A stretch of 45,356 nt of DNA from an uncultured Clostridia bacterium (GTDB lineage: Bacteria > Bacillota > Clostridia > TANB77 > CAG-508). Within the stretch, counting starts at the first letter, position 1. Each line of letters starts with the position of its first letter. The stretch covers positions 1 through 45,356 of the forward strand of contig CANRKJ010000018.1 of assembly GCA_947631185.1 (NCBI GenBank), in the 5' to 3' direction. The notes under the pieces were generated by a model that saw only the letters and a list, made by a program, of their open reading frames with translations, was not told the DNA's origin and ran no database searches. Below, in pieces: positions 1 through 45,356 of this stretch. A program made the translations under genes and the position numbers.

Positions 1-227
1 TTTTCTTTACCATCATCAAACTTCTCATAATAATGATTATCAGTAGGATTTTTGTATATTCTTGATAATTTTTCTTTTTTTATCTTACCTTCAGCCATTA
101 ATTTTTTCTTTTCTTCAAGTATTTGGTCAATTAATTCCTCAGCTGTACCATCTGACTCATCTTGTTCAACCAGTTTACCTTGCATAGCTAATTGAAGGAT
201 TTTTTTCTTTAATAATTCTGTATTCAA
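1..227 (-). CDS. hsdS: Type I restriction-modification specificity subunit HsdS (partial, N-terminus)
   Basis: Sequence recognition subunit of a type I R-M complex (with two HsdM and two HsdR). Only about 75 codons are present; the gene runs off the left edge. The protein begins MNTELLKKKILQLAMQGKLV and continues with an EELIDQILEEKKKL helix and a GKIKKEKL stretch, the usual N-terminal signature of Firmicutes HsdS before the first target-recognition domain. The start is a TTG at 227-225, chosen because the KILQLA segment is conserved and no upstream ATG is in frame; a GAGGT ribosome-binding site sits inside the 3' end of hsdM. It starts 2 nt after the hsdM stop, so translation is probably coupled. 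The recognition domains lie outside the window, so DNA specificity cannot be judged. Confidence 0.85.
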   Translation of the reverse strand, partial: MNTELLKKKILQLAMQGKLVEQDESDGTAEELIDQILEEKKKLMAEGKIKKEKLSRIYKNPTDNHYYEKFDDGKE

Positions 228-229
228 TT

Positions 230-1717
230 TTATTTTACCTCATTTATGATCTTTTCTAATTCTTCAACAGTCTTCGCTATTCGTTCACTTTCTAATTTTA
301 TTTCATTAAAAATCTCCTCAAGCGTTATATCATCTAGTCCATCAGCATCATCTTTAATCCATGAAATATCTAAATTAAACTTATAATCATTTTTTATTTG
401 GTCATATGTAAATTTTCTCCATCTACCTTCAGGATTTTCATTATTCCAAGTTTCTTTTCTGTTTTTTATATTGTTAGGACAATATAATTCTACAAATTCA
501 TTTAAGTCACTTTCTTTTAATGGATTTTGCTTTAAAGTAAAATGCTTACCTGCTCTAAAATCATAATACCAAATTTCTTTTGTCTGTATCTCAGGGCTAG
601 CTACTTTGTTATCAAAAAATAATATATTTGCTTTAACACCTGGTTTATAAAATATACCTGTAGGTAATCTTAATATTGTATGTAAGTTAGTTGTTTCAAG
701 TAATTTTTTTCTAATAGTAAGTCCACCTGAACCTTCTTCAAATAAAATATTATCTGGCATTACAACTGCACATTTTCCATTTATTTTTAAAATTGTGTGT
801 ATATGTTGTAAAAAATTAAATTGTTTGTTGGAGCTAGTACACCAAAAGTCTTGTCTATTATATACTGTGTCTTCTTTTTCTGGGTCTCCTTCTTCGTTAG
901 TAAAAGTAATTGTTGATTTTGTTCCAAATGGTGGATTTGTTAATACATAATCAAATCTTTCTCCAGGATCAGATAATAAAGAATCTGCCCTTGTTATAGG
1001 AGACTTTCCTTCGAAATCACTTATATTATGCAAAAATAAGTTCATTAATGACATCTTATATGTCGTAGGAACAATTTCCCAGCCTCTAAAAGTTTCATAT
1101 TTCAAAAAGTTTTTTTGTTTTTCATCTAAAACATTATTATCTTCAATAAAGTTTTTAGATGAAATCAAAAAACCACCACTTCCACAACAAGGGTCACAAA
1201 TATTTTTGTTTGGCTCTGGAGCTATACATTTAACCATCGCATTTATAAGTGGTCTAGGTGTGAAATATTGTCCAGCTCCACTTTTAATATCACTAGATGT
1301 TTTTTCTAGTAAACCTTCATAAATTGCACCTTTTACATCTGTTGAAAATGCTGTCCATGTTTCTTTATCTATCAAATTAATAACTCTTAATAACATAGCA
1401 GGTGTATTTATTTTATTTTGAGCAGAACCATATATTTCTTTTAATATTCCATCTTGTTCTCCTAAAGTTTCAAGAACTTCTTTATAATGTTTTGCAAGTT
1501 CTGCACCTTTTTTATTTGTTAATGTTTCCCATTTACAACTTTCTGGAATTTTCATATCTTTATTAAATGGTGGTTTGCTATATTCATCACACATTTTTAA
1601 AAATAAAAGATATGTTATTTGTTCCAAATAGTCAATGCTTGAAACTCCATCATCTCTTAAAACGTCAGCCATGTTCCATATTTTTTTATTTATTGTACTT
1701 ATATTTTCTTCACTCAT
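230..1717 (-). CDS. hsdM: Type I restriction-modification DNA methyltransferase subunit HsdM
   Basis: N6-adenine methyltransferase subunit that modifies the HsdS-specified target using S-adenosylmethionine. The 495-residue length is normal. An N-terminal helical HsdM_N-type region (about 1-140) precedes the catalytic domain: the SAM-binding motif CDPCCGSGGF is near residue 178 and the catalytic NPPF motif near residue 262, in the gamma-type order. QYFTPRPLINAMV just before motif I is also typical. ATG at 1717 has a GGAG site 7 nt upstream. It lies 14 nt after the hsdR stop and 2 nt before hsdS, so the three genes form one operon. Nothing looks broken, so the methylase is probably active. Confidence 0.96.
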   Translation of the reverse strand: MSEENISTINKKIWNMADVLRDDGVSSIDYLEQITYLLFLKMCDEYSKPPFNKDMKIPESCKWETLTNKKGAELAKHYKEVLETLGEQDGILKEIYGSAQNKINTPAMLLRVINLIDKETWTAFSTDVKGAIYEGLLEKTSSDIKSGAGQYFTPRPLINAMVKCIAPEPNKNICDPCCGSGGFLISSKNFIEDNNVLDEKQKNFLKYETFRGWEIVPTTYKMSLMNLFLHNISDFEGKSPITRADSLLSDPGERFDYVLTNPPFGTKSTITFTNEEGDPEKEDTVYNRQDFWCTSSNKQFNFLQHIHTILKINGKCAVVMPDNILFEEGSGGLTIRKKLLETTNLHTILRLPTGIFYKPGVKANILFFDNKVASPEIQTKEIWYYDFRAGKHFTLKQNPLKESDLNEFVELYCPNNIKNRKETWNNENPEGRWRKFTYDQIKNDYKFNLDISWIKDDADGLDDITLEEIFNEIKLESERIAKTVEELEKIINEVK

Positions 1718-1731
1718 TTCTTACTCCATTA

Positions 1732-4491
1732 TTAAGCTACTAAAGCATAATTCAATTCTTCTAGTATAATCTCATAGTTGTTACCAAATAATTGATAATA
1801 CTTTTGTAATCCACCCATATTATTAAAAGGTGTCAACTCTAAATCTTCCTTTTGAATATGCATTGAGAGAGCTATATGGTCTCTTATTTTTCTTAACCAA
1901 TCCATTTGCTCTTCAGTAAATTGTCCAAATCCTGAATTCTTATCAAAAATCCATTTTTTAAATTTGTTATTTGTCAAACTAGCAAAAGATTGCAATGAAT
2001 CATTCTGCCCTAATTCAAATTTAATTAATGAAATAATATCAGATAACTTATCATCAACTCTCGATTTTACTTTATTAGGATATAGTTCTTCATATGCACT
2101 CCATAGTTTATTTCTTGTCAAATAATATGGTGAACTAGTTAACTTATCATATAAATCATTTATCATTTTATAAGTAATTGGTCTGTTTTTATACATTTGA
2201 TTGTATATTATTTCCAATGCTTCTATTTCATTTTTATTTTCTTCTATAAAACTATGAAATCTATTTATAATTTCTTGTGCATTTTCTGCTTTTGAAGTAT
2301 CCCATCCAGCATAAACAACTTTATCAATATTAACATCATCAATAATCTGATCATGTGTTTTTTTCATATCATATATTCTTTGACGAAGTTTAGGATTATA
2401 TATTGGTTCCACAGCTTTTTCTATCAAAGACATTTGTGCTTTTTTTATTTTTTCTTCATCTGTGTAGTTAGCATATTCTTCTTTATTAGATTCCATCTCT
2501 ATTTGGTCATCATCAAAAGCATTTAATAAATTGCTTGCCATATTTCTTAGAGATAACCCATTTGAAAGTTGTTCAATTTCTTCTTTTTCATTATCTTCGA
2601 ATGTTTTATCTAAAAGCAAAAATCTATTAGCTAAAGAAGTTAAGTTATCTTCTGTTTTTTCTCCTATAGCTATAGAATTCATAAGTTGTTTAATTGAAAC
2701 AGAAGGCTTTCTTTCTAGTTGTCTAGATGTTGTTTTTTGTGATTTAGTAACACCAACAGCGTCAACAACTATATATCCTTTTTTTCTTTCTTTCGCAGAA
2801 GGAGAAACTTTGTGCAAATCATCATAATTCAAAGTTCTCGTAGCACGTCCCAGCATTTGTTCAAAATAATTCTTACTTCTAACATCTCTCATAAAAATTA
2901 AACACTCTAGAGCTTTTACATCTGTTCCAGTAGCAATCATATCAACTGTAACTGCTATTCTAGGATAGTAATCATTTCTAAAAGAATTTAAAATTGATTT
3001 AGGATTTTCATCTGAACCATAAGTAATTTTTTTACAAAATTCATTACCCTCACCAAATTCTTCTCTAACTATATCTATAATATCATTTGCATGACTATCT
3101 GTTTTAGCAAAAATTAAAGTCTTAGGAACTTCTTCTCTGCCAGGGAACATCTCAGTCGTAACTTTTTCTTTAAAAATTCTTATAACACTTCTTATTTGAG
3201 AAGGATTTACTATATCCGCATCTAATTGACTAGGTTTATAATCTATATCTTCATCTAATTGAGTCCACCTTTTCTTTCTAGATAATCTTTCTCTTATTTG
3301 AATTGTTTGAGCTAAATCTTTAGTGATTGTAGCACCATTTTGACCTATTTCAGTTTCAACAACATAAGTTCCTTGTCTTCCCACATTTACATCATCAATT
3401 ACCGCTTGTTCATGCGTATATTCACTAACTATATTTTGATTAAAAAATGCAAATGTTCTATTATCAGGTGTAGCAGTTAGTCCTATTAGGAAAGCATCAA
3501 AATAATCTAATACTTGTTGCCATACATTATAAATAGATCTATGACACTCATCTATAATAATGAAGTCAAAAAAATCAGGTGAATATTTTGAATTATACAG
3601 TACTTCTTTTGGTCTTTGATGTATATAATCTATTTCGCTTGGAGATATTTCTTCAGATTTTTCATCCAAAGATTCTCCTCGTAAAATTGAATACATTCTT
3701 TGAATTGTACTAATGCACACATGCGTATCCTCTGATATATTTGAAGAATTCAATCTTACAACATTATAAAGTTCAGGAAACAATCTTGAATCATCATTTG
3801 GTTTATATTTTCGAAATTCTTCCTCAGCTTGTTCTCCTAAGTTTTTAGTATCTACTAAAAATAATATTCTTTTCGCTTTTCCATGTTTTAATAATCTATA
3901 TACTGCTGATATAGCCGTAAATGTTTTACCTGCGCCTGTCGCCATTTGAATTAATGCTCTAGGCTTATTTTCTTGAAAAGATTTTTCAAGATTTTCAATT
4001 GCAGTTGTTTGACATTTTCTAAAACCAGTTGAATCAAATTCAGGAAATCTTTTTAATCTATTTCTTAATGTATCTTCTTCTTTCAAAAGTTCCACTAAAA
4101 ATTCTGGCTTATGAAATGTAAATACTTCCCTTGATTTTGCTTTTTCATCTGCATAGTCACAAAATCTAACTATTACATCTGTAGCTTCATATGCAAATCT
4201 TAATTTGGGTTGATTAACAACATATTTCAATCCACTTTCGACATATCTAAGTGACTGCTCTGCTACCGATACTAGATTTTGTCCTTCTTCTGTTCTTTTA
4301 GCTTCAATAACACCTACTGGCAATTTATTTATAAATAATAAGTAATCAACAGGTCCAGAATTAGTAGGAAACTCTCTTACTGCAACTCCTAAAGATTCTG
4401 CAGGATTAAATTCGTTCATATCTTGTATAACATATCCAACTTCTTCTAATTTCTTATCAATTACTTCTCTTGCTTTCGCTTCTGGAGTCAT
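1732..4491 (-). CDS. hsdR: Type I restriction endonuclease subunit HsdR
   Basis: ATP-dependent translocase and endonuclease subunit. About 919 residues from the preferred start. The N-terminal nuclease domain carries a PD-(D/E)xK-like core (VDYLLFINKLPVGVIEAKR, about residues 50-68). The SF2 helicase motor follows: Walker A MATGAGKT (about 185), Walker B-type DECH (about 314), GLTATP (about 340) and the motif VI segment QMLGRATR (about 547). A C-terminal helical region probably contacts HsdM. The longest open frame begins at 4506, but that ATG lies inside the ribosome-binding site; the ATG at 4491 has a GGGGGG site 7 nt upstream and starts MTPEAKAREVIDKKL, so I use it. First gene of hsdR-hsdM-hsdS. 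No truncation is seen. Confidence 0.95.
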   Translation of the reverse strand: MTPEAKAREVIDKKLEEVGYVIQDMNEFNPAESLGVAVREFPTNSGPVDYLLFINKLPVGVIEAKRTEEGQNLVSVAEQSLRYVESGLKYVVNQPKLRFAYEATDVIVRFCDYADEKAKSREVFTFHKPEFLVELLKEEDTLRNRLKRFPEFDSTGFRKCQTTAIENLEKSFQENKPRALIQMATGAGKTFTAISAVYRLLKHGKAKRILFLVDTKNLGEQAEEEFRKYKPNDDSRLFPELYNVVRLNSSNISEDTHVCISTIQRMYSILRGESLDEKSEEISPSEIDYIHQRPKEVLYNSKYSPDFFDFIIIDECHRSIYNVWQQVLDYFDAFLIGLTATPDNRTFAFFNQNIVSEYTHEQAVIDDVNVGRQGTYVVETEIGQNGATITKDLAQTIQIRERLSRKKRWTQLDEDIDYKPSQLDADIVNPSQIRSVIRIFKEKVTTEMFPGREEVPKTLIFAKTDSHANDIIDIVREEFGEGNEFCKKITYGSDENPKSILNSFRNDYYPRIAVTVDMIATGTDVKALECLIFMRDVRSKNYFEQMLGRATRTLNYDDLHKVSPSAKERKKGYIVVDAVGVTKSQKTTSRQLERKPSVSIKQLMNSIAIGEKTEDNLTSLANRFLLLDKTFEDNEKEEIEQLSNGLSLRNMASNLLNAFDDDQIEMESNKEEYANYTDEEKIKKAQMSLIEKAVEPIYNPKLRQRIYDMKKTHDQIIDDVNIDKVVYAGWDTSKAENAQEIINRFHSFIEENKNEIEALEIIYNQMYKNRPITYKMINDLYDKLTSSPYYLTRNKLWSAYEELYPNKVKSRVDDKLSDIISLIKFELGQNDSLQSFASLTNNKFKKWIFDKNSGFGQFTEEQMDWLRKIRDHIALSMHIQKEDLELTPFNNMGGLQKYYQLFGNNYEIILEELNYALVA

Positions 4492-4510
4492 TTTATTTCC
4501 CCCCATAAAA

Positions 4511-4543
4511 ATAACTTCCGATAATTTTTTTATCCGAAGTTAT
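4511..4543 (-). promoter_or_regulatory. Inverted repeat in the hsdR leader (operator or attenuator candidate)
   Basis: Arms ATAACTTCCGATAA (4511-4524) and TTATCCGAAGTTAT (4530-4543) are complementary except at one position, with a five-T loop. On the minus strand the hairpin is followed by TTTTTA and then directly by the hsdR ribosome-binding site. It overlaps the predicted -10 edge and start site. It could be a repressor-binding operator, an intrinsic terminator acting as an attenuator, or a hairpin that limits ribosome access. Confidence 0.5.
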
Positions 4544-4570
4544 AATATCACAAATTCCCTAATTTAACAA
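4542..4570 (-). promoter_or_regulatory. Probable promoter of the hsdRMS operon
   Basis: On the minus strand, TTGTTA (4570-4565) and TATTAT (4547-4542) are separated by 17 bp, a good sigma-70-type match. The predicted transcription start falls near 4535, inside the 4511-4543 inverted repeat. That leaves a leader of about 45 nt before the hsdR ATG at 4491. Confidence 0.55.
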
Positions 4571-4591
4571 CAAAATTTGACAAATTTTGTT
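4569..4591. promoter_or_regulatory. Perfect 11-bp-arm palindrome next to the hsdR -35 region
   Basis: AACAAAATTTG (4569-4579), a single A, then CAAATTTTGTT (4581-4591): a perfect palindrome that touches the -35 hexamer of the hsd promoter. It may be a protein-binding site or the end of the decayed gene upstream. No regulator gene is visible next to it. Confidence 0.45.
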
Positions 4592-4642
4592 AATAAACTA
4601 TATTTTCTAAAATTAACTTCAATAACACAAAATAATTATATT

Positions 4643-5100
4643 TTATCTCACTTTATTCTTAATTTTCATTTTATTTTTCTCATTCTGTTTCTTCCACTTC
4701 TTCTCTTCAATATAGTTAATATTTTCAACCACCTCATTAGTTTTCTCAACTATATCATCACAATAAAACAATTCTCTTTTCACATCTTTAATCTTGTCAG
4801 TCACTTTATAATCTCTTCAGTAACAACATCTTTTTAGTACCATCCCCAATACTCTTTCACTTATAATATATTCTGTTTCTTTCATTGTATAAATCTCTTA
4901 AATTTTCTATACTTTTTCCTTATAGCTTTTTACATCTTTTAAAGTTTCCAGTTTATATTTACACATTAAATTTGCTTCTGCTGTGTATTGTTCTAATTTT
5001 CTTACTGCATTCCCCATCTCTGGAGATATCTTATATTGTTGATGTTTCTTTGGATAGACTCTTAATACAAGAATAAAGTTAATGTTTATAAAAATAGATC
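4643..5100 (-). pseudogene. Decayed relaxase-like C-terminal fragment
   Basis: No intact ORF, but stitching three frames gives one coherent coiled protein tail: VYPKKHQQYKISPEM, then KLEQYTAEANLMCKYKLETL, DVKSYKEKV, ENLRDLYNERNRIYY, VTEEII and KVTDKIKDVKRELFYCDDIV. The order and spacing match what I recall of the C-terminal end of Firmicutes MobA/VirD2-family relaxases, with a KLD..S.EARLL..KI-type segment, a SYKE motif, and an REV.LCEDI.-type ending. Stops and frame changes occur near 4881, 4855 and 4805, and the reading ends at a TAA at 4645-4643. The N-terminal relaxase domain is absent. It lies directly upstream of hsdR and is probably the scar of a mobilizable element. The identification rests on memory of the family and was not searched. 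Confidence 0.5.
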
Positions 5101-5145
5101 AAAAAAAATCCCAAAAGAAATTTATTTTCTTTTGGGGATTTTTTT
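5101..5145 (-). terminator. Intrinsic terminator after pyrD (probably bidirectional)
   Basis: Stem ATCCCAAAAGAAA (5108-5120) pairs with TTTCTTTTGGGGAT (5126-5139), with one bulged G and a 5-nt loop. The minus-strand product is followed by a run of eight T's (from 5108 to 5101). A T-run also follows on the plus strand, overlapping the pyrD stop codon. Confidence 0.85.
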
Positions 5146-6055
5146 AATTCATTTGAACTTTTCCAACAATATCTTTAACATCTTCGATATTATATTTTTT
5201 CATATAATTTTCTATACCTTCTACTGTTTTAACTCCACACATTGGATCTAAGAAATTGCCACATCCTATAGATACTGCAGATGCACCTGCAAGCATAAAT
5301 TCTACAGCATCATCACCATCAACTATCCCTCCCATTCCAAGTATAGGAATATTAACAGCTTGTGCTACTTGATATACCATACGAACTGCCACTGGTTTAA
5401 CAGCAGGTCCTGAAAGACCACCTGTGTTATTGGCTAGAACTGGCTTTCTTTTATCTATATCTATTTTCATTCCAAGTAATGTATTTATTAAAGATACAGC
5501 ATCTGCACCTGCGTCTTCTACAGCTTTTGCAATTGAAGCTATATCAGTAACATTTGGAGTTAATTTTACAATTAATGGCTTGCTACTTAAAACTTTTCTT
5601 ACTTCTGTTGTAACAGCTTTTACACCTTCATATGTATTTCCAAAAGCCATACAACCAGCTTTAACATTAGGACAAGATAAATTTAATTCTACACCATCTA
5701 TATCTAAATTATTAAGAATTTTACATAACTCTACATAATCTTCGACTGTACTTCCACACGCATTTACAATAACTGCAACATCTTTTTTTCTTAAAAAAGG
5801 TAAATCATATTCAGCAAAATATTCTACTCCTGGATTTTGAAGTCCAATACTATTTAACATTCCACTAGATGTTTCACATACTCTAGGTGCTTTATTTCCA
5901 CTTCTAGGTTTTAAAGAAGTTCCTTTAGTAATTATTCCTCCAAGTTTACTTATATCAAAGATTTCATCATATTCTCTACCATAACCGAATGTACCTGATG
6001 CAACGGTTACGGGATTTTTCATTTCAATTCCAGCAAAATTTATTTTTGTATTCAT
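5144..6055 (-). CDS. pyrD: Dihydroorotate dehydrogenase B (NAD+), catalytic subunit PyrD
   Basis: Oxidises dihydroorotate to orotate with FMN in de novo pyrimidine synthesis and passes electrons to PyrK. About 303 residues, normal for class 1B. GTSLKPRSGNKAPR and SIGLQNPG near the N-terminus, NLSCPNVKAG (with the class 1 catalytic Cys) near residue 130, and the FMN-phosphate-binding GGI and SIGCGNF segments near the C-terminus are visible. The open frame extends to a TTG at 6073, but the ATG at 6055 has a GGGGGA site and starts MNTKINFAGIEMKNP like its family. It follows pyrK by 23 nt, and the pair matches the heterotetrameric type 1B enzyme. Other pyr genes are not in the window. Confidence 0.96.
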   Translation of the reverse strand: MNTKINFAGIEMKNPVTVASGTFGYGREYDEIFDISKLGGIITKGTSLKPRSGNKAPRVCETSSGMLNSIGLQNPGVEYFAEYDLPFLRKKDVAVIVNACGSTVEDYVELCKILNNLDIDGVELNLSCPNVKAGCMAFGNTYEGVKAVTTEVRKVLSSKPLIVKLTPNVTDIASIAKAVEDAGADAVSLINTLLGMKIDIDKRKPVLANNTGGLSGPAVKPVAVRMVYQVAQAVNIPILGMGGIVDGDDAVEFMLAGASAVSIGCGNFLDPMCGVKTVEGIENYMKKYNIEDVKDIVGKVQMN

Positions 6056-6078
6056 ATAAACTTCCCCCTTCAAATTTA

Positions 6079-6870
6079 TTATATTTCAACTAATTTTGCA
6101 TCAAATACAGGTCCTGCTTTACAAACATGTATATATTGAGGAGCATCTTTTGGACTTGAAGCTGTTTTAACTGCACATCCCAAACATACACCAACTCCAC
6201 ATGCCATTCTTTCTTCCAATGAAATTCTACATGGAATATTCTTTTCTTCTGCTAATTGTTTTACAGCTCTTAACATTGGTAATGGACCACATGCATAAAT
6301 TGCATCTATATTTTTCTTTTCAATATCATCTCTTAAATAATTTATAGCAAATCCACTTTTACCATAACTTCCATCATCAGTAGTTAATATAAAATTAGAA
6401 CTTACTTTTTTAAATTCTTCTTCTAAAGTAACTAACTCTTTATTTCTAAATCCTAGGTAAGTATTTGTAGTAACATCTTTTGGAGCAGATTTTACAAGTT
6501 CATATAAAGGGAAAATACCTATACCTCCACCTATTATAGCTATATTTTTGTAATTTTTTATTTCAAATATTCCACTTCCTAATGGACCTAAAATATCAAT
6601 ATTTTCTCCCTCTTCTTTTTGAGATAACAATTTAGTGCCTTTTCCTTTTACTTGGAAAATAAATTCTACTACATTATTTTCTTTGTCTATATTATGAATA
6701 CTAATTGGTCTTCTCAAAAATGGAACAACTTCATTTGTAATTCTAATTTCTAAAAACTGTCCTGGTTTTGACTCTGATACTAATTCTTCTGATTTAACAG
6801 AAAATTTAAAAATATCAGATAACAATTGTTCTTTTTTTATTAATTTAGCTTGAACTAATTTTGCCCCCAT
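6079..6870 (-). CDS. pyrK: Dihydroorotate dehydrogenase B electron transfer subunit PyrK
   Basis: Iron-sulfur flavoprotein that carries electrons from PyrD to NAD+. 263 residues, normal length. It has the FAD-binding RRPISIHN motif (about 55), the nucleotide-binding IGGGIGIFPLYE motif (about 113) and a C-terminal [2Fe-2S] motif with CGVGVCLGC and a fourth Cys in HVCKAGP (about 225-255). ATG at 6870 has a strong AAGGAGGAG site. It is the first gene of the pyrK-pyrD operon, behind a consensus promoter at 6903-6931. No attenuator or PyrR-type leader is visible, as the leader is only about 26 nt. Confidence 0.95.
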   Translation of the reverse strand: MGAKLVQAKLIKKEQLLSDIFKFSVKSEELVSESKPGQFLEIRITNEVVPFLRRPISIHNIDKENNVVEFIFQVKGKGTKLLSQKEEGENIDILGPLGSGIFEIKNYKNIAIIGGGIGIFPLYELVKSAPKDVTTNTYLGFRNKELVTLEEEFKKVSSNFILTTDDGSYGKSGFAINYLRDDIEKKNIDAIYACGPLPMLRAVKQLAEEKNIPCRISLEERMACGVGVCLGCAVKTASSPKDAPQYIHVCKAGPVFDAKLVEI

Positions 6871-6902
6871 ATTTATCTCCTCCTTAATTTATTTCATATA
6901 AA

Positions 6903-6931
6903 ATTATATAAGAGTAAATCCTAGATGTCAA
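6903..6931 (-). promoter_or_regulatory. Consensus promoter of pyrKD
   Basis: Perfect TTGACA (6931-6926) and TATAAT (6908-6903) with a 17-bp spacer on the minus strand. The start site should be near 6896, giving a short leader. Such a match suggests strong, largely constitutive expression unless a repressor acts. Confidence 0.9.
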
Positions 6932-6948
6932 ATGATTTTTAGAAGGTT

Positions 6949-7022
6949 TATGAAAATTTCTGTGCATCTTTGCGCGTAGCGCTTTCATACAATAGGAAAG
7001 GATTACTTTCCTATTATATAAA
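6949..7022 (-). repeat. Dispersed GCGCGTAGCGC repeat, copy A
   Basis: Shares ATGAAAAT-TCTGTGCATC, then TTTGCGCGTAGCGCTTT, with copy B, and the GCGCGTAGCGC core plus GGATTACTTTCCTATTATAT with copy C. It contains the perfect hairpin AATAGGAAAG (6991-7000), loop GATTA, CTTTCCTATT (7006-7015), and the small palindrome GCGC-GTA-GCGC. Read on the minus strand, it begins right after the terminator of the dCMP deaminase gene. Confidence 0.7.
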
Positions 7023-7060
7023 AAAGTCGCGAGACATTAAGTTTTTATTGTCTCGCGATT
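7020..7060 (-). terminator. Intrinsic terminator after the dCMP deaminase gene
   Basis: Perfect 10-bp stem TCGCGAGACA (7027-7036) / TGTCTCGCGA (7049-7058) with a 12-nt loop. On the minus strand the stem is followed by CTTTTTTAT. It starts 5 nt after the stop codon. Confidence 0.88.
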
Positions 7061-7063
7061 CTT

Positions 7064-7549
7064 TTATAATTTTAAAGTAATTTCCATACCTCTATCTTTA
7101 TATTGACTATATTTAACACCACAGCTATCTAATAATTTTTTTGAAACTATGTTTTCATCTGTTCCATTATACTTATCTGATTTATATATAATTTCTTTTA
7201 TACCACATTGAATAATAGCTTTAGCACATTCATTACAAGGGAATAAATCTACATATATTCTTGCACCTTCTAAATTAGAACCTTTATTATTCAAAATAGC
7301 ATTTAATTCAGCATGACATACATATGGATATTTGGTATCAACAAAATTCCCTTTTCTATCCCATGGTAGATTATCATCATCATATCCATTTGGAGCACCA
7401 TTATATCCTACTGACAAAATTTTATTATCTTTACTAACTATACAAGCTCCTACTTGAGTATTAGGATCCTTACTTCTCTGTGCAGAAAGCATAGCAACCC
7501 CCATAAAATATTCATCCCAATCTATATAATTTTCTCTTTTCTTAGTCAT
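7064..7549 (-). CDS. dCMP deaminase (cytidine/deoxycytidylate deaminase family)
   Basis: Zinc enzyme converting dCMP to dUMP, the precursor of dTMP. About 161 residues from the chosen start. The zinc and proton-transfer site is complete: CHAELNAI (about 92-99) and PCNECAKAI (about 119-127). The N-terminal DPNTQVGACIV and GYNGAP segments are typical of dCMP deaminases such as ComEB rather than CMP or guanine deaminases. An upstream ATG at 7573 is in frame, but GAGGAGG lies 5 nt before the ATG at 7549, so I use the latter. It is a single-gene unit with its own promoter and terminator. Confidence 0.92.
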   Translation of the reverse strand: MTKKRENYIDWDEYFMGVAMLSAQRSKDPNTQVGACIVSKDNKILSVGYNGAPNGYDDDNLPWDRKGNFVDTKYPYVCHAELNAILNNKGSNLEGARIYVDLFPCNECAKAIIQCGIKEIIYKSDKYNGTDENIVSKKLLDSCGVKYSQYKDRGMEITLKL

Positions 7550-7580
7550 AATCTCCTCCTCTATTTTTTCCATTTTGAGA

Positions 7581-7610
7581 ATTATATCACATAAATAACA
7601 TTTTAATCAA
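7581..7610 (-). promoter_or_regulatory. Probable promoter of the dCMP deaminase gene
   Basis: TTGATT (7610-7605) and TATAAT (7586-7581), 18 bp apart on the minus strand. A TGA triplet directly before the -10 forms an extended -10 element. Confidence 0.65.
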
Positions 7611-7649
7611 ATTCTTGTATTAATAAATTTCTACTTTCCTAGTATATAA

Positions 7650-7697
7650 CTTAAAAGGACATCTACCAAATTCATATAGATTTTGGAAGTGCCCCTC
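7650..7697 (-). terminator. Possible imperfect terminator after hydA
   Basis: On the minus strand, GGGGCACTTCCAAA and TTTGGTAGATGTCC form an imperfect stem around ATCTATATGA, followed by TTTTAAG. Pairing is strong near the loop and weaker at the base. The position, 15 nt after the hydA stop, fits. Confidence 0.45.
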
Positions 7698-7712
7698 TAA
7701 TTATTAATAAAA

Positions 7713-9452
7713 TTATATATTATATTTATCTTGTTTTGTGTAATGTGTATGTAAATAATGATGAGCTTTTTCTCCGCAAGCTTCTCCAAAGAATTCTTGA
7801 TATATGTTTTGAAGAACTGGGTTTTGATGTGATTTTCTAATAACAGATTTTTCATCAATAGTATATAAAGTATCTGCTCTTAATTTTCTTACATCTTTTA
7901 TGCTTCTAATTTTAGAAGATTTAATAGGCTGACCTCCACCCATTACACATCCACCAGGACATGCCATAATTTCAACAAAATCATAATCAACATTTCCATT
8001 TTTTATTTCATTCATTATTTTTCTAGCATTTCTTAATCCAGATGCAACAACCACTCTTATATCTTTTCCAGCAAAATTTACTGTAGCTCTTTTTATTCCG
8101 GCTTCTCCTCTAACAGCATTATACTCAAACTCTCCTAAATCTTTTCCTTCTAGTACATCAGCTGCTGTTCTTAAAGCTGCTTCCATAACTCCGCCTGTAG
8201 TTCCAAATATAGCACCAGCACCTGTAGCCTCTCCCATTGGATCATCAAATTCTGAATCTTCTAAGCTCATAAAATCAATATTTGCCTTTTTAATCATTCT
8301 AGCAAGTTCTCTAGTAGTTATAACTGCATCTACATTTCTAAAGCCGTCATTTTCCATTTCTGGTCTAACAGATTCATATTTTTTAGCAACACAAGGCATA
8401 ACTGAAACTACAAATATTTTTGATGGATCTATATTAAATTTTTGAGCATAATATGATTTAATTATTGCTCCAAACATCTCATGAGGAGATTTACAACTAG
8501 AAAGATGGTCTAATTGTTCAGGAAAGTTTTTCTCAGCAAATCTTACCCATGCTGGGCAACATGAAGTAATCATTGGCATTACTCCACCATTTTTTACTCT
8601 TTCTATAAATTCTGTTGCTTCTTCCATTATAGTAAAATCAGCTCCAGTATTTGTATCAAAAACTTTATCAAAACCAAGTCTTTTTAAACTTGTAACCATT
8701 TTCCCTTTTACATTTGTTCCTATATCCATTCCAAATTCTTCTCCAAGAGCCACTCTAACGGCTGGAGCAGTTTGAACTACAACAAAAGTATCTTTATCTT
8801 TTAATTTTCTAAAAACTTTATTTGTGTCATCTTTTTCATAAAGTGCACCAACTGGGCAAGCTTCAATACACTGTCCACAGAATGTACAATCTACATCATT
8901 TAAACTACAATTTCCAGCTGTAGAAACTATAGAATCAAAACCTCTATTTACACTATCTACAGCACCGATATCTTGAACTCTTTTACAAGCACCAACACAT
9001 CTTCTACATAAAATACATTTATTTGAATCTTTAACTATTGAAGGTGACTTATCATCTATCTCATAATGTATTTTCTCTCCTTCATAATCTATTTTTCTAA
9101 CATCATATTTTTCTGCTAATGCTTGTAATTCACAATTTCCAGATCTTATACAAGTTAAACATTCCTTAACATGGTTAGATAATATTAAATCTAAAACCAT
9201 TTTTCTTGATTCTATAAGTGCATCAGTATTTGTATGAACAACCATTCCTTCTTCAGCTTTTGTTATACAAGATGTAGAAAATCCACGTCTGCCTTCAATT
9301 TCAACTATACACATTCTACAATCGCCAACTTCATTTATCTCTTTTAAAAAGCAAAGAGTTGGAATTTCGATATTTGCTTTTCTAGCAGCTTCTAAAACTG
9401 TTGTACCTTCTTCAACACTAACATTTATACCATCAATTGTTAAATTTATCAT
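7713..9452 (-). CDS. hydA: NAD-dependent [FeFe] hydrogenase, catalytic subunit HydA
   Basis: Catalytic subunit of a soluble trimeric hydrogenase that makes or uses H2 with NAD(H), and in many homologs ferredoxin by electron bifurcation. 579 residues. In order: an N-terminal [2Fe-2S] ferredoxin domain (Cys at about 34-63), a His-Cys3 [4Fe-4S] site HVKECLTCIRSGNC (about 94), two [4Fe-4S] motifs CILCRRCVGAC (about 147) and CTFCGQCIEAC (about 190), and the H-cluster domain with TSCCPAW (about 295), VMPCVAKK (about 350) and MACPGGCVMGGGQP (about 494). The C-terminal small-subunit-like segment with HHYLHTHY is fused. All cluster ligands look present. The start ATG overlaps the hydB stop (TAATG), so the two are translationally coupled. 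The maturases HydE, HydF and HydG are not in the window. Confidence 0.96.
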   Translation of the reverse strand: MINLTIDGINVSVEEGTTVLEAARKANIEIPTLCFLKEINEVGDCRMCIVEIEGRRGFSTSCITKAEEGMVVHTNTDALIESRKMVLDLILSNHVKECLTCIRSGNCELQALAEKYDVRKIDYEGEKIHYEIDDKSPSIVKDSNKCILCRRCVGACKRVQDIGAVDSVNRGFDSIVSTAGNCSLNDVDCTFCGQCIEACPVGALYEKDDTNKVFRKLKDKDTFVVVQTAPAVRVALGEEFGMDIGTNVKGKMVTSLKRLGFDKVFDTNTGADFTIMEEATEFIERVKNGGVMPMITSCCPAWVRFAEKNFPEQLDHLSSCKSPHEMFGAIIKSYYAQKFNIDPSKIFVVSVMPCVAKKYESVRPEMENDGFRNVDAVITTRELARMIKKANIDFMSLEDSEFDDPMGEATGAGAIFGTTGGVMEAALRTAADVLEGKDLGEFEYNAVRGEAGIKRATVNFAGKDIRVVVASGLRNARKIMNEIKNGNVDYDFVEIMACPGGCVMGGGQPIKSSKIRSIKDVRKLRADTLYTIDEKSVIRKSHQNPVLQNIYQEFFGEACGEKAHHYLHTHYTKQDKYNI

Positions 9453-11320
9453 TATTTTCCACCTCCTATTGCTTTAAATGGACATTTTGTTAAGCATGTT
9501 CTACATTTTATACATTTTGTTTGATCTATAGAATGTTTTTCACCTGGATTTCCACTAATAGCATTTACAGGACATACTTTTGAACATAAATGGCATCCTC
9601 TACACTTATCTGGATCAATAGCAATCTTAGCCATTGATTTACATTCCATAGTTTCACAATAATGATCTACAACATGAGCTCTATATTCGTCTTTAAAATA
9701 CTTCATTGTACTTAAAACTGGATTAGGAGCAGTTTGACCTAAACCACATACTGAAGATTTTTTTATATTTTCTGCTAAAACTTCTAGTTTTTCTAAATCT
9801 TCTTCTTCACCTTTTCCATCACATATTTTTGTTAATATTTCAAGCATTCTCTTTGTACCTATTCTACATGGAGTACATTTTCCACAGCTCTCACTTACTG
9901 TAAAATCTAAATAAAATCTTGCTATATTTACCATACATTTAGAATCATCCATAACTATAAGACCACCTGATCCCATCATTGATCCTATTTTTCCTAAATT
10001 TTCATAGTCTATTTGTACATCAAGGTGTTCTTTAGGTATACATCCACCAGATGGACCTCCTGTTTGAGCAGCCTTAAATTCTCTATTATTTGGGATACCT
10101 CCACCTATATCAAAAATAATTTCTCTTAATGTTGTTCCCATTGGTACTTCAACTAATCCAACATTATTAACATTACCACCTAATGCAAAAACTTTAGTAC
10201 CTTTAGAAGTTTCAGTTCCTATTGATGAATACCAATCAGAACCATTTAATATAATTGCAGTAACATTTGCATATGTTTCAACATTATTTATTAAAGTTGG
10301 TTTTTGGAACAATCCACTATTTGCAGGGAAAGGAGGTTTTAAACGAGGTTGACCTCTTTTACCTTCAACAGATTCTAATAGAGCTGTTTCTTCTCCACAA
10401 ACAAATGCACCTGCTCCTAAACGAATTTCAATATCAAAATTGAAATCTGTACCAAAAATATTATTTCCTAAAATTCCATATTCTCTTTCTTGATTTATAG
10501 CAATTTGTAATCTCTTAACAGCAATAGGATATTCAGCTCTAACATATATGTAACCTTTATTTGCACCAACAGAATATGCTGCAATTGACATTGCCTCTAA
10601 TAATGAATGTGGGTCTCCTTCTAGAATACTTCTATCCATAAAAGCACCTGGATCTCCTTCATCTGCATTACATACTACATATTTTTGATCTCCTTCTGCC
10701 ATTTTTACAAAACTCCATTTTTTACCTGTTGGGAATCCTGCTCCACCACGTCCACGAAGTCCTGATTTACTAATTTCTTCTATAACCTCATCTTGAGACA
10801 TTTGAGTTAAAACTTTTTCTAATGCTTTAAATCCATCAAATGCAATATATTCATCAATGTTTTCTGGATCTATTACTCCACAATTTCTAAGTGCTATACG
10901 CTTTTGTTTCTTATAAAATGGAAGTTCATCTAACTTTTTAACTACAGTTCCATCAATATCTTTACAAAGCAATCTTTCTACTATTTCACCATTTATAATA
11001 TGTTTTTCAATTATTTCTTCACAATCTTCTGGTGTTACCATAGAATAAAAAATATCTTCTGGTCTAATTATTACTATTGGACCTTTTGAGCAAAGTCCAA
11101 AACAACCAGTTTTTACTACTCTTACATTATCAATATTTTTTTCTTTTAAAATTTGTCTAAAGTTCTCCAAAATTTTTGGAGATTTAGCTGATGTACACCC
11201 AGTTCCTTGGCATACTAAAATGTGTTTTTCTCTAGTATCTGCAGTAGTGTTAACTCTTAAATCTAACTCAGCTCTTTTTTTACTGCGGATTTCATCAATT
11301 TCGGCAATACTTTTTCCCAT
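9452..11320 (-). CDS. hydB: NAD-dependent [FeFe] hydrogenase, flavin subunit HydB (NuoF-like)
   Basis: Diaphorase subunit: binds FMN and NAD(H) and passes electrons to HydA. 622 residues. An N-terminal thioredoxin-like [2Fe-2S] domain (CQGTGC about 37, CFGLC about 72) is fused to the NuoF core with the NADH-binding GRGGAGFPTGKKW (about 190), the FMN region CNADEGDPGAFMDR and the [4Fe-4S] motif CGKCTPCRIG (about 478). A C-terminal 2x[4Fe-4S] ferredoxin follows: CRGCHLCSKVC and CIKCRTCLTKC (about 573-612). This domain order is that of the HydB/HndC type rather than complex I NuoF. ATG at 11320 has AAGGAGA upstream. Its stop overlaps the hydA start. Confidence 0.95.
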   Translation of the reverse strand: MGKSIAEIDEIRSKKRAELDLRVNTTADTREKHILVCQGTGCTSAKSPKILENFRQILKEKNIDNVRVVKTGCFGLCSKGPIVIIRPEDIFYSMVTPEDCEEIIEKHIINGEIVERLLCKDIDGTVVKKLDELPFYKKQKRIALRNCGVIDPENIDEYIAFDGFKALEKVLTQMSQDEVIEEISKSGLRGRGGAGFPTGKKWSFVKMAEGDQKYVVCNADEGDPGAFMDRSILEGDPHSLLEAMSIAAYSVGANKGYIYVRAEYPIAVKRLQIAINQEREYGILGNNIFGTDFNFDIEIRLGAGAFVCGEETALLESVEGKRGQPRLKPPFPANSGLFQKPTLINNVETYANVTAIILNGSDWYSSIGTETSKGTKVFALGGNVNNVGLVEVPMGTTLREIIFDIGGGIPNNREFKAAQTGGPSGGCIPKEHLDVQIDYENLGKIGSMMGSGGLIVMDDSKCMVNIARFYLDFTVSESCGKCTPCRIGTKRMLEILTKICDGKGEEEDLEKLEVLAENIKKSSVCGLGQTAPNPVLSTMKYFKDEYRAHVVDHYCETMECKSMAKIAIDPDKCRGCHLCSKVCPVNAISGNPGEKHSIDQTKCIKCRTCLTKCPFKAIGGGK

Positions 11321-11363
11321 AACATCTTCTCCTTGTTTTATAATTTAAAAAATATTTTGTTTA

Positions 11364-11867
11364 CTATTGATTATTTTTTATTTCATCAAGTACCTCATCT
11401 AATTTTTTAACTGTTGCTTTTCCATAAACTTCGTTATTAACAGTAAAAACAGGAGCAAGTCCACATGCACCCACACACCTTGTTTCATCAAGTGAAAACA
11501 TTCCATCTGGAGTGGTTTCTCCTTCTTCTATTCCTAATTTTTGTTTTGCTCTTTCTAATATTTCTTTTGAACCTTTTACGAAACAAGCTGTACCTAAACA
11601 AACAGAAATATTATATTTTCCCTTAGGATTAAGACTAAATCTTGAATAAAAAGTTATTACTCCATAAACTTCTGCTAAAGGAATCTTTAAGTATTCAGCA
11701 ATTTGTGTTTGAGCTATTTCAGGAATATAACCATATTTTTCTTGGACTTCATTTAATATTGTAATTAAGTTTTGTTTGTCTTGTGTAAATTGTTGTAAAA
11801 TTACGTTTACTTCACTCATAACTTTTTTACTAGCACAATTTTCACAATTTGAATTATTTTCTTCCAT
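11364..11867 (-). CDS. hydC: NAD-dependent [FeFe] hydrogenase, HydC (NuoE-like)
   Basis: Small thioredoxin-like [2Fe-2S] subunit of the hydrogenase trimer. About 167 residues. The NuoE core contains the helical VNVILQQFTQDKQNLITILN region and the four cluster cysteines, in CLGTACFVKG (about 102) and CVGACGLAP (about 143). The open frame extends to 11930, but GGAGGT sits 5 nt before the ATG at 11867, giving the start MEENNSNCENCASKK. The two extra Cys near this N-terminus (CENC) are unusual but could be incidental. It is the first gene of hydC-hydB-hydA. Confidence 0.93.
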   Translation of the reverse strand: MEENNSNCENCASKKVMSEVNVILQQFTQDKQNLITILNEVQEKYGYIPEIAQTQIAEYLKIPLAEVYGVITFYSRFSLNPKGKYNISVCLGTACFVKGSKEILERAKQKLGIEEGETTPDGMFSLDETRCVGACGLAPVFTVNNEVYGKATVKKLDEVLDEIKNNQ

Positions 11868-11966
11868 AGTAACCTCCATTCTTTTTATATGTTTCTGAAA
11901 GAATTTTAGTGAACATGTATAAGTCCACACATCATTCTTATAATTATGTACAATATCTGTAGTATG

Positions 11967-11987
11967 TTGTTATATAATATATAACAA
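11967..11987. promoter_or_regulatory. Rex-like palindrome in the hyd leader
   Basis: TTGTTATAT (11967-11975), AAT, ATATAACAA (11979-11987): perfect 9-bp arms just downstream of the predicted start site. The outer half-sites TTGTTA and TAACAA are those of the redox repressor Rex, but they are 9 bp apart instead of the usual 6. It is a plausible operator in a position that would block early transcription. Assignment to Rex is inference. Confidence 0.45.
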
Positions 11988-12001
11988 AAAAGTCTATAAT
12001 G

Positions 12002-12029
12002 ATTATATACAATTTCTAGATTTTTTCAA
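12002..12029 (-). promoter_or_regulatory. Probable promoter of hydCBA
   Basis: TTGAAA (12029-12024) and TATAAT (12007-12002) separated by 16 bp on the minus strand. The predicted start is near 11995, giving a leader of about 130 nt before hydC that contains the 11967-11987 palindrome. Confidence 0.65.
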
Positions 12030-12060
12030 GTTTTTTCGACAAATTATCACATATTTTGCT

Positions 12061-13182
12061 TTATTCACTTACATCAAAATCCATTGTTATTTGTATCTTA
12101 TACTCTTTGTAAATTTCTTGAATCTTATCATAAATTTCTTTATATGTATTAGCTTTATTTTCATCATCATAATCTATAATTATATCAAAATTTATTATTT
12201 TTTCTGCTTTATTTAGATAAAACCCATGCATTTGTAAAACTGTCTTATATGAATGAACTATTTTATTTACTGTTTCTCTAATTTTATTTGATTCCTCATC
12301 TTTTGTATTTAATGAATATATTCCAATAGCAGATAATAAAACATTATTTTCTTTATACACTTTATGCATAATTTTTCTGGTTAATTCATCAATTTCACAT
12401 GCCTTCATTGTATCTTCAACTTCAATATGTATTGAACCTAAATAAACATCTGGTCCATAATTACTAAGTATTAAATCATATGCACCATAAACTCCATCAA
12501 AACTTTCAACAGTATTTTTTATAGATTCTGCTATATCCTTATTTACTCGTTCTCCAAGAATTTGACTGAAAGTTTTTCTAAACATATCTATTCCAGATTT
12601 TATAATAACTAAAGATATTACTAAACCAAGCCATGCTTCTAATTTTATTCCTAAAGATACATAAATAATTGCAGCAATTATTGTAGATGTTGAAATTATT
12701 GCATCCATAAGTGCATCTGTACCTGACCCTATCAAAGACTCTGAATTTACTTTTTTTCCAACTTTTTTTACATATAATCCTAAAAATATTTTAACTATAA
12801 CAGCTACAGCTATAATAACTATTGAAATTAAATTGTAATCTGGTAATTCTGGAAAAATTATCTTCTTAATAGATTCAAAAAAAGACAATCCACCTGCATA
12901 TAAAATTATTATAGAAATAATCATTGCACTTAAATATTCTATTCTACCATGTCCATAAGGATGATCCTTATCTGGTGCTTTCTCTGCAAACTTTGTTCCA
13001 ACAATAGTTATAACAGATGATAAAACATCACTTAAATTATTAACTGCATCTAATGTTATTGCTATAGAATTTGAAACAAAACCTACAATAGCTTTAAATA
13101 TTGCTAAGAAAACATTTGCAATAATACCAATAACACTTGTATTTACTATGACACTTTTTCTATCTTTTTCTTTTTTTTCCAT
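12061..13182 (-). CDS. Cation diffusion facilitator (CDF) family transporter
   Basis: Membrane antiporter that probably exports Zn2+, Fe2+ or Mn2+ in exchange for protons. 373 residues. Six predicted membrane helices lie between about 15 and 205. The metal-site motifs are visible: ITLDAVNNLSDV in helix 2 (Asp pair), the DHPYGHGR loop after helix 3 (about 72), and SLIGSGTDALMDA in helix 5. The cytoplasmic C-terminal domain (about 206-290) is followed by a second similar stretch to 373, longer than a minimal CDF of about 300 residues. The metal cannot be read reliably. The start at 13182 has only a distant AGGAAGG, so the N-terminus is less certain. It is a single gene, divergent in function from its neighbours. 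Confidence 0.9.
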   Translation of the reverse strand: MEKKEKDRKSVIVNTSVIGIIANVFLAIFKAIVGFVSNSIAITLDAVNNLSDVLSSVITIVGTKFAEKAPDKDHPYGHGRIEYLSAMIISIIILYAGGLSFFESIKKIIFPELPDYNLISIVIIAVAVIVKIFLGLYVKKVGKKVNSESLIGSGTDALMDAIISTSTIIAAIIYVSLGIKLEAWLGLVISLVIIKSGIDMFRKTFSQILGERVNKDIAESIKNTVESFDGVYGAYDLILSNYGPDVYLGSIHIEVEDTMKACEIDELTRKIMHKVYKENNVLLSAIGIYSLNTKDEESNKIRETVNKIVHSYKTVLQMHGFYLNKAEKIINFDIIIDYDDENKANTYKEIYDKIQEIYKEYKIQITMDFDVSE

Positions 13183-13380
13183 AAATAAAATTTCATTCCT
13201 TCCTAAGGCACAAATCTGACTGAAAAAGAATTAAATTTTTGCTAGAAAAACAATTTAGTATATTGATTAAACTGTTTTACAATATCCAAATTGTAATTAT
13301 TTTTCAATCTTAAATTCCTAATTATTAATATGTTATATATTATTCAAATAATAAATAAAATGGTTATAAACTTTCAAAAA

Positions 13381-13420
13381 AAAAGTATTGGCAAATCTTA
13401 AGAATTGCCAATACTTTTTT
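13381..13420 (-). terminator. Intrinsic terminator of the AAA+ gene / operon end
   Basis: Perfect 14-bp stem AAAAGTATTGGCAA (13381-13394) / TTGCCAATACTTTT (13405-13418) with a 10-nt loop, starting right after the stop codon. A-rich sequence upstream becomes the T-run on the minus strand. Confidence 0.9.
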
Positions 13421-16400
13421 AGAATCCAATTTTTCTTTTTGAAAGCTCTGGCTGTAATTTTTCTACATTTATATCTTCTTCTTCAATTGTAAGAAGTCTT
13501 TCCATATCATCAATATTTCTAGTTTTAATTGCATGTTCTACTATAATCTTTTGAATCATATTATTTATATATCTACCATTTCCAAAGTTTTCTATCTCTT
13601 TTGCTTGTTCTAATATCTTTCTTACTTTTTTAACAGCTTTATCAGTAACCTTGAAATTCTTTTCTGAAATTTTCTTTTTAAATATTTCGACCAATTCATC
13701 TATTGAGTAATCTTCAAAATTAAGTTCAAATCCAATTCTTGATTTTAATCCTGGATTTAAGTCCCTAAATTCTATCATTTCATTTGTATAACCTGCAAAT
13801 ATGATAATAAGTCTTCCATTATAATCTTCCATTGCCTTTAATAAAGTAGCAATACATTCATCTGTATAACTCACTCCAGTACCTCTATGTTGCATTATAG
13901 CATAAGCCTCATCTATGAATAAAACCCCGTCCACTGCTGATTCAATAACATTTTGAGTTTTAGGGCCAGTTTGACCAACATATTCTCCAATTAAATCTTG
14001 TGATTGCACTTCAACTAATTTATTCTTTTTAATATATCCTAAGCTATAATATATTTCTGCCAAAAGTCTTGCTACAGTGGTTTTACCTGTTCCTGCATTT
14101 CCCTTAAATATCATATGCATATTAAATTCATTTTCCATATTTACTTTTTTATTAAATTCAAGAGTTGATACAAAACCTTCAAGCACATCTTTTATTTCTT
14201 TTAAACCTGTTAATGAATTTAAATCTAATAAAATATCTTCTATTGTTCTTTCTTCTGATTGAATTGTCTGTTCCATTATTTCAAAATCTTTACAAGTAAA
14301 TTTCTTTAAATTTTCGTCTTTTCCATCATAATTTAATGAATGAGTAAGTAATAATTTCTCGTATATATTATTTACATATCTTGCATTTCCAAAATTTCTC
14401 ATAAGTTTACTTCTACTAATATTAGAAAGTACTTTTTGCTCAATTCCATCTTCTAATTCAAATCCATTATCTTTTACTTTATTTTTAAATATTTCTAATA
14501 GTTCTTCTTTTGAAAAATCTTCAAATTCTATTATGTGACCTATTCTAGACATTAAACCTTGATTTTTATTAACAAAATCATTCATTTCTTTTGTATATCC
14601 AGCAAATATTATTACCAATCTGTCTTTATATGTTTCCATTGCTTTACAAAGAGTAGATATACATTCAGCTGGATAATCAGCAGTACCTTTGCTAGACATT
14701 ATCGAATATGCTTCATCTATAAACAAAACTCCATCTAATGCAGAATCCACAATTCTTTGAGTTTTAGGAGCTGTTTGTCCAAGATGATCACCAATTAAAT
14801 CTTTGCTAGTTGCTTCAACAAATTTTTCTGTTTTTACTATTCCTAAATTAAATAGAATTTTTCCTATTATTCTAGCTACTGTAGTTTTTCCTGTTCCTGC
14901 ATTTCCTTTGAACATCATATTTAGGTTTATATTTTTTTTGTCATTTATCTTTTGGTTAAACTCTAAATATTTCATTATTTCATTAACTTTATGCTTAACT
15001 TCTGTTAAACCTGTTAATTTATTTAACTCTTCTAATGAACTCTCCAAACCTTTTTGCTTTTTGTTCTCTAAATTAAAATTAACATTATCTTCATTTTCTA
15101 AATACTTATATTTATTATATATTACTTCATTTATAATTTTATTTATATAATCTATTTCCTTATCATTTCCTCTTTGATAAGTAGAATCTATATATTTTTC
15201 TATATTTTTTTTACTTTCTTCTGATAAATTAAATGTACTTTCTATTTTTTTGAACACTTTTGATTTTATAAGGCTTATATCATAACCTTCAATATCAAGT
15301 TTATGTTCAAAAACTACATTCATTAAATCATCATACTTACTAACTAAATTATATAATACATCTTTTTTTCCACATAAAATCGTAATACTTTTTGGATTTT
15401 TATTATAATATTTTCCTATTGCAACAAAAAAGGAATCAACTCTATATTCATTTAAATATTTAACTTTATGAACATTCGTAAATACCAAAAAATCATTTTC
15501 AGTATATAATTTATCCATTTGCATAAAAACATCTGTATTATCTTTTGTCATTTTTATAAACATTTCAACATCAACAAATAAGACATTTTTTTTACTAAGA
15601 TAATTATACATTCTACAATATCTATTCAATACATTTACTGTATCATTAATAGTTTTTGTATTATCTGTATATAATAACATATTAAATTGAATATATGGAA
15701 GTTTTGCATTTTCATAATAATTTTTAATATATGTAAATATTTCTTGTAAATCAACTTGTAATTTATCAGCACCTTCTATTGCTTTTGTACGTTGTATATA
15801 TTCTTTATAATATCCCATTTTAGCTATTTTATCTATATTTACATCAAACTTTTGATATATATTAGTAATTACAGATTTAAAACTTGCTCCTGCACTTTCA
15901 CATAAATACTTAATATACACTGCTATTTCAATAGGTGACTGATTGAACATTTCTGAATAGTTTTCTGAAATTTTAAGATTATTTACATCTAATTCTGCAT
16001 ATAATCCATCAGTAGTAGAAAAATATTCATTAAGTTCGTTTATAAAAGAAACATCTTTTACATTAAAATCTAAGTATTTGTATTTTATTTTTCCATTATC
16101 TTCACTAATAATATCAACAGTTTCTGTATCTAAAATGAATTCAGCGCCCTTTAAATCCAACATATCTTTAACTACTGCAGATATTTTTAAAGATATTTCA
16201 TTTATTACATTCTGATCATTATTGTATTGTATATTATTTCCAGCTAACTTATTCCAAAATTCTTCTGAGTTCATATTATCATCTGCTATACATTTTTTTA
16301 TATATGCCAAAACTTTCATTGGACAATATTTTAAATTGATATTACAATAACCACATTTTTTTTGGAATTCGTTTTCTAAATTAAATATATCAAATCTCCA

Positions 16401-16676
16401 AAAAGATCTTGACTCTGCTAAAACATATTCAAGATAATGCAAAAAAATTTCACTAAGCATATTTTTATTTTCAAATTCTGTATTACATAATCTTAAATAA
16501 CTTGCCTCTAAAAGATTATTAGAAGTCTTGTTAACATATTTATCCCCTTCTTTAACTCTTTCTACACTCATTTTAGAATCTAATAAATTAGATTTTTCCA
16601 TAAAATAAATAACTTTTAAAAGTGGTTTATCAAAATTTTCACCCACATATTTTAATAATTCGTCTGTTCCTTCCAT
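13419..16676 (-). CDS. Large protein with tandem SpoVK/CbbX-type AAA+ domains
   Basis: 1085 residues. About 550 N-terminal residues match no family I recognise; they are acidic and lysine-rich, with a small Cys cluster (CGYCNINLKYC, about 108-118) that could bind metal. Two AAA+ domains of the CbbX/SpoVK class follow. The first has Walker A GNAGTGKTT (about 590) and Walker B VLFIDEAYSI (about 650). The second has Walker A GNAGTGKTT (about 857) and Walker B VLFIDEAYAI (about 915). Both carry an IFAGYT sensor segment and an NFGNARY- or NFGNGRY-type motif with a conserved Arg. Known relatives remodel protein complexes, for example Rubisco activase CbbX, sporulation SpoVK and EccA. The ATG has AAGGAGG upstream and lies 9 nt after the amidase stop, so the two are co-transcribed. 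The target protein is unknown. Confidence 0.85.
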   Translation of the reverse strand: MEGTDELLKYVGENFDKPLLKVIYFMEKSNLLDSKMSVERVKEGDKYVNKTSNNLLEASYLRLCNTEFENKNMLSEIFLHYLEYVLAESRSFWRFDIFNLENEFQKKCGYCNINLKYCPMKVLAYIKKCIADDNMNSEEFWNKLAGNNIQYNNDQNVINEISLKISAVVKDMLDLKGAEFILDTETVDIISEDNGKIKYKYLDFNVKDVSFINELNEYFSTTDGLYAELDVNNLKISENYSEMFNQSPIEIAVYIKYLCESAGASFKSVITNIYQKFDVNIDKIAKMGYYKEYIQRTKAIEGADKLQVDLQEIFTYIKNYYENAKLPYIQFNMLLYTDNTKTINDTVNVLNRYCRMYNYLSKKNVLFVDVEMFIKMTKDNTDVFMQMDKLYTENDFLVFTNVHKVKYLNEYRVDSFFVAIGKYYNKNPKSITILCGKKDVLYNLVSKYDDLMNVVFEHKLDIEGYDISLIKSKVFKKIESTFNLSEESKKNIEKYIDSTYQRGNDKEIDYINKIINEVIYNKYKYLENEDNVNFNLENKKQKGLESSLEELNKLTGLTEVKHKVNEIMKYLEFNQKINDKKNINLNMMFKGNAGTGKTTVARIIGKILFNLGIVKTEKFVEATSKDLIGDHLGQTAPKTQRIVDSALDGVLFIDEAYSIMSSKGTADYPAECISTLCKAMETYKDRLVIIFAGYTKEMNDFVNKNQGLMSRIGHIIEFEDFSKEELLEIFKNKVKDNGFELEDGIEQKVLSNISRSKLMRNFGNARYVNNIYEKLLLTHSLNYDGKDENLKKFTCKDFEIMEQTIQSEERTIEDILLDLNSLTGLKEIKDVLEGFVSTLEFNKKVNMENEFNMHMIFKGNAGTGKTTVARLLAEIYYSLGYIKKNKLVEVQSQDLIGEYVGQTGPKTQNVIESAVDGVLFIDEAYAIMQHRGTGVSYTDECIATLLKAMEDYNGRLIIIFAGYTNEMIEFRDLNPGLKSRIGFELNFEDYSIDELVEIFKKKISEKNFKVTDKAVKKVRKILEQAKEIENFGNGRYINNMIQKIIVEHAIKTRNIDDMERLLTIEEEDINVEKLQPELSKRKIGF

Positions 16677-16685
16677 TTTTCCTCC

Positions 16686-17996
16686 TTAGTGGTTTTTATT
16701 TATTATTGAACAAATAGAATCTGAGATAGCTTGAGTATATGACTCTTTTTCATTAAGTATTTTTTCTATATCAGTTTTTATATACCCCAATTCTATTTGA
16801 TAACATTCAATTCCTTGATTTGAGTTATAGTATTTATTTGCACTGTAGTTAGTATTTCTTCCATCTACAAATGCATTTGTAGCAATTCCTCCAACTTCTC
16901 TTATTGTAAATAACAAAGGCGTATCTAATGTAATATTATAATTTTCATAACCATTTTTACTAGCATTATTAGCATAAGTCTGTATTTCTGTATTTGAAAA
17001 ATTTTTTACATATACTCCTTCATCTACCTTATATTTTCCTACATTTGAATATTCAATAGATGTTTTATCTACAATATTCTTTGCAAGTTCAGTAGCAAAA
17101 TTTAAATTAGACTTACAAGGAGCATATACTTCTACTCCAGAAAAATCTGAATTACCATTATTTACGTGAAGTGAGATCATATATTTGGCTTTTGATTCAC
17201 ACGCAGTTGTAATTCTTCCACCTTCACTATATGTTTCTCTTTCTTTATATGTATCTGTATTTGATTGATCTCTAGTAAGCTTTACCTTTAATCCTTGATT
17301 TTCCAGTTTTTCTTTTAAACTATATGCATAATCTAAAGTAATATCTGCTTCTTTATGACCTGAATAAGTAGCACCTTGACTGTCTCCTCCTTCTCCTGCA
17401 TCTATTACTATATCATAAACATTATCTGGTATAGATGATTTTTCAACATTTAATTTCAAACAAGAATAACTATTTTTATCTTTTTGATATTCTTTTTCTT
17501 CTAATGAAATTTTATTATCATTTTTTATTGTAAAATAATCTATATTATTATAGTTTGAAGTATTTTTTAATAAGTAATACTTTGGATTACTACTATTATT
17601 CAATTTTAATCTAATCATAAAATAATATTGACCTGGTTCAATCTCCTCTAAATCAATTGCATCATTTATATAATTCGAAGTAGTTAAAACTATATTATCA
17701 TCTTCAAAACTTGAATAAATCTTATATTCTTTTTCAAAATCTGAACCATTTGATAATATGAGTTTTGAAGTTTCATAGTTATCTTGGCTTATATTATTAA
17801 TTTTACACGTAAAATTTAGTGATGTTCCATATGTAAAAAATTCTGTAACTTCTGCTTGTTTTGTTTGAACCTTTGAAAATATCTGTAATTCAGACTTATT
17901 TTTATTTTCTTTAAATGTTAAAGAAATCCCAAATATTACACCAATTATTATTAAAATAAATATAATAAGACTTAATACTCTCCAAATTCTTCGCAT
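16686..17996 (-). CDS. Membrane-anchored N-acetylmuramoyl-L-alanine amidase (Amidase_3) with an altered zinc site
   Basis: About 436 residues: short cytoplasmic N-terminus, one membrane helix (about 5-28), an extracellular beta-rich region of about 170 residues, then an Amidase_3 domain. Such domains cleave the amide between muramic acid and the stem peptide. Visible are IVIDAGEGGDSQGA, KEADITLDYA (Glu ligand), MISLHVNN (His ligand) and IELGYI with the catalytic-type Glu. The first zinc ligand, normally His in D-(A/P)-G-H-G-G, is Glu here (codon GAA at about 17395). Activity is therefore uncertain. The frame opens with a GTG at 18011, but AGGTGG lies before the ATG at 17996. It lies between rimO and the AAA+ gene in the same direction. 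Confidence 0.85.
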   Translation of the reverse strand: MRRIWRVLSLIIFILIIIGVIFGISLTFKENKNKSELQIFSKVQTKQAEVTEFFTYGTSLNFTCKINNISQDNYETSKLILSNGSDFEKEYKIYSSFEDDNIVLTTSNYINDAIDLEEIEPGQYYFMIRLKLNNSSNPKYYLLKNTSNYNNIDYFTIKNDNKISLEEKEYQKDKNSYSCLKLNVEKSSIPDNVYDIVIDAGEGGDSQGATYSGHKEADITLDYAYSLKEKLENQGLKVKLTRDQSNTDTYKERETYSEGGRITTACESKAKYMISLHVNNGNSDFSGVEVYAPCKSNLNFATELAKNIVDKTSIEYSNVGKYKVDEGVYVKNFSNTEIQTYANNASKNGYENYNITLDTPLLFTIREVGGIATNAFVDGRNTNYSANKYYNSNQGIECYQIELGYIKTDIEKILNEKESYTQAISDSICSIINKNH

Positions 17997-18045
17997 TATG
18001 ATAATCACCACCTATTCTTATTGATAAATATCAAAAATAAGTTTA

Positions 18046-19332
18046 TTATATAGTTCCTATTAAATCATAATTTTTAACACCAATAATTTTGCAATTTATA
18101 AATTTTCCAACTAAATCTTTCTGTGTATTTTTTATAAAAATTACACCATCTTCATCTGGTATATCCATATAACTTCTTCCTATATAATATTTTCCATCAT
18201 CTGATAATCCATCAATCAAAACTTGATAAGTATTTCCAATTTTTTCTTCTAATTTTATCTTTGAAATCTGACTTTGAAGTTTCATTATCTTATTATATCT
18301 AGCTTCTTTTGTTTTATAATGAATCTGCCCTGGCATTTTACTAGCTGGAGTCCCTTCTTCTCTTGAATATTTAAAAACACCTAATTTTTCAAATTTAGTA
18401 TCATTTATAAATTCATATAAATTAAAGAAATCTTCTTCTGTTTCACCAGGAAATCCCACTATAAAAGTAGTTCTAATTATTACTTTTGGAATTTCTTTTC
18501 TAATTTTTGAAATCAATTTTTTTATATCTTGACCTCTAGTTCTTCTTGCCATTTTTCTTAAGCAATTATCTGAAAAATGTTGTAGTGGAATATCAAAATA
18601 TTTACAAATCTTGTCATTATTTTTTACTTCATAAATAAGCTCATCTGTAATACTTTCAGGATATGCATATAAAAATCTTATCCATTTAATTCCATCTATT
18701 TTTGATATATCATGTAAAAGTTCTGCCAAACAAGACCTTCCATATAAATCCTCACCATATTTTGTTGTATCTTGAGCTATTACAATTAGTTCTTCATAAC
18801 CTTGTTTAGCTAATTTTTTTGCTTCCTCAATAATATCTTCTTTCTTTCTACTAACATATGGACCTCTAATATATGGAATTGCACAATAAGTACATCTATT
18901 ATTACAACCTTCAGCTATTTTTAAATATGTAGTTTTTTTACCTGTAGATATAATTCTATCCATATAATCTAAAGTATTTTTAGATGTTTTATTTATTTTT
19001 ATAATATCTGTTATAATATCCCATAGATTCTTATATTCGTCTATACTAATAAATCTATCTACCTCTGGAAGAGCTTTTTCAAGCTCTTTTTTATATCTCT
19101 GAACTAAACAGCCCATAACTATTAAAAATTTACAATTTTGTTTTTTATATTCTGCCATCTCTAGTATACAATTTATCGCTTCTTCTTTTGCACTTTCAAT
19201 AAATCCACAAGTATTTATTACTATTATTTCAGCTTCCTTGGGATCATTAACAACCTCGAAATTAGCATTTTTAAAAAGTCCAATACACATTTCTGTATCA
19301 ATTAAATTTTTACTACATCCGAAGTGATACAA
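18046..19332 (-). CDS. rimO: Ribosomal protein S12 methylthiotransferase RimO (N-terminal frameshift)
   Basis: Radical-SAM enzyme that methylthiolates an aspartate of ribosomal protein S12. 428 residues in the open frame. The UPF0004 cluster cysteines are in GCSKNLID, NTCGF and MGCLVQ; the radical-SAM motif CNNRCTYCAIP is near residue 140 and is followed by RGPYVSRKKEDI. A C-terminal TRAM domain is present. The open frame begins only at an unusual TTG (19332). A better start, ATG at 19345 with AGAGG upstream, reads MKVGFVSL, exactly the expected RimO N-terminus, and then falls out of frame through one extra C (plus-strand G at about 19321). Restoring the frame gives MKVGFVSLGCSKNLIDTE. So the gene is either frame-shifted or carries a sequence error. 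Confidence 0.9.
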   Translation of the reverse strand: MYHFGCSKNLIDTEMCIGLFKNANFEVVNDPKEAEIIVINTCGFIESAKEEAINCILEMAEYKKQNCKFLIVMGCLVQRYKKELEKALPEVDRFISIDEYKNLWDIITDIIKINKTSKNTLDYMDRIISTGKKTTYLKIAEGCNNRCTYCAIPYIRGPYVSRKKEDIIEEAKKLAKQGYEELIVIAQDTTKYGEDLYGRSCLAELLHDISKIDGIKWIRFLYAYPESITDELIYEVKNNDKICKYFDIPLQHFSDNCLRKMARRTRGQDIKKLISKIRKEIPKVIIRTTFIVGFPGETEEDFFNLYEFINDTKFEKLGVFKYSREEGTPASKMPGQIHYKTKEARYNKIMKLQSQISKIKLEEKIGNTYQVLIDGLSDDGKYYIGRSYMDIPDEDGVIFIKNTQKDLVGKFINCKIIGVKNYDLIGTI

Positions 19333-19372
19333 AACCTACTTTCATAAAAAACCTCTTTTTTCTTTTTCTACA

Positions 19373-19387
19373 GAACAATCATTGTTC
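19373..19387. promoter_or_regulatory. Short palindrome between bofA-like and rimO
   Basis: GAACAAT-C-ATTGTTC, perfect 7-bp arms, in the 126-nt gap upstream of rimO. The gap is long compared with the other spacings in this gene group, so an internal promoter or operator is possible; TATTAT near 19448 is a candidate -10. No named regulator site matches. Confidence 0.3.
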
Positions 19388-19471
19388 GTGCCCAATTTTA
19401 ACAAAAATTGTTTACAATGTTTTTATCCTGCCTAGCTACAGAGCATAATATAGTAAATTCGAAAAATTTTC

Positions 19472-19720
19472 CTATAATATAAAGAAACTAATTATTGCAA
19501 CAATTATTGCTCCTGGAACTCCTAAAATTCCTACTATTGCTGTCATCCACCATGTAAGTGAAACTGTAATTATTCCTAATGAAGATAAACCTACTAAAAT
19601 TAAAGCTCCCAAAATCAAATTTATAATAACTCGAATTATTATTTTAAGTGATATTGATAGTGATTTTAATATCATTACCACAATAAAAGCTGGTATTAAA
19701 TAAGATGTAACGTATAACAT
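19472..19720 (-). CDS. BofA-like (pro-sigma-K processing inhibitor family) membrane protein
   Basis: 82 residues with two or three hydrophobic helices. The C-terminal VGILGVPGAIIVAIISFF matches the signature end of BofA, which in Bacillus holds the SpoIVFB protease inactive in the forespore membrane until sigma-K is needed. In clostridia, BofA-like proteins occur without the full pathway, so the role here is uncertain. ATG at 19720 has AGGAGG upstream, inside the 9-nt gap after the RNase gene, so it is co-transcribed with it. It supports a spore-forming ancestry of the host. Confidence 0.75.
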   Translation of the reverse strand: MLYVTSYLIPAFIVVMILKSLSISLKIIIRVIINLILGALILVGLSSLGIITVSLTWWMTAIVGILGVPGAIIVAIISFFIL

Positions 19721-19729
19721 ATTATCCTC

Positions 19730-20902
19730 CTATATATTATTACTACTGCATATATGTTTTCTAGTAAGTTCCATTAAACTCAATTTAGTAAAATCTTCAA
19801 CTTGTACTTTAGACCTATCCTTTTGACATTCACTTTTCATTTTATCGATTATTTTTTCTAAATTTTCTTTATTATTCATATCAATAAAATCAATTATTAC
19901 TATACCACCAATATCTCTCAGTCTAAGTTGTTTTGCAATTTCTATTGTTGCTTCTTTATTCACAGTAAATGCAGTACTTTCAAGATTTGTATCTCCAACA
20001 TATTTTCCAGAATTTACATCAATTGCTGTTAATGCTTCTGTTTTATCTATTGTTATAAAACCTCCACATTTCAACCATATTTTTCTATTTTCTGCTCTTT
20101 CTATTTGCTTTCTTAAATCATATAAATCTAAAATATTATCTTCCACTTTCATTTCTATCTGTACATCAGATTCTTTTAAATAATTTTGTATTAACTCATA
20201 ATCTTCCTGTGTATTAACTACAATTCTATTCAAATCTGAATCCATTAAATCTATTAATATTTTAAATAATATTCCACCTGTATCATATACTATCTTAGGA
20301 TAGTCTTTTATATCAATATTTATTATTTCATTCCACTTTTTTATCATTCTATCAATATCATTTTTTAATATTTCCTCATCTACTCCATTAGCAACTGTTC
20401 TAATAATAGCTCCCATATCTGTAGGTAAATATTTCTTGGTAATTTGTGTTAGTCTATTCTTTTCTTCTACATTTGTAATCTTTTGAGAAACTGTAATAAA
20501 AGGAGAATTAGGTAATAATACAATAAATCTACCAGTTAAACTAATATGAGTTGAAACTCTAGCACCTTTTTTATATGTAGAGTCCCTTTTTATTTCAACT
20601 AATATTGGATCACCAGGCTTTATTAAATCTTTGATATTAGTATTGATATCCAAACATCCATCTTTTACAATATCCTTTTTTGGTAAAATATCTCTTAAAT
20701 GTATAAAAGCATTTTTATCTTTACCTATATTAATAAAAGCTGCTTGCATTCCCTGAAGAACATTCTGGACTTTTCCTATATAAATATTTCCTTCAATTGT
20801 TTTATTTTTTTCATATTCAACATAGTTTTCAACTAATGTTTGATTTTGAACTAACATAATATTTTTCTTCTCATTAGTACTGTATATAATTAGTTCTTTC
20901 AT
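19730..20902 (-). CDS. Ribonuclease E/G family protein, short form
   Basis: Endoribonuclease of the RNase E/G family, cutting single-stranded A/U-rich RNA. 390 residues, shorter than E. coli RNase G (489). The S1 domain is at about 37-125 (GNIYIGKVQNVLQGMQAAFI). The catalytic core carries both metal-binding Asp segments: AIDVNSGKYVG (about 293) and IVIIDFIDM (about 335). The protein stops 7 residues after LMELTRKH, exactly before the CPxC zinc-link that holds the RNase E/G dimer of dimers, so it lacks that link. ATG at 20902 has AGAAAGG upstream. It lies 16 nt after pth. Confidence 0.88.
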   Translation of the reverse strand: MKELIIYSTNEKKNIMLVQNQTLVENYVEYEKNKTIEGNIYIGKVQNVLQGMQAAFINIGKDKNAFIHLRDILPKKDIVKDGCLDINTNIKDLIKPGDPILVEIKRDSTYKKGARVSTHISLTGRFIVLLPNSPFITVSQKITNVEEKNRLTQITKKYLPTDMGAIIRTVANGVDEEILKNDIDRMIKKWNEIINIDIKDYPKIVYDTGGILFKILIDLMDSDLNRIVVNTQEDYELIQNYLKESDVQIEMKVEDNILDLYDLRKQIERAENRKIWLKCGGFITIDKTEALTAIDVNSGKYVGDTNLESTAFTVNKEATIEIAKQLRLRDIGGIVIIDFIDMNNKENLEKIIDKMKSECQKDRSKVQVEDFTKLSLMELTRKHICSSNNI

Positions 20903-20918
20903 GCTTTTCCTTTCTAGA

Positions 20919-21476
20919 TTAATTAAATTTATTCATAGCTGAACTTATATCATTTTTCAAAATTTCTATTATTGCTTCTGTTCCTTTATTTACGCCTTGT
21001 TTTAATAATTCTTTTTCATCTTCATCTATTCCGCCTATAACATACTCTATTAAATCAACATTTTTATCTGGTTTTCCTATTCCAATTCTTACTCTAGCAA
21101 AATCATTTGATTTTAAATAATAAGTTACAGATTTTATGCCATTATGACTACCTGGTGAACCTGATTTTCTAATTCTTATTTTTCCTGGTTCAATATCTAA
21201 ATCATCATAAACAATTAATATATCTTCTAAAGGAATTTTATAATATGAAACAATTTCATAAACAGCTTCACCACTAAGATTCATAAATGTTTGTGGTTTT
21301 AGTAAAACTACTTTTTTCCCTTCAATTATTCCTTCTCCATATAATGACTTAAATTTTGTTTTATTAACTTCAATATTGAATTTTTTTGAAAGTTCATTTA
21401 TAACATTAAACCCCATATTATGCCTAGTTTCCGAATAATCTTTTTCTGGATTTCCTAAACCTACAATTAAAAACAT
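20919..21476 (-). CDS. pth: Peptidyl-tRNA hydrolase Pth
   Basis: Releases tRNA from peptidyl-tRNA dropped by stalled ribosomes. 185 residues, normal length. The hallmarks are complete: VGLGNPEKDYSETRHNMGF with the catalytic His (about 20), LLKPQTFMNLSGEAV (about 60), YDDLDIEPGKIRIR with the Asp (about 93) and GSPGSHNGIKSV (about 107). ATG at 21476 has AGGAAAGGTG upstream. Second gene of the unit led by the histidine phosphatase. Confidence 0.97.
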   Translation of the reverse strand: MFLIVGLGNPEKDYSETRHNMGFNVINELSKKFNIEVNKTKFKSLYGEGIIEGKKVVLLKPQTFMNLSGEAVYEIVSYYKIPLEDILIVYDDLDIEPGKIRIRKSGSPGSHNGIKSVTYYLKSNDFARVRIGIGKPDKNVDLIEYVIGGIDEDEKELLKQGVNKGTEAIIEILKNDISSAMNKFN

Positions 21477-21532
21477 TTTTTCACCTTTCCTATTATATTA
21501 TATTTTAAATTTATTCTAAAAACAAGCTAATT

Positions 21533-22144
21533 TTAATATATAATTTTTGCCACTTCCTTTAATTCAAACTCATCTATATCTTCATCATATTCAAGAAGAT
21601 TTATAGCACAATTTTTCTGAAAATATTTAGTTTTATCATCAGAATATGGAACTGCCACAACAGCTCTAAGAAATGTTTCTATAGCTATTCCATGAGATAC
21701 TATTAAAACAGTTTGACCTTCATTTTTTTTAACAATTCCTCTAATTGCTTTTGACATTCTATCTTCTACTTGTTTTGTACTTTCTTGATTTTTTATCCCC
21801 AATATCTCAATTTTTTTCTTTCTATATTTTCTAAGTTCAGGTGCTTCTTTAATGATATCTTCCCACTTCATTCCATCATAAATTCCAAAATATTTTTCTC
21901 TTAAATTTTCAACTGTGTTAATTTTTATATTTAATTTTTTAGATATATTTTCCACAGTTTCTAAACACATAGTGGATAAACTAGAATATATATTTGATAT
22001 TTTTTTATTTTTAAAATAATCTGATATTGCTTTAATCTGTTTTCTTCCGTTTTCCGTTATATCATAATTATTTTTTTCACCTAAAATATTATTTATATTA
22101 CCTAAACATTCTGCATTTCTTATTAAATATATTTTTGTTTTCAT
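21533..22144 (-). CDS. Histidine-phosphatase-superfamily protein lacking the catalytic histidine
   Basis: 203 residues with the phosphoglycerate-mutase-like fold: KIYLIRNAECLGN at the N-terminus, an LREKYFGIYDGM segment (about 82) and VSHGIAIETF (about 147). In active enzymes the first motif reads RHG and the His becomes phosphorylated; here it reads RNA (codon AAT at about 22118). The second pocket Arg, usually in SSxxxRAxxT, is also replaced (SSLSTMCLET). The acid/base Glu and the second His remain. This looks like a pseudo-phosphatase kept for binding or structure, or an enzyme of changed chemistry. First gene after the consensus promoter at 22216-22244. Confidence 0.8.
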   Translation of the reverse strand: MKTKIYLIRNAECLGNINNILGEKNNYDITENGRKQIKAISDYFKNKKISNIYSSLSTMCLETVENISKKLNIKINTVENLREKYFGIYDGMKWEDIIKEAPELRKYRKKKIEILGIKNQESTKQVEDRMSKAIRGIVKKNEGQTVLIVSHGIAIETFLRAVVAVPYSDDKTKYFQKNCAINLLEYDEDIDEFELKEVAKIIY

Positions 22145-22215
22145 TGTTACCTCTAATATTAAAATTACGATATCTTAGTAAAAATCTCGCTACAAAAAAC
22201 TATTTTATCCTTGAA

Positions 22216-22244
22216 ATTATACTCTTTTTACGATTTTTTGTCAA
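22216..22244 (-). promoter_or_regulatory. Consensus promoter of the phosphatase-pth-rng-bofA group
   Basis: Perfect TTGACA (22244-22239) and TATAAT (22221-22216), 17 bp apart on the minus strand. The predicted start is near 22209, about 65 nt before the first ATG. Confidence 0.9.
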
Positions 22245-22249
22245 TAATA

Positions 22250-22318
22250 GAACAAATCGGAAAGCCTTAATATTAGCTATATTTTAATATTTCTCTTTGG
22301 CTTTCCGTGAATTTGTTC
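22250..22318. repeat. Long inverted repeat upstream of the phosphatase promoter
   Basis: GAACAAATCGGAAAGCC (22250-22266) pairs with GGCTTTCCGTGAATTTGTTC (22299-22318) apart from a small internal bulge. The loop is AT-rich and itself contains TTAATATT/ATTTTAATATT. The element is about 69 bp and lies between the xre-side repeat and the promoter. Neither strand has a clear T-run after the stem, so it is probably not a simple terminator; it may be a miniature element or an operator. Confidence 0.5.
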
Positions 22319-22336
22319 GTCGCGCGAGATTTTCAG

Positions 22337-22385
22337 TTATGAAAATCTCTGTGCATCTTTGCGCGTAGCGCTTTCCTATTATAGA
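22337..22385 (-). repeat. Dispersed GCGCGTAGCGC repeat, copy B
   Basis: GTTATGAAAATCTCTGTGCATC, split here from TTTGCGCGTAGCGCTTTCC, matches copy A almost base for base. It lacks the internal AATAGGAAAGGATTA, so it is a shortened version. It also contributes to a GAGATTTTC/GAAAATCTC hairpin (22326-22349). On the minus strand it starts immediately after the xre terminator. Confidence 0.65.
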
Positions 22386-22387
22386 AA

Positions 22388-22423
22388 AAACTTAAAGAAA
22401 GTTTATAACTCTTCTTTAAGTTT
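22388..22423 (-). terminator. Intrinsic terminator after the Xre-family gene
   Basis: Perfect 12-bp stem AAACTTAAAGAA (22388-22399) / TTCTTTAAGTTT (22412-22423), loop of 12 nt, followed on the minus strand by TTTC after the paired T's. Confidence 0.8.
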
Positions 22424-22429
22424 TTATAA

Positions 22430-22684
22430 CTAATTATGATTTTCTTCGCCTTCTGCTTCTACCTCAAAAAATAGATCATCATCAAAAAAATCTTTCAATT
22501 CTATTCCAACACCTTCACATATATGTAATATAGTAACAATTTTAGGACTTTTTGCTTTACCATTTAGAAAACTATTTAAAGTTGAATATGCAATTCCAGC
22601 TCTTAATGATAATTTATGTAGGCTCATATCTTCACTATCTGCTAAATTAATTATCCTTTGTTTAATTGCATCCGAAAGTTTCAT
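22430..22684 (-). CDS. Small Xre-family helix-turn-helix regulator
   Basis: About 84 residues. A Cro/C1-type HTH occupies residues 5-60 (MSLHKLSLRAGIAYSTLNSF as the turn and recognition helix), and an acidic tail (DDDLFFEVEAEGEE) follows. It is a DNA-binding repressor or autoregulator; the target is unknown. The frame opens upstream at 22723, but AAGGAGAT lies 6 nt before the ATG at 22684, giving MKLSDAIKQRI. It is a single gene with its own terminator. CGTTAACG, overlapping its likely -35, is a candidate autoregulatory site. Confidence 0.88.
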   Translation of the reverse strand: MKLSDAIKQRIINLADSEDMSLHKLSLRAGIAYSTLNSFLNGKAKSPKIVTILHICEGVGIELKDFFDDDLFFEVEAEGEENHN

Positions 22685-22713
22685 AATATCTCCTTCTTTC
22701 CACTTTTTTGAAA

Positions 22714-22745
22714 AGTATAGCAAAGATATCGAAAATTCGTTAACG
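22714..22745 (-). promoter_or_regulatory. Probable xre promoter with overlapping palindrome
   Basis: TATACT (22719-22714) lies 18 bp from TTAACG (22743-22738) on the minus strand. The -35 is weak and sits within the palindrome CGTTAACG (22738-22745). CGATAT occurs on both sides, which would suit a repressor dimer. Confidence 0.4.
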
Positions 22746-22837
22746 TAATATCGTCATATTTATATATTAAAAAAATAATAACCATGTATTTATGTCAGAT
22801 ATAATAATTTTTATAATAAAAAATATGTTATATATTT

Positions 22838-23341
22838 TGCGGGCGCCCGATGAGCGCCCCTACATTTTCCAATTACAAAATATACATATTTTTATAAAAT
22901 TAAAAAACACACGAATCTCTGTATGGGCGTTCATTGGACGCCCGAAAAAATTTAAATTACAAAATATACATGTTTTTATAAAATTAAAAAACACACGAAT
23001 CTCTGTAGGGGCGTTCATTGGACGCCCGAAAAAATTTAAATTACAAAATATACATGTTTTTATAAAATTAAAAAACATACGAATCTCTGTAGGGGCGTTC
23101 ATTGGACGCCCGAAAAAAAATTAAATTACAAAATATACATGTTTTTATAAAATTAAAAAACATGTGAATCACTGTAGGGGCGTTCATTGGACGCCCGCAA
23201 AAAATTAAATTACAAAATATACATGTTTTAATGTTCATATATTTTTCAGGTGCCAATTCATTTTTAAAACGATTATACATTTTTTATAAAATAAAAAAAA
23301 CATACGAATCTCTGTAGGGGCGTTCATTGGACGCCCGCAAA
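22838..23341 (+). repeat. Tandem array of 84-bp units with GC-rich hairpin cores
   Basis: Five direct cores GGGCGTTCATTGGACGCCC start at 22925, 23009, 23093, 23178 and 23318, spaced 84, 84, 85 and 140 bp; the last interval holds about 55 extra bp (near 23228-23282). Each core folds as GGGCGT/ACGCCC. They are joined by nearly identical AT-rich linkers containing TTACAAAATATACATG and TTTATAAAATTAAAAAACA. A sixth core at 22841-22859 (GGGCGCCCGATGAGCGCCC) is inverted, although the linker after it is in the direct orientation. Open frames across the array on both strands are repetitive artefacts. No other gene is seen between 22746 and 23430. Confidence 0.9.
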
Positions 23342-23430
23342 AAAAAATTTAAAAATTATGAATAAATATGAATAAAAAATAATAATCTAGTAATACTAAA
23401 TATAAAATATTATTATAAGGAGAAGTAATT

Positions 23431-23625
23431 ATGAAAGTTTTAAATATGACAGCACTAACATTAGTTATAATTGGTGCTTTAAATTGGCTATTAATAGGAT
23501 TATTTAAATTTAATTTAGTTGATACTATTTTTGGAGAATTGTCAATTCTTTCAAGACTGATATATATATTAGTTGGTATTTCAGGTTTATGGTCAATAGC
23601 ATTTTTTAGCAAAATAAAAGATTAG
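23431..23625 (+). CDS. DUF378-family small membrane protein
   Basis: 64 residues with two hydrophobic helices: LTLVIIGALNWLLIGLFKF and ILSRLIYILVGISGLWSIAF. This is the pattern of the DUF378/YuzA family (IGALNWLLVGLF, LSRIIYVLVGLAGLY). The function of the family is not established. ATG at 23431 has AAGGAG 9 nt upstream. It is the only plus-strand gene in the window, flanked by a repeat array upstream and a strong terminator downstream, so it stands alone. Confidence 0.85.
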   Translation: MKVLNMTALTLVIIGALNWLLIGLFKFNLVDTIFGELSILSRLIYILVGISGLWSIAFFSKIKD

Positions 23626-23696
23626 ACTTTTAGTGAATTTTTGAAGAAAACTTTACAACTTGATAAAAAGACTATTAGGCAAAACTATAATAATCC

Positions 23697-23728
23697 AAAA
23701 AAACGATGATTAAAAATCATCGTTTTTT
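23697..23728 (+). terminator. Bidirectional intrinsic terminator after the DUF378 gene
   Basis: Stem AAAAACGATGATT (23699-23711) / AATCATCGTTTTT (23715-23727) with a 3-nt loop; a T-run on the plus strand and an A-run on the left serve both directions. Confidence 0.85.
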
Positions 23729-24245
23729 ATAAGTTAAAAATTATTTTTCTTCTATATAAATTTAATTATTATCTCTAATTTTTAAATATATCTTTTATTC
23801 AAACACAAATAAAGCAGAGATGACCCTACTTTTAAAAACTTGAATATATCGCTATCACTATCATATATTTTTTTAAACACACCAAATAAGCGTTACGTTT
23901 GTATTTTTTTCGTAACACAAATAAACCTACCATTTTTTTATTATTTGAACATTTCAAAAATAATTAATTTTCCCCATAAAATTAAAAACTTTTTGACTTT
24001 TAACTAAGTATCTATATATTGTTTTTCCCCATAAAAACTATATATTTACTTAGAGTTTAAATAATATTTATTTGGTATTAATATTTTTTATATATTTATA
24101 TTTTATATAATATATTTTTTTATTTCAATATATAAAATTTAACACTTTTTATGTATCTATTGATATAGTATTATTTCATGGATTATTACATTTTATTTAC
24201 ATTTTTGTAATTGTTAGCTAAACCTTTATTCAAAGATATTTCTTA

Positions 24246-24302
24246 GTTTTGCGCGTAGCGCTTTTATATAATAAAGAAGGATTACTTTCCTATTATATAA
24301 AG
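24246..24302 (-). repeat. Dispersed GCGCGTAGCGC repeat, copy C
   Basis: TTTTGCGCGTAGCGCTTTTAT followed by GGATTACTTTCCTATTATAT matches copy A; the arm opposite CTTTCCTATT has drifted (AATAAAGAAG). On the minus strand it follows the 24306-24340 hairpin directly. Confidence 0.65.
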
Positions 24303-24305
24303 CAG

Positions 24306-24340
24306 ACTATGTAGGCAAAGGCCTACTTTACCTACATAGT
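24306..24340 (-). terminator. Hairpin downstream of the giant gene (weak terminator candidate)
   Basis: ACTATGTAGG (24306-24315) pairs perfectly with CCTACATAGT (24331-24340), and an alternative inner stem GTAGGC/GCCTAC can form. The minus-strand product is followed by CTGCTTTATAT, a poor T-run, so termination is uncertain. It is the only strong hairpin within 180 nt of the giant gene stop. Confidence 0.45.
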
Positions 24341-24482
24341 TCCTTATTTCAGAGTCTTAATACGAGATTGAATTTTAAGCCATTTTTATTTTTGTTTAAT
24401 ATAATATCATACCTTAAAATAATAACTCTTAATTTCAAAATTATATTTTTTAATCAATTGAAAAACCATTCAAAGAATTTGA

Positions 24483-27400
24483 TTAAAATTTATAATAATT
24501 ATTTGGATCAATATCATTTCCATATCCACTAGCATTTCTCATTTCAAAATGTAAGTGATGTCCTGTAGAGCTTCCTGGATTAGGGTCTGTATTTGGATCT
24601 CCACCTTCTAACCCTATTGTTTGTCCTTGTGTTACTTGTTGTCCAGATTGTACATCAATTCTTGATAAATGTGCATAGAAACTATATATTGTTTCCCCAT
24701 TAACAACATGTTTTATTTCCACACAATTTCCAAATCCTTTTTGTACTCCAGCAAATGTTACTTCTCCATCAGCTATTGATAATACTTCACTATGATGTGT
24801 AACTCCTAAATCAATTCCTGTATGTCTCTTTGTTTCTCCTGTTATTGGATGTACTCTAGTTCCATATGGTGATGTAATTGTGTATTCAGATTTTGTTGGA
24901 AGTATTAAGCCATTATTAGTTCCTAATTGAATAGCATTATAAGTATTTATTCCATTCAATTGCTGTTTAACCCATGTTTGACTTTCTGCAATCTTTCCAT
25001 AATTTCCTTTTAAAATATTTCTATCTTCTACATCAATTACTCCATCCTCATTTAAGTCATATATTACATTTTCATCTTCATCATTTATTATAGTTAATCC
25101 AAATTTATTATTTAAAGCAACTAAATCATCTATTTGAATTTCATCTGATTTAATAATATCACCAGCATAAATATTAGTATCTCCTAAATCTATATCTTCA
25201 TCAAGTTCTATTCCTAATATTCTATAATCTAAATATGAGTCTTTAACTATTAATAAATCATATTTTCCTTTAGGAAGTTTCATTTCATATGTTCCATCTG
25301 GTTGAATTTCTACTCTAGTTATCACAGCTCTTGCATTATCAGGTATTTCTGCATTTTCTTCTCTTTGGTCATTGCTATCATATACAATAATTGTTGCACT
25401 TTGGTTAGACTGATCTTTAGCTTGTGTTATTATTTTACCTTTTAGGTTCAATCTTTTATCAATTTTTACTGTATATTCTTTCTCATTGCCATTTAAAGAT
25501 TCTACCTTAATTATTATTGTTTTTTCTAGTTCATTTGTCATGTCTATTGTATTTGTATTAGTACCTCTAGTTTTTGTATTATTATCTATTGATACAAATG
25601 CCAATTCTTGACTTGCCTTAGCATCTAATTTAACTTGATTTTCATTATTTAATAGTCTTACTAAATAAGTTCCATCATCTTGAGCTTTTACAACTTCATC
25701 ATTTGCTTTTAATTCTGCTAATATAGCATCCTCATCAGATTTCCTTACAATTATTAAATCTTCTTCTATCTCTTCACCATTACCATTTTGTGCATATACT
25801 TTAACTTTAGTTTGTTCACCTTCTAATGCTACTGATTGTTCTATATATCTTTTTACATATTCTGAACTATTTATTTTTACATTTGTTGTATTTGAACTTG
25901 CTAATACTCCTACTAAAGCACTTGCATCATTTTGTTCAACTGTAGCTATATATAAGCCATCTGGTGATTTAGTAATTGTTTCACCATTTACAGATATTGT
26001 TAATTGTAAATCTGATAAATCTTCTTTTTTATCTACAAATGTTATATTTAATTTGTAAATTTTTTCGGTATAATCTTCACTTGTATCATCTGTCATATTA
26101 GCAACTTTAATGTTAATAGTTAAACCATTACTTAATTCATAACCTTTTAATGTATCTTGTGCTAATGTTAAATTATTTTTATATATTGAAACATATTCTT
26201 TACTATTATATAGAATTGCATCTATATCAATATTAGTCGTTCCAGTAAGAACATCTATAGTATATTCTTCATCACTTATCTTTGTTGCTAATCTACCATC
26301 TACTAAAACTTCTTTTAATGTTAATTCTTCTGGTTCTCTATAAATATGTACAATATAATTTTTGATATTTCCTGAAACTGATTTTACATTAACTACTATA
26401 GTTTTCTCATCTTGTCCATCTAAAGTAATAGTATTAGTATTTCTTGATGATGTATATGCATTTCCATTAACACTTACTTTTGCGTATTCATAATTTGCTA
26501 CACCTGTAATAGTAACTTCATTTGCATTTTTATTTACTTCTATACTGTATGTACCATCATCATTTGCATCTACAATTCCTTGTGTCTTAGCTCCACTTCC
26601 GGCAATCAATTCTTTTAATTTAGCATCATATACTTTCTCTGTTTCCTTAATTATAATAACTTGATATTGTCTAACAGTTTCATTTCCGTTTTTTACATAA
26701 ACCATTCTTTCTGTTTCTGTTTTATCCAAGCTTAATAATTCAGTATCAGATGGATTCTTATAATCGCCTTCACCTATTCTTATACTTGATGTTAAACTAT
26801 CTATTCCTGCCCAAAGCACAGCTGAAGTCTTGTTTGCCTCTACTACTTTAATATATTTTCCTTCAGAATCTGGATATATTACTTCACCATCTACTCTAAT
26901 TTCTGGAGTTAAATCTTCCAATTCATTCTTAGTTTTCGTAATAACTAAATTATATTCTTTTGATTTTGTCATATTATTATTAGAAACTTTTATTGGAATT
27001 TCTGTTACTTCTCCAGTTAAAATGTGACCATTATACTCGTTTTCTTTTAGCTTTTCTTTATTATTATCTATTTGTACATATTCTGTTTCAATACATGCAG
27101 TAGCTTTAATATTTGCAGTTGTACTATTGTAATCAATATCTATACTATACTCGTTTTCTCCTGTTTTCTTAGCATATCTACCATTTACGTAAACAGCTTC
27201 TAAGTCTAATGATTCACGTTTTCTATTTATTTCAACTGTATACTCTCTTGTTGTTCCACTTACAGATGTTACTACTATTGTAAGTACCTTTTTATCTCTA
27301 TTTTCCATAGAAATCGTTTTTGAATTTACATGTTTAGTTTGTGCATTTCCTTCTATAGAAACTTTTGATGTTACATATTTTGCTGTTGCTACTAAATCAA

Positions 27401-30400
27401 CATTAGTTACATCTTCATCAATTTCAATATAATATTTACCATCTTCTGCAGGGTCAATTAAAACTTTATTTGCAAGTAGAAATTCTAGTGATGCATCATC
27501 AGTATTTTCTCCATGTTTAACAATATATAATGTATATTCTTTTTCTTCGTTATTTCCATTTTGTACTTTTATTTTTACTTCTGTTACAGAATCATCTAAA
27601 ATTATGTCTTTTGATGCAGATACTGGTTGTAATCCAGTTTCATCTTCTTGTTTTACATCTATTATATTTACTTTTGAAGTTTCTGAATTTACTCCAGCCC
27701 ATACATTTGCCTTTACTTTACCAGGATCAACAATCATTATATATGTTCCATCAGTATCTTGCATAGGTGGTATTCCATCAACAGTTATACTCAATTTTAA
27801 ATCATCTAGTATAGTTGTTTTTTCTACAATTCTTAATGTATATTCTCTATTATTTTGTTGAGTACTATCATATACTATTATTTTAATTTCATTGCCATTT
27901 TCTAATAAATAATTATTATATATTGCTTCATGTTGTGTCAAATCTCTTTCATAAATTTTAACTAATGAATCATCTTTAACAGTTATTGCTTTTATATTAA
28001 CACTTGTAGTACCTTTTTTAACATCAATTTCATAAGTTTGATCATCAACCTTTTTAGCCATTCTATCATTTACTAATACTGAATCTAATGATAATTCATC
28101 TTGTTCTCTTACAATATTTACTGTGTATTCTTTTGATATTCCTAAAATTGATGTTACAACAACTTTAACTGTCTTTTTATCAATTCCCTTCATATCAATT
28201 GTATTTGTATTAGTTCCACGTGTTGCTTCATTTCCAGCAATACTTACTCTTGAATATTGATATTTTGCTTGTGCACGTAATTTTACACTTTCTGCATTAT
28301 TTTCAATACTTACTAAATATGTACCATCACTACCAGCAGTGACTTCTTTTTCATCAGCAAATAAATGTAATAATCCTGTTTCATCAAGTGGATCTGTATT
28401 TTTTATAATATATAAAGTGTATTCTTTTGTTTCTTTAGCACCATTTTGAACTGTTATTTTAACTTCAGTTACATTATTTGTTAAATTTACAACTTTTTGA
28501 CTAAATGGATATTCATATTGTGTCTCTGAATTATCTGTTTCAATTTTTACTAGTGATGTTTCTGAATTTACACCAGCCCATACAACAGCATCTAGCTCTT
28601 CTGAATTTACAATTGCAACATATTTTCCATCTGCATCTGGCTCGATTATATTATCATCTACTTTTATTGTTACTCTTAAATCATCTAGAATAACAGGTTC
28701 ATCTATTTCTTTAATTATCAATGTATAATCTTTTTCTTGATCAACCTCATTATCTGGTCCAAATAATGCTGTTACTCTAATATTAACTACTCTACTACTA
28801 ATATCACAATCTTCATAAGTATTTTGTGATAGTTTACGTGTATTTTCATTTATAGATACATATTCAATACTCTTTTTAGCAATTGCTTTTATATCTGCAT
28901 TTAGTTTATCTTTTTGTACATAGATTTCAAATGTATTTTCATCTACTCTTCTTGCAATTCTATCATCTAGATAAACTTTGTCTAAACCTAAATCATTTTG
29001 TTGTTTATGTATTATTAAACTACATGTTTTTATAGTTCCATCTTGTGCTTTTACAGTAATTGTTCTTACTGTATCACCTACTTCAGATAAATTAATTGTT
29101 TCTTCTAATTCTCCTGTATGTTCATCTCCTCCTATATCAACTTTTGCACGAGGATCCTCTAAAGTTATATTAACCTTTGCAGTTCTTTGACTTGCTTTTA
29201 CTTTTGTCTCATAATCTCCATCATCATTTGGTGTTATTACATTACCATCTACTTTAACAGTAGTGATATTTGTAATATCTGGTATTTTTGCAAAAATTAT
29301 ATTATATGTTTTTGTTTTTGTTCCATCTTGTGATCTTATTAATATAGGCACAGTAGCTGATTTATCTTTTACATCAAATTCTATTGTTGTTAATAATCTT
29401 CCTTCAGCACTATTATTTTCTCCTATTCCAATTACTGCGTAAGGATTTTCTGCTATAACTTCTATAACTGCAGAATTTTTTGATTGTGGTATTGCATAAA
29501 CATATGTTGGTCCATTATCTAAAGTTTCAAACTTATCAATTATCTCTAAGCCATCAACTTTAATACTACTTGCATTTGCATTATCAGACTTTCTTAAAAT
29601 TCTTATTGTATATTCTTGAGTTTTACCTGTTTCTGCAATTGCTGTAAATCTTATAAATGCTTCTTCTTTTCCAGTTATATCAATTTTTCCTGTTGATAAT
29701 ACACCTTTTGATACAATACTTTCATCATCACTTTCTGAATCATTTTCTAATCTTAATGATGTATGTGAATTATTAGCTTGAATAGCAAACATTACTTCAT
29801 TTATATCTTGGTTAACAAATGCAGTATATGTATGTGTTTCTCTGTCATAGTATTTTAATTCATCTTCAAAATATTTTACAGATTTTATTGTTACATCATC
29901 AGAAAGTAAATCAATATATAATTTCTTAGATAAAGTTTCACCTTGACTACATTGTGGCATAACTTTTATATCTAATTCAAAATGTCTATTTTCTTCCGTA
30001 AAATCAACATTGTGTGTTGCTACATGCTCTTCAGGATTATTTGATCCAATCTGTACACGAGCTTTATTATTATTTGAAGTTACTTCAACATATGCAGTTT
30101 GGTCTGGTTTTCCATTATCTATTACAATTGCTCTATAATCTCCATTTTCGTCTTCTATAATTAAGTTATCATTTACTTTTACAGAAAGTATAGAACTATC
30201 TAATGACTCTTTAATAATTTTTACAGTATATTTTTCTACAGTTTCACTTTCAGATGTTACTATTACTTCTAATGTTGTTTCTTCTTGTGTTGTTATAACT
30301 TCTTGATGAATAATATGTTTTTCTCTTTCTCCTGCTATTTCAACTATTGCATTTTCATCTGTTGTTGTTACATCTATAGTTGATTCATCTAATTCTCTTG

Positions 30401-33400
30401 GAATATATTTTATATATGTATTTGTTTCTTTATCTATTTCATCTGCATTGTCATTATTTATTTTTATTGTACAACTTGTATCATCTGATTTTCTTTCAAG
30501 ATGTAATGTATATTCTTTACTTGTTTTTCCATCTTGTGCTGTTACAGTTATTTTATATGTAGAATATTTTCCTACTTCTAAAGGTAAATCTTCTTTTGTA
30601 AATTCACCAATACCTACATCGCTTACTTTTTCAACTTGAATCTTTGCATGTTTTTCAGTAGCTTTGATGTATAATTTTGCTATTTGATCATATTTATCTA
30701 CTGTAGAATAATATTGATCTACTGTATTTATAACATCTTTATCATTTACCTTTATTTCTTCAATTCCAGCCTCATTAGATTTTTCTTTTATTATAATTGT
30801 ATATATTTTAAATCTATCTACATATTTTGAATCCTGTACTTTTACAAGTATTGTTTCTTCTTTTCCAGGAGTAATTTGTACTGTTAATACACATGTTCCT
30901 CCTAGTGTAGGAGCTGAAAAGTCTTTTTCTTCTATGTTTCTTGTTGAAATATGAGGCTTTTCACTTCTAGTTTTTATACTTAATTCTACTTCTGTTGTAT
31001 CTGCATCAATGTATGCAATATAAGTACCACTTTCTTCTTCACATTCTTCATTATTAGAAGTTACACTCTTTAATTTTAAATCATCTACTTTAACAACTTT
31101 TACATTATATGTTTTATCAGTTCCATCTTCTGCTTTTACAAATATGTTAAAGTCATATGAGTCTCCAGGTACATCTACTTTACGTTTTGCTATATTATTT
31201 TCAGAATACTCTCCACTTTGAATCATTACAACTGCATTTTCATCTTCTGCAATTGCTGTTAAATCTAAGGTTTCCATTGTATCTGGCATTTTTATTTCAT
31301 ATTCATTATCTGATGTTTGTTTTATATCAGATTCTTCTATATCTGTAGCACTTAAACTCAACAAATTATTGTTATTTGAAGTTTTAATAAGTGTTATTGT
31401 ATAAACAGCTTTTGTTCCATCTTGAGCAGTTACATCTATTGTAACAATAGTCTTATCATCTAATGTTATAACTGATTGAGTAGTTTGAGCTTTTACTTCT
31501 ATGCTTCCATTTATAGATATTGTTGCTAACTCATCAGTTAGTTCTCCTTTTACATCTACTTTCTCAGTTTTACTTATTTTAACTGTCGCTTTTTTATTAG
31601 AATCAAATGAAACTTCTTTTTCTGTCAAAATACCATTTGTTTCATATGTTACTGTAGCTTTTAACTCTGTATTATTTGATAATCTTCTTACAATTATTTT
31701 ATGAACTTCTTTTGTACCATCTTCAGCAGTTACAGTTACTTTAATTTCATTTTCTAATTTTGGAACTGTTACATTTGATAATTGTCTTTCATATTCTTCA
31801 TCACTTCCATTAATACTTACCAATGATGTATTGCTACTTGCTATAGCTTCTACGTCAACTGAATCTGTTAAGTATGGTTTTTCTACATAATAATTACCAT
31901 CATTTTCATCAGGTTCAATTACTTCACCATCAACTTTTAACATACCTAAACTACAATCATCAGACATATTAGTTACAACAACTGTATATTCAGCTTTAGT
32001 ACCATTCTGAGCAATTACAGTAATTTTTACTTGTACTTCTTCACCTGGTTTATTTATTGTTGCACTTGTTGTTCCTTGAACTATATCAAATCCTTCAATT
32101 TGTACTTGTGCTTTCAAATCTTCAGGAATTACATATAAAACGAAATCTTTATCATTTTTATTAACTTTTCCAACATATCTATTAGTTGGTTCTGGCACTG
32201 CTTCATTATTATTTACTTTTACACTTAGTAATTTTACATTATCAGGAACATCATTTACTATCAATTTATATTGTTGAGTTGATTCATCTTCTGCAGTTAC
32301 AGTAATAAATACTACTATTGATCTTCCTTGCATTTCAACTATTCTATATGTTGCATTTTTTTGTTTTTCATTTGTATTTATAGCTACATAAGCATTTTCA
32401 TCTTCTGTTATTGCTCCTATTGTTAATTTATCTTTTGTCTTATCTAATGTATATTCATAAGCATTCTTTTCTTCATTAAATACTGCTTGATCTCCATCTA
32501 CCAGTACTTTTAATAAATTTCTATTACTGCTATTTCTGTTAATAATTAATATATATTCTTGAGTAATTCCATTTTGTGATTTTACTGTAACTTTTACTTC
32601 TACATGCTCTCCACTACCTATCTCAACTTGTCTTGTTGTTTTATTTACTTCAAAATCAAAGTCTTCTATACTTACTTCTGAAAGTTCATAGTTTGTTACA
32701 GCAATAACATCTATTACTTCGTATTCTTCTGGGATATTTACTTCATATGTATTAGTACCACTAATCAATTTAGCTTCTTTAGAAAATTCTTCATTTCCTA
32801 CTGTAATTGATTTCAAGCTATTATCTTCAGATGGCTTTTTAATAATTAATTCATATTCTTTATAATTTTCTGTATCTAGTGGATTACTTACTCTTATAGT
32901 AAATTCCTGTTTATCTTCTATACTTAATCTTTTTGATGTTTCATGAGCTTGTGCAATACTATTTTCAATACTTACAAGATCAAGTTCACTTAATGTTATT
33001 GCAGTTACATCTACAAAAGTAGTTGATTCTGAAACATATGCTATATACTTTTCACCCACTGGTTTAATTTCTGTACCATTTACTGTTACTGAGAATAATC
33101 CTAAATTATTTTCTGTTCCTTGTTTATCTAATATTAAAGTATATTCTCTTTCATTTTCTAATGCAGTAACATATATTTTTACAATTGTTCTATCTTTCAT
33201 TGTAGCAACAGTTTGAGTAGTTATATGTTGGTCTGCTCCAAAACTATCTATATGAACTAATGCATCGTGATACATAGATGTTGCTGATACAGTTGCATTC
33301 TCTGCATCCGCTGGTATAATTGCTTTATAAGTATAATCACTTATTTTTGTTGCCTCTTCACCATTTACAGTTATATTTTCTAAATCTGTAAGAGCATCTT

Positions 33401-36400
33401 CTTTAAATATTGTAAGTGTATACATTACTGATTTTCCACTTTCAGATGTTACTTTAATTGGAACAACCTTTTTAATTCTATTTAACATATTTACTGTTCT
33501 TATAGATTGAGAAACTTCATCAATTGCATTTTCTATACTTACTTTTGCTGCTGAATCTCTTGTTACAGCTTTTACTAATGGTCTTGTTACTTCATCATCT
33601 ATAATAATTTCATACTCTGTTGGTCCAACTGATTTAGCATCTACATCATCAACTGTTAAGCTTTTTAAACCAACATCTTCTGAAACTATTTTTATAGTCA
33701 ATGTGTAATTCATTACCCTATTATTTGTTGTTTTTACTTTTATTGTTAATGTTGTAGGATTTTCAGTTAATGTAATTGTTTCTTCTAATATTCCAGCTGA
33801 ATACGTATTACCAGAATTTATACTAATTGAATCTGTTATATCTTTAGTAGTTATTCTTATATCTCCTTGGTTATCTGGTTTTACTACTACTGAAACTTCA
33901 TATTTATTTTCACCTACAAGTTTTGCTTCTTTATCATTTACATATATTTTATCTAATCTTTGTTCATCTAATTGTTGTACAACTCTTAAAGCTTTTGCAG
34001 TAGCTTTAGTCATTTTATCTGTTGCAGTTATTATAGTCTCACCCATATCTTGAGAAGTAATTACACCATTTTTTACTTCTGCTACTTTTGGTTTACTTGA
34101 CTCCCATTCAAAATCTGTTAATTTTCTTTCTACATTATTGAAGACATTAAACATATTAGTTTCTATTTTTACTGTTTCTTGTTCAGGATTTTCCATAATT
34201 CTAGCTTCTGGTATAATCTTGAACTCTCTATCTCCAACTAATGTAAATACATAACTATTATCATATAAACTATTTCCTAATTGTCCATATGAGTTATTTC
34301 CAACACTATATACAAATCCATCGCAATCAATTGCATAGTTATTATTATATCCAGATCCTATTGTAAAATATTGTTTTCCATCAGATTCTATTTGAGTTAA
34401 TCCAACTGATCCTGTTACATATCCAATTCCTCCTTGACCTGATGAATTGTCTCCATATGTATAAATATTTCCATCTTTATCTAATAACATTGTACATAAT
34501 GCACTACTACTTATATCTACCATATTTTCAGATGCAATTGTACTTTGTACTATATCATCATCTTTAGCATATTTTTGTATCAATACAACTTTTCCATCAT
34601 TTTTTAATACAACAATTGCATTTTCCATACACTGAGCTTTTACAGCATCTTGTATATTTACTAATTGAGGTACTGTATAGTAAGGGTTAAGTTCAGGATT
34701 TATTGTTTGTCCATAACTATCTGTATTATGTTGATGTTTTGAAATTTGCTCTTTACTATTATCACCAAATACATATACATGTCCTTCTGAATCAACAAAT
34801 GTAGTTAAATTTCCACCTGCTGATATAGATATTATTTCATTTTCTATTGTATTAATTCTTTCTGGCATTGTTACTGTTGTTGTTTTTCCATTTCCTAGTT
34901 GTCCAGAGCTATTTAATCCCCATGTATAAACATTTCCTAATACATCTAATGCAACAACATGATTATATCCTACTGCTATATCTTTTATATTAGATAATTT
35001 TTGTACTTGAGTTGGTTTTCTAACTGATGTTCTATTTCCTTGACCTAATACTCCATACGTATTATCTCCCCAAGCCCATACTGTTCCATCATTTCTTAGA
35101 GCTACTGTAAAGCTTTTTCCTACAGCAATCTTCTTATATGTATATAGTATATTGGCTTGACTTGGAATATTTATTGGGAATAATTCATCATTTCCTAATT
35201 GTCCATCAGAATTATAACCAAATCCCCATAAAGTACCATCTGCTTTTAATACACCAGCGAAGTTTTCTCCTCCTGCTACTTGTGGTGCATATTTAGCATC
35301 TTCATCTATAACTCTTACAATTATTGTGTTTTGTTTTCCTGTTTTTGTTTCTATTGCTTTAACCCATGTTGTTCCAACTTTTTTACCTGTTATTAAGCCT
35401 TCATCACTAACTTCTGCAATATCACCATTTAATGACTCATATGTGAAATCATCTATTTCTTCATTTTCTTTAAATACATTAAACAAGAATTTTGGTGTAA
35501 TTGATATTTGTTTTGTTCCATTAACTTTTAGTGTTACTTCTCCTTCATCTGCATATGATGAATCATTTCCTATTTTTACAGGTATTGCACTATTTGTTTT
35601 AGTTTTTATTGCCTGTAATCCATGATAATAATCTCCCCATCCATACACATCACCTGAATAATCTATTGCAACATTATATGTATTTCCAGCTGACACACTC
35701 ATCATATCATTTACTTTGGTTATTTCTGTAAATACTACTGTATCATCATAGCTTCCTATTCCTAATTCTCCTCTTGCATTAGCTCCTGTTGAATATAATA
35801 CTCTATTTTCTCCTAATAATACTGTATGACTTTCTCCTGCAGATATTTTCATTATTTTTGGAATAGATGATGTTATTTTTGTTGGTTTTGATTCATTATA
35901 TGTACTTCCAGTTCCTAATTGTCCATTTAAATTATATCCAAATGTATAAACTTCTCCTTCTGTAGATAAAAGTACACTATGATTATCTCCAGCTGATATT
36001 GCACCTATCAATGAATCAACTTCAATTTGTTCAAAAGTATTTGATTTTCCATCTATTTTTGCTGTTTGTCCATATATATTTAATCCTGTTGTTAATACTT
36101 TTCCACTTGTAGTTAATAATAATGTATGATTTTTACCCATAGCTATATCAAATATATCACTTACATATGGTAGCAACTTAGGACTTCTAACTGGCTCATA
36201 AGTTCTAGTACCTAATTCTCCATTTTCATTTAATCCCCATACATATACATAACCATCTTTTGTTAATGCCATACTTTGATCATTATTTGCTGCTATTTTC
36301 TTAATACCTTTTAATTCTAATTGTACTGGTGTACTTGAAGTAAATCCTAATGCACCATTTGAATTATTTCCAAATCCCCAAACATTTCCTTCTGTATCTA

Positions 36401-39400
36401 ATGCTAAATTGTGAGTATTGCCTACTGCAATTTGTTTTATAGTAACATTTTGTGGGAATTTAACTTGTACTGGTATGTCTGAAGACTTAGTTGAACCATT
36501 ACCTAACTCATAACTTGTATTTTGACCATATGTCCAAACTGTTCCATTTGCTTTTAAAACAGTTGTATGTGAACCACATGTTAATGCCATAGGCTCTATT
36601 TTTACATCTTCAGGTAATACAGTTACTCTAGCTATACTATTATAATTTGTTCCTTTTTTATTTACTACAATAGTTGTTGTACCTTCCTTAACACCTGTTA
36701 CTAATCCACTTTGTGTTACTGAAGCAATTGCATTATTTCCTGATGTATAAGTCATTTCACTATTATCTATAACATCTTTTAATACATTAAATGTTTTATT
36801 TGTTACAACTATTTGATGTTCTTCATCTTTATGTAGAATTATATCGTATTCGTCTAATCCTACATCTTCTCTACCTACTATTGATGGTGTTGGAGTATTA
36901 CTGTATAGTTTATTTCCTAGTACTCCATTTTCTCCTTGACCCCAAGCATATACAAATCCTTCAGTATCAATTATTGCTCCATTCTCTGTACCTGCTGTTA
37001 CAAACAAAGCTTTTTCAATATTTTCATTTAAAAGTGGCAATGACTGATTAGTTGATTGTAATGTAGCAAGTTTATAATTATCATTAGCTCCCCATACATA
37101 TGTATCTCCTGTTTCTAATAGAGCTATAGAGAATTCATTTCCTGCTTTAATATCTTTTATTCCAGTTAAAATCTCTTCAGAGGCGCTCTTAATAAAGCTT
37201 GGGTTTTCTTGATTTTCTGAAATACCTAAACCTAATTGTCCTTTTGAATTATCTCCAAAAGCATATGCTTTTCCATCATCTCTTAATAAAATTGTATGAT
37301 TTTTTCCTTGTGATACTCTAATTACATTTTCTGCCGTTAATTGTTTGCCAGTATCTAATAAATATACTTCTCCTTTTACATTTACTGCATATTCTTGTGA
37401 AATATCTATTATGTCACTTATACCATTAACTCTTACAGCAGTTTCGCCTATTCCATATCCACAATAATATACATTTCCATCTGTGTCTAAGAATACTGTT
37501 CTATTTTTTCCACCAGCCACTTTTACAATTTTGGTTAATGGTGAACCATCTGGTTTTATTACTTGTACAGGTTCATTTCTAGATGTTCTTGTTCCATCTC
37601 CTAGTTCTCCATATCCATTATATCCAAAGCCCCATACTGTTCCATCTTCTTTTACATATATTGTGTTATATTCTCCTACAGCTATATCTATTACGTTTTC
37701 TGCTTCAGCTACACGTACTGGTGTTGCTTTTTCATCATTATCTCCTGTTCCTAATTGTCCATAAGTATTTTTTCCCCATGTCCATACTGTTCCATCTGCC
37801 TTTAATGCTGATGAATGTGTATTTCCAATTTCTACCTCAGGAACTGCAACTTTATCATCTGGAACAACTGAAACAAATACTATTGCTGTTTTATGTGATT
37901 TTTCGTGTGTTACTACTATTTCTGTTTTTCCTAGTTTCTTACCTGTAATTGTTCCATCATTAGATACTGTTGCAACTTTTGGATTTAATGATTTATAACT
38001 CATATTACCAGAATCTACTTTATCTTGAATTAGATTAAACTTATTATCTAATGAAGCACTTATTTGTCTATATTCATCTTCTTTTACTGATACTACATTT
38101 GAATCAACATGAACATATGTATCTCCTATTACTTTAAATATATTTTGATTATCATATGTTCCGTTTCCCAATTGTCCTTCATGGTTATATCCTGTTGTAT
38201 ATACAAATCCTGAATCATCTGATATTACTGAATGATATGCATTTGTGCTTATAATTTTTACGTAATTTACATCTTTAGCTTTTGCTGTATATACAACATT
38301 AGCTGTATTTGCTCCAACTCCTAATTGTCCATATCCATTATATCCACATCCATATAATGTTCCATCTTTTGTTGTCATCAATAGCATATTCTTTCCAGCA
38401 GATATTTCTACAACATTTTCTAAAGGTACAAATTCTTCTGATTCATTTTTAATCTTAACTTCAGTTGGTATATCTACACCATTAGTATTTGATTGTCCTA
38501 ATTGTCCATTTCCATTATATCCCCATGCCCAAACTTTTCCATCAGCATCTAATGCAGTGTAGAAACTATCTCCAGAAGCAATTTCAACTATATTAGATAA
38601 TTCATTTATTCTTGATGGATTTTGATTTAAATACCATACTGTTCCATCTTCTGCAAGTATTAAGCTTCCTGTTACAGATATTGCTTTTTGGTAGAAATTC
38701 AATTTAGTTGGTACTGCACTATATTCAGCTCCCCATACATAAATTTCTCCATCTTTATTTATTGCAATACTTGTATTTCCACTTATAAATATTTTCTTAA
38801 TTTCACTTAATCCTTCTATTTTTGTTGGAATTAGTAATTTTTCAGTATTTCCATTTCCTAACTGTCCATATCCATTATAACCAAAACTCCATACATTTCC
38901 TTTTTGATCTAATATCAAGTTATAATAATATCCTGCAGCTATATCTACTATACTATCTAATTTTGCTCTTACTTTAGTTGTTGTAGTTACAACTGAGCCT
39001 TCATCATCAACTTCTTCAAGAACTTGAGTATATTCTCCCTCTTTAATTTGAGTTGGTTCTGTTATTTTTATTCCATTAGCTACTCCATTACCCATTTGGC
39101 CATTTGAATTATCTCCCCATGCCCAAACTGTTCCATCTTGTTTCAAAGCTAAAGAATGTATATGTCCTGTTACTACTTTTTCTACAGTCTTTTTATTATC
39201 TCCAATTACATCTACAACTACTCTTGTTTTATACTCATAACCTTTTGCTTTTACCGTTATATATGTTCTTCCTAAATTTAATACTTCTACTTGTCCGTTG
39301 GTTTCTCCAACAGTTGCAACATTTGGGTTTGAACTTTCATACTCAAATCCATTATTTTGAGCTGTATCATATAATAGGTTAAATCCATATACCGTTTTTG

Positions 39401-42400
39401 GATTTATTTGATATGTTTGATCAGAAAGTTTAAGTGTTACCTGTGTTTCATCTAATGTTATATATTGTGTTGATATACACTCGATATTTTGTTTATTATC
39501 AAAACTTCCATCACCTAATTGTCCATATCCATTATATCCAACACTCCATACTGTTCCGTCATTTTTAGCATATTCTGCATTATGTGTTCCTCCTGATACA
39601 ATCATAACATCAGTAAATTCTTCACCTTTTTCATCTTTTACATATGTTGCTACTTCCTTAGCATTTCTATCTGTTGATATTATTTGATTATAATCATTTA
39701 ATCCCCATGCTAAAACTTTTTCATTAGAATCTACTGCATATCCTGCATAATATCCTAAATCAATTGAAGTTATATTCTCTAAACTTCCTTCTTCAGCTCG
39801 TAATTGTTGTGGAATTGGTCCTGATATACCTGTAAGCATATTGTAATCATTGCATCCAAATCCCCAAACAGATCCATCTAATTTAAGTACAATTGTTGCA
39901 TTTACTGGACTTGCTGAAACTTCTGCTATATCTTCTATTGTATTTAATTTTGTAAATTTATTTTTATCACTTGTTGTTCCATCACCTAAGTTTCCATAAC
40001 CATTATATCCAGCTACCCATAAATTATTTTCACTATCTATGGCAAAACTTGATACATTTGAAGCTTCTATTTTTGTTATATGTTCAAGAGATTCTACTTT
40101 AGTTGGTAATGTTCTTCCTAAATTATCACCTAATCCTAGATTTCCATAAGCATTATATCCCCATGCATACACATTGCCATCTTTATCTAAAGCAAGTGTA
40201 TAACTATCACCAGCTGCAACAGAAATAATATCTTCTAAGAATCCATCTCCTTCAGGTGACTTTACTTGAACTTTTGTATTACTATTATTGTAAGTTCCAT
40301 CTCCTAATTGACCATTATTATTATTTCCCCATGTCCATACATGACCTTTTGTATCAACTGCTACAGCATGTGTTCTTCCTAAAGCTATTTTTACAATATT
40401 ATTTATTCCTGTATATGTTGGTAATTTTTTATTATATGTATCACCTGTTCCCAGTTGTCCATTTCCATTGTATCCATAACTCCAAACTTCACCATTAGCT
40501 TTTAATGTTACAGTTGAATTATTATAACTTTCAATTTGTGGGAAAGTTATATCAGTATCATCTAAAACAAATACATCTATAGTTGCACTTTGATTTGAAA
40601 TTGTATCTGTAACTGTTAATTGTGTTTTACCTTTTTTTACTGATTTTATAACTCCATCGCTTTCTCCAACAGTAGCAATATCGTCATTTTTCATTTTATA
40701 CTTAAATTCATAGTTATCTACTTTATTATATAATAGATTAAATCCTTGAACCATATTTGCATTTGTTTGTTGTGTCTTATTTATTCCTTTAATTCTAATT
40801 GGAGATTCTTCAAAGTTTATTTTTGATTTACTTATACATGTAAATACTTGTTTATCCTTATTTGAACTATCTCCCATTTGACCATTATTGTTTCTACCAC
40901 ATGTCCATACAGTTCCATCTTCAAGTACTACAGCTATTGTTTCTGCACTTCCTGCTACATCAAAAATCTTGCTTATTGTATCTCCTTCAGTACTATACTT
41001 TAATGGTATTGGTAGTAGATTATTATCTTTGCTTCCATTTGCACATTGACTATATGAATTTTGTCCCCATACTACAGCTGTATTATCATTTTTTATTGCT
41101 ATAGCATATTGGTTACCAGCTTCTATTGATTTTACATCTGTCAAATAAACAGCATTATCACTAATCTCATCACCATCAAAGCTTTCTATTACTTTACCAA
41201 AAGTATTTCTTTGTGTAGTAGTTTTATTACCTAAGTTTCCATAACCATTATATCCAGATGCCCATACATATCCAGATTTATCAACTGCTAAAACTGTATA
41301 ATCCTCTACTGCAACATCTACTATATCTGAAAGTTGTATATTTTCTGTTGGCATAGTTAAATTGCTTTCATTTCCTGTTCCTAATTGTCCATTTCCATTA
41401 TATCCCCATACATATAGTTTTCCATTACCATTTATTGCAACTACTGTTTGATTTTTACTAGCAATTTTAACTATTCCTTTTAATTTTATTTTTGATGGAA
41501 CACTCTTAGTAATTGTTGTACCATTTCCTAATTGTCCATTTCCATTATATCCCCATGTATATACACTTCCATCTTTTGTAAGAGCTATAGAACTATATGA
41601 ATTTGCAATAACTTGTATTACATCATCTAATTCTTTTATCTCAACTGGTTTATTAGTATCTCCATCTCTACCTAATTGACCATAGCTATTTGAACCAAAT
41701 GAGTATACTTTACCATCTTTTGTAAGTATTAAAGTATGGTTTTCTCCAGCTGATATATCTACTACATCAGATATATTTATTTTTGTTGGTTTATATCTTG
41801 TTGCATTATCACCTAAACCTAATTGTCCTTGGCTATTTGTACCCCATGTCCAAACAGTTCCATCAGATTTCAAAGCTACAAAATATTGAGAACCTCCTAC
41901 TATTTTAGGCATAGCTATATCTTCTTTTCTTAATACATCTACTGTTACTAAAACTTTAGTATCTAATTTATTAGTTGAAACTTCTATCTTAGTAGTTCCA
42001 TAGTCTTTAGCTGTTACTAAACCATTTTCATCAACATTTGCAATTTTTTTATCTTGACTTTGATAACTTATTTTTTCACCATCTACTTCATAAAATAATA
42101 AGTTAAATCCTAAATCTGTTGAAGCATTTATTTGCTTACTTATATTGTCTGTACCTAAATTTAAAGTTATTTTTTGATTATCAACTGTAAAGCTTGAATC
42201 TGAAATACTTGTAGGGTTAATACTTGAAACAGTTAATTCATCTCCCATTTCACCATTTGCATTATATCCTACTGTATATACTACTCCCAAACTATCTGCA
42301 ATTGCTGATGTTTGAGTTGATTCTTTTTGTGTTGATGCTATTGCTATTATATTTTTATCTTCTTGAACTTTAGTTAAATATGCTTGATCATTTTTATCTT

Positions 42401-45356
42401 TTGTAAATAATTGTCCATAATTATTCCATCCTGCTACTAAAATACCTGCTGATTTCTTTTCTTTTCTTGTTCCATCATCTGTTGTTTCTTCTGTTGTTGT
42501 TTCTTCAACACTTAAAATACTTGCATATCCTTCTGCTGATGCATGTTTAATTTTAGAAACTGGATTTTTTTCTTTATCTAACATCTTAACAGGTAAATGT
42601 TGTTCAGTAGTATTTCCAGTTGCTAATTGTCCATATCCATTATATCCAACAGCAAGTGCATTTCCTTCTTCTGTTACCATAATCGTATGTATTTTTCCTG
42701 CTGAAATTTCTTTAATATTACGTAGAAAATCTGTGTCATTTTCATTTCTCATTTGTGTTGGAGTAACAACTGTATTTGTTTTTCCTGTTCCAAGTTGACC
42801 ATTTCCATTATATCCAACTCCCCAAACAGTTCCATCTGCATCTAACATTGATAAGTAATTTTCTCCTGCTGAAATTTGAATTATGCTAAATACTTTTTGA
42901 ACTCTTGAAGGAAGCATATGTGCTGAACCATCTGTACTACCTATTCCTAATTGTCCGTATCCATTATATCCCCATGAATAAACTCTTCCATCTTCAGAAA
43001 GTGCATATGATGTTAAATATCCTGCAGAAACTGCTACTATATTTTTTAAACCTTCTGTTCCAGATGGGTCTTGAACTTGTACAAATTCATTTGAATCTAC
43101 AGTCGTACCATTACCTAATTGTCCATATCCATTGTTTCCTGTTGCCCATACTGTTCCATCTGATTTTAGAACAACAGTATGATTATATCCTGCAGCTATA
43201 TCTACTGCATATGTTTCTTCATCTTTATTTAATGCATCATATATATTAGTCTTTGTTGGTTTTGTTTTTACAGCATTATCACCCAATCCTAATTGTCCAT
43301 AGGTATTATAACCCCATGTCCATACTTCTCCATTGGCTTTTAATGCAACAAAGTGATTTCCTCCACCTACTATTTTTGGATATGTTTTTCCTTGTTCACC
43401 TGTTACGTTTACTTTTACTCCTGCATATATATTGTGAGTTGTATTTTTTACTCTAATATTTGTAGTACCTATTCCAGTAGCCTCAACTATACCAGATTTA
43501 TCAACTGTTGCAACACTTTCATCTAATGACTCAAATGTGCAATCACCTTTATCAACTGTATTATATAATAAGTTAAATCCTGTTGAAACACTATATTCTA
43601 TTTGTTCACTTTTCTCTCCTGCTTTCTTAAAGTTAATTACCGCTGGTTTAACTTCTAATTTAGTATTACTAATACACCAAGGAGCATAATTTGTTTCTAA
43701 TGTTCCATTTCCCATTTCTCCGTTTGCATTATATCCTACTGTATATACCATACCATTTTTATCTGCTATTGCTCCTGTAGTATTTCCACTCCATATGTCA
43801 TTATATTTTGTTATTCCCATTGTTAATATATCTTTGTCTGTTTGTACTAATTGTGGATAAGCTACATTATCACCTGCTTTTTCCAAGAATAATTGTCCAT
43901 TATCATTTCTTCCCATTACATATATTCCAGCTTCTCCATTTTTTTCTTTTACTGAAATATATGTTTCATTTCCTGATGCAAGAATATGGTTTGCATTTTT
44001 TATTGATTCTGTTTCTAATTCTGCATTTTCTTCAACTGGTTCAACTTTAGTCCTAATCTCTTTTATAACATTATAGCTTCCACTTGCAGTACCTATTCCT
44101 AGCTGACCATATCCGTTATATCCTACAGCCCATACTGTTTCATCTTCTTTTAATACTACTGTATGATTTGTACCTGCTGATACTTCTTTTACTTTTCTTA
44201 AAATTTTTATACCATCTGAGTCTTTCATTTGTTGTGGTAATCTATGATCAGAAGAATCACCTGTTCCATAATTTCCATTGCCATTAGATCCAACTCCCCA
44301 TACACTACCATCTGCATCTAGCATTACTATAAAGTTTTCTCCACCAGATATTTGTATTATATTTGATACTTTTTGCATTTTTACTGGGTAAAGATTTACA
44401 TCACCTGCAGTATTTGTTCCAAATTGTCCATAGTGATTGTATCCCCATGAATATACTTCTCCACTCTCTGTTAATGCATGTGCTGTGTTATATTCAGCTG
44501 TTATCTGTACTATATTTTTTAATACACCTTCTCCATTTGGTCCTAATACTTGAGTAAATACATCTCCATCATTAGTTGTTCCATCACCTAATTGTCCATA
44601 TCCATTATATCCTGTTGCCCATACTGATCCATCTTTTCTTAATATAAGTGAGAATCTATATCCTGCTGCTATATCTATTGCATCATTTATTGTTGTTATA
44701 ATTTCTTCATCTTGTTCATTTACAGTTTTTATTTTAATTTGCTCTGGTTCAACTCTTCTATTTTTATCTCCTAATCCTAATTGTCCACTGCTATTTAGTC
44801 CCCATGTCCATACTGTTCCATCTGCTTTTAATGCTATAAAATGATTACATCCTCCAACTATTTTTGGTTGTATTTGTCCTTGTTTTCCATTTACATTTAC
44901 TTTTACTCCAGCCCATATATCATTTTCTTCATTATGAACTTTCACATAAGTATTTCCTATACCTTTAGCAGTTACAACTCCTGATTCTTCATCTACTACT
45001 GCAATTTCTTCATCTAATGAACTGAATTTATATGTTTGGTTTTCTAATTCATCTTTCAATAAATTGAATCCCATAGTCATTTTACATTCTATTGTTTCAC
45101 CAGTTTCTTCTGGCTCTTTATAATTGATTATTTTAGGGTCAACTTCTATTTTTAGTTTACTAATACACCATGGATTTAATAGATTTTCAACAGTTCCATT
45201 TCCAATTTCACTATTTCCATTATATCCTACTGTATATACCATACCATTTTTATCTGCTATTGCTCCTGTAGTATTTCCACCCCATATATCATTATATCTT
45301 GTTATTGCCATTGTTAATATATCTTTATCTGTTTGTACTAATTTTGGATAAGCTTC
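24483..45356 (-). CDS. Giant multidomain surface-type protein: RCC1/Ig modules, cadherin-like array, dockerin-like and M23 peptidase (5' partial)
   Basis: At least 6957 codons without a stop. The frame is open to the right edge: 15 codons (EAYPKLVQTDKDILT) precede the ATG at 45311 and match an internal repeat, so that ATG is not the start. Counting from 45311: residues 1 to about 3785 hold RCC1 repeats (e.g. VWTWGYNTYGQLGLGDN) in nine blocks, each ending in a Big_2-like Ig domain; about 3785-6620 hold some 29 cadherin-like beta-sandwich units; about 6620-6715 is a carboxypeptidase-regulatory-like fold; about 6715-6785 is a dockerin-like pair; about 6805-6942 is an M23 peptidase with HTGIDLG, YAHLS and HLHFE, the complete zinc and catalytic set. 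Such enzymes cut peptidoglycan cross-bridges. No LPxTG or C-terminal membrane anchor is present; signal peptide and N-terminal anchor would lie outside the window. It may be an adhesin, a cell-wall remodelling stalk or a contact-dependent lysin. Confidence 0.9.
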   Translation of the reverse strand, partial: EAYPKLVQTDKDILTMAITRYNDIWGGNTTGAIADKNGMVYTVGYNGNSEIGNGTVENLLNPWCISKLKIEVDPKIINYKEPEETGETIECKMTMGFNLLKDELENQTYKFSSLDEEIAVVDEESGVVTAKGIGNTYVKVHNEENDIWAGVKVNVNGKQGQIQPKIVGGCNHFIALKADGTVWTWGLNSSGQLGLGDKNRRVEPEQIKIKTVNEQDEEIITTINDAIDIAAGYRFSLILRKDGSVWATGYNGYGQLGDGTTNDGDVFTQVLGPNGEGVLKNIVQITAEYNTAHALTESGEVYSWGYNHYGQFGTNTAGDVNLYPVKMQKVSNIIQISGGENFIVMLDADGSVWGVGSNGNGNYGTGDSSDHRLPQQMKDSDGIKILRKVKEVSAGTNHTVVLKEDETVWAVGYNGYGQLGIGTASGSYNVIKEIRTKVEPVEENAELETESIKNANHILASGNETYISVKEKNGEAGIYVMGRNDNGQLFLEKAGDNVAYPQLVQTDKDILTMGITKYNDIWSGNTTGAIADKNGMVYTVGYNANGEMGNGTLETNYAPWCISNTKLEVKPAVINFKKAGEKSEQIEYSVSTGFNLLYNTVDKGDCTFESLDESVATVDKSGIVEATGIGTTNIRVKNTTHNIYAGVKVNVTGEQGKTYPKIVGGGNHFVALKANGEVWTWGYNTYGQLGLGDNAVKTKPTKTNIYDALNKDEETYAVDIAAGYNHTVVLKSDGTVWATGNNGYGQLGNGTTVDSNEFVQVQDPSGTEGLKNIVAVSAGYLTSYALSEDGRVYSWGYNGYGQLGIGSTDGSAHMLPSRVQKVFSIIQISAGENYLSMLDADGTVWGVGYNGNGQLGTGKTNTVVTPTQMRNENDTDFLRNIKEISAGKIHTIMVTEEGNALAVGYNGYGQLATGNTTEQHLPVKMLDKEKNPVSKIKHASAEGYASILSVEETTTEETTDDGTRKEKKSAGILVAGWNNYGQLFTKDKNDQAYLTKVQEDKNIIAIASTQKESTQTSAIADSLGVVYTVGYNANGEMGDELTVSSINPTSISDSSFTVDNQKITLNLGTDNISKQINASTDLGFNLLFYEVDGEKISYQSQDKKIANVDENGLVTAKDYGTTKIEVSTNKLDTKVLVTVDVLRKEDIAMPKIVGGSQYFVALKSDGTVWTWGTNSQGQLGLGDNATRYKPTKINISDVVDISAGENHTLILTKDGKVYSFGSNSYGQLGRDGDTNKPVEIKELDDVIQVIANSYSSIALTKDGSVYTWGYNGNGQLGNGTTITKSVPSKIKLKGIVKIASKNQTVVAINGNGKLYVWGYNGNGQLGTGNESNLTMPTENIQLSDIVDVAVEDYTVLAVDKSGYVWASGYNGYGNLGNKTTTQRNTFGKVIESFDGDEISDNAVYLTDVKSIEAGNQYAIAIKNDNTAVVWGQNSYSQCANGSKDNNLLPIPLKYSTEGDTISKIFDVAGSAETIAVVLEDGTVWTCGRNNNGQMGDSSNKDKQVFTCISKSKINFEESPIRIKGINKTQQTNANMVQGFNLLYNKVDNYEFKYKMKNDDIATVGESDGVIKSVKKGKTQLTVTDTISNQSATIDVFVLDDTDITFPQIESYNNSTVTLKANGEVWSYGYNGNGQLGTGDTYNKKLPTYTGINNIVKIALGRTHAVAVDTKGHVWTWGNNNNGQLGDGTYNNSNTKVQVKSPEGDGFLEDIISVAAGDSYTLALDKDGNVYAWGYNAYGNLGLGDNLGRTLPTKVESLEHITKIEASNVSSFAIDSENNLWVAGYNGYGNLGDGTTSDKNKFTKLNTIEDIAEVSASPVNATIVLKLDGSVWGFGCNDYNMLTGISGPIPQQLRAEEGSLENITSIDLGYYAGYAVDSNEKVLAWGLNDYNQIISTDRNAKEVATYVKDEKGEEFTDVMIVSGGTHNAEYAKNDGTVWSVGYNGYGQLGDGSFDNKQNIECISTQYITLDETQVTLKLSDQTYQINPKTVYGFNLLYDTAQNNGFEYESSNPNVATVGETNGQVEVLNLGRTYITVKAKGYEYKTRVVVDVIGDNKKTVEKVVTGHIHSLALKQDGTVWAWGDNSNGQMGNGVANGIKITEPTQIKEGEYTQVLEEVDDEGSVVTTTTKVRAKLDSIVDIAAGYYYNLILDQKGNVWSFGYNGYGQLGNGNTEKLLIPTKIEGLSEIKKIFISGNTSIAINKDGEIYVWGAEYSAVPTKLNFYQKAISVTGSLILAEDGTVWYLNQNPSRINELSNIVEIASGDSFYTALDADGKVWAWGYNGNGQLGQSNTNGVDIPTEVKIKNESEEFVPLENVVEISAGKNMLLMTTKDGTLYGCGYNGYGQLGVGANTANVVYTAKAKDVNYVKIISTNAYHSVISDDSGFVYTTGYNHEGQLGNGTYDNQNIFKVIGDTYVHVDSNVVSVKEDEYRQISASLDNKFNLIQDKVDSGNMSYKSLNPKVATVSNDGTITGKKLGKTEIVVTHEKSHKTAIVFVSVVPDDKVAVPEVEIGNTHSSALKADGTVWTWGKNTYGQLGTGDNDEKATPVRVAEAENVIDIAVGEYNTIYVKEDGTVWGFGYNGYGELGDGTRTSRNEPVQVIKPDGSPLTKIVKVAGGKNRTVFLDTDGNVYYCGYGIGETAVRVNGISDIIDISQEYAVNVKGEVYLLDTGKQLTAENVIRVSQGKNHTILLRDDGKAYAFGDNSKGQLGLGISENQENPSFIKSASEEILTGIKDIKAGNEFSIALLETGDTYVWGANDNYKLATLQSTNQSLPLLNENIEKALFVTAGTENGAIIDTEGFVYAWGQGENGVLGNKLYSNTPTPSIVGREDVGLDEYDIILHKDEEHQIVVTNKTFNVLKDVIDNSEMTYTSGNNAIASVTQSGLVTGVKEGTTTIVVNKKGTNYNSIARVTVLPEDVKIEPMALTCGSHTTVLKANGTVWTYGQNTSYELGNGSTKSSDIPVQVKFPQNVTIKQIAVGNTHNLALDTEGNVWGFGNNSNGALGFTSSTPVQLELKGIKKIAANNDQSMALTKDGYVYVWGLNENGELGTRTYEPVRSPKLLPYVSDIFDIAMGKNHTLLLTTSGKVLTTGLNIYGQTAKIDGKSNTFEQIEVDSLIGAISAGDNHSVLLSTEGEVYTFGYNLNGQLGTGSTYNESKPTKITSSIPKIMKISAGESHTVLLGENRVLYSTGANARGELGIGSYDDTVVFTEITKVNDMMSVSAGNTYNVAIDYSGDVYGWGDYYHGLQAIKTKTNSAIPVKIGNDSSYADEGEVTLKVNGTKQISITPKFLFNVFKENEEIDDFTYESLNGDIAEVSDEGLITGKKVGTTWVKAIETKTGKQNTIIVRVIDEDAKYAPQVAGGENFAGVLKADGTLWGFGYNSDGQLGNDELFPINIPSQANILYTYKKIAVGKSFTVALRNDGTVWAWGDNTYGVLGQGNRTSVRKPTQVQKLSNIKDIAVGYNHVVALDVLGNVYTWGLNSSGQLGNGKTTTVTMPERINTIENEIISISAGGNLTTFVDSEGHVYVFGDNSKEQISKHQHNTDSYGQTINPELNPYYTVPQLVNIQDAVKAQCMENAIVVLKNDGKVVLIQKYAKDDDIVQSTIASENMVDISSSALCTMLLDKDGNIYTYGDNSSGQGGIGYVTGSVGLTQIESDGKQYFTIGSGYNNNYAIDCDGFVYSVGNNSYGQLGNSLYDNSYVFTLVGDREFKIIPEARIMENPEQETVKIETNMFNVFNNVERKLTDFEWESSKPKVAEVKNGVITSQDMGETIITATDKMTKATAKALRVVQQLDEQRLDKIYVNDKEAKLVGENKYEVSVVVKPDNQGDIRITTKDITDSISINSGNTYSAGILEETITLTENPTTLTIKVKTTNNRVMNYTLTIKIVSEDVGLKSLTVDDVDAKSVGPTEYEIIIDDEVTRPLVKAVTRDSAAKVSIENAIDEVSQSIRTVNMLNRIKKVVPIKVTSESGKSVMYTLTIFKEDALTDLENITVNGEEATKISDYTYKAIIPADAENATVSATSMYHDALVHIDSFGADQHITTQTVATMKDRTIVKIYVTALENEREYTLILDKQGTENNLGLFSVTVNGTEIKPVGEKYIAYVSESTTFVDVTAITLSELDLVSIENSIAQAHETSKRLSIEDKQEFTIRVSNPLDTENYKEYELIIKKPSEDNSLKSITVGNEEFSKEAKLISGTNTYEVNIPEEYEVIDVIAVTNYELSEVSIEDFDFEVNKTTRQVEIGSGEHVEVKVTVKSQNGITQEYILIINRNSSNRNLLKVLVDGDQAVFNEEKNAYEYTLDKTKDKLTIGAITEDENAYVAINTNEKQKNATYRIVEMQGRSIVVFITVTAEDESTQQYKLIVNDVPDNVKLLSVKVNNNEAVPEPTNRYVGKVNKNDKDFVLYVIPEDLKAQVQIEGFDIVQGTTSATINKPGEEVQVKITVIAQNGTKAEYTVVVTNMSDDCSLGMLKVDGEVIEPDENDGNYYVEKPYLTDSVDVEAIASSNTSLVSINGSDEEYERQLSNVTVPKLENEIKVTVTAEDGTKEVHKIIVRRLSNNTELKATVTYETNGILTEKEVSFDSNKKATVKISKTEKVDVKGELTDELATISINGSIEVKAQTTQSVITLDDKTIVTIDVTAQDGTKAVYTITLIKTSNNNNLLSLSATDIEESDIKQTSDNEYEIKMPDTMETLDLTAIAEDENAVVMIQSGEYSENNIAKRKVDVPGDSYDFNIFVKAEDGTDKTYNVKVVKVDDLKLKSVTSNNEECEEESGTYIAYIDADTTEVELSIKTRSEKPHISTRNIEEKDFSAPTLGGTCVLTVQITPGKEETILVKVQDSKYVDRFKIYTIIIKEKSNEAGIEEIKVNDKDVINTVDQYYSTVDKYDQIAKLYIKATEKHAKIQVEKVSDVGIGEFTKEDLPLEVGKYSTYKITVTAQDGKTSKEYTLHLERKSDDTSCTIKINNDNADEIDKETNTYIKYIPRELDESTIDVTTTDENAIVEIAGEREKHIIHQEVITTQEETTLEVIVTSESETVEKYTVKIIKESLDSSILSVKVNDNLIIEDENGDYRAIVIDNGKPDQTAYVEVTSNNNKARVQIGSNNPEEHVATHNVDFTEENRHFELDIKVMPQCSQGETLSKKLYIDLLSDDVTIKSVKYFEDELKYYDRETHTYTAFVNQDINEVMFAIQANNSHTSLRLENDSESDDESIVSKGVLSTGKIDITGKEEAFIRFTAIAETGKTQEYTIRILRKSDNANASSIKVDGLEIIDKFETLDNGPTYVYAIPQSKNSAVIEVIAENPYAVIGIGENNSAEGRLLTTIEFDVKDKSATVPILIRSQDGTKTKTYNIIFAKIPDITNITTVKVDGNVITPNDDGDYETKVKASQRTAKVNITLEDPRAKVDIGGDEHTGELEETINLSEVGDTVRTITVKAQDGTIKTCSLIIHKQQNDLGLDKVYLDDRIARRVDENTFEIYVQKDKLNADIKAIAKKSIEYVSINENTRKLSQNTYEDCDISSRVVNIRVTALFGPDNEVDQEKDYTLIIKEIDEPVILDDLRVTIKVDDNIIEPDADGKYVAIVNSEELDAVVWAGVNSETSLVKIETDNSETQYEYPFSQKVVNLTNNVTEVKITVQNGAKETKEYTLYIIKNTDPLDETGLLHLFADEKEVTAGSDGTYLVSIENNAESVKLRAQAKYQYSRVSIAGNEATRGTNTNTIDMKGIDKKTVKVVVTSILGISKEYTVNIVREQDELSLDSVLVNDRMAKKVDDQTYEIDVKKGTTSVNIKAITVKDDSLVKIYERDLTQHEAIYNNYLLENGNEIKIIVYDSTQQNNREYTLRIVEKTTILDDLKLSITVDGIPPMQDTDGTYIMIVDPGKVKANVWAGVNSETSKVNIIDVKQEDETGLQPVSASKDIILDDSVTEVKIKVQNGNNEEKEYTLYIVKHGENTDDASLEFLLANKVLIDPAEDGKYYIEIDEDVTNVDLVATAKYVTSKVSIEGNAQTKHVNSKTISMENRDKKVLTIVVTSVSGTTREYTVEINRKRESLDLEAVYVNGRYAKKTGENEYSIDIDYNSTTANIKATACIETEYVQIDNNKEKLKENEYNGHILTGEVTEIPIKVSNNNMTKSKEYNLVITKTKNELEDLTPEIRVDGEVIYPDSEGKYIKVVEANKTSAVLWAGIDSLTSSIRIGEGDYKNPSDTELLSLDKTETERMVYVKNGNETVRQYQVIIIKETEKVYDAKLKELIAGSGAKTQGIVDANDDGTYSIEVNKNANEVTITGVANYEYAKVSVNGNAYTSSRNTNTITLDGQDEKTIVVNVKSVSGNIKNYIVHIYREPEELTLKEVLVDGRLATKISDEEYTIDVLTGTTNIDIDAILYNSKEYVSIYKNNLTLAQDTLKGYELSNGLTINIKVANMTDDTSEDYTEKIYKLNITFVDKKEDLSDLQLTISVNGETITKSPDGLYIATVEQNDASALVGVLASSNTTNVKINSSEYVKRYIEQSVALEGEQTKVKVYAQNGNGEEIEEDLIIVRKSDEDAILAELKANDEVVKAQDDGTYLVRLLNNENQVKLDAKASQELAFVSIDNNTKTRGTNTNTIDMTNELEKTIIIKVESLNGNEKEYTVKIDKRLNLKGKIITQAKDQSNQSATIIVYDSNDQREENAEIPDNARAVITRVEIQPDGTYEMKLPKGKYDLLIVKDSYLDYRILGIELDEDIDLGDTNIYAGDIIKSDEIQIDDLVALNNKFGLTIINDEDENVIYDLNEDGVIDVEDRNILKGNYGKIAESQTWVKQQLNGINTYNAIQLGTNNGLILPTKSEYTITSPYGTRVHPITGETKRHTGIDLGVTHHSEVLSIADGEVTFAGVQKGFGNCVEIKHVVNGETIYSFYAHLSRIDVQSGQQVTQGQTIGLEGGDPNTDPNPGSSTGHHLHFEMRNASGYGNDIDPNNYYKF
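25450..28998 (-). repeat. Four three-domain super-repeats at the C-terminal end of the array
   Basis: The last 12 units follow an A-B-C order four times, with boundaries near 28998, 28098, 27214, 26322 and 25450 (period about 870-900 bp). A units start LxLDxVxVNxRxAKK, B units contain an LxxLxxxIxVDG start and WAGVNSET-like strands, and C units contain VSIxGNAxT followed by NTNTI or a variant. This indicates amplification by triplets rather than by single domains. Confidence 0.75.
25450..33960 (-). repeat. Array of about 29 cadherin-like beta-sandwich units
   Basis: Units of about 93-103 residues, each beginning L..L.VNG..A and ending V...DGT..EYTL.I.R.S.. (examples: LKSLTVDDVDAK to YTLTI; LLSVKVNNNEAV to YTVVV). 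This pattern is that of the bacterial cadherin-like beta-sandwich family (Pfam PF12733 type), found in long surface proteins. The units are strongly diverged from each other at the DNA level, except within the super-repeats at 25450-28998. My count of 29 was made by eye. Confidence 0.75.
33960..45356 (-). repeat. Nine RCC1-block plus Ig-like modules, about 1.25-1.5 kb each
   Basis: Each module is a run of roughly six or seven RCC1 repeats (signature GYNGYGQLG, alternating with VWTWG and ISAGENH-like strands), closed by a Big_2-like domain with a GFNLL or FNVF segment and an IATV..G.V.A...G.T.I.V core. The Ig-like domains lie near 45185-44880, 43690-43395, 42210-41930, 40850-40550, 39480-39195, 38140-37855, 36885-36605, 35590-35300 and 34245-33970. 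Seven-strand RCC1 runs normally close into a beta-propeller, so the region may be nine propellers joined by Ig spacers. The first two modules visible are the most alike. Confidence 0.8.

Follow-up and report, generated by a model that had tools for sequence, protein, structure and literature searches.

Polymorphic toxins carry an enzymatic C-terminus on a long exported stalk, and polymorphic toxin and contact-dependent inhibition systems possess a variable C-terminal toxin domain and an adjacent immunity gene. Giant genes of predatory bacteria have reportedly been treated in a preprint as well. The described systems nearest to the locus reported here are, as far as the accessible portions of two sources go, the RCC1 proteins of bee-gut Bifidobacterium and the giants of Apilactobacillus kunkeei (PMC4449606, PMC12863079). 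In honeybee Bifidobacterium, tandem genes encode surface proteins with several RCC1 domains each (2-4 per protein, average 7 repeats), with Flg_new before each domain and an LPxTG anchor, and in the accessible text they are described as generally not positional orthologs (PMC4449606). A. kunkeei possesses a cluster of giant exported proteins, Giant1-5, of 3,000-8,000 aa, which occupies about 6% of a small genome and each member of which is conserved across the species as a positional homolog; RCC1, propeller and peptidase are terms absent from the main text (PMC12863079). A role in adhesion or in attack on other cells was proposed for giant ORFs of Omnitrophota, one of which has nine dockerin domains, according to the available excerpt (PMC10066038). 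Diverse C-terminal toxin domains are reported for polymorphic toxins, where RCC1 occurs once in the text as accessible (PMC3482391), and neither RCC1 nor M23 occurs in the available text of a survey of proteins over 5,000 aa (PMC11573180). The metal-ligand motifs of M23 peptidases are HxxxD and HxH; the LytM domain of PrgK, from the type IV secretion system (T4SS) of pCF10, lacks both, and PrgK reaches about mid-wall only, as stated in the accessible portion of the source (PMC11323569).

The giant protein described here combines RCC1-Ig modules, cadherin-like units and a terminal M23 peptidase. No description of this architecture was found among the titles and abstracts listed in searches of an open-access library. 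The original prediction of an undescribed family holds for the literature searched, but the architecture is not unique: the giants are a family of one clade of Clostridia and are shared by related genomes.

Architecture of the giant frame and its paralog

The window, i.e. the whole stretch of DNA analysed, is the entire contig C18 of 45,356 bases from an assembly of 2.05 Mb in 78 contigs (96.0% complete, 6.5% contaminated). The predicted single frame of about 21 kb was confirmed, with one terminal stop and no inner stop across 6957 sense codons. As the window is the whole contig, the frame is open at its 5' side, and the 6957 codons are part of the gene only. It probably covers about four fifths of a giant exported surface protein, counted from the C-terminus, with the following features.

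24483..45356, minus strand: giant open reading frame of 6957 codons or more, continuing beyond the contig at its 5' side
33969..45356, minus strand: nine RCC1(x7)-Ig modules in a row, of which the first is truncated (own HMMs and Pfam)
25455..33950, minus strand: 29 cadherin-like (PF12733) units (Pfam and own HMMs)
25455..28367, minus strand: ten of the cadherin-like units, absent from the orthologs in genomes G259 and G055, with period-3 self-similarity
25182..25445, minus strand: weak carboxypeptidase-regulatory-like (CNA-B-like) domain, below the Pfam cut-off
24987..25169, minus strand: dockerin-like pair of Ca-binding-type loops, second loop DLNEDGVIDVED (from sequence)
24486..24899, minus strand: Peptidase_M23 at the extreme C-terminus (PF01551 match)
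24810..24824, minus strand: M23 motif HTGID (HxxxD), from sequence
24543..24557, minus strand: M23 motif HLHFE (HxH), from sequence

Repeats were counted with HMMs built on the frame's own repeats. These gave 9 Big_2-like Ig domains and 53-55 RCC1 repeats (55 with weak ones) in eight full blocks and a cut first block, in agreement with the nine modules predicted, of which the first is cut by the contig end. The 29 cadherin-like units agree with the predicted number of about 29, and PF12733 scored 284.8 bits in 11 stretches. The ten extra units show period-3 self-similarity, so local tandem amplification is suggested. RCC1/WD40_RLD, Big_2, Cadherin-like PF12733 and Peptidase_M23 were all far above the Pfam cut-off, as anticipated for the window frame; Big_2 stands between the RCC1 blocks, and no Flg_new was listed by Pfam in the frame. 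PF01551 reached 89.1-89.2 bits against a cut-off of 28.7, and both catalytic motifs are complete, as they had looked to be. The frame ends with ...NNYYKF after M23, with no LPxTG there. The carboxypeptidase-regulatory-like domain scored 13.7 bits in the window and 26.8 bits in the paralog D1 described below, under the cut-off of 32.3 in both. The dockerin-like pair, also part of the prediction, is recognised by Pfam in the paralog: the stretch of D1 passes PF00404 (24.2 bits, cut-off 22.9), but the window copy, whose first loop is degenerate, has no PF00404 match listed at a maximum E of 10, a setting at which HMMER discards the majority of weak matches.

One Ig-RCC1-Ig module (window aa 1047-1599, window 40560-42218) was modelled by AF2 from a 13-row alignment. 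The model shows an Ig domain, a seven-bladed propeller and another Ig domain (pLDDT 89.3, pTM 0.85). Foldseek gave UVR8 as its best match (E 3.7e-35), along with HERC2, RPGR and RCC1. The suggestion that the RCC1 blocks form beta-propellers is thus upheld by this module, and from the repeat counts and this one model about 7 repeats are predicted to close each seven-bladed propeller, as in RCC1-like proteins. The AF2 model of the C-terminal part was too poor for use (pLDDT 51.9).

Elsewhere in the window, type I restriction-modification HsdM and HsdR are found at the opposite contig end (230-4506, minus strand), and an Amidase_3 gene (N-acetylmuramoyl-L-alanine amidase) lies several genes downstream of the giant (16686-18011, minus strand). 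One frame of a short internally repeated stretch at 22771-23283 reads as repeated peptide-like units, GRPKKFKLQNIHVFIKLKN being an example. Contig C24 has a stretch of like appearance, with RPMSAHT/NERPY, at about 5947-6354, and this is perhaps an interspersed repeat.

A second giant frame was found in the same genome.

C21 5527-37074, minus strand: paralog frame D1 of 10,515 codons, with the same architecture as the window frame

D1 possesses 17 Ig domains, 114 RCC1 repeats and 23 cadherin-like units by own-repeat HMMs, with no inner stop in its 10515 codons. The window frame and D1 keep 7/8 module indices at about 39% identity; the two genes are therefore old paralogs. Just downstream of D1, at C21 1-4929, a frame of 1,643 codons with Met at codon 10 and an N-terminal export segment runs off the contig. 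The own giant frames together take about 57 kb, i.e. 2.8% of the assembly. At least 139 RCC1 matches were found in the genome, lying only on C18 and C21 among the matches listed (150 of 190 candidates scored), and an RCC1 match was absent from 14/14 control genomes. M23 gave 10 matches in the genome, two of them in the giant frames on C18 and C21. With two giant frames and the N-terminal fragment, the genome thus has two giant N-termini and two giant C-termini. The last full module of the fragment is most similar to window module 8, the first full one of the window (50% identity), and fragment and window frame very probably belong to a single gene, made up of about 8,600 codons and a gap missing from the assembly, which is estimated at about 440 bases if only one module is incomplete. 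As the ends of C18 and C21 share no exact overlap of 16-400 bases in the orientations tested, we infer this joining.

Eleven N-termini, two own and nine from relatives, were chosen by hand as complete-looking. Each of them shows a basic stretch, in many cases M-K-x-S-K-K, and after it a single hydrophobic segment of about 19 residues, with a 19-residue mean hydropathy of 1.75-2.55. That D1, the probable N-terminal fragment of the window gene and nine relatives all start in this way speaks for the predicted export of the stalk. Several N-termini may be compatible with a signal-peptidase site, so the tether may be cut.

Distribution of the family and order of its modules

The predicted architecture was surveyed in Clostridia genomes. 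The tail region (176 aa) matched at E<=0.001 in 33/390 genomes of the taxonomic family, in 10 of its 39 genera. The match lies in a frame of at least 2,000 codons in 18 of these 33 genomes, as counted from the match list, and the longest frame has 11,453 codons; the others are short frames and often weak matches. With a 335-column tail profile and up to five candidates scored per genome, 56/385 genomes of the order matched at E<=1e-30 and 10/391 genomes of the class at E<=1e-40. Outside the taxonomic family, the matches listed were M23-only, in frames of 199-301 codons. The family is rare in its own genus: among the matches listed for 53 genomes, giant frames were found only in the own genome. 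A pattern scan of genome contigs gave six loci, four in Clostridia MAGs (one from goat colon) and two in Flavobacteriaceae, the latter M23-only. The genomes are not all independent, as G053 equals G508, G055 equals G481, and G011, G053, G055 and G286 appear to correspond to the four MAGs. G011 has tail-family fragments with a stop and without RCC1.

Counting the window frame and D1, 21 frames extend into the tail and have M23, and 20 of these show the same arrangement of an RCC1/Ig array, 4-29 cadherin-like units, a dockerin-like stretch and M23. The exception, G085_C2, has an extra RCC1-Ig block after the cadherin-like units. Several members, for the most part shorter ones (G162, G085, G167, G132 C22 and G290), possess in addition unassigned stretches of about 330-480 residues in the N-terminal part. 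In L061/G166, L066/G150 and L074/G246 the frames end after the dockerin-like stretch without M23; for these only the last stretch of the frame was considered, and a frame break is possible. Two further relatives depart from this arrangement.

G452, C10 30255-48746, minus strand: relative of 6163 codons which stops after the dockerin-like stretch and lacks M23, with eight RCC1-Ig blocks and 24 cadherin-like units
G110, C6 29033-51052, plus strand: relative of 7339 codons with different spacing

Because some relatives end without M23, the stalk seems to matter on its own. Downstream of the G452 giant stand two large frames of 1871 and 1529 codons with a hydrophobic tail. In G110, M23 is separated from the dockerin-like stretch by other repeats (GLUG-like by eye). 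The giants of G085 (C14 near 23425, C1 near 158686), G162 (C1 near 62618) and G202 (C2 70371-101879) are broken by frame changes or a stop, and the frame change occurs at the same relative position in two G085 paralogs. These interruptions may be pseudogenes, assembly errors or phase switching.

The modules of one protein are diverged from each other, their best matches averaging 35-37% identity. Between D1 and its counterpart in G302, every RCC1-Ig module (16/16) and every cadherin-like unit (23/23) had its closest match at the corresponding index. Against G132, 13/16 modules of D1 kept their index, the last three being shifted by two inserted modules, and the cadherin-like units agreed in 23/23. 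The window frame kept 7/8 modules at the same index with G259, which has seven, and 5/8 with G055, which has five; window cadherin-like units 11-29 match units 1-19 of both in order (19/19 in G259, at a fixed offset of 10). Order agreement was weak between the window and G053 (2/8 modules) and between D1 and G354 (4/16). dN/dS was 0.48 for window-G259, 0.48 for window-G055 and 0.38 for D1-G302, with dN below dS in 8/8 segments of each pair. These three orthologous pairs thus appear to be under purifying selection with the modules keeping their place, and since module order persists across genera, selection seems to act on the order itself. A chance frame or an assembly artefact was rejected on positional orthology together with dN<dS.

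Four in-genome paralog pairs showed a whole-frame dN of 0.17-0.57 and dN/dS of 0.38-0.82, with dN>dS in one segment; their alignments are rough owing to unequal module numbers. The dN of M23 in the same four pairs was only 0.015-0.059. By these values, the hydrolase appears as the constant part within a genome and the stalk as the part diverged among paralogs. Between genomes M23 is less constant, with a dN of 0.14-0.27 against 0.36-0.41 overall, so the sameness within a genome may be due to gene conversion of M23, which we consider likely.

The M23 domain and the genomic neighbours

HxGID was present in 21/21 tails taken apart, including that of the window; these tails had been selected on G.HLHFE close to the end, which leaves HxGID as the one independent test. 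The closest relatives of solved structure, judged by sequence, are further M23 peptidases, e.g. 3slu and 6muk. The motif-complete tail domain is a probable peptidoglycan hydrolase.

In trees, M23 of the giants grouped with stand-alone M23 proteins, apart from the housekeeping M23 sampled (97/97; later tree 98/93), and a housekeeping origin was rejected on this ground. The first tree placed a long housekeeping row (L046) among the giants, and one VirB4-linked row (L125) was on the side of the housekeeping M23. The second tree was built without L046, L004 and L127, the last being the G110 giant, and duplicate and partial rows were dropped before both. A third tree with all rows, 6 of them housekeeping, showed no resolved sister group for the M23 of the giants, and descent from T4SS enzymes is therefore a lead only.

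A VirB4-like gene is close by in 19/25 stand-alone M23 loci (14/20 and 5/5 in two sets) and absent near 6/25. The 25 loci are mostly the better-scoring of 48 stand-alone M23 matches counted in the order and class searches, and the VirB4 model was built from three of the set of five loci, two of the five being near-identical. Pfam found a TraG P-loop in all three model loci, CagE/TrbE/VirB in one, and TrbL beside one. The two giants of the own genome are not encoded beside a VirB4-like ATPase gene, which would mark a T4SS hydrolase; only their M23 domain is akin. No T4SS families were found among the 16 window proteins scanned, and the four C21 frames of at least 150 codons are two giants and the neighbour proteins B and C.

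Neighbours were searched in stretches of 14 genomes, many of them cut by contig ends, with models built from some of the same stretches. Protein B, a Big_3 array with a C-terminal membrane segment, and the small single-pass protein C were near giants in 6/14 genomes (own, G302, G354, G162, G167 and G290). Protein E (CAP/YkwD) was also near giants in 6/14 (G053, G259, G290, L053, G162 and G085). B, C and E were not found in the window, and E also not in C21. A cohesin-like start of B was suspected from the letters and rejected, as Pfam gave Big_3 only. A PepSY-like tail in protein C scored only below threshold (best E 0.059, 2/5 members), and the protein has no convincing PDB relative. No immunity gene was identified in these neighbour stretches. 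Two cohesin-like proteins are encoded elsewhere in the own genome.

C31 11899-12717, minus strand: cohesin-like protein of 272 aa, match over cut-off, repeated by hmmscan
C24 1329-2264, minus strand: cohesin-like protein of 311 aa, match over cut-off, not repeated by hmmscan

Both end in a sorting-signal-like tail (by eye). Four dockerin matches were found in the own genome, on C40, C24, C2 and C21, that on C21 being paralog D1, and the genome perhaps holds a small cohesin-dockerin set.

Possible function and comparison with known systems

Our best explanation, which we put forward tentatively, is that the giants are adhesion and recognition rods whose end carries a peptidoglycan hydrolase acting in contact. 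The chain would leave the cell through Sec, stay attached at the N-terminal hydrophobic segment and project from the surface as a rod some 150-250 nm long, a rough estimate at the low end of the hundreds of nanometres predicted. The propellers would be position-specific binding surfaces for adhesion or recognition. M23, last to leave the cell and situated at the far end, would cut peptidoglycan where the end of the rod touches a wall. The most useful target would be the wall of another cell, and the tethered hydrolase would be active only in contact. M23 may plausibly act on neighbouring cells, and in that case the tail enzyme, a plausible contact-range peptidoglycan hydrolase, would represent a new kind of tethered wall-cutting tool. 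The existence of M23-less relatives counts against attack, as does the fact that no immunity gene is proven. A more elaborate version is speculative and unlikely as a whole: the giants would be a contact weapon or feeding tool of small-genome Clostridia, in which tandem membrane-tethered rods of up to about 200 nm bear an ordered, non-interchangeable string of up to 19 propellers recognising the target cell and a conjugation-type hydrolase at the target wall, with the Big_3 membrane protein, the PepSY-like membrane protein and the CAP protein as accessory or self-protection parts.

M23 could also serve the producer itself. The rod would then be an adhesin for host glycans, food particles or partner cells, and M23 would only open the producer's own wall for passage of the chain, as conjugation hydrolases do for the channel in the donor wall; we regard this as possible but rather improbable. 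The VirB4-like gene close to related stand-alone M23 in 14/20 and 5/5 loci agrees with it, as does the proposal, in the accessible part of the source, that PrgK makes room in the donor wall (PMC11323569), and relatives lacking M23 are expected if the stalk function is the core. But M23 would exit the cell last, and a tool that opens the way would be badly placed there; the G452 giant is still 6163 codons long without M23, which is therefore not needed for passage there; and the trees do not resolve a descent of the giants' M23 from T4SS enzymes.

The topology might, less probably, be reversed. With the signal segment cleaved, the C-terminus would be held at the own wall through the dockerin-like stretch and a wall-anchored cohesin and/or through M23 on peptidoglycan, and the propellers would form the outward tip. 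Consistent with this doubtful arrangement are the 2 own-genome cohesin matches over cut-off with sorting-signal-like tails (hmmscan repeats that on C31 only), the 4 dockerin matches including D1, the lack of LPxTG after M23 in the window frame, and N-termini some of which allow cleavage by eye. Against it, the window dockerin-like stretch has a degenerate first loop and no listed Pfam match, the cohesin-dockerin pairing is putative, and a motif-complete M23 is an odd anchor.

The giants were also considered as polymorphic toxins. This was rejected, as no variable warhead was found within genomes and M23 is almost unchanged in four in-genome paralog pairs with diverged stalks; the tails compared had been selected as ending in M23, a domain that some relatives lack. 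That the locus is a degenerating or mis-assembled repeat gene without function is highly improbable: the contig ends inside repeats and relatives G011, G085, G162 and G202 show frame changes or stops, but the module order is the same in other genera, dN/dS is 0.38-0.48 over thousands of codons, and no stop occurs in 6957 and 10515 codons.

The giants share features with several described systems. They differ from polymorphic toxins, as portrayed in the available text, in that within a genome it is the C-terminal enzyme that stays constant (PMC3482391). The excerpted Omnitrophota giants differ in that most have few annotated domains, and that of V. archaeovorus has 39,678 aa with 42 predicted transmembrane helices (PMC10066038). 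Giant1-5 of A. kunkeei are built differently, from beta-solenoid domains, helical repeats and DUF5776 tails in the part of the source available (PMC12863079). Like PrgK, as accessible in its source, the giants have an M23/LytM domain exported from a monoderm cell; unlike it, they keep both motifs on a far longer stalk, T4SS hydrolases being short (PMC11323569). The VirB4-linked M23 proteins share the M23 group of the giants but are short as well. With the Bifidobacterium RCC1 proteins, going by the accessible text, the giants share several RCC1 domains of about 7 repeats per protein; they differ in having neither a C-terminal LPxTG nor Flg_new in the window frame, in a cadherin-like rod and M23 that go unmentioned there, and in a conserved module order (PMC4449606).
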